IMG/VR virus record: IMGVR_UViG_3300044630_002419
Location: 1 to 40,711 of that record
Direction: 5' to 3' (one strand)
Source of the DNA: a virus
Length of the DNA: 40,711 nt
Both the position numbers and the translations under genes were made by a program. Below are positions 1-40,711 of the stretch, in pieces. The number at the start of each line of letters is the position of its first letter. The stretch's first letter is position 1. A model generated the notes under the pieces. It did not search any database, was not told the DNA's origin, and was given only the letters and a program-made list of their open reading frames with translations.

Positions 1-286
1 CAAGCAGCCCCGTTCCCTCAGCCTGTTTGTGCCACGGGAATCGGCCTACGCCATGGCCCAGTACCTGCTCAATGCCGCCGACGATCCCGAGCGGCAGAAG
101 ACCACCAAGCTGTGGGATTACGACAAGAAAGCCGAAGTGGAAGTCGAGGGCTTTTACATCAATGGCAAAGGCCGCCAAGGCAACGACGGCGACTTCGGCA
201 CCATCAATCCAGCGGCCACCAAATCACTGAATCAAGGGCTGACCACTCAAGAGTCCAAGGCCGTCTCTGGCGAGATCCCCTTCTGA
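1..286 (+). CDS. SSB-like C-terminal-tip protein, 3' part (continues from 40668 if circular)
   Basis: The frame is open from base 2 and ends at TGA 284-286; an internal GTG at 29 is not needed as a start. Joined to the ATG at 40668 it makes a 109-residue protein. The last residues, SGEIPF, resemble the acidic IPF tip that bacterial SSB proteins use to recruit repair and replication partners. With the ERF annealing protein 1.3 kb upstream, a role in single-strand DNA binding or recombination is a reasonable inference, but no OB-fold can be proven by eye. The next gene starts in the overlapping TGATG. Confidence 0.7.
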   Translation, partial: KQPRSLSLFVPRESAYAMAQYLLNAADDPERQKTTKLWDYDKKAEVEVEGFYINGKGRQGNDGDFGTINPAATKSLNQGLTTQESKAVSGEIPF

Positions 287-447
287 TGACCAGCTCCTGC
301 GACCCCCGCGAGCAGCAAGCCCGCCAGGACCGCCTTGATGCGGCCTACCTCGCCGATGGCCGGGACAATCCCGAGCATCCCCATTACTCCACCTACACGG
401 CCCTGGCCGACACCGACGCCTTCCACACTGATGCAGCCGACGCTTGA
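286..447 (+). CDS. Small hypothetical early protein, 53 aa
   Basis: The ATG at 286 overlaps the stop of the preceding gene (TGATG), which suggests translational coupling in the early rightward operon. The protein is short and acidic, with a helical Arg/Gln/Asp-rich first half and an HPHYSTYTALADTDAF stretch. I recognise no family. The 17-base overlap with the next gene in another frame is typical of compact phage operons. Confidence 0.6.
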   Translation: MTSSCDPREQQARQDRLDAAYLADGRDNPEHPHYSTYTALADTDAFHTDAADA

Positions 448-574
448 AGACCTGCTGGCGCAGTGGTGGCGTGAAAGCTACCCCAACGCCAACCTCAACA
501 ACAGCTCTGCGGCCCTGATGGTGGCCTTCACCAGCTGGGTGCTGGAGCGCAAGGCCGAGGAGGAGAAGCAGTGA
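431..574 (+). CDS. Small hypothetical early protein, 47 aa
   Basis: The ATG at 431 lies inside the end of the previous gene. The product begins MQPTLEDLLAQWW and ends in a charged ERKAEEEKQ tail, so it is probably one or two amphipathic helices. The stop overlaps the GTG start of the dCTP deaminase gene (GTGA). No family was recognised; the coupling on both sides is the main evidence that it is a gene. Confidence 0.6.
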   Translation: MQPTLEDLLAQWWRESYPNANLNNSSAALMVAFTSWVLERKAEEEKQ

Positions 575-1083
575 TCCTCTGCGATTTCGAGATCCGCTCT
601 CTCTGTGAGGGCGGCATGGTCGAGGGCTACCTGCCCGAGCTGATCAACCCCGCTTCCCTTGATGTCCGCCTAGCCAGCAACCTGCTGATTGAGGCGGCCA
701 GCAGCCCTGCGCTGGTGCCGTTGGATCTCACCGGCTTTGATCAGGAGCACCCCTTTCCATTGAAGCCAGGCCAGTTTGTCCTGGCCTCCACCATCGAGGT
801 GTTCCATCTGCCCAGCACGCTGGCGGCGCAGTTCATGCTCAAGAGCAGCCGCGCCCGCGAGGGCCTAGAGCATCTGATGGCTGGCTACTGCGACCCCGGC
901 TGGAATGGCTCGCAGCTGACCATGGAGCTGCACAACAGCCGCCAGCTTCACCCCGTTGGCCTTTGGCCGGGGATGCGGATCGGGCAGATGGTGTTCCACC
1001 GCATGAGTGCCTCCCCCCTGCGCGATTACGCCCAGACCGGCCGCTACAACAGCCAGCCCCATGTGGGCGCCAGCCTGGGATGA
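571..1083 (+). CDS. dcd: dCTP deaminase / dUTPase-family protein
   Basis: A 170-residue protein with a GTG start that overlaps the previous stop. It carries the trimeric dCTP deaminase/dUTPase signature: NPASLDVRL at 26-34, KSSRAREGL at 91-99, GYCDPGWNG at 105-113 and LTMEL with the likely catalytic Glu119, then GMRIGQMVF at 134-142. Enzymes of this family convert dCTP to dUTP or hydrolyse dUTP, feeding dTTP synthesis during phage DNA replication. It is slightly shorter than the bacterial enzyme (about 190 residues). Whether it deaminates, hydrolyses dUTP or does both cannot be decided by eye. It sits in the early recombination/nucleotide operon. Confidence 0.85.
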   Translation: MILCDFEIRSLCEGGMVEGYLPELINPASLDVRLASNLLIEAASSPALVPLDLTGFDQEHPFPLKPGQFVLASTIEVFHLPSTLAAQFMLKSSRAREGLEHLMAGYCDPGWNGSQLTMELHNSRQLHPVGLWPGMRIGQMVFHRMSASPLRDYAQTGRYNSQPHVGASLG

Positions 1084-1316
1084 ACGCGGGCGAACAGCGC
1101 TGCAGCCAATGCCATGGCCGGATGCGCCTGGTGATGCAGGAAGGCACCTATGAGGGCCGCGCCAAACGCCGCCGCCATGAGTGCTACGACTGCCAGCACC
1201 GCAGCACCAGCTACCACGTCAGCGAGCAGTTCTTTGCCCAGCTCGTGGCGGCCCATGACATCGTGCAGCGCCTTCAGGGCCACTACTTCGACTATTGCGA
1301 CCCGGCGGATGACTGA
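1080..1316 (+). CDS. Zinc-ribbon protein with NrdR-like motif, 78 aa
   Basis: The ATG at 1080 overlaps the dcd stop (ATGA). The protein has two Cys pairs, CSQC at 8-11 and CYDC at 36-39, separated by a basic stretch (RAKRRRHEC) and followed by RSTSYHVSE. That layout matches the zinc ribbon of NrdR (CPxCG ... RRRxCxxCxxRFTTYE), the repressor of ribonucleotide reductase genes; the ATP-cone domain of NrdR is absent. It also resembles small Ogr/Delta-type phage zinc-finger activators. A role as a small DNA-binding regulator is an inference; its place between dcd and the sigma factor gene fits either idea. Confidence 0.65.
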   Translation: MNAGEQRCSQCHGRMRLVMQEGTYEGRAKRRRHECYDCQHRSTSYHVSEQFFAQLVAAHDIVQRLQGHYFDYCDPADD

Positions 1317-1398
1317 TCCGCTGGCAGCAAAGGGGTGGTGGGTGGCTCGGCTCTCGCGCCTGCAGCCTCACCGCTGCCCACCACAGCGGAATGCCTAG
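1309..1398 (+). CDS. Possible 29-aa peptide
   Basis: The ATG at 1309 lies 8 bases before the end of the zinc-ribbon gene and the frame runs to TAG at 1396-1398. The product is basic and Trp/Arg-rich (AKGWWVARLSRLQ). Only its overlapping position argues that it is translated; it may simply be leader sequence before the sigma factor gene. Confidence 0.25.
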   Translation: MTDPLAAKGWWVARLSRLQPHRCPPQRNA

Positions 1399-1452
1399 TG
1401 ATCTCGAAAGAAAACTAGGGATTCAGCCTACCAACTTTTTCATCACTGCGAC
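1394..1452 (+). promoter_or_regulatory. Leader/promoter region of the sigma factor gene
   Basis: An inverted repeat CCTAGT (1394-1399) and ACTAGG (1414-1419) is separated by 14 bases. Its right arm lies in GAAAACTAGGG, which resembles the GGMAANYTAG element seen before late genes, but here it is 34 bases from the ATG rather than about 20. It may bring sigma factor expression under separate control from the early operon. Confidence 0.35.
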
Positions 1453-2388
1453 ATGTACTCCACGGGCTCTGATCTAGAAGCGGTGGACTGGCTGCTGGAC
1501 CAGTCCCATGCCTATCCGCTGCTCACCGCTGAACAGGAGATCTTGCTGAGCCGTCACATCAAGGCCTGGCAGGCAGTGCGGGACAAAATCGAGCTGACCA
1601 GCCGGGACCGGGCGGCCATCAAGCGGGGCGAGCGGGCGCACCGCAGCTTCTACCTGTGCAACATCCGCTTGGTGGTGCATATTGCCCAGCGCTTCAGCCG
1701 GGTCAAGGGCACCCTCGGATTTGAAGATCTGGTGCAGGAAGGCCTATGCGGGCTTGCCACCGCCATTGAGGGCTTTGACGCGGAGCGGGGCTACAAGTTC
1801 TCCACCTATGCCTACTGGTGGATCCGGCAAGCCATTGCCCGCTCCATCAGCAACCATTCCCGTGTGATTCGGATCCCGTCAGGCGGCATCGACACGATCC
1901 GCAAGGCGATGGACTACATCAAAGAGCAGCAACGAATTCATGGCCGCACCCCGCCCCTGCAGCAGGTGGCGACCGAGTGCAAGACCAACGTGGACTACTT
2001 GCGTTCCTATCTGATGCACTACCAGACGCCGATCAGCCTGGATTCCAAGATGCGCGGCGACAAGACCAACGGCATGAGCAGCACCTACCTCGACATGGTG
2101 GCCGATACCACGATCAAGGAAGAGCCCTACACCGAGTCCATCGACAACGTGGACGCGATGCTGCCGGTGCTGCTGGAGAAGTTGACCGACACCCAGCGGC
2201 TGGTTACGGAGATGCGCTATGGCCTGAATGGCCACCACCCGCACAGTTACGGGAAGATCGCCGAAGTGCTTGGGGTGACACGGCAGCGAGCGCAGCAGAT
2301 CATGATGCAGGCGGAGAAGAGCCTGCGCCGCAAGCTGGCGGATCACGCAGCGCCTCAAGGCACTCCAACTCTGCAATGCGCCGCGTAG
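1453..2388 (+). CDS. Sigma-70 family sigma factor, group-2-like
   Basis: The 311-residue product is a complete sigma-70 protein: region 1.2 around 10-45, region 2 at 66-143 including FSTYAYWWIRQAIARSI and NHSRVIRIP, region 3 at about 144-200 and region 4 at about 236-296 with the GVTRQRAQQI recognition helix. The -10-reading segment is close to that of cyanobacterial group 1/2 factors, so it should direct host RNA polymerase to near-consensus promoters. It is the last gene of the early rightward operon, a logical place for a middle/late switch protein. It could have been captured from a host group 2 sigma gene. A truncated or decayed gene is unlikely because all regions are intact. Confidence 0.9.
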   Translation: MYSTGSDLEAVDWLLDQSHAYPLLTAEQEILLSRHIKAWQAVRDKIELTSRDRAAIKRGERAHRSFYLCNIRLVVHIAQRFSRVKGTLGFEDLVQEGLCGLATAIEGFDAERGYKFSTYAYWWIRQAIARSISNHSRVIRIPSGGIDTIRKAMDYIKEQQRIHGRTPPLQQVATECKTNVDYLRSYLMHYQTPISLDSKMRGDKTNGMSSTYLDMVADTTIKEEPYTESIDNVDAMLPVLLEKLTDTQRLVTEMRYGLNGHHPHSYGKIAEVLGVTRQRAQQIMMQAEKSLRRKLADHAAPQGTPTLQCAA

Positions 2389-2551
2389 CGCCGCGAATGA
2401 TCAGATCCTGGTGCAGGTTCAACTGACACAGGCGGATCAGCATGTCTTTGGCCTGCGCTTCGCTGTAGTCCTGCACCGCTCGGCGTTGCCGTTCCAAGCT
2501 GAGCAGGTGCTCAGGACCTGGCGCCGGGATCATCCACTCACCCCAGGCCAT
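2300..2551 (-). CDS. Possible NblA-like small protein
   Basis: An 83-residue frame starts at 2551 and runs antisense into the last 89 bases of the sigma gene. Residues 15-60 (HLLSLERQRRAVQDYSEAQAKD onwards, in two helices) resemble the length, helix-turn-helix spacing and LSxEQ...SxEQAxxxL pattern of NblA, the adaptor that directs phycobilisomes to Clp protease. Phage-encoded NblA is known from cyanophages. The C-terminal CGAGSSPPAS tail lies inside the antisense of sigma and looks less natural. The resemblance is by pattern only; the frame could be spurious. Confidence 0.35.
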   Translation of the reverse strand: MAWGEWMIPAPGPEHLLSLERQRRAVQDYSEAQAKDMLIRLCQLNLHQDLIIRGATRRIAELECLEALRDPPACGAGSSPPAS

Positions 2552-2554
2552 AGC

Positions 2555-2564
2555 TGCAACCTAG
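2555..2564 (+). promoter_or_regulatory. Start-associated element, TGCAACCTAG
   Basis: A plus-strand copy of the GGMAANYTAG element (first base altered) lies 20 bases before the GTG of the 52-aa gene at 2585. It shows that the element follows the strand of the gene it precedes. Confidence 0.4.
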
Positions 2565-2584
2565 AAGGTCTGGACTAATTTTCC

Positions 2585-2743
2585 GTGTCAGAACCCACCA
2601 TGCGTTTGGTTGAGACTGACAAGGGAATGCACTGGGAAGTGTGTGGGTTGGGGTATTGCCGCTACCACCAACAGCAGTGGCAGGCCGAGGTGTTTTACCA
2701 GTACCTGCTGCAGGCCCAAGGCACGGCAGTGAAGGAGGGCTAG
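2585..2743 (+). CDS. Small hypothetical protein, 52 aa
   Basis: A GTG at 2585 (or ATG at 2600) opens a frame ending TAG at 2741-2743. The product (MRLVETDKGMHWEV, then CGLGYCRYHQQQWQ) has two Cys and many aromatic and Gln residues, suggesting a small folded domain. Its stop interlocks with the stop of the convergent gene on the other strand (2740-2742). No family was recognised. A start-associated TGCAACCTAG lies 20 bases upstream. Confidence 0.5.
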   Translation: MSEPTMRLVETDKGMHWEVCGLGYCRYHQQQWQAEVFYQYLLQAQGTAVKEG

Positions 2744-2919
2744 GCCGCTGCGGGTGGGTCGTCCTGCTCACGGCTGAGCCAAAGCCGCACGTAGTTCTCG
2801 TCGTAGCTGATGGTGGTGATGCCATTGAAGACGGCCATCCAAAAGCGCACGCCGGTGTCACGGCGGGTGACTTCCCACAGGCCGGGCTGAATGCGGCGGG
2901 AGATGTTGAGGCCTGTCAT
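2740..2919 (-). CDS. Small hypothetical protein at end of late operon, 59 aa
   Basis: The ATG at 2919 overlaps the endolysin stop (ATGA), so the gene is coupled to the lysis cassette and is the last gene of the leftward late transcript. The product reads as a small beta-rich domain (GLWEVTRRDTGVRFWMAVFN, then TTISYDENYVRLWLSR) with an acidic tail. No family was recognised. A lysis or superinfection role is only a guess from position. Confidence 0.6.
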   Translation of the reverse strand: MTGLNISRRIQPGLWEVTRRDTGVRFWMAVFNGITTISYDENYVRLWLSREQDDPPAAA

Positions 2920-4091
2920 GGTTCAGCGATGATGGCCCAACCCGAGCGGGGGCCTTCGACAAGCCACCTAGGCCCCCAGTTCTTGCGGCTGTAGGCAAGT
3001 CCCGCGCCACGAGGCCCGATGTAGGTACCCAGTGCAACGGCGGCCTCACCCCAGGGGTCGTTGACGATGGCGGCAGTCGGGGTGAAACCAATCACCGTGA
3101 GCCAGTGCCCGCCCCCCTTCGGTGCCGTTGAGGGGCCGTGGTGCAGGAACCCACAGGGGATGGGAACGCCCCGGGCAATCTGCCGCTCCAGATCGGCCCA
3201 GTCGGCATTTTGCACAAACCGTGCCGTTATGCCGTAACTGGCCAGCGCTTTGATCTGGGCATTGGCATCGGTGGTGTCGCCGTACTGCTGCACCCTTTTG
3301 AGGTATTGGTCATCCGCATTGGGTCCGCCAATACTTCCCGGCCGCAGGTAGGCGGTGAGCATCGCGCAGCTGGAGCTGAAGCACATCCGCTGGGCCTGAC
3401 CGCTCAATGCCGAATCCCGCTGCGAGAAGTAGGGCACCTTGAGCGGGTTGCCCTTCGGCTGGCCCTGCTGCAGTGGCACTCCGCGGGTGAACAGCGCTAC
3501 CTCGGCAGCCCGCCGCCGCTCCAATCCCGGCAGCACCGCCTCCCCGGCATGGCACCACTTGGGCAGCTCCTCGCGCACCACCTTGGCCGGATCCTCCCCG
3601 GCGAGCAGCCGCTTACGCAGCGTGCTCTCCTCCAGTGCCCCGAGGCCCACGTTGTAGGCAAAGCTCACCAGCGCAGCGATCTGCTCAGGGCGCCACTTCG
3701 CCGCCATCGGCAGCAGCTGCAGCACGCCAGGCGCAAACAGGTGCTCGACATCATTGGCCAGCAACTCCTCAGCCATGGCCTGGCTCACCACATCGCCCAT
3801 CCGCACCGCTGCGTCCATGTAGCGGGTGGTGCCATACCCAATCGTGGGTACCCCCGTGGCATCGCGGTAGGCCTCCAGCCGGCAGCCTTCCCACTCCTTG
3901 ATCAGTTTCAACGCTGGCCCCAACCAAGCCGGCGGCAAGGATTCCTTGGCCGGCGGATCAGCGCGGTACAGCTCGGCGAACTCCTTGAGCCGCTCAGCCG
4001 GCAGCTGTTCTTCCAGCCAGTTCCATGCCGCGAGCTGGTGACTCAGCCCCTTGTAATGCTTGGCCGCATCGGCCAGCTTGATGATGCCCAC
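2916..4091 (-). CDS. Two-domain endolysin: GH24 lysozyme plus C39-like peptidase
   Basis: A 391-residue protein with a GTG start at 4091. Residues 60-200 form a T4-lysozyme-type GH24 domain with the catalytic triad spacing of T4 lysozyme: Glu68 (WEGCRLEAYRD), Asp77 and Thr83 (VPTIGYGTT). Residues 219-391 resemble the papain-like C39_2 peptidase fold: Cys237 in QRMCFSSSCAML, His329 in GGHWLTVIGF and Asp345 in VNDPWG. The first domain should cut glycan strands of peptidoglycan; the second may cut stem peptides or another protein. The N-terminal 55 residues are helical and of unknown role. No signal peptide is visible, so it should depend on a holin, encoded just upstream. Confidence 0.85.
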   Translation of the reverse strand: MGIIKLADAAKHYKGLSHQLAAWNWLEEQLPAERLKEFAELYRADPPAKESLPPAWLGPALKLIKEWEGCRLEAYRDATGVPTIGYGTTRYMDAAVRMGDVVSQAMAEELLANDVEHLFAPGVLQLLPMAAKWRPEQIAALVSFAYNVGLGALEESTLRKRLLAGEDPAKVVREELPKWCHAGEAVLPGLERRRAAEVALFTRGVPLQQGQPKGNPLKVPYFSQRDSALSGQAQRMCFSSSCAMLTAYLRPGSIGGPNADDQYLKRVQQYGDTTDANAQIKALASYGITARFVQNADWADLERQIARGVPIPCGFLHHGPSTAPKGGGHWLTVIGFTPTAAIVNDPWGEAAVALGTYIGPRGAGLAYSRKNWGPRWLVEGPRSGWAIIAEP

Positions 4092-4094
4092 AAC

Positions 4095-4259
4095 TCAGCG
4101 GCGGCGCTTCTTGCTGGTGCTCTTGAACTGGGCGATGCCAGCCAGAGCGCTCAGCACCAGCTGCACCCAACCGTTGGAACGCACACTGGGCATCAGGGAC
4201 AACAGTTCGCTGCCGGCCAACAGGGCAACGGCAATCCCAGCAAGCTCTTCGGGCGTCAT
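4095..4259 (-). CDS. Putative holin, 54 aa
   Basis: A short protein starting MTPEELAGIAVALLAG. It has two hydrophobic segments, about residues 7-23 and 32-44, and a strongly basic tail (STSKKRRR). Size, membrane segments, charged C-terminus and position directly before the endolysin all fit a holin that forms the inner-membrane lesion. The GTG of the endolysin begins four bases after its stop. Direct sequence homology to a named holin family was not recognised. Confidence 0.65.
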   Translation of the reverse strand: MTPEELAGIAVALLAGSELLSLMPSVRSNGWVQLVLSALAGIAQFKSTSKKRRR

Positions 4260-4278
4260 GACTACCGCTCTGACTATT

Positions 4279-4288
4279 TAGGTTGCCG
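4279..4288 (-). promoter_or_regulatory. Start-associated element before holin gene
   Basis: Minus-strand CGGCAACCTA, 19 bases before the holin ATG and two bases after the stop of the upstream gene; it continues as AATAG. Confidence 0.5.
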
Positions 4289-4289
4289 T

Positions 4290-4532
4290 TTAGGACTTGG
4301 CTTCCAGCGCTGCCAAGCGCTGCTCAATGGACCCGATGCGCGGATACAACTCTTGCCGGTCTTCCTTGATCTCTTGGCGCAACAGGCTCACCTCACCGGC
4401 GATGTGCTCTACCGCTGAAGTCAGCCGCACCACGGCTAGGGATGCCTCGCTATCCCGACGAAAGAGGTTGCCAACGCCGCTGGCGGCAATACCGATCCCA
4501 GCACCAACGGCGGCAGCAAAAACCTCGATCAC
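4290..4532 (-). CDS. Membrane-anchored coiled-coil protein, lysis-associated
   Basis: An 80-residue protein with an N-terminal hydrophobic, Gly/Ala-rich segment (VFAAAVGAGIGIAASGVG, residues 4-21), then an RR pair and a long helix with heptad character (VRLTSAVEHIAGEVSLLRQ to the end). This layout is the reverse of XhlA-type proteins but similar in content. Next to the holin and endolysin it may act as an accessory holin, antiholin or spanin-like partner. No lipobox or named domain was seen. Confidence 0.6.
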   Translation of the reverse strand: MIEVFAAAVGAGIGIAASGVGNLFRRDSEASLAVVRLTSAVEHIAGEVSLLRQEIKEDRQELYPRIGSIEQRLAALEAKS

Positions 4533-4555
4533 TGCAGGGGACGTGGCGCTCTGAC

Positions 4556-4564
4556 TAGGTTGCC
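4556..4564 (-). promoter_or_regulatory. Start-associated element before coiled-coil lysis gene
   Basis: Minus-strand GGCAACCTA followed by GTCAG, 23 bases before the ATG at 4532 and two bases after the preceding stop. Confidence 0.5.
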
Positions 4565-4566
4565 GC

Positions 4567-4866
4567 CTACTGCGGCGGCACCTCTACTTCCGGCTCTGGT
4601 TCCGGCAATGGGGTGAGGTCCGGCTCAGGAGCCACGAACACATCCGCCACAGAGTCGTAGGTGTCACCGATGCCGGCGTACTTGCCCCGGAAGTTGGCGT
4701 TGTAGCTGGTTTGCACCCAGCGGGTGCCAGCGCCGAACAGCTGCTGCAGAAAGGCAATGCCCAGGGCTTCCTGCTCTTGGCCGTTGTCGTCAGTGATGTC
4801 GTCATTGCTCACTACCAGCACGTTGAGCACGACGTTATTGGCGTCAAGTTCTGCGAAGTGTGCCAT
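4567..4866 (-). CDS. Conserved cyanophage-type virion protein
   Basis: A 99-residue protein beginning MAHFAELDANNVVLNVLVV and containing QTSYNANFRGKYAGIGDTYD. This pattern is, to my recollection, widespread in marine cyanophages, where it is annotated as a structural or tail-associated protein. It ends in a Pro/Glu-rich tail. A longer frame exists upstream, but ATG 4866 matches the family start and overlaps the previous stop by one base. Its exact position in the virion is unknown. Confidence 0.7.
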   Translation of the reverse strand: MAHFAELDANNVVLNVLVVSNDDITDDNGQEQEALGIAFLQQLFGAGTRWVQTSYNANFRGKYAGIGDTYDSVADVFVAPEPDLTPLPEPEPEVEVPPQ

Positions 4867-5876
4867 TAGTTTGGTGTCACCGTGAAGCTGCCTGTCGCTG
4901 TGAAAGTGTGGATCTTGTAGTCCAGGCCATCGACGGTGGCGTCGGTAATGGCGCCGCCAGAACACGTGAAATTGCTTGAGGCCAGGTAACGGAGAATGAC
5001 CAAGCCACTGGAGCCGGCGCCGCCTGAGCGATCCGACAAAGAAGAGGTGTTGGCAGCTCCACCACCGCCTGAACCTTTGTTTGCGCCGGGCGCAGCCAAG
5101 CCGGTGCCGGGGGCAGTGGCGCCAGCCCCGCCGACGCCACTGCCGCCTGTTCCAGCAGCGCCGCTAGCTGTGGCGCCACCGCCGCCGCCGCCTGCGACGT
5201 ATGCGCTGGTGCCGCCGCGGAACTCTGCAATGTCATATCCCGCGGCACCGTTTTGGTTTGTTGCATTAGTCGAGCGCCCACCGCCGCCGCCTGCCCTGAG
5301 ATCGTTCGTAGCGGTGCCGCTGCCAGCTGCACCGTTATTACCTTGGCCGGTGACGCCAGTGCCACCCGCAAAGTTTTGAAATGCACTTGGCGAGTACTGG
5401 TAGCTCACACCACCGCCGCCACTGCCGCCATTGCCGCCAGTGCCGTTAACGATATTTGTGCCGGTCGAATGGCCAGCGCCGCCGCCCGTTGCGGTGTAAG
5501 TGAACACACCGCCGGCAATACGGCTCAAGCCGCCAGCAGAAGCGCTGGTCACTGAAGCGGCTCCACCCGCGCCTATGGTGATTGCGTACGTTGCGGCACC
5601 AGAAGCCAGCGGGCGTATCGCTGCCAGCTCTATAAGTGCGCCACCCGCGCCGCCACCACCCGCGCAACGCCGGTAGTTGTTTGCATTTTCCCGGGCATAG
5701 CCACCTGCACCGCCGCCAGCCAGGATCAACGCATCAATTTCGCCATCAAAGTACGGCGCGGTGGGCCACTGCCCATTCCTGACTGCTTTGATGGCGTCAT
5801 CCAGCGTCCACACGCCAGAAGCCACCGTCGTGCTCGGCACATTTTCTACGCCGATGTAGCCGCCGTTGCCGCTCAT
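4866..5876 (-). CDS. Glycine-rich tail fibre / adhesin
   Basis: A 336-residue protein with a short unique N-terminus (MSGNGGYIGVENVPS, then WTLDDAIKAVRNGQW), a core starting DALILAGGGAGGY and many polyglycine runs (GGGGAGG, GGGGG) separated by short variable loops. Such glycine-rich domains occur in phage receptor-binding tips, where the variable loops contact the host. The start overlaps the upstream stop (ATGA). The antisense strand is Pro/Ala-rich and open, which is a side effect of the Gly codons. Position among fibre genes supports the call. Confidence 0.65.
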   Translation of the reverse strand: MSGNGGYIGVENVPSTTVASGVWTLDDAIKAVRNGQWPTAPYFDGEIDALILAGGGAGGYARENANNYRRCAGGGGAGGALIELAAIRPLASGAATYAITIGAGGAASVTSASAGGLSRIAGGVFTYTATGGGAGHSTGTNIVNGTGGNGGSGGGGVSYQYSPSAFQNFAGGTGVTGQGNNGAAGSGTATNDLRAGGGGGRSTNATNQNGAAGYDIAEFRGGTSAYVAGGGGGGATASGAAGTGGSGVGGAGATAPGTGLAAPGANKGSGGGGAANTSSLSDRSGGAGSSGLVILRYLASSNFTCSGGAITDATVDGLDYKIHTFTATGSFTVTPN

Positions 5877-6214
5877 GCTGTCATCTCAAGCGCTGAAACA
5901 GTGATCTCAAGGTAGCCGGCGTTTGTGGCAGTGGCCCGCAGCTTTTCGCCTTGCTTGAGAATCAGCTTGTTAGGAATAGCCTCCAGCGTGGCATCTGCTG
6001 GCACGGCAATGGTGCTGGCAATCCGCGCGATGGCGTTGTTCGCCGCATCAGTCACGGTTAGCGTGATGTCTGTTGCCGCGGTGGCGTTCACGTTGGCCAC
6101 CAAGCAACTCAGCACGATGGCCCGGTCTGTGTTGGCAATGTTGGGGCCCTGGTAGATGTCAGTGATGCCTGTAGTTGTCAGGGCAACGGATGCCCGATTG
6201 AAAGTTTCAGCCAT
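5873..6214 (-). CDS. Small beta-rich virion protein
   Basis: A 113-residue, Thr/Ala-rich protein (MAETFNRASVALTTTGITD, ending LEITVSALEMTA) with alternating hydrophobic residues typical of a beta-sandwich. It is coupled to the glycine-rich protein and lies five bases after the stop of the preceding fibre gene. Such small proteins often decorate fibres or the baseplate in cyanophages; the function here is inferred from context. Confidence 0.55.
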   Translation of the reverse strand: MAETFNRASVALTTTGITDIYQGPNIANTDRAIVLSCLVANVNATAATDITLTVTDAANNAIARIASTIAVPADATLEAIPNKLILKQGEKLRATATNAGYLEITVSALEMTA

Positions 6215-6219
6215 AATGA

Positions 6220-7011
6220 TTAACCGAGAGCAATAGCAAGAGCAAGTGCTGAGCCTTTAGTTGCATAGGTGGCTGCAGCACTGGTGGTGGAAAGGTAGCC
6301 TGACGAGGCTGCTGCCGTCGTCAAGTAAGACGACATCCCGCTAATGGTTTGATATGTCGATGCAGCAGTTGTAACGTCAAGCTTGCCGCTGATGTCAACC
6401 TGTGATACCCAGCTAAGCTGTCCAGCGCTATTGGTACTGAGAAGTTGGCCGTTTGAGCCATTACCCGAAGGCAAGGTAAACGTGAAGTTGGTCGAGACTA
6501 CTGCTGGCGCTTTGATGCCGATGTAGTTACTCTCATCAGCATCGTAAAAGACAGCATCGTTGACAACCTTTGCATTGAGAGCGTCTAAGGTGTCAACGGT
6601 GAGCGTAGGAATATTCACGCCCCCTGATGCATCGACGGTGACCCGTGCAAGCCCACCAGCTGCAAGGGCTAGCGACCCTGCCGATGGTGCATAAACTCCG
6701 GTTGTTGGCGCTGTGCTGCTGGTGGGGATAAAGCTGGCAGCGGTGCTGGTGCCGGTGGTTACAACGGCCTGGCTGCCAAAGTCCGGGCTGATCTTGGTGC
6801 CTGCGATGGCCGCACCAGAGGCCACCTTGGCGTTGGTAATGGCGCCATCGGCAATAGCGCCAATTTCCACAACGCTGGCGGTGCCGTTATCGCGCTTAAG
6901 AAAGGCCTTGCCGTCAAACGTGTTGATTGCTATGACGCCAAGAGCCAAATCAGCGGTGGTCGGCACTTTGCCAGCCACTGATGAGCGGATGTGCTTGATA
7001 GTTTGTGCCAT
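6220..7011 (-). CDS. Tail fibre-like protein
   Basis: A 263-residue protein whose first 40 residues (IKHIRSSVAGKVPTTADL, then GVIAINTFDGKAFLK) match the N-terminal virion-attachment pattern common to many phage fibres. The middle contains repeats such as DGAITNAKVASGAAIAGTKI, a hallmark of fibre shafts, and the C-terminus is Ser/Thr/Ala-rich (SGYLSTTSAAATYATKG). It probably links to the tail tip and exposes a host-binding end. Confidence 0.7.
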   Translation of the reverse strand: MAQTIKHIRSSVAGKVPTTADLALGVIAINTFDGKAFLKRDNGTASVVEIGAIADGAITNAKVASGAAIAGTKISPDFGSQAVVTTGTSTAASFIPTSSTAPTTGVYAPSAGSLALAAGGLARVTVDASGGVNIPTLTVDTLDALNAKVVNDAVFYDADESNYIGIKAPAVVSTNFTFTLPSGNGSNGQLLSTNSAGQLSWVSQVDISGKLDVTTAASTYQTISGMSSYLTTAAASSGYLSTTSAAATYATKGSALALAIALG

Positions 7012-7025
7012 GTGGCCTCCGTAAT

Positions 7026-7037
7026 GCCTATTTAGGC
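7026..7037 (-). promoter_or_regulatory. Variant start-associated element (GCCTAAATAGGC)
   Basis: A 12-base palindrome lies 14-25 bases before the ATG at 7011. Its CCTAAATAG half matches the CCTAAATAG seen downstream of the element before the holin gene, so it looks like a divergent member of the GGMAANYTAG set. Confidence 0.35.
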
Positions 7038-7061
7038 AGAGTGGTTAAGAGTGGGGGCGGA

Positions 7062-7517
7062 TCAGAAGCTGCCGCCATCCACCGTGTCAACGGCGATGGT
7101 GACGTAGCCATTACCGGCATCCTTCGTCCAGCTGAGGCTGCTGTTCAGGCGGATCACACCGTTGGTGCCATCAGTGCCCCAGATGTAACCGGCAGTGCCG
7201 CCACTCACAACCGCCACCTTCTCGTCGCTGCTTCCAGCAGGAATGTTGAGGGCCGTCTTGAAGCTGTTAAAGGTGATCTTCTTTTCCTTCTGCCCAGCGC
7301 TTTCGCTGGCGTCGTGGATCAGGATCAGGTCAGACGCACCATCGACGCTGGCCAGCGTGGTGAGGTCATCAACAGCAGGCACCACCGGCAGCTTGGTGGT
7401 GGCATCGGTAGCAACGTGCAGCGTGCCCCGGTCTGTAGTGACCAGCGGCTCACCCGCCAACATGCCGGTGCTGGGCAGATTGGCCTTGAGGCCGCGCTTG
7501 AGTTGAAGGCGTGCCAT
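7062..7517 (-). CDS. Tail fibre protein with Mtd-like N-terminus
   Basis: A 151-residue protein. Its first 40 residues (LQLKRGLKANLPSTGMLAGE, then TTDRGTLHVATD) follow the pattern found at the N-terminus of phage tropism-determinant and other tail proteins. The rest is beta-rich and ends AVDTVDGGSF; the neighbouring gene ends SPVVDGGTFN, so the two C-termini share a VDGGxF motif. Likely part of a short tail fibre assembly. Confidence 0.65.
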   Translation of the reverse strand: MARLQLKRGLKANLPSTGMLAGEPLVTTDRGTLHVATDATTKLPVVPAVDDLTTLASVDGASDLILIHDASESAGQKEKKITFNSFKTALNIPAGSSDEKVAVVSGGTAGYIWGTDGTNGVIRLNSSLSWTKDAGNGYVTIAVDTVDGGSF

Positions 7518-7542
7518 GAACAGGGGCGCTAGGACGTTGCCC

Positions 7543-7551
7543 TAGGTTTCC
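7543..7551 (-). promoter_or_regulatory. Start-associated element before 151-aa fibre gene
   Basis: Minus-strand GGAAACCTA followed by GGG, 25 bases before the ATG at 7517 and four bases after the preceding stop. Confidence 0.5.
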
Positions 7552-7555
7552 TGCG

Positions 7556-7810
7556 CTAATTGAAGGTGCCGCCGTCTACGACTGGCGACCAGCTTGAGTC
7601 GTAGTTGGCATAGCTGCCTTTGATCAGGATGTTGCCGGGATCGCCGCCCGTAGGCAGCCCACCGGCAACTGACCCGGCAGGGCCTTGCGGGCCTTCGGTG
7701 GCCACCTCCACGGTGAGGGGCGTGGTGGCGGTCCTGATCTCAATGACCTGCTCGGCTACCTCGGTGACGACCACCTGGCCGGAGCTGAGCACCTCAACGC
7801 TGTTGGCCAT
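7556..7810 (-). CDS. Short collagen-like tail protein
   Basis: An 84-residue protein with an N-terminal beta-rich part (MANSVEVLSSGQVVVTEVAE), a short collagen-like GPQGPAGS segment and a C-terminus ending VDGGTFN, shared in style with the next fibre gene. Such proteins form trimeric connectors or fibre stems. The stop of the next gene upstream lies three bases before its start, so the two are probably co-translated. Confidence 0.55.
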   Translation of the reverse strand: MANSVEVLSSGQVVVTEVAEQVIEIRTATTPLTVEVATEGPQGPAGSVAGGLPTGGDPGNILIKGSYANYDSSWSPVVDGGTFN

Positions 7811-7813
7811 GGG

Positions 7814-8164
7814 TTAGCTCGGTGCGGTGTAGCCCTCGCTGGGCCGGACAATGCCTTCTAGGTAATACTCGCGCAGGCCGGTCTGATTGATCAGCATCAC
7901 GTCGTACCGCGCCTCTTCCGGCAGGGTGGCCGTGACGGCATAGGGCAGGGTCAGCTTCACGCTGCCGATGCTGGCATTGACAGTGGTGACCGTGAAATCG
8001 CCGTACTTGGTGGTGCGCTCTTTGTTCCACACCTGAGCCAGCACCGTCCAACCCGAGACGTTGATGCCAGTGCCACCTGAATCCTTGAACTGAACAGCCA
8101 GCTCAAAATCAGCCCGGCGTTGGGGGCGGATGTTGTAGGCAGCGGGTGTGATGGCCATATCCAA
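7814..8164 (-). CDS. Baseplate/fibre-associated protein
   Basis: A 116-residue (or 114, from the second Met at 8158) protein with the pattern RPQRRADFELAVQFKDSGGT, then VSGWTVLAQVWN, found in small phage proteins that begin with a BppU-like beta-sandwich N-terminal domain. It lies between connector-like and fibre genes. Position supports a role at the tail tip; the family link is by eye. Confidence 0.5.
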   Translation of the reverse strand: MDMAITPAAYNIRPQRRADFELAVQFKDSGGTGINVSGWTVLAQVWNKERTTKYGDFTVTTVNASIGSVKLTLPYAVTATLPEEARYDVMLINQTGLREYYLEGIVRPSEGYTAPS

Positions 8165-8175
8165 GCTTTCCCTGC

Positions 8176-8574
8176 TCAGCCCACCACCTTGTCGGGGTTG
8201 GTCTGGATGTCCACTCGCATCTGGGACCTTGGCCCGACACCTTTGGGCACGGTGACGGAGACAGCATTGCTGCCGGGGTAGGCCCAGATCAACCGGCCCG
8301 CCACGTCCTGCATCGCAGCATCCCCGCCCCAGTCCACGAGGTACACCGTCCAGCGGCTGAAGGCTTGCTCTTGGCGGTACTGCCGCACCGGCACTAGCTC
8401 AGGCTCGCGCAGGATCACGCACTCCAGCCCCGTCACGGTGGTGCCTGCCGGCAGGCTTTCCCCCACGGCCCGCACGCTGATCGCAGGCGTGCTCATGCCA
8501 TTGGCCAACAGGTACGAGCCGAGCACATCCACCAGGGTGGTTTCCAGCTCAGTGCGGAGGCTCAGCAGGTTCAT
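8176..8574 (-). CDS. Hypothetical tail completion-like protein
   Basis: A 132-residue protein with an N-terminal amphipathic helix (LLSLRTELETTLVDVLGSYL) followed by beta-rich sequence (CVILREPELVPVRQYRQE, FSRWTVYLVDWGG). The layout resembles minor tail or tail-terminator proteins, but no clear family was seen. Its start lies inside the 3' end of the frameshift extension frame, so translation may be coupled. Confidence 0.45.
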   Translation of the reverse strand: MNLLSLRTELETTLVDVLGSYLLANGMSTPAISVRAVGESLPAGTTVTGLECVILREPELVPVRQYRQEQAFSRWTVYLVDWGGDAAMQDVAGRLIWAYPGSNAVSVTVPKGVGPRSQMRVDIQTNPDKVVG

Positions 8575-9225
8575 GGTTGTAGTTTTCCCCCAGAAGCAAC
8601 AGCCCTGCTTCCAGCCAGCCGAAGCCCGGCCGCTGGGGCAGCACCAAACGGTGGACTATTAAAGGCCGGTCCAGATCACGCACGGTGATGGTGCCGCTGA
8701 TCTGCCCTCGCACCAACACAAGGCCGCCTCGGCAGTTGGGACCTTCCCATTGCGGCGCCAAGATCCAGACCGCCTCATCATCGGAGTGCAATGCCCGCAG
8801 CTCTGGCGTACGGGTGCCGTCTTTGACCGCCGCCAGCACCTGCGGCCAAGCGGCCAACAGCAGCGGCGGGCAGCGATCCTCATGGCGCAGGTCCAGGGCT
8901 ACAGCGGCCACCGCCGCACTCAACTGCTGACGATCAGGTTCCTCGTGGCGGAACAGGCAGAAGTCCGTAGTGCCAAAGGGCTTGGGTTGCTTCTTGCTGT
9001 CGCGGTTGATATTGGCGGTCAGGGCGACAAGCTGGGCCACGGGCAGCTCGGCTACCGCCGCTTGATCCCGGCGGATGCGTTGCAGCTGGTGCCACATCTG
9101 CAGCACTTCCATCCGTAACTCGCGGTGGAAGCTGCTGCGCTGGTACTGGCCGGCATAGCTGTGGAATAGCTCAGCCGCTATGGCGCTCCAGTCCGTTTGG
9201 GGCTTTTCCCAGCTGCCGGCTGCGG
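8549..9225 (-). CDS. -1 frameshift extension of the 9178-9747 gene
   Basis: This frame lacks a convincing start of its own (first ATG at 9112) but stays open back to the GGGAAAG heptamer at 9226-9232 inside the upstream gene. Slippage there gives an in-frame continuation through SWEKPQTDWSAIAAELF into the region starting MEVLQMWHQLQ, adding about 225 residues. In lambda and many other phages the same heptamer makes the G-T tail assembly chaperone fusion. The extension is unfamiliar at the sequence level, and independent initiation at 9112 remains possible. Confidence 0.6.
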
Positions 9226-9747
9226 CTTTCCCAGCTCCTCCTCCGTGACCGCTTCGGGGGTCATGGCTTCGGCAGCCTGCTCGTCCACGATCAACTGCCA
9301 GAGGTCGTTGAACAGGGCACGATCCAGCTGCCGGGTGTCGTCCAAGGAGAACTGGGGTAGCTGCAAGCGGGAGCGCACCAGGGCCGTGACGCTGGCCTCC
9401 ATGTTGCGCTGACCAGCAGCGGCATAAACACGGGCTACCTCTTCAATGCGGGTCGCATGACGCAGCCGGATGGCTGACGCTTGTTCTTCTAGGTCACGAC
9501 CGGAGATGGCCCCCTCAATGATGGCAAAGGCCTCCGAAAGGCTGATGGACTCCTCTTTGGCGATGGCATCGGCGATCTGGGCACCTTTGACAAAGCTGCT
9601 CTGCTCAGCGGCCAGCAGCTCGGCAATCACAGCGCTTTCGCCCACGGTCAGGCCACCCCTCACTTCAATGTCGAGGGTGCCGCAGCGGCTGTTACCAATG
9701 CGCCGCGTGGTGGACGGAGTGGGCGGCGTGATGAAGGGCAGCAGCAT
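9178..9747 (-). CDS. Possible tail assembly chaperone-like protein, frame 0
   Basis: A 189-residue, largely helical protein with the core GLTVGESAVIAELLAAEQSS and DAIAKEESISLSEAF. Near its end codons GGA AAG preceded by G form the lambda-type slippery heptamer, and 14 codons later the frame stops. Small helical protein, -1 slippery site and long downstream frame together are the usual signature of tail assembly chaperones. Against this, such genes normally lie directly before the tape measure gene, whereas here they are far downstream of it, so the role is uncertain. Confidence 0.55.
   Translation of the reverse strand: MLLPFITPPTPSTTRRIGNSRCGTLDIEVRGGLTVGESAVIAELLAAEQSSFVKGAQIADAIAKEESISLSEAFAIIEGAISGRDLEEQASAIRLRHATRIEEVARVYAAAGQRNMEASVTALVRSRLQLPQFSLDDTRQLDRALFNDLWQLIVDEQAAEAMTPEAVTEEELGKPQPAAGKSPKRTGAP
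9226..9232 (-). other. Programmed -1 frameshift site GGGAAAG
   Basis: On the minus strand the heptamer reads G GGA AAG in the frame of the 189-aa protein (the GGA codon begins at 9231, 172 codons after the start). This is identical to the lambda G-T slippery sequence. The -1 frame is open for about 225 codons downstream. Confidence 0.65.
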
Positions 9748-9866
9748 TACTTTGAAGAGAGAGGCACTTGCTTCAGCAGCTTGGTGTAGGCCGCCTTTTG
9801 AAGGTAAGAGTAGCGGCCAGCTTGGGTGAGATTTTTCAGCTGGGCAAGCAATTGCTGATTAGTCAT
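9747..9866 (-). CDS. Tiny late protein, 39 aa
   Basis: The ATG at 9866 overlaps the preceding stop (ATGA) and its own stop TTA overlaps the next ATG, so it is coupled on both sides. The product (MTNQQLLAQLKNLTQAGRYS, then LQKAAYTKLLKQ) is a basic amphipathic helix pair. No family was recognised; the tight coupling is the main evidence. Confidence 0.6.
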   Translation of the reverse strand: MTNQQLLAQLKNLTQAGRYSYLQKAAYTKLLKQVPLSSK

Positions 9867-11404
9867 GGCACAAAGTCAGAGGCAGAAAAACCAAGAGCCA
9901 GCAGCCGCTGGCGGCAATACCCAGGGTTAGCCCAGTCCCAGACAAGCAAAGGTTGAGGGAAGTCTGCTGCTTCCCAGCCAGCCAACAACTGGGTGGTGCT
10001 TGGGTTTGCCCGTAACTGGCTGGAATCCAACCGTGTAAGCAGGGTGGCCGGCTGCACTCTGGTGCTTGGAAATGTCAGAGAGAACTGGTCGGCGGCGGGG
10101 TCATAGGTCAAATTAGAGTCAAAGAACAACCGAGGGGCTGACGGTAGATAAGCTTGGCGGATATAGGCATAGGAAAAAGCGTCATCTCGACTGTCAAGAG
10201 ATCCGTCGTAGCTGGCAAGCAGACTAAAGACAGCCGGCGACCAGCGGCTTGGGGTGTATTCCGTGGCTTCTGTATTTGCAAAACCTCCAGAGTGGTCGGT
10301 GCTGTCCAAGTTGCCAATGCCAAACTGGCGCAGCAGGCTCAATGAAACCAATCCGTTATCTGCATACTTCTCGTAGCCAGGCCCGTCACCAAATAACGAG
10401 TAGTCATAGACAGCTAGAACATCTGGGTAGTAGATGTTTGTACTTGTCCCTACGGCGAAGCCACCTGCATTGGTGTATCCGGTTCGAGTAACGACGTTAC
10501 GAATAAAACCACCCGTCAACGTGAGAGTTGGGTTTGGCAACGGTGGGTAGAGATACTCCAACCTTGCCTTGAGGCCAGCTGGTGCCTCAATCTTGCGGAC
10601 AGCCCTAGGGCCGACCACGCAGCAGAAGACTTGACGCGAGCGAAACGGCGAAGCCTGGCGATACGGCGTCAGTGACTGCTGTATCTCATGGGCATAATGC
10701 GCTGCCACAAAGGTGCCATTGACCACTTCGTTGTAGCGATGCGTGAGCGTGCTGATCTGATAGAACTCAGTCCACGAGTGGCTGCGCACTGAGTTGGTTT
10801 CCTGCAGTCGGGCATAGATAAAAGTTTCAGGCCCTGCCGGCAGAACAAAAGTGACACCTTGCTCAATATGGGAATAGGTGTAGTCCTCTGTGTAACCGGT
10901 AAAAGCAATTGATTGCCCGCCTAGGCCAGATTGGGTGCTGCGATAAAAATCTTCGCTTTCTTCCCAGTCCGCATCTTCTCCGATGCCGTCGTCATTCACG
11001 ACAAGCCCAGGCGTGTTCAGACCGGATGGGTCATCAATAAAAGAAGAGCTGCCCTGACCACCTTCAAAGTAAACACCTTCGGGTGCGGGCTCCTTGCGGA
11101 GGCCGTCAAAAGTGACCGAAGCCTGAAGATCGGCAGACCACACCGTGATGATCTGGTTGTTGCCATCATCAACAAAGCCAAAAGCGGGGAACGATCCTCT
11201 TTTAAACGCCGCCAAGTCGCGACGATAAGGCAGTGGGTCAAGTCCCTTACCCTGGGGATCTGCAGACTGTTGCTTGGCTTTGTCATTAGCCAGCTCTTCA
11301 CGCTGCATTTTTTGGCCCTGCGCCCATCGGGCGGCTTGCTGTTGCTGCTTGGCCTGCGTCAGCAGTTCATCTCCGCCGGTGTTGACGTTGATGAAGGTAG
11401 CCAT
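9863..11404 (-). CDS. Large structural protein of unknown family
   Basis: A 513-residue protein: the first 55 residues form a charged, Gln/Lys-rich helix (AKQQQQAARWAQGQKMQREE) and the remainder is beta-rich, Tyr/Ser/Thr-rich sequence with many aromatic residues, as in appendage proteins. It overlaps the stop of the preceding small structural gene by one base. An N-terminal coiled-coil plus a large beta domain would fit a fibre or tail-tip appendage, but no domain was recognised. Confidence 0.55.
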   Translation of the reverse strand: MATFINVNTGGDELLTQAKQQQQAARWAQGQKMQREELANDKAKQQSADPQGKGLDPLPYRRDLAAFKRGSFPAFGFVDDGNNQIITVWSADLQASVTFDGLRKEPAPEGVYFEGGQGSSSFIDDPSGLNTPGLVVNDDGIGEDADWEESEDFYRSTQSGLGGQSIAFTGYTEDYTYSHIEQGVTFVLPAGPETFIYARLQETNSVRSHSWTEFYQISTLTHRYNEVVNGTFVAAHYAHEIQQSLTPYRQASPFRSRQVFCCVVGPRAVRKIEAPAGLKARLEYLYPPLPNPTLTLTGGFIRNVVTRTGYTNAGGFAVGTSTNIYYPDVLAVYDYSLFGDGPGYEKYADNGLVSLSLLRQFGIGNLDSTDHSGGFANTEATEYTPSRWSPAVFSLLASYDGSLDSRDDAFSYAYIRQAYLPSAPRLFFDSNLTYDPAADQFSLTFPSTRVQPATLLTRLDSSQLRANPSTTQLLAGWEAADFPQPLLVWDWANPGYCRQRLLALGFSASDFVP

Positions 11405-11805
11405 CAGTCGTCCTGCGCCAAGGTGATGGTGTAGCTCTTGGACTGGCCAGCGGCCAGTACGACGGCAGGGCTTTCGGTGGTGATGCTGTGCAGGTACAGC
11501 TCAGTGCCGATCTTGAGGCACACGGTGTCGTAGGAGATGCCGCCGCCGGTGCCGGTAAAGGTGGCGGTGATCACAGGCATCTGATAGCGGGCATTGCCAG
11601 CGCTATAGCTGCCGGCCGCGAGGGTGCCGGTGACAGCGGCATACCCACCCCCGCTGCACTCGACAGCTTCCCAAGCTGCCGTGGTGGAGTCCACCGTCAA
11701 GCTGGTGGTATTGAGGGCCAGGAACACCTTGTAGGTCTTGCCTTCAAAGACAGCCTTGGCCTGGCGCTCCAGTTCTTTGGTGCTGATCGTCAGGGTGATG
11801 GCCAT
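11404..11805 (-). CDS. Small beta-rich virion protein
   Basis: A 133-residue Thr/Ser/Ala-rich protein (MAITLTISTKELERQAKAVF, ending SKSYTITLAQDD). It follows the previous gene by five bases and is coupled to the next. It parallels the 140-aa protein upstream in size, context and beta-rich composition, ending each time near a SYTI/DFD strand after an AAGxS/E loop (VLAAGQSKSYTI versus TLAAGESFAVDF), so the two may share a fold. Confidence 0.55.
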   Translation of the reverse strand: MAITLTISTKELERQAKAVFEGKTYKVFLALNTTSLTVDSTTAAWEAVECSGGGYAAVTGTLAAGSYSAGNARYQMPVITATFTGTGGGISYDTVCLKIGTELYLHSITTESPAVVLAAGQSKSYTITLAQDD

Positions 11806-11810
11806 GGGGA

Positions 11811-12233
11811 TCAGGCGATGGTGAGCACGCCGGTGCTGGCGTCAAAGTCCACGGCAAAGGATTCACCGGCGGCCAGGGTGATGCTGCTGCCGTAATCCCA
11901 GAAGCCGATCAGCTCGTCATTGGTGGCGGTGTCGTTATAGAGCACGGCATAGCGGAAGGGGCCAATGCTGCCGCCGCTGGCCGTCCAAGTGGTGGGATCG
12001 CCTAGCACCAGCTTGTAGGTGCCGCTGGTCTGCGCCGAGCTGGTAATCGACGCGGCGCTGCCGCCAGCGGTGTAGCCGTTGCCAGCGGTGATCTCAGTTA
12101 GGTTCGCCTTGATGGTGTTGGTGGCCACAGGGGCGGTGTTGCAGAGCAGCACCTTGAGGGTGTCACTGCCGAGATTGTGCGTCTTCTCGGCCAGCGCCTC
12201 AACAAACGAGTTGAACTTCTGGAAGGAGGCCAC
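11811..12233 (-). CDS. Conserved phage structural protein
   Basis: A 140-residue protein starting MASFQKFNSFVEALAEKTHN with SGGSIGPFRYAVLYNDTATN near the C-terminus. I recognise this as a pattern that recurs in tailed phages of many hosts, usually annotated as a virion or tail-associated protein. It lies directly after the large tail-tip gene, preceded by a GGCAACCTAG element. Confidence 0.65.
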   Translation of the reverse strand: MASFQKFNSFVEALAEKTHNLGSDTLKVLLCNTAPVATNTIKANLTEITAGNGYTAGGSAASITSSAQTSGTYKLVLGDPTTWTASGGSIGPFRYAVLYNDTATNDELIGFWDYGSSITLAAGESFAVDFDASTGVLTIA

Positions 12234-12252
12234 CGGGCACAGGCGTTGTCGC

Positions 12253-12261
12253 TAGGTTGCC
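12253..12261 (-). promoter_or_regulatory. Start-associated element before 140-aa structural gene
   Basis: Minus-strand GGCAACCTA followed by GCG, 19 bases before the ATG at 12233; it abuts the stop codon of the tail-tip gene. Confidence 0.5.
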
Positions 12262-15200
12262 TAGGCCACGTAGCGGTTGGCAGTCAAAGTCCAAGACGTG
12301 CCAAGGGCGTTACCGACAAACAACCAACTGCTATCGGCTGCAATCGTGCCTGATGCGTAGCTGGTGGTTTCATTGGCCAGCATGAATAGCCCACTGGTGC
12401 GGTTGTGTTCACCAACTCGCACCTCGATCCACTGTTCACCGCTAGGGCGTGGCTCATAGAAGGAAGTCTCAACGACAATAGTGGGCGAACCAGGAGAACC
12501 AGAGGTACTTGAAGTGCCCTCAATTCGGATGCGGACTACACGGCTGCCATCACTCAGCGTTTCGTCTCTGCGATACAGGCGCTGCATTGAGTTATCAGCA
12601 GAACCCAAATGCAGCTTGGGATAGGGCGGATTTGAAGCAGAGAGGTTGCTGTAAACAGTTGATGGGCTGTTAAACGTCATATAAGTGTTTGAGCCCACGA
12701 AGATGTCGCTGTATGGGGAAGAGTCGAGATAGAAGCTGAAGGCCCAGCTTGGGACACTAAAAGCGTCATCGTCCGTAGAGCTGTTCCTCAGCTGGGTCCA
12801 GCCGGTGTAGCTGGTGGCGCCCGACCGACCGAGCAAAGGAGCCGCAGTGCCGGTAACGATGGCCAGGTTCTGGCCCAGAGTCGCGGATTGGCCGGTAAGG
12901 GCAAAAGAGCCGACTGCGCCTGACACCAGATAGGTCTTGAGTAGCGAGGCGGCAAAACCATCAGCCGTAAACGATCCCACTGACAGGGACCGGTCAACCC
13001 CCTTGAAGAAGGTGGCGGCCTGGCCGGTCAAGGCCAAAGCACCGGCGTCGGCTGGCATCGGCGAGCGCTGGACGACGAGCCCAGCGGCTTGGCCGGTGAT
13101 AGTGAAGCTGCCAGTGTTGGCTCCGATGCCGAAGCTGCGCACGTTGCCCGCGCTCTGACCAGTCACAGCAAAGCTGCCCACATTCCCGGCAACACCCCGC
13201 ACGTACCGGCCGGTGGAGGCTTGGCCGCTAACGCTCAGCGCACCCGCCGCTGCTGGCAGCACACTGCCCACGGTGTACCTAGTACGGGTCACCAAGGTCA
13301 CCACCTCGGTACCAACGGAACCGAGCGGATAGGTGTAGTCCACCACCACTGCGGTGGTGCGTGTCACCCCGTCAAACGGCACCAGTTCATTCCAAGGCGG
13401 CACCACGGCCGCCACGCTGGCGCTCGGGCCAGGGTTAGGGCCTTCATTACTCCAGCTGCTGCCGTCGTAGACCCAGTAATCCTCAGTGCTGAGGTCTTGG
13501 ACCCCATCACCAGCCACCGCAGCGGGGAAGGCTGTGTCCAGCTGCGTCTGCGGGGTGCTGCCGATGCTGGCCACCGTGCCGATCACTTCGGTTGGCGTGG
13601 TGTCGACCACTGCAGGCAATGCAGGGAACGTGCTGATGCCTGGAGCCACCGGGACCCAACTGGTGCCTGCACCGCCGGCCACTCCCCAGAACAACGCATC
13701 AACGCTGGTGACAATGCCCTCACTGGAAAAAGCCCAGTTCAGGCCGTTGGCCCGGTACTGCACCATCAGCGACCCATCGCTGAGGTACAAGGGATCAAAT
13801 GGTTTAGCCGGCAGCTTGCTGGGGTGCAGCTGCAGGTTCACGCCATTGCGATTGCCTACCAGCAAGCGGTTTTGGATGCGCCCAAAACGCAACGCCTTGG
13901 CCCCAGCATTGCCTTTACGGATTGTGCCGTTGCTCAAAAAAGTATCATCGCTCTGATATGGCATAGAAAACGACACAAAGCGATCTGAGTTTGCAGAGCC
14001 CATGGCATACGCAATCTGCGTGGTGGATTCGGCAGTCGCACCATTGGGTTGCCCTAGCCGCAATGCCTTAGGTGCCCGCACTTGTCCGGCCGATCCGCCG
14101 CGCCCCCGCTGAGTCCGCACCTGAGAGTCCACCATCACCATGACTGACTTGGCTTTGTTTAGCCAAGCGGTCAATTCAGAGGCGAAGCCAAAAGCGTTTG
14201 ATGTCTGGATATTTGCGGAACCCTGTTGACCGCCAAGAGTTAGCGCCCAGTTCCTGTAAGTTGTGGTAGTAACGCGCTGTCCTTCCACAGCCCGTTCAAA
14301 GACTTCACCTGGCTTAAGCTCGATGTACTTAGGCCGGGGCGCATAGATGGTGTCGTACTCTTGTACAACTTGCTCAACAAGCACCGGCGTGCTGTCAAGC
14401 AATACAACCTCTGAGCCAAAACTGTTGTAGTAGACAAACTCAAAAGGCAGCCCTCCGGCCCACTTAAAAAAGGGCTCATAGACGCTGGAAGTCTGCTTTG
14501 TTAACTGTCCCGTGTTGTCGTATTCATATTCTTCAACACGCTCAATCTCGGCGACGATCTGGCCGTTCGGATTAGTGCCGGCGGTGAGCAGCTGAGCGCA
14601 GTAGGAATTGGCCGATTCGGCCTTAATGGTGCGCTGCTTCGTAACCCGTCGAACAACGCTGTCACTCAAGTCAGCACCTTCGGCGCGGGAGCTTGCAATG
14701 ACACACACCGTGTCATCCCAGCTCATGTCTTTGCCGTAAGTTGTCGTTGTCGTCGAATACGGAATATATGAGTAAAACTGGGAAAGCGCTTGCCCTTGGG
14801 CATTGGTATAGCGCACCTCAACTTGCTGGGGGCTGCCCGTTGTTTCCTCAAACTCCCAGTTTCTTTCCTCAGCTTCGGCTAGCTCAAAGCTCTTATCAAG
14901 ACGCAGAGCTTCGTAACGAACAAAGACGGCATCACCAGGAAGATCGCCTACGCCAATTGAATCAATGTCTACAATGTCATCGGCAGTCAGAACTGGCCCC
15001 GTGCCTGATTCAACGGCAAGGTTGCAGACCTGTAGCTTCTCGTTGTGATCAAGGTAGCCAAAATATCCCTCCGACAGCAGCAGGTCACCAAGCACGTTGA
15101 CATAGCCGGCACTCAAGTCGAACGTGTCGACGTTGAACCTATTTGTCAGGGGTGTGATGGTAGCCGTCAAGCCTAGGCGGCTCAAGCAAGTGGCCATCAC

Positions 15201-15617
15201 TCCACTTGCAGTTACGGGAATAGGAACCGGGCTGTTCGCTGGATATTCGACATAGCCATTCAGGCATTGCTGTTGGCGGCCACTGGTTTCAGCCGCTGCG
15301 TCGTCGACGCTAGGTGCAGGCGTGACATTTTGAAGGTAAGTCAGCTTGCAGCCCAGCTCTACCTTGGTGATCTTGCGAAAGGGGTCAGCAAAGCTAGAGA
15401 GCACCCTGAGCTTGCGTGGAACCCTTCTTGTTTTTCCGTCTCTTGTGTAGTTAAAAGTGACAACAGAACCAACCGCAGGCGTGAAGATGCCTTTTAGCTC
15501 ACAACTACCGCGAGTTTTTACAAGGCCACTGCCTTGGATGTAATCATCCCCAATGGTTCCACGGATCAAAGGGCCGAGAGAACAGGTGACTGTGGCGCGG
15601 ATGTCGATGGTCGCCAT
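12261..15617 (-). CDS. Large tail tip / hub protein
   Basis: At 1,118 residues this is the longest gene. The N-terminal part (ATVTCSLGPLIRGTIGDDYI, then KLRVLSSFADPFRKI) reads like a baseplate-hub domain, and its order after the tape measure and a distal-tail-like gene is where siphophages encode the tail-associated host-recognition protein. Residues about 800-960 hold six or seven imperfect repeats of a GSFxxTGQxA motif about 20-30 residues apart, followed by a distinct C-terminal domain that may bind the receptor. It overlaps the preceding gene by one base. No lysozyme motif was seen. Confidence 0.75.
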   Translation of the reverse strand: MATIDIRATVTCSLGPLIRGTIGDDYIQGSGLVKTRGSCELKGIFTPAVGSVVTFNYTRDGKTRRVPRKLRVLSSFADPFRKITKVELGCKLTYLQNVTPAPSVDDAAAETSGRQQQCLNGYVEYPANSPVPIPVTASGVMATCLSRLGLTATITPLTNRFNVDTFDLSAGYVNVLGDLLLSEGYFGYLDHNEKLQVCNLAVESGTGPVLTADDIVDIDSIGVGDLPGDAVFVRYEALRLDKSFELAEAEERNWEFEETTGSPQQVEVRYTNAQGQALSQFYSYIPYSTTTTTYGKDMSWDDTVCVIASSRAEGADLSDSVVRRVTKQRTIKAESANSYCAQLLTAGTNPNGQIVAEIERVEEYEYDNTGQLTKQTSSVYEPFFKWAGGLPFEFVYYNSFGSEVVLLDSTPVLVEQVVQEYDTIYAPRPKYIELKPGEVFERAVEGQRVTTTTYRNWALTLGGQQGSANIQTSNAFGFASELTAWLNKAKSVMVMVDSQVRTQRGRGGSAGQVRAPKALRLGQPNGATAESTTQIAYAMGSANSDRFVSFSMPYQSDDTFLSNGTIRKGNAGAKALRFGRIQNRLLVGNRNGVNLQLHPSKLPAKPFDPLYLSDGSLMVQYRANGLNWAFSSEGIVTSVDALFWGVAGGAGTSWVPVAPGISTFPALPAVVDTTPTEVIGTVASIGSTPQTQLDTAFPAAVAGDGVQDLSTEDYWVYDGSSWSNEGPNPGPSASVAAVVPPWNELVPFDGVTRTTAVVVDYTYPLGSVGTEVVTLVTRTRYTVGSVLPAAAGALSVSGQASTGRYVRGVAGNVGSFAVTGQSAGNVRSFGIGANTGSFTITGQAAGLVVQRSPMPADAGALALTGQAATFFKGVDRSLSVGSFTADGFAASLLKTYLVSGAVGSFALTGQSATLGQNLAIVTGTAAPLLGRSGATSYTGWTQLRNSSTDDDAFSVPSWAFSFYLDSSPYSDIFVGSNTYMTFNSPSTVYSNLSASNPPYPKLHLGSADNSMQRLYRRDETLSDGSRVVRIRIEGTSSTSGSPGSPTIVVETSFYEPRPSGEQWIEVRVGEHNRTSGLFMLANETTSYASGTIAADSSWLFVGNALGTSWTLTANRYVA

Positions 15618-16348
15618 TACTTCGCCTGTCCTAGAGAAATAGACACGGTGTAGAGATCAGCGCGAACACCGCCAACGATCTGGGCTTCGGCTGTAGCGCT
15701 GGGAGCGCCAAGGGGGAACCATGTGCCTGCTGCAGGTGTAGAGGAAATGATGGACTCGTACCAGCTTTGGATGGCGGCCCAGCCAGCAGCGTTGGTATCA
15801 CCCTCGATCTGCCGCACCCGAGTAGCGCTCAAAGGCCCTGTGATGTAGGTGGCGCCGCTTGCCGTCAACGCCAAGGAGGGCGTGTCTTGATAGGTTTCCG
15901 CCGGCTTGAGCAATTGCAGAGTGGTGCTGCCGAGGGTGTAGGTGCCGAAGTAGAAGCAGGCCGCCCCGAGCAGCTGATCCTTACGCAGGACGGCTAGGGC
16001 TTCGGCGGCATGAACCAGCGTCACGGACGCCTGGATGTAGGCCCCGATCTGCTCACCGCTGGGTGGCTCAGAGAACCAGCAGCTGATGCCGCTCCAGCTG
16101 ACGCCATTAGCACTGCCCGTGAACGAGACGGTGGTGCCAACGCTGTTACTGGTCAGGGTGTCGGGGTCTTGGATACGGGCTGCTTGCCAGGTGTCATAAA
16201 CACTGAGCAGAGATTGCCACTGAGCTGTGGTCAAAAGGCCACTGATCCGCCAAGTGCGTGCTGTCAGCCCTTGTCGAGCATCACCCTCGTAACCCAACGG
16301 CTGTGCCGTCAGAAGAGAGCAGGTAAAAGCGCCGATAGAGAAAGTCAT
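15617..16348 (-). CDS. Distal tail-like protein
   Basis: A 243-residue beta-rich protein (MTFSIGAFTCSLLTAQPLGY, LLTTAQWQSLLSVYDTWQ). Its order, directly after the tape measure and before the large hub protein, matches the distal tail protein of siphophages. The pattern of two similar halves (TAQWQSL...YDTW and NAAGWAAIQSWYES) hints at an internal duplication. It overlaps the tape measure stop (ATGA). Confidence 0.55.
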   Translation of the reverse strand: MTFSIGAFTCSLLTAQPLGYEGDARQGLTARTWRISGLLTTAQWQSLLSVYDTWQAARIQDPDTLTSNSVGTTVSFTGSANGVSWSGISCWFSEPPSGEQIGAYIQASVTLVHAAEALAVLRKDQLLGAACFYFGTYTLGSTTLQLLKPAETYQDTPSLALTASGATYITGPLSATRVRQIEGDTNAAGWAAIQSWYESIISSTPAAGTWFPLGAPSATAEAQIVGGVRADLYTVSISLGQAK

Positions 16349-18375
16349 AGCCTTGAGTTGACAGTTTCGACAACATCACCGGACGCAGTGCCTCCGGGAA
16401 CCTGCACGACCACATTCCAATCTTTTTCTACAAGGGCCTGCTGCGCTTTTGTATTTTCAAGCAAGGCCTTGCCTAGCTCTTGCTCGGAATTGGCAAAGTT
16501 TTCTGCAAAGCCAGCCAAAGCAAACAGCTTGTCAGGCGTGGAGATGTCAATACCCTCGCGAATGACGCCTCGATCTACTAAAGGCTGCACTGAGGCACGT
16601 GCTCTTGCAATTTGCTCTTGCTGAAGACCCTTGGTCAAGAAATCAAATCCCCCGCGCAAGACGCCTTGCATATTCTTTTGCGCGTCCTTAAGTGCATCTG
16701 CCGCGGTTTGTGCGTTTTTGACCAGGCCGGCGCCCGCCTCGGCATAGGCCAAGACCACCTCAGCATTAGCCTGGTTCTGCTTGATTAGGAGGTCGTCAAC
16801 TGTTTCACTGCTGCGGGTGCCATTCTTGCCATCACCACCAGGCTTGGCCAGTTCACGCTCCAGCGCCAGCTCAGCCTCTTTGGCTTGACGTATCTTGTCT
16901 TCTATTGCCAGTTGACTTTGCAGCACTTGCAGAGCTGTGCCTTCAAGGGTTGCCAGCTCCTTGGCTGCAAAGATCCGACTTTCAATCCCTTCAAGCTGCA
17001 GGTCGGCGGTTTGCTGCTTGAACAACCCATCAAGAACCTTGCCGGCTGACTGATCAACGCCAGCGGCCAGCTTGTTAGTGAGATCACCGGCCAAGGCCGT
17101 AACCTTCTGCTCTTCAACCTGAAGGTTGACGGGCACCTCAATGGGCTTGGCATTGACAGCGCTGCCGATGTCTTTTAGCCCAGCATCTACCTGTGAGCGA
17201 GCCTCGCCGGAGAGGATGCCGCCAAAGCGGGCCGGGGCGGTGATGATCTTGACCAAGCCGCTAGCGGTCAACGCGGCCTGCCGCAAGCGCAGCTCCAGCT
17301 GGACGATGGAATCAATCAGCCCTTGCGGATTTGCCTCTAGCCCTTCATTGATGCTGCCGATGCCCTCAATGATCGGGGTGATGGCCGTGTTCAGGAGCGA
17401 TTCAAACGCCAGCGCCAGGGCTTCCACCACCCGTGGGTTCTTCTCCAGCAGCTCCGCAAAGCGCTGGGCCTCTTTGGTGAGCGGGCTGAAAAATTGCGTG
17501 ATGCTTTCTAGGGAGGGGAACAGACGATCAAAGGCCTGGTTGATCACGTCAAAGGCCGCCGACAGGGCCGGTGTGATGGATTGGGCAAAGCCCAGGAACA
17601 CCTGCTGCACGTTGTCGCCGATGTTGGCGAACTTGACGCTGACCGACTGACCCGCACCTTCCAAGGCGGCCATGCTGCCGGTGGCCAGCACGATGGCCTG
17701 GTTCACGTCGTTGATGCTGATCTTGCCCTTGCTCATCGCATCCTGCAGGGCTTGACCTGACAGGCCGGTGACCTTGGCCAGCTGGCTGTTGAGGTCGATC
17801 CCTGCCTCAAGGAACTGCAGGTTTTCCTCCCCCTGCAGCCGGCCCTTGGCAAACACTTGGGCGTAGATCAGACCTACACGGTCCAGGCTCTGGCCGGACT
17901 GGGCCGCCAAGGCGCCAATGCGGTTGATAGTGCCACCGAGGTTCTCGGCCTCCACGCCCACGGCAAGGAAACGCTGAGCGGCGCCAAGCAGCTCGTCGTT
18001 CTTGAACGGGGTGGCCTTGGACAGGGTGAAGAGTTCCTGCCGCAAGGCGGCGGCAGCCGAGGCAGATCCAGTGAGGCCGGTAAAGGCAGCGGTCAGCTTC
18101 TGGGCATCACCCGCCGCTTGCACCACCGCAAAGCCAATGGCCCCCACAGCCACGGCCACACCAGCAGCCGCCAGCGCACCAGAGGCCAGTCCACCCTTGA
18201 GCGCCCCTAGCTCAGCACCAACATCACCAAACAGGCCACCACCTTTGACCTGCAGGCTGCGGTTGATCTGGGTGCCGGTCTGCTCTGCCAGCCGCTTGGA
18301 TTGATCGAGCCCTGCCTTGTACTGCCGATCATCAACGGCAAGAGTGAGTACCGCTTGACCTAGCGCCTCCGCCAC
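16345..18375 (-). CDS. Tail tape measure protein
   Basis: A 676-residue, mostly helical protein. Residues about 90-230 match the tape-measure N-terminal domain: LRQELFTLSKATPFKNDELL, then QRFLAVGVEAENLGGTINRI and QVFAKGRLQGEENLQFLEAG. An Ala/Gly/Val-rich hydrophobic segment lies at about 52-72, and the C-terminal half has long coiled coils. Tape measures set tail length at roughly 0.15 nm per residue, suggesting a tail near 100 nm. It is divergently arranged with the inverted gene pair starting at 18423. Confidence 0.85.
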   Translation of the reverse strand: MAEALGQAVLTLAVDDRQYKAGLDQSKRLAEQTGTQINRSLQVKGGGLFGDVGAELGALKGGLASGALAAAGVAVAVGAIGFAVVQAAGDAQKLTAAFTGLTGSASAAAALRQELFTLSKATPFKNDELLGAAQRFLAVGVEAENLGGTINRIGALAAQSGQSLDRVGLIYAQVFAKGRLQGEENLQFLEAGIDLNSQLAKVTGLSGQALQDAMSKGKISINDVNQAIVLATGSMAALEGAGQSVSVKFANIGDNVQQVFLGFAQSITPALSAAFDVINQAFDRLFPSLESITQFFSPLTKEAQRFAELLEKNPRVVEALALAFESLLNTAITPIIEGIGSINEGLEANPQGLIDSIVQLELRLRQAALTASGLVKIITAPARFGGILSGEARSQVDAGLKDIGSAVNAKPIEVPVNLQVEEQKVTALAGDLTNKLAAGVDQSAGKVLDGLFKQQTADLQLEGIESRIFAAKELATLEGTALQVLQSQLAIEDKIRQAKEAELALERELAKPGGDGKNGTRSSETVDDLLIKQNQANAEVVLAYAEAGAGLVKNAQTAADALKDAQKNMQGVLRGGFDFLTKGLQQEQIARARASVQPLVDRGVIREGIDISTPDKLFALAGFAENFANSEQELGKALLENTKAQQALVEKDWNVVVQVPGGTASGDVVETVNSRL

Positions 18376-18422
18376 TCCTGCAACCCATGTCGTCCACTAA
18401 GTTGCCGGTGGGAAACTAGGGA
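18376..18422. promoter_or_regulatory. Divergent intergenic region with two back-to-back start-associated elements
   Basis: On the minus strand GGCAACTTAG (18397-18406) lies 21 bases before the tape measure ATG; on the plus strand GGAAACTAGGG (18411-18421) lies directly before the ATG at 18423. The two copies point away from each other within 25 bases, the arrangement expected of directional start or promoter elements. Confidence 0.5.
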
Positions 18423-18818
18423 ATGACAAGCGCCCTTGCTGCCCTCGCCAACGCCACCGCAGTCTTCAGCCTGCCGACCGTTGGCACCTACACCGATCCC
18501 GTGACAGGCAACGTGGTGCCTGCCAGCGAGACGGTCACCGTCAACCTGTACCTGCGCCAAGGCACCAACCGCAGCAGCGATCTGCCGGGTGTGGATGCGG
18601 AGGTGGAGGTGTTTGAGGGGTACGCGATCAACCCGCAGGCCTTGGACGCCCGCATTAAGCCAGGGGTGACCGGCACCTTGAACTTTGCCGGCCAGGCCAG
18701 CGTGCCCTTTGAAGTGCTCCAGGGGCGTTACCCCTACGGCAGCACCGGCCTGCTCGGCAGCACCATCCAGTCCGTCCTCGGCGACAAGATCCGCTTGGCC
18801 CGCTACACCCAGCTCTGA
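18423..18818 (+). CDS. Hypothetical tail/connector protein in inverted gene pair
   Basis: A 131-residue protein with a beta-rich core (NVVPASETVTVNLYLRQGTN, VPFEVLQGRYPYGSTGLLG) of the kind seen in head-tail or tail completion proteins. It lies on the strand opposite to all other structural genes here. The stop overlaps the next start (TGATG). The start is supported by AGGGA just before the ATG, although the spacing is short. Confidence 0.6.
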   Translation: MTSALAALANATAVFSLPTVGTYTDPVTGNVVPASETVTVNLYLRQGTNRSSDLPGVDAEVEVFEGYAINPQALDARIKPGVTGTLNFAGQASVPFEVLQGRYPYGSTGLLGSTIQSVLGDKIRLARYTQL

Positions 18819-19246
18819 TGGCCGTCCAGGTCCGCTCCACCTTCAAGCTCACCGGCTGGAATGCCAACCAACTCAAGCTGCGGGTGCCGGTGATCCTGAC
18901 CGGCTACGGCAAGGTCATCGATCAGCAGCTCAAAGAAGAGATCCAGCTGGTGCAGTTCCCCTGGCCGCGCAAGACGTACCGCAAGAACGGGACCATTGAA
19001 ACCTCGCCACGGGACATCGTGGACACCGGCCGGTTCCTGCGCTCTCAGCGGCGGGATCGCCCCAGTGCCACTGAGCTGCGCTTCACTTGGGACACGCCCT
19101 ACTCAGCGTTGATCCTCACGGGCTACACCACCTCACGGGGCACGGTGGTACCGGGCCGCAACTGGATCAAGCCCGCGTTGGACAACCAACCGATGGAGCG
19201 CTTCTTTGCAGCGGAGTGGGCCAAGCTGTCAGGCAACAACCTCTAG
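18818..19246 (+). CDS. Tail completion / HK97 gp10-like protein
   Basis: A 142-residue protein with the helix-strand pattern and motifs of small tail completion or neck proteins: FPWPRKTYRKNG, DTGRFLRSQRRDR, FTWDTPYSALILTGYTT and PGRNWIKPALDN. These resemble the DTGxLxxS and RPFLxPAL features of the HK97 gp10 family, which joins tails to heads. It is coupled to the upstream gene and ends just before a terminator hairpin. Confidence 0.6.
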   Translation: MAVQVRSTFKLTGWNANQLKLRVPVILTGYGKVIDQQLKEEIQLVQFPWPRKTYRKNGTIETSPRDIVDTGRFLRSQRRDRPSATELRFTWDTPYSALILTGYTTSRGTVVPGRNWIKPALDNQPMERFFAAEWAKLSGNNL

Positions 19247-19251
19247 GCATG

Positions 19252-19280
19252 AAAAAGCGGCGGGTCCGCAAACCCACCGC
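19252..19280 (-). terminator. Intrinsic terminator between convergent tail genes
   Basis: Bases 19257-19265 and 19272-19280 pair into a nine-base stem with one mismatch and a six-base loop. On the minus strand the stem is followed by five T (19256-19252). It lies just past the 3' ends of both convergent genes and would mainly stop leftward transcription after the tail tube gene. Confidence 0.65.
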
Positions 19281-19306
19281 CTTGAGCCTCTCCGCTCTAG
19301 TTAGCC

Positions 19307-19786
19307 TCAGGCATTCGTCTCAGCAGTCCAGGCATAGGCGCCGTAACCCGTCAGGGTGAAGCTCACCTGGCTGACGTTGCCGGCCTGGATGTCCTCTGAG
19401 AAGTCGGTCACGAAGGCCACGCCGGCGTGCTTCTCGGGGTTGCCGGTGGCACTCATCTCAGGAGACTCGCGGTACCACTCCACGGTCACGCCGCTGGCGG
19501 CATCCAGAGATGCTTGTTTCAAAACAAGGTACCCGGGGTCTACAAGCGAAAGATTCATCTTGGCCGGAATGCGGTAGCTCTGCCCCGTCACCAGGCTGGC
19601 CTTGAAACCCTGGGTGGAGCCGTAGTCGAGCACGTCCGTGGTGTCAGACGAGCCCTGGATGCCGGCGTTGGTGAGGCTGAGAACCTCGGTCATGCCGGTG
19701 CTGGTTGTCGGCACGGTGGAGGCGGTGGTGCCAGCCTTCACGTAGAAGCGATAGCCCAGCGCCGCAAAGAAGGCACCTGTAGCCAT
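19307..19786 (-). CDS. Major tail tube protein
   Basis: A 159-residue protein with the order and features of siphophage tail tube subunits: MATGAFFAALGYRFYVKAGT at the start, GSSDTTDVLDYGSTQGFKAS in the middle and VSFTLTGYGAYAWTAETNA at the end, a typical C-terminal beta strand. It lies between the connector region and the tape measure, where tail tube genes are found, and is followed by a terminator, which could allow high separate expression. Confidence 0.7.
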   Translation of the reverse strand: MATGAFFAALGYRFYVKAGTTASTVPTTSTGMTEVLSLTNAGIQGSSDTTDVLDYGSTQGFKASLVTGQSYRIPAKMNLSLVDPGYLVLKQASLDAASGVTVEWYRESPEMSATGNPEKHAGVAFVTDFSEDIQAGNVSQVSFTLTGYGAYAWTAETNA

Positions 19787-19810
19787 GGTCAGTTCCTTTG
19801 GCGTGTGCTT

Positions 19811-19819
19811 TAAGTTGCC
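19811..19819 (-). promoter_or_regulatory. Start-associated element before tail tube gene
   Basis: Minus-strand GGCAACTTA followed by AAGC, 24 bases before the ATG at 19786 and two bases after the stop of the sigma-like gene. Confidence 0.5.
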
Positions 19820-19821
19820 GT

Positions 19822-20400
19822 TTAGGCCGCCAGCCGCTCCTCTTCAGCCTCCAGCACTTCCCACGGGGTCGCATACGGCGACACGTGCAGATCAAAGCCT
19901 TTGACATCGTGCGCCACACCGGATGTGGCCACCAGCGCATCCTTCAGGTCCGTCTTGCTGCAGCCCAGCTCTTGGCATACCGCTGCAGTGCTCCAGCCCA
20001 GATCCAAGAGCTTGCGGGCCTGATTGCCCAGCAACCGCACCTGATGCGGGGCCTTGATGCTCCAGTTGTTGCTGCGCAGGTAGTGCAGCACCTCCCCTTG
20101 GGCATACGGCCAGAAGATGGTGCTTAGCTTCCCCCGCTCGGGATCCCAGGCCCTGCAGGCCCGCAGGAAGCCGATGTCCACGCAGGAATCAATATCCTCC
20201 ACGGCCATGCAGTGCCGGTACTTACTGGCCAGCTTGTTGCAGAAGAACTTGATCAGGCCGATGTTGTCCACATACATCTGGCCAAAGCGCCGCTGCTCTT
20301 CACGGCTGAGCGGTTGGGCCAAACGATCCCCACTGCGCTTCTTGGGTTCAGGGCCTGTCGCTACCCCGAACAGCTCAAGTTGATCAGTGAGTAGTGCCAT
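19822..20400 (-). CDS. Small sigma-70-like factor in the structural operon
   Basis: The likely start is ATG 20400, giving 192 residues; a longer frame runs back into the upstream gene. Residues about 41-122 resemble sigma region 2: RRFGQMYVDNIGLIKFFCNK, VEDIDSCVDIGFLRACRAWD, then STIFWPYAQGEVLHYLR and SIKAPHQVR at the -10-contacting position. Residues 134-156 form a helix-turn-helix (GWSTAAVCQELGCSKTDL), but canonical regions 3 and 4 are missing. Size and domain content are like T4 gp55, the late sigma factor. It may bring host RNA polymerase to late phage start elements; this is an inference. Confidence 0.75.
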   Translation of the reverse strand: MALLTDQLELFGVATGPEPKKRSGDRLAQPLSREEQRRFGQMYVDNIGLIKFFCNKLASKYRHCMAVEDIDSCVDIGFLRACRAWDPERGKLSTIFWPYAQGEVLHYLRSNNWSIKAPHQVRLLGNQARKLLDLGWSTAAVCQELGCSKTDLKDALVATSGVAHDVKGFDLHVSPYATPWEVLEAEEERLAA

Positions 20401-20408
20401 TGTGTATT

Positions 20409-20966
20409 TTAACTTCGCTGCACCCGAAGCATTCCGTAAGCGGAAGCTGCGGTGGATAGGCACAAACAACCGAGCACCTGCGAGAGGTGCGGCACCACGT
20501 TGAGAGCGTTTTTGCTCTCGGCCTGCTGGGTGCTGTTGAACTCCACGCTGATCACATCGACGCTGGCCCGCTTGAGGTTGGCGTTCGGGATGCCAGGGAT
20601 CAGCTCAGCGCTACCGCTGCCGGCGCCAGCCAGGGCGGTGCTGTCCGCCAGCAGAGCCTCAGCCAGATCAAAGGTGGCCTGCTTGATCGGCTGCGGGATC
20701 TCGCTGCTGGTGAAGATCCAGTCTCCGCATTCCGCCTCACTGCGGGGCCAGAGCAGGCTTTGCGTGCTGGAGGCCTTGGTGCCGACGTAGGCCAACTCAT
20801 CGAGATAGCGGGTGGCCATGATCAAGGCCCGGCCCTTGTTATCCGTTGAGGCCGATGCCCAGCTCAGGGTGCCGAGGTACAGGTTGGCCAGATCGTCTGC
20901 AGCTGCCACCGACAGGTAGCTGTTGGCATTGCTGGCGCCAGCGGTAGCAACAACGGTGACGGGCAT
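20409..20966 (-). CDS. Head-tail connector (DnaT-like/gp6-type) protein
   Basis: A 185-residue protein whose start (ASNANSYLSVAAADDLANLY) and middle (RALIMATRYLDELAYVGTKA, LLWPRSEAECGDW, PQPIKQATFDLAEALL) match the family often annotated as putative DnaT-like phage proteins, which are head-tail connectors in structure. It follows the MuF-like gene and precedes the sigma-like gene by eight bases. Confidence 0.7.
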   Translation of the reverse strand: MPVTVVATAGASNANSYLSVAAADDLANLYLGTLSWASASTDNKGRALIMATRYLDELAYVGTKASSTQSLLWPRSEAECGDWIFTSSEIPQPIKQATFDLAEALLADSTALAGAGSGSAELIPGIPNANLKRASVDVISVEFNSTQQAESKNALNVVPHLSQVLGCLCLSTAASAYGMLRVQRS

Positions 20967-20985
20967 GGCAAGGCACTCTTGCCCT

Positions 20986-20994
20986 TAAGTTGCC
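20986..20994 (-). promoter_or_regulatory. Start-associated element before connector gene
   Basis: Minus-strand GGCAACTTA followed by AGGGC, 19 bases before the ATG at 20966 and three bases after the stop of the MuF-like gene. Confidence 0.5.
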
Positions 20995-20997
20995 GGC

Positions 20998-22011
20998 CTA
21001 GGTCTTGGGTGCTTGCCAGAGCTTGACGGCCTTATCGAAGCCGATCTCACCGTCTACGAGGCGCTGGCCGAGCTTCTTGCCAAAGATGGATTGGGCTGTG
21101 GCGGGGTTATCCACCACCCAGCGCTTGGCGGCCACCTTGAAGTCCAGGGCTTCCTGGTCGCCGTCACCATCGGCGGGGCGCTTGGGAGCCACGGATCGCC
21201 CTGAGGGATCGGTCATGTCCTCGTTGCGCCACTTCCAAGGCACGAGGTAACAGCGGCAATTCGGGTGGGGTGACACCTTGCGGTAGTCGGCAGGAAACCG
21301 CTTGCCGTCCAACTTCAGGCAGATGGGGCAGACCGCCGAATCCAACGTGGCCGTCCAGACCAGACCATCGGCGCCCAGCCAGTCGGGGTCGGCCTCGAAC
21401 TCATAGATGGCCTGCTGGGCAGCATTGCCCACTTCATGCACGCCGGTGCGGATGATCGCCTCGACGTTGTTGGCCGTGGTGCGCACCACCGCATCCTCAT
21501 AGGTGGCAAACACCTCGCCGCCCAGATCCGACAGGCCGAGGCGAATGAAGCGCTCCACCCGGTCCGCCACCGTGGCCGGCAGCGTCTGCGTCAGCTGCGT
21601 GCTCAGGGTCTTACCGCCCACCACAGCCGCGTTCACGATGCCCTGCACCTGGGCCGCATTGGCCGTCAAGCCCACAGGGGCGCTCAGGTCGCCACCGGCC
21701 ATGGTGACCATGCGCCGCGCAAACTTCAGCTGCTGTTCCACAAACGGGGCCAGCGCTTCCTGCATGGCGGCCAGCTGGGGGACACCAAAGCTGTCCTGCA
21801 CGCTCTTGGCTACCGCTGCGGTGATGGACTGAATGGTGCGCTCTCGGTTGGGGCCAACGGCCAACACACCGGACTGCCCCACCACCCGCTCGACTGCGGC
21901 CAGCGTGGTGCGGAGATCGCGCAGGGCTTGACGGATCAGGCGGTCTTCCAGCTGCTTTTCCTTGAGGGCATTGCGCAGGAATGCCTCAATCTGCTGCGAG
22001 AGATCAGCCAC
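20998..22011 (-). CDS. MuF-like minor head protein
   Basis: A 337-residue protein with a GTG start at 22011. The N-terminal half is helical; residues about 200-265 match the Mu gpF/SPP1 gp7 domain: VRTTANNVEAIIRTGVHEVG, WTATLDSAVCPICLKLDGK and SPHPNCRCYLVPW, with CPIC and CRC as likely metal ligands. These proteins sit near the portal and assist head assembly or DNA delivery. Here the gene lies after the capsid instead of next to the portal. It overlaps the small upstream gene by eight bases. Confidence 0.8.
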   Translation of the reverse strand: MADLSQQIEAFLRNALKEKQLEDRLIRQALRDLRTTLAAVERVVGQSGVLAVGPNRERTIQSITAAVAKSVQDSFGVPQLAAMQEALAPFVEQQLKFARRMVTMAGGDLSAPVGLTANAAQVQGIVNAAVVGGKTLSTQLTQTLPATVADRVERFIRLGLSDLGGEVFATYEDAVVRTTANNVEAIIRTGVHEVGNAAQQAIYEFEADPDWLGADGLVWTATLDSAVCPICLKLDGKRFPADYRKVSPHPNCRCYLVPWKWRNEDMTDPSGRSVAPKRPADGDGDQEALDFKVAAKRWVVDNPATAQSIFGKKLGQRLVDGEIGFDKAVKLWQAPKT

Positions 22012-22141
22012 GGCCCTGGCCTCGGCTCAGCTTGCGGCCAGGCTTCGGGCGGCTGTGCTGACCTTGACCCTGGCGGGTGCGCTTGGGGGGTGATTGCTTG
22101 AAAAGGCGGGTGCCAAGACCCGCCTTGGCCTTAACAGCCAT
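22004..22141 (-). CDS. Small basic phage peptide, 45 aa
   Basis: The ATG at 22141 overlaps the preceding stop (ATGA). The product begins MAVKAKAGLGTRLFKQSPPK and continues RTRQGQGQHS to a basic RGQGRG end. I recall peptides of this form as common in cyanophages; no function is known to me. A strong terminator-like hairpin lies inside its coding sequence. Confidence 0.65.
   Translation of the reverse strand: MAVKAKAGLGTRLFKQSPPKRTRQGQGQHSRPKPGRKLSRGQGRG
22101..22126 (-). terminator. Terminator-like hairpin inside the 45-aa gene
   Basis: Bases 22103-22111 and 22118-22126 form a perfect nine-base stem (AAGGCGGGT/ACCCGCCTT) with a six-base loop. On the minus strand the hairpin is followed by a run of four T. 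It could terminate or attenuate leftward transcription after the capsid genes; the coding constraint of the gene it lies in is the alternative explanation. Confidence 0.45.
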
Positions 22142-22398
22142 CAGACCTTGTATGCCACGACCTTGCCACTGGTGAGTGTCACCGAGGTAAACACGCCATC
22201 AATGGAGCCACCAGCAGGCAAAGGAACAGCCGTGAAGCTGTTGCCACTGCCGTTTTCCACCGTGGCAGCACTGATCACCGAGGCTTCCAGGGCATAGAGC
22301 CGAAAGAAGCGGCCGGTGTGGGCCGTGGTGTCAGTGATCAGCTCAAACCCTGCACCTGAGGCGGTGCTGGCTTGCTCTGTTGCCGGGAAGACAGCCAT
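22141..22398 (-). CDS. Small capsid-associated protein, possible decoration protein
   Basis: An 85-residue protein with alternating small and hydrophobic residues (FELITDTTAHTGRFFRLYAL, SGNSFTAVPLPAGGSIDGVF), likely a compact beta barrel. Lying just downstream of the major capsid gene, it may be a head decoration protein. It is coupled to its neighbours by ATGA overlaps on both sides. Confidence 0.55.
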   Translation of the reverse strand: MAVFPATEQASTASGAGFELITDTTAHTGRFFRLYALEASVISAATVENGSGNSFTAVPLPAGGSIDGVFTSVTLTSGKVVAYKV

Positions 22399-22568
22399 CA
22401 GCCCTCAGCCTCCGCTGTGGGTAGGTTGCCGGTCTTCTTGCGGCCCTTTTTGGGATCAGGTGCAGACACGCTGCAGGCCTGTTGTTCTGGCTCCGTAGAA
22501 AGAGAGGCCGCCGCCGAAGCAGCAGCCTCTTCCTCACGACGGACCAGATTGAATCCGGTCAGTCCCAT
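22398..22568 (-). CDS. Small hypothetical protein after the capsid gene, 56 aa
   Basis: The ATG at 22568 lies nine bases after the capsid stop; the gene ends in an ATGA overlap. The product begins MGLTGFNLVRREEEAAASAA and is low in complexity, with a basic PKKGRKKTGN stretch. Small Ala/Lys/Glu-rich proteins of this kind are common beside capsid genes. A GGCAACCTA element lies inside it, 23 bases before the next start. Confidence 0.55.
   Translation of the reverse strand: MGLTGFNLVRREEEAAASAAASLSTEPEQQACSVSAPDPKKGRKKTGNLPTAEAEG
22422..22430 (-). promoter_or_regulatory. Start-associated element inside the 56-aa gene
   Basis: Minus-strand GGCAACCTA lies within the coding sequence yet 23 bases before the ATG at 22398, the usual spacing, so it may serve the 85-aa gene. 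It could also be chance codon use (Gly-Asn-Leu). Confidence 0.35.
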
Positions 22569-22577
22569 GGTTCAACC

Positions 22578-23621
22578 TCAGTCGAAGTTGGAGGTAACTG
22601 TGCCGCGCACGATGCCAATGTTCTTGGTTTCGTACACCTTGGCCCAGTTGGTGATGGTGGCCAGGGTGGCCTGGCTGGGGTTGGCACCACCGGCGGTCTG
22701 GTACTGCGAACCCATGGGGTGGTAGCAGTTGTGCCAGGACACGGCCATGTAGTCAGCCAGCGCCAGGATGTCGCGGTCCACTTCGGTCTTCAGACCCTGC
22801 TGCTCGCCAGAGGCGACAGCGCCGGGGGTGAAGAAGTAGGTGGCGTACTTCTTGGAAGAGCCAGCACCACTGGTTTGCACGTCATCGGAAACGATGACCC
22901 GCATACCCATGTAGAAGGGCACGCTGTCGTCAGCGGTGTAGGCCCCTGCAACGCTGCCGCCGAAGGCATCCTCTGCCGTGCCCAGAGCTGTGGCGCGAGC
23001 CTCAGCAGCGGTCACGTAGTCGATGGCGCGGCGCTCCACCAGGTCGTAGTAGACGGCCGAGTGGACGCAGATGGCGGAGAGCTTGTCACCCTGATCGCCC
23101 AGCAGCGCACGGGCCTTGGCCACGTGACGAGGGGTCAGCGGGGTTTCATTTGAGCCACCGGCATCAAAGGTGAGGTCGATGAAGGCGGCGCCGGTGTTGA
23201 CGGAACCGACAGGACCGAACACACCAGCCAGGGTGGCCAGGAAGTCCTTTTGCTGTTGGTGAGCGATGTAGGAGGCCACCTTGTTGCCGATGGCACCCAT
23301 TGGGTCATCACCAGCGGCGAGCTTGGCGAGTTCCCGAACGCCCCAGGCACGGCCGCGATGCAGGATCACACCACGCTGCTTGTCGGCAGTGATGTTGCCA
23401 GGGGTGAGGGAGCCAGAGTCGCTGAGCACTTCAGCGTCACCGGCCAGGTTTGCATCCCAGAAGGGGACGTTCACATAGTCACCGCCTTCAGCAGCATCGA
23501 GAGCCGCGAGGGGCTGGACGACACCGGAAGCGATGAAGGCATTACGCCGGGTGGTGGCTTCTTCGAGATAGGGGGTAAAAATCTCGGGGATGACCACATC
23601 GGACCGCACAGTGGCAGCCAT
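22578..23621 (-). CDS. Major capsid protein
   Basis: A 347-residue protein with the size and sequence style of one family of HK97-fold coat proteins: VVIPEIFTPYLEEATTRRNA, then SGSLTPGNITADKQRGVILH, RGRAWGVRELAKLAAGDDPM and PLTPRHVAKARALLGD. It follows a scaffold gene, as expected. The start has a strong Shine-Dalgarno (AAGGAG, six bases before the ATG), one of the best in the genome, matching a need for high expression. Confidence 0.85.
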   Translation of the reverse strand: MAATVRSDVVIPEIFTPYLEEATTRRNAFIASGVVQPLAALDAAEGGDYVNVPFWDANLAGDAEVLSDSGSLTPGNITADKQRGVILHRGRAWGVRELAKLAAGDDPMGAIGNKVASYIAHQQQKDFLATLAGVFGPVGSVNTGAAFIDLTFDAGGSNETPLTPRHVAKARALLGDQGDKLSAICVHSAVYYDLVERRAIDYVTAAEARATALGTAEDAFGGSVAGAYTADDSVPFYMGMRVIVSDDVQTSGAGSSKKYATYFFTPGAVASGEQQGLKTEVDRDILALADYMAVSWHNCYHPMGSQYQTAGGANPSQATLATITNWAKVYETKNIGIVRGTVTSNFD

Positions 23622-23712
23622 GGTGTTCTCCTTAAAAAGGTTTGCTGTTTGCGGCCACAGGCCAATGGGTCAGCACAGCCTTCCCTCTTGCCTGTAAGTA
23701 TGCCGCGAGTGG
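23622..23712 (-). promoter_or_regulatory. Capsid leader region
   Basis: This 91-base gap between scaffold stop and capsid start holds AAGGAG just before the ATG and, near its upstream end, GGCATACTTAC on the minus strand, which looks like the start-associated element with one extra base. It is about 75 bases from the start, farther than usual. Confidence 0.4.
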
Positions 23713-24408
23713 TTACTTACCGGCTGCAGCTTTCAGGCGTGCGTACAGTTCGGGGTCGGTTTTGTAGATGCGTGCTTGCTCGGTGAGGTTGTAGGACTCA
23801 GCGGCAAAGGGATTCTTGGTGCCGGCAGGTAGCTCGCCAGAAGCTGCGCGGCCTACAGGGGCGCCGGTGCCTTGGGGCTTGGGTGCTTTGAGGCGGTACT
23901 GGGGGAGGCTGGACTTAGCCCAGTCGTGGATGGGTGTGCGCTGGTAGCCATCGACGACCACCACGGTGCCGTCAGCATCGCGTTCAATCTGCTCAGGCTT
24001 GAGGCGCAGGCGGATCACTTCATCCGGGTCGTGGACGGTATCGGCCAGGGCGGCCACTGCTGGACCGATCAGCTTGAGTTCGCGGTTCTCTGCTTCCAGG
24101 GCCTCCAGCCGTTGCTGCAGGGTTGCTTCCCGCTCGCGGTACTGCTGCTCCAGCTTTTGGCGGGCCTCGGAGTAATTGCCCTGTTGTTCCAGCTCGGCCT
24201 GCTCGGCCCGTTGCTTGAACTCCAGCAGAGCCTTGACATCAGTGCCATCGGGCAGATCGGACGCCATCTGCTCGTACTTGCGCAGCTTTCGCTTTTCTTC
24301 CAGCAGTTCCTTGTTCTTGCTGCGCAGCAGGTTCAGCTCAGCTTCTAGGGCTGAGGGATCGGGAGCGGATGAAGACTGCTCCACAGGAGCGTTGTCGTTG
24401 TCGGGCAT
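23713..24408 (-). CDS. Capsid scaffolding protein
   Basis: A 231-residue, highly charged protein with a long coiled coil (about residues 18-115, SALEAELNLLRSKNKELLEE and on to REREATLQQRLEALEAENRE) followed by a conserved-looking region (DEVIRLRLKPEQIERDADGT, PIHDWAKSSLPQYRL) and a helical C-terminus. This matches phage scaffold proteins that guide capsid assembly and then leave. It is placed between portal and capsid genes. Confidence 0.8.
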   Translation of the reverse strand: MPDNDNAPVEQSSSAPDPSALEAELNLLRSKNKELLEEKRKLRKYEQMASDLPDGTDVKALLEFKQRAEQAELEQQGNYSEARQKLEQQYREREATLQQRLEALEAENRELKLIGPAVAALADTVHDPDEVIRLRLKPEQIERDADGTVVVVDGYQRTPIHDWAKSSLPQYRLKAPKPQGTGAPVGRAASGELPAGTKNPFAAESYNLTEQARIYKTDPELYARLKAAAGK

Positions 24409-24435
24409 GTAGACCCACAGGGTCGAGATTGCGGG

Positions 24436-24567
24436 TTAGTTTGCCGGCCGATTGATGACGGTTTTGACGGTTCCATCAGCCTTGAAGGCGATGACCTTGT
24501 GGAGACGAGGCTCGCTGCCCTTGGGCTGGAGCAGGCGACCAACAGCGGTGACTTCAGGCTTCTGCAT
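24436..24567 (-). CDS. Small paralogue A of the KPxxTAVGR family, 43 aa
   Basis: The start at 24567 is chosen by analogy with its paralogue at 29501-29629. MQKPEVTAVGRLLQPKG and HKVIAFKADGTVKTVINRPA align almost throughout with that protein. The two copies lie in the scaffold and terminase regions. The family looks like a small beta domain; function unknown. An alternative ATG lies at 24582. The TAA stop overlaps the start-associated GGCAAACTAA. Confidence 0.65.
   Translation of the reverse strand: MQKPEVTAVGRLLQPKGSEPRLHKVIAFKADGTVKTVINRPAN
24437..24445 (-). promoter_or_regulatory. Start-associated element before scaffold gene
   Basis: Minus-strand GGCAAACTA followed by ACCC, 28 bases before the scaffold ATG and overlapping the stop of the 43-aa gene. 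Confidence 0.4.
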
Positions 24568-24706
24568 CGTCTTCGGTGTCATCGGTGAATAGGTCAAAGG
24601 CAAGGCGCTGCTGGGTGATCTGCAAAGCACCGATCAATTCAACAGCTGTCAACTCTTCACAGTTTGCAGTGATCAGCTCGTCAAGAGCTTCGAGAAAAGC
24701 TTCCAT
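24554..24706 (-). CDS. Small acidic protein, 50 aa
   Basis: The ATG at 24706 gives an acidic helical protein (MEAFLEALDELITANCEELT, ending TDDTEDDAEA). It overlaps the next gene by 14 bases. It lies between a very basic protein and the scaffold gene and could partner the basic neighbour. No family was recognised. Confidence 0.55.
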   Translation of the reverse strand: MEAFLEALDELITANCEELTAVELIGALQITQQRLAFDLFTDDTEDDAEA

Positions 24707-24707
24707 G

Positions 24708-24725
24708 GGGGCAGGTAACTGCCCC
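24708..24725 (-). repeat. Perfect hairpin before the 50-aa gene
   Basis: A seven-base perfect inverted repeat (GGGGCAG/CTGCCCC) with a four-base loop lies directly before the ATG at 24706. There is no T run, so a translational control hairpin or RNA-processing site is more likely than a terminator. Confidence 0.45.
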
Positions 24726-24741
24726 GTAAGTCTATGAGGGG

Positions 24742-25995
24742 CTAAGGCTTGCGCTTTCTCCGATTAAAGCGAATGAGCGATGCGGCGGCATCTCTCTGAA
24801 GCATCTGCTCACCCTTGTTTCGCGTCCTGCCAGTAGACGCTCTTTGCGACTTAGGCAAGGGCTTGGACATGCTCTTATTAAGCCCCGCGACCAACTCGGC
24901 ACGCGGGTATTGCCGATTCGGATCACGCTTGCCAACTGCTCGACTTGAAAGAGAGGACTGAGCCAACAAGGCAACCGCAGATGACCGAGCCGATTTGGCG
25001 TCAGACCCTCCAGCAGCCCTTTTTGCGTTGGCGGTGACCCTACCTAGTACACGCTCGGCTTTTGAGGCCGCAGGCTTCGCGGCAGCAGCAATCCGTGCCT
25101 GCTTGTTGGCCTCACGCTTGGCCAGCCTTGCCTGTTCGTATTGACGATTCCGCGCTGCCACACCAATGGAGGTGCTGGCTGTACCTCGTCGGGGGCGAGC
25201 ATTGAAGTTCTGCTTCATCCCCTCGGCACCACGAACCAATGTCCGACCTGTCTTGTCAGTTCTGTCCTTGGTGAGCCCTTGGTAGAACTGCTCAGCCTTA
25301 ACTCTTGTTGCATAGGCCCTGTAGACCTTCTTATCTGCTTTCGACTTGATTGGGTTGCCAACTTCTTTGCTGGCCCGGACAAGGCCGGCATTTTTAGCCC
25401 TGGATGCGCGACGCTGCCAAGCCGCCTGATCAAAGGAGACCTTGCTCGCTGCAGGCTTGGCCGCAGGCTTAGCAGCTGCAGGCTTCAACGTGTTGTCCTT
25501 GATCTTCTTGGTCCGTTTGCGCAAAGCTTCAGGATCGCTTGTCTTCGTCAGGCGTGCCTTTGTCTTTTGCTTTGGATCAACCTTGCCCTTGTAAATATCC
25601 CCTGCCCTTTTGGCAACAGAGGCACTGCGCGAAGCCTTGCTGTTGGGGCCATCGCCTTCACGCGCCATAGCTGCATTCAGGTTGCGATTGGCACGCTGAC
25701 TGCGAGCAGCTTGAGCCACAGCCGCTGGGCTTGGCGCCGGCTTGGTCCGGTCACGCATTCCAACAACCTGGCCCTTGCCATTGGTTGTGGGCGTGTACCT
25801 GCCACCAGCAGTCTTGCTAGCAGCAGGCTTTGCTCCCTTGGGCTTTCCAACGGTGCCTGCAGGCTTGCCGCCAGCAATCCCCTTGGTCTGCGCTGCTCGC
25901 TTATTGCCGCTGGCGGTCTTCAACCGGCCGCCACGAGCCGTAGCACCAGTGCTGGAAAACCGACCACGGTTGTCCCTCGTATAACGACGAGCCAC
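24742..25995 (-). CDS. Very basic MARRY-family protein 1, 417 aa
   Basis: One of three proteins here that share an N-terminus of the form MARRYxRDNRGRFxS, then GATARGGRLxTAxGNKRA. The remainder is Lys/Arg/Ala-rich, low in complexity (KPAAAKPAAKPAASK) and probably extended or helical. Its charge suggests nucleic acid binding, for example an internal virion DNA-binding protein, but this is inferred from composition and position between portal and scaffold. No catalytic motif was seen. Confidence 0.6.
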   Translation of the reverse strand: MARRYTRDNRGRFSSTGATARGGRLKTASGNKRAAQTKGIAGGKPAGTVGKPKGAKPAASKTAGGRYTPTTNGKGQVVGMRDRTKPAPSPAAVAQAARSQRANRNLNAAMAREGDGPNSKASRSASVAKRAGDIYKGKVDPKQKTKARLTKTSDPEALRKRTKKIKDNTLKPAAAKPAAKPAASKVSFDQAAWQRRASRAKNAGLVRASKEVGNPIKSKADKKVYRAYATRVKAEQFYQGLTKDRTDKTGRTLVRGAEGMKQNFNARPRRGTASTSIGVAARNRQYEQARLAKREANKQARIAAAAKPAASKAERVLGRVTANAKRAAGGSDAKSARSSAVALLAQSSLSSRAVGKRDPNRQYPRAELVAGLNKSMSKPLPKSQRASTGRTRNKGEQMLQRDAAASLIRFNRRKRKP

Positions 25996-26019
25996 GGCGC
26001 TACAGCAGATCTACTGCCC

Positions 26020-26028
26020 TAGCTTTCC
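26020..26028 (-). promoter_or_regulatory. Start-associated element before MARRY protein 1
   Basis: Minus-strand GGAAAGCTA followed by GGGC, 24 bases before the ATG at 25995. Confidence 0.45.
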
Positions 26029-26040
26029 TGGTTCTCTTGA

Positions 26041-26661
26041 CTACTGGCCTGGGTTTTTACGGCGACGAAGACGATGATTGCGACGCGCCTCAAGCAAATC
26101 CGCACGGCTCTTACGACGGAATGCAGCGAACTCTCCTGATGGCGCATCGACCCACACATTACGCGCTCTAACCCCACTCACTCGACTCCGCGCCGAGCCT
26201 CGAATGATGGCCCGCCTTGCCTGAGTTCGTGAAGCCGATCCCATCATCCCGTTTCCGCCGAACACATCAACCACAGCGCCTTTTGACTGCTCCTTCGCCA
26301 CGCCAGCAAAGGCTTTGTCAACGCGAGCAAGACCTCTCCCCTTAACGGTCGTGCCGATTGCGCCCCTGGGTATTGATGTGACCCGATTTCCAGGCGACTC
26401 GTTCATCCTTTCTGGCCTGGCTCCTAAGCGCCGCGCCTTCTCTTTGGGGCTTAGTGCAGGGCGAGAAGCTTTAGGTGCGGGATCAGGCTTTGTCGAGCGT
26501 TTTTTGCCAATCGTTCCCTTTGGTTGAACGCCTTCAAGGCGCCCTGCAACAGTCGCCCGCTTGTTCCCTGCAGCAGTCCTCAGCCTTCCACCACGAGCCG
26601 TCGCGCCAGTTCCAGAAGACGCAAAGCGCCCACGATTGTCTCGTGCGTAGCGGCGTGCCAT
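26041..26661 (-). CDS. Very basic MARRY-family protein 2, 206 aa
   Basis: It shares the N-terminal 30-residue motif with the proteins at 24742-25995 and 29626-30375. Its C-terminal half is different and looks folded (GAVVDVFGGNGMMGSASRTQ, VRARNVWVDAPSGEFAAFRR), ending in a basic RRNHRLRRRKNPGQ tail. The shared N-terminus with unlike C-termini suggests a common targeting or binding tag joined to separate domains. The function is unknown. Confidence 0.6.
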   Translation of the reverse strand: MARRYARDNRGRFASSGTGATARGGRLRTAAGNKRATVAGRLEGVQPKGTIGKKRSTKPDPAPKASRPALSPKEKARRLGARPERMNESPGNRVTSIPRGAIGTTVKGRGLARVDKAFAGVAKEQSKGAVVDVFGGNGMMGSASRTQARRAIIRGSARSRVSGVRARNVWVDAPSGEFAAFRRKSRADLLEARRNHRLRRRKNPGQ

Positions 26662-26670
26662 CAGCCAGAC

Positions 26671-26689
26671 CCTTTAGGCCTAGCTTTCC
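26671..26689 (-). promoter_or_regulatory. Extended start-associated element before MARRY protein 2
   Basis: Minus-strand GGAAAGCTAGGCCTAAAGG. The same longer form recurs before the portal gene and MARRY protein 3. It overlaps the portal stop codon; its TAG-core ends 19 bases before the ATG at 26661. Confidence 0.5.
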
Positions 26690-28146
26690 GATGCCCCAGG
26701 CAGTTGCTGCAGGTTGTTGTCCAGCTGCTCTTCCTGTGCCGTCAGCCGTGACGACTGCTGCGCAGCGGTGGCCTCCAGCTCAGCATCCACGTTGAAGTCG
26801 TCGTAAAGCCACTCCCCATCGGCCAGCTGGATCAGCAGGGTTTCCTGGGTGATATCGCCATTGATCCGCAGCTTGATCAATTCCGCCACGTGGGCAGGCT
26901 CCAGAGTGCGGGCCACAAAGTCGTTGTTCACCATGCTGCTGCCGGCGGTGGGCAGGTTCAGGAACTTGGCGTGGAACTGCAGGCAGGTGTCTACGAGGTT
27001 CTGCAGGCCCATGGCCACAGCTTGCAGGGCGGCATCCCCTTGGCTGCGGTCGATGGACTTGGATTCAGCCGCTTGGTTGGTCATGTTCTGCCCCAACACA
27101 GCAGCTAGGCCCAGCTCGGCGATCTGCTTCTCAATGCGGTCCAGCTCGGTGAAGCGGGCCTGGTAGCTGGTGCCGGTGGGCTCGGCGAACTCAGCGCGAG
27201 CATCCACAGGGAAGGCCATGGCCGAGCTGGGGCCAGCGTCCAGCTCGTCTACCTCGGCAGGCACCCCAAAGAGGTTGTACCTGGGGACAGCAGCGACGTG
27301 GAGGATGTTGGCCTGATCGGATTCACAGCGGAACGCTTTGAGGTTGAGCCAGGCCACCTCCTCTAGGGGCGGGGTGGATTCGAGGATGCCGGTGCGGTTG
27401 GCATAGGCCACCGCAAAGGGGATCTCGTCGAGGGTGGTGGTTCCCTCGCTGATCAGTTCCCAGTCGCGGTTTTTGGAAGCTTGCTTGCGGTAGAGCTTGA
27501 AAGCACCGGGCTCTAGGACGCGGACCTGCTCGACGAGTTCCTCGCCGAAGTCGCCATAGGGGACCACCACCTGCTCATGCAGGCGCAGCTGGGTGAGTTT
27601 CTGACTGCCGTTCACCACGTCGGTGCGCCAGCCGAGGATGTCCCGAGGGGTGTAGCTGACCCAATAGGGGCGGTTGAACTCAGTAACAGGGGTGTTGTCA
27701 CCCTCGTCGCCACGGGGGAAGTCCACCAGCACGCCCACGTGCCCGTAGCGGATGGCCTTACGGGCCAGCTCTTGCAGGTACACGTTCAGATCAGAGCCGG
27801 AGAGGTCTACGTCGTAGAGCTGCTCTTGGATCGGATCGGGTACGTTATCAAGCCGTACCGGCTTGCGGCACAGCATCCCGGCCAGCATCTGCTCTAGGCG
27901 CAGCATGTAGGGCGGGCAGACGGTGCGCTCTAGGCGGGCCTTGTAGCTCTCGTCGTCTTCCTTGGGCTCTTGGGGCAGGTAGCGCTTGCCGGCCGCCTGC
28001 ATCCCAAGGGTGCCTAGGGAGAGCTGTTCAATGAGTCGCCAGCGTGGTTCCATGCGCTGCCAGGCGATGCCGGGATCATGAACCTGCAGATCCCTGAGGG
28101 TGGTCAGGGCCAGGTTCAGATTGGTGGTAGCAGCGAGATTATGCAC
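26680..28146 (-). CDS. Portal protein, DUF4055-like
   Basis: A 488-residue protein with a DUF4055-type pattern near the start: GKRYLPQEPKEDDESYKARL, then VCPPYMLRLEQMLAGMLCRK; conserved middle parts include LARKAIRYGHVGVLVDFP and RPYWVSYTPRDILGWR. Portal proteins form the dodecameric ring at the DNA entry vertex. The Gln/Ser-rich C-terminus is usual. The gene follows the terminase large subunit at the expected place. Confidence 0.85.
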   Translation of the reverse strand: MHNLAATTNLNLALTTLRDLQVHDPGIAWQRMEPRWRLIEQLSLGTLGMQAAGKRYLPQEPKEDDESYKARLERTVCPPYMLRLEQMLAGMLCRKPVRLDNVPDPIQEQLYDVDLSGSDLNVYLQELARKAIRYGHVGVLVDFPRGDEGDNTPVTEFNRPYWVSYTPRDILGWRTDVVNGSQKLTQLRLHEQVVVPYGDFGEELVEQVRVLEPGAFKLYRKQASKNRDWELISEGTTTLDEIPFAVAYANRTGILESTPPLEEVAWLNLKAFRCESDQANILHVAAVPRYNLFGVPAEVDELDAGPSSAMAFPVDARAEFAEPTGTSYQARFTELDRIEKQIAELGLAAVLGQNMTNQAAESKSIDRSQGDAALQAVAMGLQNLVDTCLQFHAKFLNLPTAGSSMVNNDFVARTLEPAHVAELIKLRINGDITQETLLIQLADGEWLYDDFNVDAELEATAAQQSSRLTAQEEQLDNNLQQLPGASES

Positions 28147-28154
28147 GTCTGGTG

Positions 28155-28171
28155 TTTAGGCCTAGGTTTCC
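28155..28171 (-). promoter_or_regulatory. Extended start-associated element before portal gene
   Basis: Minus-strand GGAAACCTAGGCCTAAA, 8-24 bases before the portal ATG and four bases after the terminase stop. Confidence 0.5.
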
Positions 28172-28175
28172 GTGA

Positions 28176-29504
28176 TCAGTAGAGGCGCACCCCACGCACC
28201 GCCTTGCCTGTGGTGCTCTTCCAGGGATGCACCGGGTCAAACACACCGATCACTCCATAGGACAAGGCATCCCAGCCGTGATCCCAGCCGCCATCCTTGT
28301 CGGGCATGTTGGTGCCCTCCTTGAAGGTCAGGTTGCGCAGGCTCTTGATGGTTTGCTTGCAGCGGGAGTGGATGAACAGGCGGCGGTTGCCGTTGGCATC
28401 GCAGACCATTGAGTTGATGGCGTTGCGCTTGTCGTCCTGCATGTAGGGGCGCTTGTTCTCCGATACCCAGAGGCCACGGCTGCGGAGGATGCCATGGTCG
28501 GTTTTGCCGCCTGCCGAGGTCTTGCGGGCATGGCCGGTGGGGTCGGGATAGACGCGGATGGTGCGGTCGGGGTAGCGGCGCAGCAGCTCTGAGGCGGCCT
28601 CGTCGGTGTGGGTTTCGCGGATGTGGATCTCGTCAAAGCAGTGCAGCTGATTGCCGACCTTCTGGCCAATGATCCAGTGCATGGGGGACACGTTGAAGTC
28701 AGCGCAGACGATCAGCTCTCCGCCTAGGTCTTCCAGGTCGTCGCGGATGTTCTCATCGTTGAAGTCAGGGACAACCCGGCCAACGAGGTTGACAAAACTG
28801 GCCTCGTATTCCTGAGAGAAGGTGCGCGGGTCAAGGGTGCGGCGTGCGGCGTCAACCTCCTCAGCACTGACCTGGCCACCTTCCAGGGTGTTGAAGGTGA
28901 AGGTGGAAGCGTCGGGGTCTTCGTCGGCAGCATCCCAGGCTTCTGCAAACCAGTTGAGACCGGCGGGTGTGGTGGTGAACCAAGCGGGGCCGCGCTGATC
29001 GGAGAGTGCAGGGCGAAGCACCATGGTCCAGGCGTCTTCGCGGACGTAGGCGGCCTCGTCGATCACGCAGCCTGAAAGGCTGACGCCCCTGAGCCGGTCT
29101 GGATCTTCGGCGCCCTTGAGGTAGATGGTGCTGCCGTTGGCCAGGTGGACTGAGAGTTCGGTTTCGTTCTTCCGGTCAAACACCTCAGGCGGGATCATTT
29201 GCTTGAGCTGCACCCAGGCGATTTGCTTGGCCATCCGATAGGTGGGGGCCACGTAGTAGAACATGCCGCCAGGGCGCTCTAGGCCCCAGTTGATGAGGCG
29301 GGCCAAGGAGAGGTAGGTCTTGCCGAAACGACGACCTGAGCAGAGATAGGTAAATCGTGTGGAGGCGTCGTAGACGGTGCGCTGCGGGCGGGTGAGGGAC
29401 TCGTACAGCTCCTGTTGCAGCGCATCTAGACGGCCTGATTGATCCTGCGGAGCCAGAAAGCTGAGCAAGGGCGCAGGCTCACAGATGCCCGTGAGCAGGC
29501 TCAT
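28176..29504 (-). CDS. terL: Terminase large subunit
   Basis: A 442-residue DNA packaging motor. Walker A GRRFGKT at 57-63, Walker B CVIDEAA at 146-152, a coupling-type motif TTTPAG at 177-182, and a C-terminal RNase H-like nuclease with Asp269 (VCADFNVSP), Asp321 (VYPDPTG) and Asp408/Asp412 (DHGWDALSYG). It uses ATP to move DNA into proheads and cuts concatemers. The small subunit is encoded upstream, but three genes separated from it. The ATG overlaps the stop of the 42-aa gene. The packaging type (cos or headful) cannot be told by eye. Confidence 0.93.
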   Translation of the reverse strand: MSLLTGICEPAPLLSFLAPQDQSGRLDALQQELYESLTRPQRTVYDASTRFTYLCSGRRFGKTYLSLARLINWGLERPGGMFYYVAPTYRMAKQIAWVQLKQMIPPEVFDRKNETELSVHLANGSTIYLKGAEDPDRLRGVSLSGCVIDEAAYVREDAWTMVLRPALSDQRGPAWFTTTPAGLNWFAEAWDAADEDPDASTFTFNTLEGGQVSAEEVDAARRTLDPRTFSQEYEASFVNLVGRVVPDFNDENIRDDLEDLGGELIVCADFNVSPMHWIIGQKVGNQLHCFDEIHIRETHTDEAASELLRRYPDRTIRVYPDPTGHARKTSAGGKTDHGILRSRGLWVSENKRPYMQDDKRNAINSMVCDANGNRRLFIHSRCKQTIKSLRNLTFKEGTNMPDKDGGWDHGWDALSYGVIGVFDPVHPWKSTTGKAVRGVRLY

Positions 29505-29629
29505 GCCGGCTTGTTGATGATGGTGCGCACCGTGCCATCGGCCTTGACCGCGATGACCTTGTGAACGCGAGGGATGCCGGGCTTGGCCTTGAGGATGCGG
29601 CCCACAGCAGTGGTGACAGGTTTAATCAT
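29501..29629 (-). CDS. Small paralogue B of the KPxxTAVGR family, 42 aa
   Basis: MIKPVTTAVGRILKAKPG and HKVIAVKADGTVRTIINKPA match the 43-aa protein at 24436-24567 with mostly conservative changes, so the two are paralogues. It is coupled by ATGA overlaps both to the MARRY protein 3 gene and to terL. The function is unknown. Confidence 0.65.
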   Translation of the reverse strand: MIKPVTTAVGRILKAKPGIPRVHKVIAVKADGTVRTIINKPA

Positions 29630-30375
29630 TTGCGTTTGCGTGCCGTAGAACGGTTCTCTTTTACATACTGCCTAAACAGTTTAATTTGATCGCGGGGCTC
29701 CATAGTGCCAATTCGGCGCTTAACTTCTGCCGCAGTACGGCCAGGATTCCTAGAGGCGTACCCCTTTGCCAGCGCATCAACGTGGACTTCGCGCAGCTTC
29801 TTAGCCCTTGACTGTTCAGCTTTGAACTGGCGATTGCGAGCCTTATCAGCCGTGCGTGCTGTGGCCTTTTGCTGAGCCACATTGCGGCTGATCTCAGCAT
29901 TGAGAGCCTTGCCCCGAGCTCCGGCCATTGGCCTGTTGACTGAGGCAGTGTCACCACGGGCTGCCGCCTTGGATTGACCGAGGGCCAGTCGTGTCTCTGA
30001 GAGCCGGCTTTGAATCTGCAGCTTCTCAAGGCGGTAGGCGGCAGCACTAGGCCCAGCCTCTTTGATTTGAGCATTAACAGCCTTGAGCTGTTTGTTGAGT
30101 GAATCCTTCTGCTTGGAAAGAACTGCCGAGCGGCCTTTGGCCATCTCCATCTTGTTGGCGGCAAGTGAACCCTTTGGCGGAGGCGATGGCTTTGCGGCGA
30201 CTTGTGGCCTCAGGCCTTTGGGCTTGGCAACTGTGCCGCCAGATTTGCCGCCACTGATGCGAGCCGTCACCGTGGCCCGCTTGTTACCTGCTGCTGTGGC
30301 CAAGCGGCCGCCACGAGCGGTAGCACCCACAGAAGCAAACCGGCCACGGTTGTCCCTTGCGTAGCGGCGTGCCAT
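29626..30375 (-). CDS. Very basic MARRY-family protein 3, 249 aa
   Basis: It carries the shared N-terminal motif (MARRYARDNRGRFASV, then GATARGGRLATAAGNKRATV). The central part is a Lys/Gln-rich coiled coil (KQKDSLNKQLKAVNAQIKEA) and the C-terminus is basic (FRQYVKENRSTARKRK). ARNRQFKAEQSRAKK resembles ARNRQYEQARLAKREA of MARRY protein 1, so these two are closer to each other. It lies between the terminase subunits; binding to packaged DNA is a guess. Confidence 0.6.
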   Translation of the reverse strand: MARRYARDNRGRFASVGATARGGRLATAAGNKRATVTARISGGKSGGTVAKPKGLRPQVAAKPSPPPKGSLAANKMEMAKGRSAVLSKQKDSLNKQLKAVNAQIKEAGPSAAAYRLEKLQIQSRLSETRLALGQSKAAARGDTASVNRPMAGARGKALNAEISRNVAQQKATARTADKARNRQFKAEQSRAKKLREVHVDALAKGYASRNPGRTAAEVKRRIGTMEPRDQIKLFRQYVKENRSTARKRK

Positions 30376-30386
30376 GAACCCAAGCC

Positions 30387-30403
30387 TTTAGGCCTAGGTT
30401 TCC
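30387..30403 (-). promoter_or_regulatory. Extended start-associated element before MARRY protein 3
   Basis: Minus-strand GGAAACCTAGGCCTAAA, identical over 17 bases to the copy before the portal gene, 11-27 bases before the ATG at 30375. Confidence 0.5.
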
Positions 30404-30405
30404 GG

Positions 30406-30729
30406 CTAGCTCATCTCAAACCGGAGGAGCTTGGCCTGGTCTTCCAGGGCCTTGAGTGCGATGCCGAGCTGGTTCGATTCCGAGGCACGGCGCTCGTAGT
30501 CGTAGAGCCGAGCAATGGCAGCAGCGAGCCACTGGGGGCGCTCCAGTTCAGCGTCTAGCTGCAGGAGTTGACGTGCTCTGGCGATGTAGTCGTCTGTTTG
30601 GCGCGGGGAGACTTGCCAGACATTTGCAGCGTGCTGAACAATCTGGTGTCTGCTGTGTGCGCGAAGTAACAGGTCATAGACGGTATTGACCCGTTCATCA
30701 ATTTCTACGTTGGTGCCCTTCTTTGCCAT
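30406..30729 (-). CDS. terS: Terminase small subunit
   Basis: A 107-residue protein with an N-terminal helix-turn-helix (RVNTVYDLLLRAHSRHQIVQ, then VSPRQTDDYIARARQLL) and a C-terminal helical oligomerisation part (ASESNQLGIALKALEDQAKL). This is the usual layout of small terminase subunits that recognise the packaging site and load TerL. It lies nine bases after the preceding gene. Confidence 0.75.
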   Translation of the reverse strand: MAKKGTNVEIDERVNTVYDLLLRAHSRHQIVQHAANVWQVSPRQTDDYIARARQLLQLDAELERPQWLAAAIARLYDYERRASESNQLGIALKALEDQAKLLRFEMS

Positions 30730-30738
30730 GGCCGGAGT

Positions 30739-31056
30739 TTAACCGGGGGAGGGCATGAAGAGGATGCCGTCTGCGGCGAGGATGTTGAGGCGTAGCTCAG
30801 CATCAGCGAAGGAGTCTGCCCAGATGGTGGCGAGGTGTGGGGTGTCGTTGGGTTGGAGGTAGTAGAGGAAGAGGTGGTGGCCTTCAGTGGTGGGGAGTGG
30901 TGCAGTGGGGACGAAGTGACCGGTGAGGCGGAAGGTGCCGAGGATCTGGCGGGCGATGTATTCAGCTTCTGCGAAGGTGGAGTCGTCTTCGATGACGAGC
31001 CCAAAGGGATCGCCGGTGGCGGGGTGTTCAGCGACGACGGACCAGGGTTCAGCCAT
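30739..31056 (-). CDS. Hypothetical protein, 105 aa
   Basis: The start ATG 31056 was chosen because the longer upstream frame is the antisense-like Ser/Pro-rich reading of the RusA gene. The product (MAEPWSVVAEHPATGDPFGL, IWADSFADAELRLNIL) looks like a small alpha/beta domain. It is preceded by a start-associated element, so it may be the first late gene of the packaging cluster. Confidence 0.55.
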   Translation of the reverse strand: MAEPWSVVAEHPATGDPFGLVIEDDSTFAEAEYIARQILGTFRLTGHFVPTAPLPTTEGHHLFLYYLQPNDTPHLATIWADSFADAELRLNILAADGILFMPSPG

Positions 31057-31075
31057 GGTGAGGCTGCTGTTAGGG

Positions 31076-31528
31076 CTAGGTTTCCAGGGGGATGATGGTG
31101 ATGAGGGCACCGGGGCGCTCGTCTGGGGTGGTGTAGCGCTTGTGGGCGGAGAGCTGAACCACCTGAGAATCGTCGTGAAGAAGAGTGCCAGTGAGGGCAT
31201 CAAGGACGGCACGGCTGAGTTTGTCGATGTCCCCTTTCTGCTTGGAGGTTAGGTGTGAAGGGGCTTTGCTGGTGAGGCCGGATTTGTTGAAGTGAGAGCG
31301 TGGGCGGAGGAAGCGGAAGGTGATGGATACGGAGACGGGGTAGGTGGTGAGGGGGAAGCCTGAGGAGAGAGCAGCGTCAGAGATGAGGATCCGCCAGGGC
31401 TTGAGGCGCTTGTTGGTTTCGAGCATGATGCCGTTGCCTACCGACCGCTTCGAGCCCTGGGTTGCAGGTTCCATCCCTTGGACTGTGAAGGTGATGGCGT
31501 CAGGCGCGGGCAGGGTCTCCGGCTTCAT
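31076..31528 (-). CDS. RusA-like Holliday junction resolvase
   Basis: A 150-residue protein with the RusA signature: KGDIDKLSRAVLDALTG and LLHDDSQVVQLSAHKRY, supplying Asp100, Asp102 and Asp119/120 as the metal-binding acidic residues, and a basic SITFRFLRPRSHF strand before them. RusA cuts four-way DNA junctions made by recombination or replication before packaging. The gene is coupled upstream (ATGA). Together with ERF, the SSB-like protein and a PD-(D/E)XK nuclease it completes a recombination set. Confidence 0.85.
   Translation of the reverse strand: MKPETLPAPDAITFTVQGMEPATQGSKRSVGNGIMLETNKRLKPWRILISDAALSSGFPLTTYPVSVSITFRFLRPRSHFNKSGLTSKAPSHLTSKQKGDIDKLSRAVLDALTGTLLHDDSQVVQLSAHKRYTTPDERPGALITIIPLET
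31077..31085 (-). promoter_or_regulatory. Start-associated element at the early/late border
   Basis: Minus-strand GGAAACCTA followed by GCCCTAA, 20 bases before the ATG at 31056. It overlaps the RusA stop codon and is the most upstream clear copy, so it may mark where late expression begins. Confidence 0.5.
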
Positions 31529-31812
31529 CGGATAATGCCGTTTAAGCGGTCCGCTACCAGCTGGGCGTAGCCGGCGATGTCATGCCATGAGTCGGCATGG
31601 TCGGCATCGCCATTGATGATTCTGGCGATTTTGTGGCAGATCATGTCCAGAGCTTCCTGCTGATCATCAGCAAGGGTTGGCTTGTGGGGAGCACAGATGA
31701 GCTGATGACTGCGGATGACGCGCTTGAGGTCTTGGGTGAGTTTGGCGTGTGTGGAGAAGATGCCATAGCGAGTGCCACGTTCTTCCAGCGTTGCGGTGAT
31801 GTCAGTGGTCAT
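31525..31812 (-). CDS. DUF6378-like phage protein
   Basis: A 95-residue protein with the pattern LEERGTRYGIFSTHAKLTQD, DMICHKIARIINGDADHADS, WHDIAGYAQLVADRL. I recognise the GDxxHxDSWxDIAGYxxL signature of a widespread small phage family known as DUF6378; its function is not established. It is coupled by ATGA to both neighbours. Confidence 0.75.
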   Translation of the reverse strand: MTTDITATLEERGTRYGIFSTHAKLTQDLKRVIRSHQLICAPHKPTLADDQQEALDMICHKIARIINGDADHADSWHDIAGYAQLVADRLNGIIR

Positions 31813-32171
31813 GGCTTGGGCTGGCGCACTTCCCAGAAGCTGGTGGTGGTTAGCGTGGCCTCGCCCAGGGCGACCGATAGTCGTTCTGCCGCCTTGATGG
31901 CCTCGCGCTGTTCGGTGATGTGCTCGGGGTAGGCGTAGGACTTGCGGATGCGGCGGGTGATTTTAAAGTCGTTCCAAACGATCTGCTCGTCTGCCTGACC
32001 CGTTTCCACCAGTTGATCCAGTTCGTCAAGGAGGATTTGGCGTCGGGCTTGGATGGCCTTTTCACTGGCAGCGAGGTGGGTGAGTTCGTCGAGCGTGGCC
32101 TCAAGAGAGGGCGAGGTGGACGAGGAAAGCGATGAGGGTGCAGGAATAGAGGAAGAGGAGGAAGTCAGCAC
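31809..32171 (-). CDS. Conserved phage early protein
   Basis: A 120-residue protein: a Ser-rich N-terminus (LTSSSSSIPAPSSLSSSTSP) and a helical remainder ending KITRRIRKSYAYPEHITEQR and TLTTTSFWEVRQPKP. The C-terminal pattern recurs in phage early regions, but I know no activity. Its first 71 bases overlap the next upstream gene in another frame, so the true start may be further in. Confidence 0.6.
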   Translation of the reverse strand: MLTSSSSSIPAPSSLSSSTSPSLEATLDELTHLAASEKAIQARRQILLDELDQLVETGQADEQIVWNDFKITRRIRKSYAYPEHITEQREAIKAAERLSVALGEATLTTTSFWEVRQPKP

Positions 32172-32280
32172 GGCGTTGTTGGCGGCGGAGTTGTTGCTGC
32201 TTGGCGGCGTGGACGCGTTGCGGTCGGGGGTGATTACGGGTGCGGGAGAAGGCGGGGAGAGATGGGGAGGTGATGGTCAT
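32101..32280 (-). CDS. Small membrane protein, 59 aa
   Basis: The ATG at 32280 overlaps the preceding stop (ATGA). The N-terminal 40 residues are basic (HAAKQQQLRRQQRRAD) and a C-terminal hydrophobic segment follows (FLLFLYSCTLIAFLVHLALS), giving a tail-anchored topology with positive charges inside. No family was recognised. Membrane early proteins sometimes act in superinfection exclusion; that is only a guess here. Confidence 0.5.
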   Translation of the reverse strand: MTITSPSLPAFSRTRNHPRPQRVHAAKQQQLRRQQRRADFLLFLYSCTLIAFLVHLALS

Positions 32281-32444
32281 GGCTTGGGAGTGCAGGAGAC
32301 GATCAGGGCGGTGGGGAATTGCTGCTGGAAGGCGGTGGTGGCCTGGTCGGTGGTCATGCCGGAGGGGGTGATCCACTCAGTGCGCTGCTCGGCGTGACAG
32401 GGGTATGCAGGGCCGATGGGCACGTAGGTGATGAAGTAGGTCAC
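32277..32444 (-). CDS. Small hypothetical protein, 55 aa
   Basis: A GTG at 32444 overlaps the preceding stop and the frame ends in ATGA with the next gene. The product (MTYFITYVPIGPAYPCHAEQ, then MTTDQATTAFQQQFP) looks like a compact alpha/beta peptide. It is unrecognised; tight coupling on both sides supports it. Confidence 0.5.
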   Translation of the reverse strand: MTYFITYVPIGPAYPCHAEQRTEWITPSGMTTDQATTAFQQQFPTALIVSCTPKP

Positions 32445-32608
32445 GCGGGCCTCCAGCCGTGCTGCCAGGCGCGGGTGATCAGGTACTGGCGGTTGTGGGA
32501 GCCGTAGGAGATGCGGTGGTCTTCGAGGAAGTCGAGGGCCTCCTCCTCGTGCAGGTCAGAGGTGATGGCGTCGCCGAGGATGGCCTCGAGGGTATTGGGT
32601 GCGTACAT
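32441..32608 (-). CDS. Small hypothetical protein, 55 aa
   Basis: The start ATG 32608 was chosen because the upstream extension is antisense-like. The product (MYAPNTLEAILGDAITSDLH, ALDFLEDHRISYGSHNRQYL) is likely helical, with a wHTH-like feel but no clear family. The start codon lies inside an operator-like palindrome (32598-32613). Confidence 0.55.
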   Translation of the reverse strand: MYAPNTLEAILGDAITSDLHEEEALDFLEDHRISYGSHNRQYLITRAWQHGWRPA

Positions 32609-32613
32609 GTACC
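32598..32613. promoter_or_regulatory. Variant operator GGTGCGTACATGTACC
   Basis: Two changes from the GGTACGTNNACGTAYC operator consensus. It overlaps the ATG of the 55-aa gene, so bound repressor could block elongation, or the match could be fortuitous. No good promoter surrounds it. Confidence 0.35.
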
Positions 32614-32615
32614 TG

Positions 32616-32738
32616 TCAGGAGCAAAGGGAAGGGTTGCGCTCGGCGGCGGAGAGACTGGGGTGATCAAGCCAGTCCTCGTTGTCGTCTTCGAGCAGGTCT
32701 TCGGGGATGTCGTCGTAGTCGGGGTCGAGCAGGGGCAT
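32616..32738 (-). CDS. Small acidic protein, 40 aa
   Basis: ATG 32738 is preceded by GGAG at a fitting distance. The product (MPLLDPDYDDIPEDLLEDDN, then EDWLDHPSLSAAERNP) is strongly acidic. As the first gene after an operator-controlled promoter, and acidic, it could be a DNA mimic or an antirepressor-type inhibitor; this is speculation from composition and position. Confidence 0.55.
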   Translation of the reverse strand: MPLLDPDYDDIPEDLLEDDNEDWLDHPSLSAAERNPSLCS

Positions 32739-32759
32739 GGGGAACTCCGCTGTCCCCTA

Positions 32760-32788
32760 AGCATAGGGTACGTACACGTATCTGCCAA
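32760..32788 (-). promoter_or_regulatory. Early leftward promoter with operator in the spacer
   Basis: On the minus strand a -35 TTGGCA (32783-32788) and -10 TATGCT (32760-32765) are separated by 17 bases, and the spacer contains the 16-bp operator GATACGTGTACGTACC (32767-32782). Repressor bound there would block polymerase. It drives the 40-aa gene and those beyond. Confidence 0.7.
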
Positions 32789-32795
32789 CAGGGGG

Positions 32796-33425
32796 TCAGA
32801 AGGGGCGGTGCAGCAGCTTGTACAGATCAAACGTGTCTGCCCAGGCGTCCAGGCAGTCTTGGGCCTCAAAGCCCTCGGGGCGCATCTCACCGGGGTAGGA
32901 CCAGAGCACCAGATTGCGGGTCATGGTCAGGATGTAGCGGTCGATCAGGGCCCTGGTGCCAGCACCCAGCTGAGGGCGCACGTCCTGCTTGCTGCTGCTG
33001 GTGCTGCTCTTGGTCTTGAGATCAATGACCCCGTGGCCGCCTTTGTGCCAGCGCACCACCACGTCGAGGGTGCCGGCCCAGTTCTGGCGCATGTCGTAGA
33101 CGCGGTGCTCTGAGCCGATCACGTCGCAGTGCTGCCAGATCTCGTGATCAATCAGGGGGTAGACCCAATCGCCATAGGCGCCAACCTCATCTGCTGATGG
33201 CCGGACCTGAGTTTTGAGCCAGGCTTCCAGGCAGGCGTGAACGGTGTTGCCGCGTGGCTCCCAGATAGGGCGGTACCGCTCGATGTTCTCCCGGTCAGCG
33301 TCGCTGAGGGTGACGGCGCCAATGATCCCGGTGATGGAGATCGGGAACAGGTGGCCGGTATCGGTGCGGGTGTAGGCCCAGGTGTTGGGGTCGTGGGCGA
33401 GGGGGAGGGGCTTGAGCCAGTCCAT
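32796..33425 (-). CDS. PD-(D/E)XK nuclease (phage exonuclease-like)
   Basis: ATG 33425 gives 209 residues; the longer frame enters the repeat tract and is not used. Motifs: GNTVHACLEAWL (His63), SEHRVY (Glu106), AGTLDVVVRW (Asp121) and GVIDLKTKS (Asp135, Lys137), the arrangement of RecB/lambda-exonuclease-type PD-(D/E)XK enzymes. A partner role with the ERF annealing protein is likely: resecting ends for strand annealing. It lies directly downstream of the pentanucleotide tract. Confidence 0.75.
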   Translation of the reverse strand: MDWLKPLPLAHDPNTWAYTRTDTGHLFPISITGIIGAVTLSDADRENIERYRPIWEPRGNTVHACLEAWLKTQVRPSADEVGAYGDWVYPLIDHEIWQHCDVIGSEHRVYDMRQNWAGTLDVVVRWHKGGHGVIDLKTKSSTSSSKQDVRPQLGAGTRALIDRYILTMTRNLVLWSYPGEMRPEGFEAQDCLDAWADTFDLYKLLHRPF

Positions 33426-33439
33426 AGAAGGGAGTGATG

Positions 33440-34020
33440 GGGATTGTTCGTGCCTGCGATGCCATGCCTTGAATCGCCTAATCGGTCCTCGCCCTACCTG
33501 CGTTGCAGTGCCGCGCCTAGCCGGGTCCTTCCCGGCCCATCGGGGCCTTGCCGCGCCTGCCATGTCGAGCCCTGCCAGACCTGGCCAGTCCTTGTCACTC
33601 CGTGCCTGCGGTGCTGCGCCATGTCGTACCTAGCCGCGCCAGGCCATGCCTCACCTTGCCTGCGTTGCCATGCCGTGCCCTGCCGTGCCATGCCTCCCAT
33701 TCCGAGCCATACCTGCGACGCAAAGCCAAACCTTGTCCAGCCTTGCGATGCCTCAACGTGCCTGCGTTGCGATGCCGGGCCCGACCATGCCTAGCCTTGC
33801 CAAGCCTCGCCACGCCTGCGATTCCATCCCATGCCAGGCCCATCGGGGCCTAGCCGTACCTCGCCATGCTTCGCCTCGCCTGCGATTCCATGCCACGCCA
33901 CGCCTTTCCGAGCCAGACCGAGCCCGACCCCGCCTCGCCGTGCCTGCGTTGCCCTGCCGCGCCAAGCCACACCCAGCCAGGCCTTACCCTGCCATACCTG
34001 CGATTCCATGCCATGCCTGA
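33440..34020. repeat. Pentanucleotide-periodic tract with about 54-bp higher-order repeat
   Basis: About 580 bases in which the plus strand repeats GCCNN (minus strand GGCNN) with few breaks. A block of the form CCTGCGNTKCNATGCC recurs ten times, starting near 33453, 33497, 33605, 33659, 33712, 33761, 33815, 33879, 33943 and 33997, mostly 54 or 64 bases apart. Open frames on both strands are by-products of the repeat. It separates two early genes and is not a CRISPR array because no constant repeat/spacer structure exists. Possible roles: origin, recombination hotspot, RNA structure. Confidence 0.8.
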
Positions 34021-34026
34021 GGGGAA

Positions 34027-34551
34027 TCACGCAGCCTTAGCCAACTCTTTGCCTGCCTGGCTCAAAGCCTGATCAGCTTTGGCCACAGCACTGCGGCGAA
34101 CGCTCTGGTGGATCTGCACCGAGTCGGCAACCCGTTTCAGCTCTGACAGCGCACGCTGCGCTTCGCCGAGGCGGGCTGCCGCCGACTTGAACACCAGCTC
34201 GTATTCGTCCAGGTTTTGAACGGCCACCTCGGTGCGCTGGTAGTAGCCCTGTTCAGTGCTGACTGGGTTGGCGCAATGCACAAAGGCCCGGTATTCCTCT
34301 TGCTGGCTGGTGACGACCTTCAGGCTGCGAACGACACGGCGCAATTCGTCCTTGCGCCAGTTTTCAGCAGCGGCGAAGTCGTCCCAAGTGCAGCAGGGGT
34401 GCAATGGCGCATCCTCGGGCCGCGCCTCCTCCAGCATCACGTCAACCGTGATGCCACCATCGCGCTCGCGAATGCGCTCCAGTTCTTCGCCGATGACTTG
34501 CGGATCGGCACTGGGGCGGTAGGTGGGAGTCCAGGAAAAAGTGGTGTGCAT
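34027..34551 (-). CDS. Conserved phage early protein, 174 aa
   Basis: A helical protein with SADPQVIGEELERIRERDGG, EEARPEDAPLHPCCTWDDF and AAAENWRKDELRRVVRSL. This pattern recurs in temperate phages of many hosts near recombination genes; I know no activity. The C-terminal half is a coiled coil rich in Ala and Glu. It begins two bases after the stop of the preceding gene, so the two are probably co-expressed. Confidence 0.65.
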   Translation of the reverse strand: MHTTFSWTPTYRPSADPQVIGEELERIRERDGGITVDVMLEEARPEDAPLHPCCTWDDFAAAENWRKDELRRVVRSLKVVTSQQEEYRAFVHCANPVSTEQGYYQRTEVAVQNLDEYELVFKSAAARLGEAQRALSELKRVADSVQIHQSVRRSAVAKADQALSQAGKELAKAA

Positions 34552-34553
34552 GA

Positions 34554-35180
34554 TCAGAGAACGCGGAACAGACCGTTGCCGACACCAGCGGATGCCTTGC
34601 TGTCGGGACGGCCTTCACCGATTCCGACTTGCATACCCACCCGCGCAATCAGGTTGACCACATCGGTTTCGGTGAGGATGCCGGCGTCAAACTTGATGCG
34701 CAGGTCTGCAGCCCAGGGGAAGTAGGTAGGGCGCGGGCGCAGGTCAATCACGCCGGTAGAATTGCGGCAGGGACTGACCACCATTTGCGGTTCGCCTTTG
34801 GTGATCCGCACCAAGGGGGTCATGTCATCGGCATCAAAGCCGTCTGGTTCCACAAAGATGGCCAGCTTGGCCTTGGTCATGACAAAGCCAGCGGCACGGC
34901 AAGCGCTGATAGCGGCATTACGGAAGGAAGCCGCATGAATGCCATCCCAACCCTCGGTGCTGATGTGACGCGCACCGTTGTAGAGATCCTCAAAGTCTTT
35001 GGCGACACGGTTTTTCCGTGACTTAGCGGTGGAGCCAGCCATCTGCGTGGCCATCATGATCTCTTTGGCCTTGGCTGAAAACTTGTTAATCACTAGGGGC
35101 GAGGTGCCCTCGATCTGCAGCTGAACGATGCGAATGTCCGGCGGTGTGATGACAACCGGGGCAGAAGCGACAGGAGCCAT
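34554..35180 (-). CDS. Conserved phage early protein of unknown function
   Basis: The start ATG 35180 was chosen because the extra 24 residues from a GTG at 35252 are Pro/Arg-rich and unlike the rest. The core (RIVQLQIEGTSPLVINKFSA, GARHISTEGWDGIHAASFRN, KAKLAIFVEPDGFD, QVGIGEGRPDSKASAGVGNG) is mixed alpha/beta with a Gly-rich end, reminiscent of RAMP-like folds, but that is only an impression. It is the first gene after the repressor-controlled promoter at 35315-35344. Confidence 0.6.
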   Translation of the reverse strand: MAPVASAPVVITPPDIRIVQLQIEGTSPLVINKFSAKAKEIMMATQMAGSTAKSRKNRVAKDFEDLYNGARHISTEGWDGIHAASFRNAAISACRAAGFVMTKAKLAIFVEPDGFDADDMTPLVRITKGEPQMVVSPCRNSTGVIDLRPRPTYFPWAADLRIKFDAGILTETDVVNLIARVGMQVGIGEGRPDSKASAGVGNGLFRVL

Positions 35181-35314
35181 GGGAAACTGAGACCAGCCAT
35201 CAGCTGGACGTGAAGGGTCAGTTGGCGGCGAGGGTTCGCGGTGCGGGAACACCGGTCTGAACCCGCCTACATGCGGAGAGCACCAGAGATCCGTAGGGGC
35301 TCAGTGCTGCACGC
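35181..35314 (-). promoter_or_regulatory. Leader of the 34554-35180 gene
   Basis: Between the promoter at 35315-35344 and the ATG lie about 130 bases. They would be 5' UTR, or partly coding if the GTG at 35252 is used. No strong hairpin or Shine-Dalgarno was seen. Confidence 0.4.
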
Positions 35315-35344
35315 ATGGTAACTGGTACGTAGACGTACCGTCAA
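35315..35344 (-). promoter_or_regulatory. Early leftward promoter with perfect operator in spacer
   Basis: Minus-strand -35 TTGACG (35339-35344), an 18-base spacer and -10 TACCAT (35315-35320). The operator GGTACGTAGACGTACC (35324-35339) is a perfect palindrome about a two-base centre and fills the spacer. The -35 overlaps the stop of the zinc-finger gene. Confidence 0.65.
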
Positions 35345-35880
35345 GCGGCAGTGGAATCGGCGCCGCTGCCGAGGATGTTCCCCAGGCTCTGCAGTCGTCC
35401 ACTACCCCGCTGCGTGCCGGCGGCCACCTTCTGCAGGGAGGCTTTCACCTCAGCGATAAACCAGGGCGTTTCGCCGGCCTGGCGGGCTTCGCTCATCAGC
35501 TGCTCCGTCTCCGTCCAGCGGGTGCGCCGCTGCTGGTGCAGCTCACGGGTCACGTCCTTGGACAGGGAGGCGCCCACCGCTTGCGTGCCACTGCTGGTCT
35601 GCACTTGCCGCACGTCGCCGCTGTCTTCGCGAAACCCACCACGGGTGACTTGACCATCGGGCCCCCTAGAGCCGTAGGCCGCCGTACACCAGCAGACCAG
35701 CGCAAGGTCGTGGCCGCCAGAAGGCCGGCCATCGGGGAGCGTGTCGTAATCCGCCAGGTAGTGACGCAGCAGGCCATCCGGGTTCACCAGCAGCCCCGTG
35801 TCATGGCAGGCGTAGCACTCAAAGCGGGGACGGTGAAAAGCCGTATCACGGTGAGAGGCGAGGCGCTTGTGGGTGCTCAT
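35341..35880 (-). CDS. Zinc-binding early protein, possible replication partner
   Basis: A 179-residue protein with FECYACHDTGLLVNPDG near residue 20 and LALVCWCTAAYG near 62, a CxxC...CxC set that could hold zinc. The C-terminal half is helical and charged. It follows directly (shared ATGA bases) the replication-like gene, where phages often encode a helicase loader, so that role is possible; no Walker motif is present. Confidence 0.55.
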   Translation of the reverse strand: MSTHKRLASHRDTAFHRPRFECYACHDTGLLVNPDGLLRHYLADYDTLPDGRPSGGHDLALVCWCTAAYGSRGPDGQVTRGGFREDSGDVRQVQTSSGTQAVGASLSKDVTRELHQQRRTRWTETEQLMSEARQAGETPWFIAEVKASLQKVAAGTQRGSGRLQSLGNILGSGADSTAA

Positions 35881-36500
35881 CAGAAGTCGGGGTGGTTGGG
35901 ATCGCGGATCTCAGTGATGACAGGAATGGCGCAGACGGGTTCCTTCTCCACGAACTGCTGCCAGTAGCCCTTGGCCAGCCAGCGGTGGCACGCAGGGAAC
36001 GGAGCTGCCCAGCCCGTCTCTTTGACCACGCGGGTCTGCTCCATCAGGGCGGCGGTCAACGCCCGCTGCAGTTGCTCGGGTGTGATCTCTTTGGTGGCCT
36101 GCTTCCACTCGGCCAAGGCGGCGGGCTTGGTTTGGCCATTGGCCCGGTGCTGGATGGCCAAGTACTGCTTCCAGAACGCCTCAAACGCAGGCAACGACTC
36201 GGGTGTGGCCTTGCGTGCCCTCTTGGCCTTGGGCTCTGGGGCCTCGGTTGCCGGCAGCTCTGAAGCAGCGTCAGACTGCGTTTCAGGCTCGCTTACAACA
36301 ATACTCTTTATTAGAGAAGTAGATATAGAAGAAGAATAAGAAGAAGAGGGAGCGCCTGGCGACGCTCCCAGCGTACCACGTTGTAAAAGCTGTTCTTCGA
36401 TCAAATAGGCGCAGAACTTAGACAGGGACAGGGATTTGGGCTTTGAGGCGATGAGCTGCTGGACCAGTTCGTCGCTGGTTCGGATGTCGAGTCTGGCCAT
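35880..36500 (-). CDS. RHH-domain replication-like protein
   Basis: ATG 36500 gives 206 residues. Residues 1-40 (MARLDIRTSDELVQQLIASK, LSLSKFCAYLIEEQLLQ) form a ribbon-helix-helix DNA-binding motif. After a Ser/Pro/Glu linker, residues about 110-195 (LPAFEAFWKQYLAIQHRANG, AALAEWKQATKEITPEQLQR, FPACHRWLAKGYWQQF) match the domain seen at the ends of phage replication initiation proteins. It may bind the 21-bp repeats just upstream of its own start and act as origin binder or autorepressor. Confidence 0.6.
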   Translation of the reverse strand: MARLDIRTSDELVQQLIASKPKSLSLSKFCAYLIEEQLLQRGTLGASPGAPSSSYSSSISTSLIKSIVVSEPETQSDAASELPATEAPEPKAKRARKATPESLPAFEAFWKQYLAIQHRANGQTKPAALAEWKQATKEITPEQLQRALTAALMEQTRVVKETGWAAPFPACHRWLAKGYWQQFVEKEPVCAIPVITEIRDPNHPDF

Positions 36501-36507
36501 GGGGGTT

Positions 36508-36581
36508 CCGTCATTTGGCGGGACTGTGCCGGCGGTTCGCCTCCATATGGCGGCAGTGTGCCTCCGTTTGGCGGCAGAGCG
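36508..36581. repeat. Three 21-bp iteron-like repeats upstream of the RHH replication gene
   Basis: Three related 21-base units start at 36508, 36540 and 36561; the last two are directly adjacent. The shared core is CCtCCATATGGCGGCAG, and each contains a short partial palindrome around TTTGG/ATATGG. GCCGGC sites flank them. They lie 8-81 bases before the ATG of a DNA-binding protein, so they are candidate replication iterons or RHH operators. Confidence 0.6.
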
Positions 36582-36599
36582 CCGGCAGTCCGCCGGCAA

Positions 36600-36628
36600 A
36601 AGGTACCGGTACGCAGCCGAACCCGCAA
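36600..36628 (-). promoter_or_regulatory. Possible promoter with weak operator before the replication gene
   Basis: Minus-strand TTGCGG (36623-36628), 17-base spacer and TACCTT (36600-36605). The spacer contains GCTGCGTACCGGTACC (36602-36617), a degenerate match to the repressor operator. It would drive the iteron region and the RHH replication gene. Confidence 0.4.
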
Positions 36629-36632
36629 GGGG

Positions 36633-36839
36633 TCAGTGAAAGGGTCGCCGCACTGGTTGCTGCTGTTGCTGGTCCTGCAGCGAGTTCAGGCCGCACTCCA
36701 GCAAATAGGCCGCCAGGTTGCTGGCCGAACGCCCTTGAAGGTCGGAGACGTTGAGCAGCTCGCGATAGGCCGAGTCGGCGAGAGTGACGCTGATGCGGCG
36801 GGGTCGGCGGCTGACGAGAGCAAGATCTGGGCTTTGCAT
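36633..36839 (-). CDS. Ribbon-helix-helix (Arc/CopG-like) protein
   Basis: ATG 36839 gives 68 residues. RRPRRISVTLADSAYRELLN then SASNLAAYLLECGLNSL is the beta-strand, helix, helix layout of RHH repressors. It is the first leftward gene beside the integrase, in the position of a Cro-like or early regulator. The Gln-rich C-terminus (DQQQQQPVRRPFH) is unusual. It could bind the palindromic GATTACGTAACC at 36872-36883 upstream of its own gene. Confidence 0.7.
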   Translation of the reverse strand: MQSPDLALVSRRPRRISVTLADSAYRELLNVSDLQGRSASNLAAYLLECGLNSLQDQQQQQPVRRPFH

Positions 36840-37123
36840 GAGTCCATCGAGTCCGAACCCAATACCTACACGATTACGTAACCGCGAGTGGAACATCGCT
36901 GCATATCTGCTGCAGCGGTGATGGCCCTGCTGGGGCCGGTGCGGGCTGGCCGAGAGGATGACCCAGGCAGCTCAGGGCGTCCTCTTCAGCTGCTGCACCT
37001 TGCCTCATCCAGTTGCAGCGCTCAGCAATTCCCTCGTCCGGCTTCCGTTGCAGCGCAGGACTTCTGCCCCGTGTTCATATCGCATCCCTTTCTGGTGAAG
37101 GGGATGGGATACGCTCACGCCCT
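36840..37123. promoter_or_regulatory. Divergent intergenic region between RHH and integrase genes
   Basis: About 280 bases without a convincing gene; overlapping frames are shadows. It holds a near-palindrome GATTACGTAACC (36872-36883) on the RHH side and GGATACGCTCACGCCC directly before the integrase ATG, which resembles a degenerate operator. The phage attachment site may also be here, as attP usually adjoins serine integrase genes, but no core could be identified from one sequence. Confidence 0.4.
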
Positions 37124-38500
37124 ATGGCAGAGACGGGCGGCATCATTCGGGTGTCCACCAAGGCCCAGGCCTTGGACAGCGACAGCCCCGCCAATCAGCG
37201 CCAAGTGCTGGCCAGCCAGGGCGCCACGCGTTTCTACGAAGACGTGGGCAGTGGCTACAGCCTGCAGCGCCGGCGCAGTTCCGAGGGCTGGCGCCAGCTG
37301 CTTGACGACATCCAATCCGGTCGGATCGGCCGCCTGCTGGCCACGGATCTCTCCCGTGCCGCTCGCCGGGATGCGCTGCTCAGCGAGCTGATCGAGCTGT
37401 GCGATGCCCATGGCGTAGAGTTCCTCGCCGGTGGCATGGCCATGAGCCACGGCACTGCCCACCAGTGGTACAGCGCCAAGCAGATCGGTCTGGTGGCAGA
37501 GCTGTACAGCCGTGACCTAAGCGACCGCATTCGTAGAGGCCGCCAGGCGGCCCTGGACAGGGGCGTACCGGCCTTTACCTCCCACCACCTGCCGTGGCAC
37601 CTGATGCGGGAGCCAGGCACCCGTCATGGCGTGATCCCACACCCGGAGCGGTGGAACGACGCCCGCCATGTCGTGACCGAGTACATCCATGGCCGCAGCA
37701 GCCTCAGCCAGCTCAGCCGCTGGGTGCATGAGCGGCATGGCCTGATGACCCACCACAGCGCGTTGCAGAAGTGGCTGCGCAGTCCGGTTCTGGAGGGCCA
37801 TTACGCAACGCGGACAGGGCAGATCGTGCTGGCGAGTTGCCTACCGGCCCTGCTGACAGCGGAAGAGGCCACGCTGGTGCGTCGGCGCCTAGAGGCGAAC
37901 CGCAAGCGGAGCGGCAGCACGACATCGCACACCGTCTACGCCTTGACGGGGCTGTGCAGGTGTTTGCACTGCGGCAATGCCATGAGTCACACGACCAGCC
38001 GGCACCGGCCCATTGACAAGGTTCGCCGGTATCTGCGCTGCACCGTGGATCGTGGCTGCCGTGGCTACAACCGAAAGATCCGGGCGGCCGAGCTGGAAGA
38101 GGCGGTCCTGTTCCGCCTGGACCAAGAGCTGCTGGCCCAGCGCTCCGCCAGCACCACCAGTGTCAAGGCCGTCTCACCAGAGGTGGCCAAGCTCCGCCAA
38201 CGGGTTGGGGCCATGGAGGCGCTGCTGGCTGATCTGGACAGCCCCGGCATCCGGGCCGATCTGGCCCAGGCCAAGGCCCGGCTGGAGCAGTTGGAACAGG
38301 ACCAGGGCCCCAGCGCCCAGCTGGTGGATCAGGCCAAGGCCCAGATGATGCGCGGCATCAACGCCTGGATGGCCCGGCCCGATAGCGAGCGCAACGCCGA
38401 CTTGCTGGTGCTGGTGGAACGGGCCACCGTGGACACGACCTGCAGCGTGCAGGGGAGCATCTGGCAAGCGGCCTTGGTGCGCGAGGTGCTGCTGCGCTAG
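37124..38500 (+). CDS. int: Large serine recombinase (integrase)
   Basis: The start ATG 37124 places the catalytic domain at the N-terminus (458 residues): GGIIRVSTKAQ with the nucleophile Ser11, LATDLSRAARRD carrying active-site Arg residues, and YSRDLSDRIRRGRQAALDRG of the long helix. A recombinase domain follows (about 145-260), then a zinc ribbon (LCRCLHCG, Cys278/280/283; Cys306, Cys312), and a coiled coil (LRQRVGAMEALLADLDS). Such enzymes integrate phage DNA at attP/attB without host factors and need a directionality factor to excise. No neighbour is an obvious directionality factor; one of the small early proteins could be. Confidence 0.92.
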   Translation: MAETGGIIRVSTKAQALDSDSPANQRQVLASQGATRFYEDVGSGYSLQRRRSSEGWRQLLDDIQSGRIGRLLATDLSRAARRDALLSELIELCDAHGVEFLAGGMAMSHGTAHQWYSAKQIGLVAELYSRDLSDRIRRGRQAALDRGVPAFTSHHLPWHLMREPGTRHGVIPHPERWNDARHVVTEYIHGRSSLSQLSRWVHERHGLMTHHSALQKWLRSPVLEGHYATRTGQIVLASCLPALLTAEEATLVRRRLEANRKRSGSTTSHTVYALTGLCRCLHCGNAMSHTTSRHRPIDKVRRYLRCTVDRGCRGYNRKIRAAELEEAVLFRLDQELLAQRSASTTSVKAVSPEVAKLRQRVGAMEALLADLDSPGIRADLAQAKARLEQLEQDQGPSAQLVDQAKAQMMRGINAWMARPDSERNADLLVLVERATVDTTCSVQGSIWQAALVREVLLR

Positions 38501-38611
38501 CGAGGGCTACTGCCTATGCAGCTCGTGCATAAAGTCAGTTGAAGCATTGACGCGGCAAGGGTTCCACGTGTGCATTTTTGGGCTTACGGTTGCGGATACG
38601 TATTCGATCCG
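38501..38611 (+). promoter_or_regulatory. Promoter region of the candidate repressor gene
   Basis: TTGGGC, a 17-base spacer and TATTCG (38601-38606) form a fair promoter. GATACGTATTCGATCC (38595-38610) overlaps its -10 and matches half of the early operator, with three mismatches in the other half, so autoregulation is plausible. The transcript would start almost at the ATG at 38612, i.e. nearly leaderless. Confidence 0.4.
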
Positions 38612-39331
38612 ATGGACGTCCCTCCCTACCGCGACGAGGAACTAGCGTCCGCTCGGCTGCGCTTTGGCCGCATGATCCGGGCTTGGATGCGCTCAGGCGG
38701 CTGGACGACCAAAACGCCGATGCAGTGGGCCCAAGCGGCAGGGGTGCCCCAGATTTCCAACAACACCATGTCGTTCATCTGGAACGGCACCCAGCCCAAG
38801 ACCAGCCCAGGGTTTTTTGCCAACCTCGGGTATCTGAACTGGCGCCTCAGCCAGAAGGACTACGGCGCCATCACCAGCCGAGACCTGCGGGAGCGCATCA
38901 CGGCCTTAGAGCCGCTGCAGGATGCCAAGACCGGCATCTGGCAGGCCGCTGACTTCTTTGCCTGCTACATCGGCCAGAAAGACCCTCCACCTGAGTTCGA
39001 CTCAGGGCCGCCGGGAAAGACCAAGCTGCTGAGCCCTGAGGTTGCACAGCGGATCAGCAGCGAAAAACGCAACGCCTTTGAGCAGCACGCCAAAGCCAGA
39101 GGCCTGAGCAAGGCCGAGGCTTGGACCGAGCTGAAAGATCACTGCACCCATCTCACCGCCGAGCAGCTGGACGTGCTGCAACAGGTGCTGGCCGGGTGGC
39201 ACAACTGGACCCCTGAAGAGCTGGAAAGCCTGAAGATGGACGACGGCCACAACGCCGCCATGCTCGGCCTGCAGGCCTGGTGCGGCCAAGAGCTGTGTGC
39301 TGAGTTTCGGGAGCTGATCAGCAGCACTTGA
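38612..39331 (+). CDS. Candidate phage repressor with N-terminal DNA-binding motif
   Basis: ATG 38612 gives 239 residues; a GTG at 38570 would add 14. The N-terminal part (RLRFGRMIRAWMRSGGWTTK, MQWAQAAGVPQISNNTMSFI, WNGTQPKTSPGFFANLGYL) reads like an HTH with a WNGxxxP turn as in XRE-type regulators, though divergent. The C-terminal half is helical, without a visible LexA-type Ser/Lys protease dyad. Position between integrase and the early operon, and operators at the adjacent early promoter, make it the likely lysogeny repressor. This is inferred, not shown. Confidence 0.55.
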   Translation: MDVPPYRDEELASARLRFGRMIRAWMRSGGWTTKTPMQWAQAAGVPQISNNTMSFIWNGTQPKTSPGFFANLGYLNWRLSQKDYGAITSRDLRERITALEPLQDAKTGIWQAADFFACYIGQKDPPPEFDSGPPGKTKLLSPEVAQRISSEKRNAFEQHAKARGLSKAEAWTELKDHCTHLTAEQLDVLQQVLAGWHNWTPEELESLKMDDGHNAAMLGLQAWCGQELCAEFRELISST

Positions 39332-39357
39332 CACCTCTCGGTACGTACACGTATCCT
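39328..39357 (+). promoter_or_regulatory. Early rightward promoter with operator over the -10
   Basis: TTGACA (39328-39333) and TATCCT (39352-39357) are spaced by 18 bases. The operator GGTACGTACACGTATC (39340-39355), identical to the copy at 32767-32782, covers the spacer and -10. It would drive the ERF-to-sigma operon. The TTGACA overlaps the stop codon of the repressor gene. Confidence 0.75.
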
Positions 39358-39383
39358 GCTCGAGTCCATCGGGGCGGTGCCCC

Positions 39384-40061
39384 ATGCAAAATCTCGCCTC
39401 CGCCTTGGCCGGCTTTCATGCCGACGTAGGCCGTCTCCTCAAGCAAAGCACTGCCCAATACGGAAAGTACGCCGACCTGGCCACGGTGCTGGCCACCGTC
39501 AGCGAGCCCCTGGGTAAGCACGGTCTGGTGGTCACGCAGACGTTCAGCCCGTTTGAGAACGGCACCACCCTGCTGCGCACCACGTTGCTGCACACCAGTG
39601 GCGAACAGGTCTGCTCGGATCTGCCCATGCCCGCCGTTGAGGGGGCCAGGAACGTCCTGCACGCCTTTGGCGCTGCCACCACCTACCTGCGCCGGTACGC
39701 GTTGCTGGCCATCTTGAACCTGGCTGCCGAAGACGACGACGGCGACAGCTTCGGCGCCGATCAGCGCCAGACCCAGCGCTCTGCACCTAGAACGGGTACC
39801 GATACGAAGCCAAGCCCAGCCAAGCGTGAACCGCTGCCTGTTTCCCCTGCCGACCAACTCCTGGCGCCAGCGGAGAAAAAGCGGCTGATGGACAGCGTGA
39901 AAGCCCTCGGCACCGAGCGGATCAAGGCCCTGCAGCCCGCGTTCCGTACTCACTTCAAGCTGGCCCCGGATGTAGCCATCAGCGACTACTTCAACACCCG
40001 TTCCCATGCTGACTTCATCAACGAGTGGATCGCCGGAGCCGTCTCCGCTGTCCCTGCATGA
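39384..40061 (+). CDS. erf: ERF-family single-strand annealing protein
   Basis: A 225-residue protein. The N-terminal 120 residues carry the ERF signature: LLKQSTAQYGKYADLATVLA, TVSEPLGKHGLVVTQTF, then VLHAFGAATTYLRRYALLAI and LNLAAEDDDGD. A Pro/Lys linker and a helical C-terminal part follow (ADQLLAPAEKKRLMDSVKAL). ERF proteins anneal complementary single strands during phage recombination and circularise terminally redundant DNA. It is the first gene of the repressor-controlled rightward operon, 30 bases downstream of the promoter. Confidence 0.88.
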   Translation: MQNLASALAGFHADVGRLLKQSTAQYGKYADLATVLATVSEPLGKHGLVVTQTFSPFENGTTLLRTTLLHTSGEQVCSDLPMPAVEGARNVLHAFGAATTYLRRYALLAILNLAAEDDDGDSFGADQRQTQRSAPRTGTDTKPSPAKREPLPVSPADQLLAPAEKKRLMDSVKALGTERIKALQPAFRTHFKLAPDVAISDYFNTRSHADFINEWIAGAVSAVPA

Positions 40062-40230
40062 CCACATCACACTCGCCCGTGAGCACGTCAGCAGGGCCAT
40101 CCGCTGCGTTGACATCGACCAAGCCTTCCGTGCGGCGACGTTCGAGAGTCGCATCACGCAATACGGGAACACAGCCTGCCGACTTGATCGACTTCGGCGG
40201 ATCCTTGACGATCTCCAGAAGGTCTCTTGA
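40006..40230 (+). CDS. Small hypothetical early protein, 74 aa
   Basis: The frame overlaps the end of erf by 56 bases. The part from about residue 16 (SLHDHITLAREHVSRAIRCV, then QAFRAATFESRITQYG) looks like genuine helical protein, whereas the first 15 residues are Ser/Pro-rich and may not be translated. The start is therefore uncertain. No family was recognised. Confidence 0.45.
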   Translation: MLTSSTSGSPEPSPLSLHDHITLAREHVSRAIRCVDIDQAFRAATFESRITQYGNTACRLDRLRRILDDLQKVS

Positions 40231-40483
40231 TCGGATTGAACGCCATCGCTGGCTGATTCAACAGGTAGACACAGGCCTGTTCTTTGGAGCCGTCCGTGAT
40301 CTGGCCGTGGTGTGGGTGCAGCATCCTCTAGAGGCCCTGCAACATGCGCAGATGGAGGTGGCCTGCATCAACCTCTATCGACTCCGCGAGCACTACAAGG
40401 TGCCCGAACTCATCAGACTTGAGCCTGTGATGTTTTACAGCTATCAGTCTGCGCCCATGCAATGGTTCACCGACTATGACTGA
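40205..40483 (+). CDS. Small hypothetical early protein, about 92 aa
   Basis: The C-terminal 85 residues (LDRIERHRWLIQQVDTGLFF, LQHAQMEVACINLYRLREHY, EPVMFYSYQSAPMQWFTDYD) look coding, while the longer frame back to the ATG at 40058 is Ser/Thr/Arg-rich and reads as a shadow of the previous gene. A TTG at 40205 is the best visible start; an ATT at 40235 with AGAAGG ahead is an alternative. No family was recognised. Confidence 0.5.
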   Translation: MTISRRSLDRIERHRWLIQQVDTGLFFGAVRDLAVVWVQHPLEALQHAQMEVACINLYRLREHYKVPELIRLEPVMFYSYQSAPMQWFTDYD

Positions 40484-40664
40484 GAAACCACGGCGTCACC
40501 CTCGCGGTACGGAGCCAGCGGAAGCCTTCACCACACGTCTCAACGTGGAGGAAGAGGTGCCGCTGCTAAAAGCTCACGCCAAGCTCTTCAACATCACCAC
40601 CAGTGCCGCCCTGCGTGACTTAGCCAGACGCGGCATGAAACTCCCTTCTCACTTTGAAAGCTGA
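40476..40664 (+). CDS. Small RHH-like early protein, 62 aa
   Basis: ATG 40476 overlaps the previous stop by eight bases. The basic N-terminus (MTEKPRRHPRGTEPAE) is followed by AFTTRLNVEEEVPLLKAHAK and TSAALRDLARRGMKLP, a strand-helix-helix pattern like RHH or MobC-type DNA-binding proteins. It could regulate the early operon or act as a recombination directionality factor; neither is shown. Confidence 0.55.
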   Translation: MTEKPRRHPRGTEPAEAFTTRLNVEEEVPLLKAHAKLFNITTSAALRDLARRGMKLPSHFES

Positions 40665-40667
40665 CTA

Positions 40668-40711
40668 ATGGCCTTTTCTGATTTCCAGCCGGCGCTGCCC
40701 AAGCCCGTCAA
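40668..40711 (+). CDS. SSB-like tip protein, 5' part (continues at base 1 if circular)
   Basis: ATG 40668 starts MAFSDFQPALPKPV and runs off the window end. The last two bases plus base 1 make an Asn codon, after which the frame of bases 2-286 follows without interruption. The start lies three bases after the stop of the RHH-like gene, consistent with an operon. Confidence 0.65.
   Translation, partial: MAFSDFQPALPKPV

Follow-up and report, generated by a model that had tools for sequence, protein, structure and literature searches.

The window analysed here, a 40,711-nucleotide stretch of DNA (positions 1 to 40,711 of IMG/VR record IMGVR_UViG_3300044630_002419), is a small cyanobacterial virus with two RNA-polymerase specificity factors, and comparison with dozens of related phages indicates that the smaller factor turns on the virion genes via a short repeated DNA signal located 5′ of them. 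We consider it very probable that this smaller factor, which we call sigma-2, is a late sigma lacking region 4 that reads an extended −10-only promoter, that is, a SigF/SigJ-like group 3 factor reduced to sigma2 and sigma3. The virus is probably a temperate cyanosiphovirus, and a megablast search of positions 1 to 25,000 against deposited phages found no close relative. A sigma pair in one cyanosiphovirus is not new, having been known since 2009, when the Prochlorococcus siphovirus P-SS2 was reported to carry a group 2 (ORF113) and a group 3 (ORF003) sigma factor (PMC2784084). In the papers that we found, neither a promoter nor a factor is described for late transcription in cyanosiphoviruses.

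The two sigma factors

A preliminary description of this DNA claimed two different sigma factors, and both genes are real, as judged from their ORFs and profile matches. The larger protein, sigma-1 (1453..2388, plus strand; 311 aa), is a group-2-type cyanobacterial factor with regions 2, 3, and 4, and the cyanobacterial RpoD family is the closest to it. It matches Pfam Sigma70_r2 (3.8e-18) and Sigma70_r4 (5.2e-9), with weak matches to r1.2 and r3 (region 3 scores under the Pfam cut-off), as well as PHROG_351 (sigma) at 6.7e-60. Its best NCBIfam match is TIGR02997, Sig70-cyanoRpoD (1.2e-59), at 202 bits, which is under the curated cut-off of 384.5. The rightward early operon runs Erf, dCTP deaminase, sigma-1; thus, the earlier statement that sigma-1 ends this operon is right as to its position, except that a small conserved ORF (around 2588-2743) comes after it. 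A candidate early sigma-70-type promoter, TTGACA-18-TATCCT, lies 5′ of the Erf gene (39328..39357, plus strand), and a similar sequence is found at the equivalent place in L145. By consensus, the counts of sigma-70 promoters in the window are at or under the shuffle level, as are those of intrinsic terminators.

Sigma-2 (minus strand, 19822..20400; 192 aa) is a SigF-type (group 3) factor in truncated form: it has domains 2 and 3 and lacks region 4. The preliminary description named no strand for this protein; an internal stop rules out the plus-strand reading, and the minus-strand ORF starts from ATG. As had been described, the gene sits between connector and tail tube genes, with the head-tail adaptor Ad1 (20409-20966) on one side and a tail-tube-like gene (19307-19786) on the other. 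The sigma-2 profile aligns with SigB, RpoH, and FliA across regions 2 and 3, and its region 3.1 aligns to SigB, FliA, and SigF. Region 2 is recognised by both profile and structure matches, with the single sequence reaching 22 bits in Pfam, just under the 24-bit cut-off. The AlphaFold model (pLDDT 77) supports the proposed sigma fold, with a Z of 10.3 for the sigma2 domain (2.0 Å over 77 residues), and it matches FliA and SigB over sigma2 and sigma3. The sigma3 helices fall at 119-158, and only one C-terminal helix is present. Both the region 2 and the helix-turn-helix (HTH) mentioned in the preliminary description were therefore seen, but the HTH is that of region 3, not region 4.

Several observations concern the missing region. 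No Pfam r4 match was obtained for sigma-2, whose conserved C-terminus reads TPWEVLEAEEE and which ends where region 4 starts in cellular SigF. Its hhalign alignment with sigma-1 stops at sigma-1 residue 191, region 4 of sigma-1 being at 240-292. In P-SS2 and S-CRES1, which are the most divergent, the C-terminus is longer, and region 4 was checked there by Pfam and NCBIfam only. The best NCBIfam match of sigma-2 is SigF, at positions 34-120 of 258; on the SigF subfamily NF005644 / PRK07408 it scores 35.4 bits, far from the cut-off of 261, and cellular relatives score 366-380 bits. A genome scan found no close cellular or prophage copy, the best hits being relatives with around 27-44% identity. 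Seven of these were examined, and six are full-length cyanobacterial SigF-type genes with region 4, in contrast to the phage protein, while the remaining one is a 69-aa fragment. Extracytoplasmic function (ECF, group 4) factors have sigma2 plus sigma4 without sigma3; sigma-2 has sigma3 and no sigma4, and is thus not of this type.

The repeated element

The motif GGMAANYTAG occurs in 10 exact copies in the window (shuffle mean 0.69, maximum 4), all of them on the minus strand, in the structural region, and around 16-25 nt 5′ of start codons. The first in the late region, GGAAACCTAG at 31076..31085, overlaps the rusA stop codon. The same sequence recurs at 30394..30403, 18 nt 5′ of the ATG of ORF 29626-30375 (upstream of terL), at 28162..28171, 5′ of the portal gene (26680-28146), and at 7542..7551, 24 nt 5′ of the ATG of ORF 7062-7517. 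Two copies of GGAAAGCTAG are found, one overlapping the portal stop codon (26680..26689), 18 nt 5′ of the ATG of ORF 26041-26661, and one 5′ of ORF 24742-25995 (26019..26028). The tape measure gene (16345-18375) is preceded by GGCAACTTAG (18397..18406), ORFs 11811-12233 and 4290-4532 by GGCAACCTAG (12252..12261 and 4555..4564, respectively), and ORF 2300-2551 by GGAAAATTAG (2575..2584), 23 nt from its ATG.

A weight matrix whose training set excluded both the window and its near relatives finds, at a threshold of 13 bits, 17 minus-strand sites, all between 2584 and 31085, and no plus-strand site in the window (best score 8.4). Two of the 17 (14745 and 15899) fall inside genes. The variants, likewise on the minus strand, include GGCAACTTAA both 5′ of the tail-tube-like gene (19810..19819; 21.6 bits) and 5′ of Ad1, whose gene directly precedes that of sigma-2 (20985..20994; 17.7 bits), GGCAACCTAC 5′ of ORF 22141-22398 (22421..22430; 15.7 bits), GGCAACCTAA at 4278..4287 (14.9 bits), and GGCAAACTAA 5′ of the scaffold gene 23713-24408 (24436..24445; 13.3 bits). 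Two other candidates were set aside. In relatives, the element-like TGCGAAGTTAG right before sigma-2 was left uncounted because the preceding gene ends in it (VLRS stop). A plus-strand element after sigma-1 in L143 was attributed to chance because it spans the stop codon (KPAN stop) of a small gene and is closely followed by a hairpin-plus-T-run.

Among 70 dereplicated copies, a C precedes the GG, positions +14 to +16 are A-rich, ATG peaks 18 nt after TAG, and there is no −35 signal. An ATG-initiated ORF begins 14-26 nt downstream of 38 of the 70, compared with 5.6% at random places, and the ORFs concerned mostly have no Shine-Dalgarno sequence. Downstream of the element, purines peak at the position where transcription is predicted to start. 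As the preliminary description said, the elements are not sigma-70-like. They have no −35, and their skeleton, GG-N-A-NN-Y-T, matches the extended −10 “J-Box” of the cyanobacterial factor SigJ.

Which factor reads the element

Across phages, at least four elements are present in 18 of 21 records with sigma-2 and in none of 15 records without it, although the Fisher p of 2.9e-7 overstates the case, as the IMG/VR contigs are one clade and the records are not independent. The independent cases of the pairing are P-SS2 and S-CRES1, whose group 3 sigmas are only around 28-32% identical to sigma-2. There, a de novo motif search returned GGaAnncTan and GGnAncCTa, respectively, far over shuffles, and GGNANNYTA lies 14-30 nt 5′ of 15 P-SS2 and 20 S-CRES1 starts (0.2 and 0.6 expected), never appearing at this spacing on the opposite strand. 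Some records are less clear-cut: in G018, three elements are present and no sigma-2 was detected, and the fragments G020, G027, and G028 have two or three elements and sigma-1, with no clear sigma-2 on the piece. The earlier suggestion that one of the two factors could read GGMAANYTAG thus held up for the small one, as co-occurrence, distant conservation, late-gene position, and the lack of likeness to sigma-70 promoters are how its promoters would be expected to behave.

That sigma-1 reads the elements while sigma-2 has another job would fit the presence of both factors in the window and most long sigma-2 contigs, but we regard it as highly improbable. Phages with only sigma-1, namely KBS-S-2A, S-CBS1, and the majority of the sets G012-G017 and G022-G026, have zero, one, or two elements, and the de novo search found nothing clear in KBS-S-2A and S-CBS1. 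Conversely, three contigs of 37-47 kb that may be incomplete (G029, G030, and G032) have sigma-2 and no detectable sigma-1, and they keep elements at their late genes. Furthermore, group 2 sigmas normally read TATAAT-type promoters. On sequence comparison, then, the elements go with sigma-2, not sigma-1. Because the three sigma-2-only contigs keep the elements, a strict cascade from sigma-1 to sigma-2 does not appear to be a general requirement, and these contigs argue against such a requirement in the clade.

It is also very unlikely that the element works in the mRNA, as a translation start signal or processing site, and not as a promoter. The sharp spacing to the start codon and the scarcity of Shine-Dalgarno sequences could be read in this way, but the element tracks the presence of a sigma gene, resembles the extended −10 of a related cellular sigma, and is followed by purines that peak where a start would be expected; if transcription begins there, the core of the element would not be part of the mRNA. 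Finally, a host group 3 sigma (SigF or SigJ) could read the elements with sigma-2 as a mere modulator, given that the J-Box is widely distributed in cyanobacteria (PMC6495340). However, phages that lack sigma-2 make no use of the element, and group 3 sigmas are uncommon in Prochlorococcus (PMC2784084), which makes us extremely doubtful of this possibility.

Proposed mechanism and its significance

The reading of sigma-2 as the late factor is based on its domain make-up, the anatomy of the element, the restriction of the element to one strand and region, and the co-occurrence of the two across phages; binding, start sites, timing, feedback, and the role of sigma-1 are what we infer. Sigma-2 with the host core polymerase would read one contiguous extended −10 promoter, with domain 3 reading the GG (around −14/−13) and domain 2 capturing the invariant A and T (around −11 and −7). 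The start site would be the purine peak, around 7 nt downstream of the invariant T, giving leaders of around 14 nt at the commonest spacing, and such promoters would sit 5′ of many virion genes. Sigma-70-type promoters would drive the early genes, sigma-1 among them. The first sigma-2 transcripts may arise by read-through from replication genes on the same strand, after which the late-operon elements, including the one 5′ of the gene beside sigma-2, could amplify sigma-2 production.

More broadly, phages may have captured a cyanobacterial group 3 sigma and stripped it of region 4, and this factor may need nothing beyond the host core to use an extended −10-only promoter. Many virion genes would then each have a promoter, and their leaders would be very short and mostly free of Shine-Dalgarno sequences. 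Such a scheme may be a general and so far unrecognised late-expression system of cyanosiphoviruses. We are evenly divided on whether this wider picture is correct. Sigma-2 would also provide a natural minimal sigma for asking how far initiation needs region 4, and with its element laboratory cyanobacteria would gain a simple orthogonal pair of promoter and sigma. The element and sigma-2 form a pair that is directly testable in cultured P-SS2 and S-CRES1 and by reconstituted transcription.

Comparison with known systems

The T4 late sigma gp55, which depends on the sliding clamp and the co-activator gp33, has 185 aa and no region 4 of its own. The small protein had been called gp55-like, and this stands for its length, possible late role, and missing region 4, but not for homology, as similarity is undetectable (hhalign probability 0.3%) and the PHROGs differ (PHROG_351/36098 for sigma-2, PHROG_234 for gp55); gp55 is not among the 50 structural matches listed for sigma-2, which is no evidence either way. 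Phage SPO1 gp28 and gp34, which belong to families other than those of the window's sigmas, are similarly phage-encoded sigmas for later gene classes, although a dependency of sigma-2 on sigma-1 is only putative here. These two proteins serve the middle and late genes of SPO1 (PMC9429907).

P-SS2 resembles the window in having a group-2-like sigma with the replication genes, adjoining dCTP deaminase, a group-3-like sigma near late genes, and the same GG-N-A-NN-Y-T element 5′ of late genes. In contrast, its genome is 107 kb, and its group 3 sigma, 28% identical to sigma-2, adjoins terL. The P-SS2 authors searched for sigma-70 promoters and proposed no group 3 promoter (PMC2784084). SigJ reads the J-Box GGGaAtacT, whose Gs are believed to be recognised by domain 3 of the factor (PMC6495340). 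Like sigma-2, it is a group 3 factor associated with an extended −10 that has conserved Gs, a nearly invariant A and T, and a weak −35; unlike sigma-2, it is cellular, and the phage element has −10 and initiator details of its own. The phiEco32 factor gp36 is also a phage sigma with no region 4 homology that uses a single-element promoter, with the start 6-8 bp downstream, and the same report describes no second sigma for that phage (PMC8948821). It differs from sigma-2 in its element, tAATGTAtA, and its enterobacterial host.

Two sigma factors in one genome

The 40.7 kb virus contig carries rightward early genes for an integrase (PHROG_95), an Erf annealing protein, a dCTP deaminase and the group-2-type sigma-1, as well as leftward genes that begin with replication initiation-like, exonuclease-like and RusA-like ones and continue with terL, portal, scaffold, capsid, adaptor, sigma-2, tail tube, tape measure, and tail or fibre genes. 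Given that the order Int, 38570, Erf, 40025, '29', sigma-1 is unbroken in the related contig G002 (L145), the two ends of the window probably meet, which would make the genome near complete.

Sigma-2 is a minus-strand ORF of 192 aa (19822-20400, ATG at 20400). Relatives with about 60-100% identity are common among IMG/VR contigs, and a divergent one (48%) is found in L142. An 18-sequence profile matches SigB, RpoH, and FliA across regions 2 and 3, and the alignment with the sigma-1 family covers residues 45-191, excluding region 4. SigF is the top NCBIfam match for sigma-2 and for the group-3 sigmas of the cyanophages P-SS2 and S-CRES1, all of which end well short of the model's C-terminal third; the cellular cyanobacterial SigF proteins found by genome scan have about 260 aa and run on into region 4 where sigma-2 stops. 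The structure prediction called for in the preliminary description bore out a sigma fold, as the AlphaFold model (pLDDT 77, pTM 0.66) contains a sigma2 domain at Z 10.3 and matches FliA and SigB over sigma2 and sigma3. From these profile, family, length, and structure comparisons, we conclude that sigma-2 is a sigma2-sigma3 protein. The helix-turn-helix previously ascribed to it corresponds to region 3, and homology to gp55 is not supported, T4 gp55 giving no match.

Association of the element with sigma-2

The GGMAANYTAG elements are real: 10 copies occur where 0.69 would be expected, and every one is on the minus strand. At a threshold of 13 bits, a weight matrix trained on contigs other than the window found 17 sites, all of them minus-strand; the rightmost lies at the end of rusA, and thus none occurs at the rep, exonuclease, and RusA-like genes or anywhere on the plus strand. 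Elements are many in sigma-2 records and few or absent where sigma-1 is alone: leaving out the fragments G020, G027, and G028, four or more were found in 18 of 21 sigma-2 records and in none of 15 sigma-1-only records.

The sigma-2 records come from related phages, and therefore two other observations weigh more. P-SS2 and S-CRES1, whose group-3 sigmas share only 28-32% identity with sigma-2, yielded GGaAnncTan and GGnAncCTa, respectively, in a motif search of upstream regions without input from the window (likelihood scores of 87 and 81 versus 26-32 for shuffles), with sites confined to the coding strand, 14-30 nt upstream of annotated starts. The same search scored 30 in KBS-S-2A (shuffles, 26-28) and 32 in S-CBS1 (shuffles, 20-28). 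Furthermore, G029, G030, and G032 (37-47 kb) encode sigma-2 and have elements about 18-25 nt 5′ of virion genes, despite showing neither a sigma-1 relative nor a Pfam region-2 match. Some phages thus appear to do without sigma-1, and the "cascade" suggested earlier is therefore a word for careful use.

The presence of two sigmas in one cyanosiphovirus was reported for P-SS2 in 2009, its group-3 factor being described no further than as recognising the sequences of a specific regulon (PMC2784084), and the S-CRES1 annotation likewise lists two. In the literature searched, we found no description of a promoter for the P-SS2 factor. What is new is the element, its link to a group-3 sigma that lacks region 4, and the finding that three lineages have conserved it.

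Possible promoter recognition

In 70 dereplicated copies, the core is preceded by a C, and a second conserved patch, C-N-A-A-M-G, lies 12 to 17 nt from the element's first base; upstream there is no -35-like block, only isolated A/T-rich columns. Start codons most commonly follow TAG by 18 nt, and the majority of element-preceded genes have no Shine-Dalgarno match reaching 3 nt. The positions common to the three lineages, GG-N-A-NN-Y-T, can be laid on the "J-Box" of Nostoc SigJ (GGGaAtacT, with a weak -35), whose Gs have been proposed to contact domain 3 and whose A and T would be the -10 bases that flip out (PMC6495340). On this frame, transcription would start 14 nt from the first G, where purines predominate (A in 44/70 copies; purine in 23/25 in P-SS2), and at the most frequent spacing the predicted leader would be about 14 nt long. 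A sigma with sigma2 and sigma3 and without sigma4 should fit the reading of such a promoter, and a precedent exists in phiEco32 gp36, a tested phage sigma that has no region 4 homology and works from a single-element promoter (PMC8948821).

Elements also occur as back-to-back pairs, one on each strand and separated by a few bases (G030, 2433/2435 and 40125/40127; G029, 26556/26558; G006, 25302/25288), and some outward-facing members have no clear gene.

Sigma-1 and the early region

Sigma-1 (1453-2388, plus strand) matches Pfam regions 2 and 4, with 1.2 and 3 weak. Among named phages, its closest relatives are group-2 sigmas from S-CBS1, KBS-S-2A, and S-CBS3 (33-38%), and its closest curated family is cyanobacterial RpoD. 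Cyanosiphoviruses with a single sigma of this type are already known from database records, and the rpoD-type genes of S-LBS1, S-CBS1, and S-CBS3 have also been mentioned (PMC6157547). Directly 5′ of sigma-1, an inverted repeat, GCCTAG-N16-CTAGG(C) (1393-1420), with similar forms in L060, L145, and L143, is a possible operator or attenuator. Beyond the gene, two small ORFs on opposite strands (2588-2743 and 2300-2551) are conserved in relatives, with element-like sites facing both directions. Three records (L061, L062, and L063) have a tandem pair of group-2-like sigma genes, with an in-frame TGA inside the match of the closer one.

The sequence TTGACA-18-TATCCT upstream of the Erf gene, similar in L145, suggests that a host-type sigma drives the early genes, although sigma-70-type matches of this sort are at chance level in the window. 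In the integrase (37013-38500), the N-terminal part resembles DNA invertases (PHROG_95 and PHROG_125), a sign of a serine recombinase and of a temperate phage. The palindrome GTACGTACACGTA (39328-39365), also present in L145, lies between the -35 and -10 of the putative Erf promoter and could serve a temperate phage as a repressor operator.
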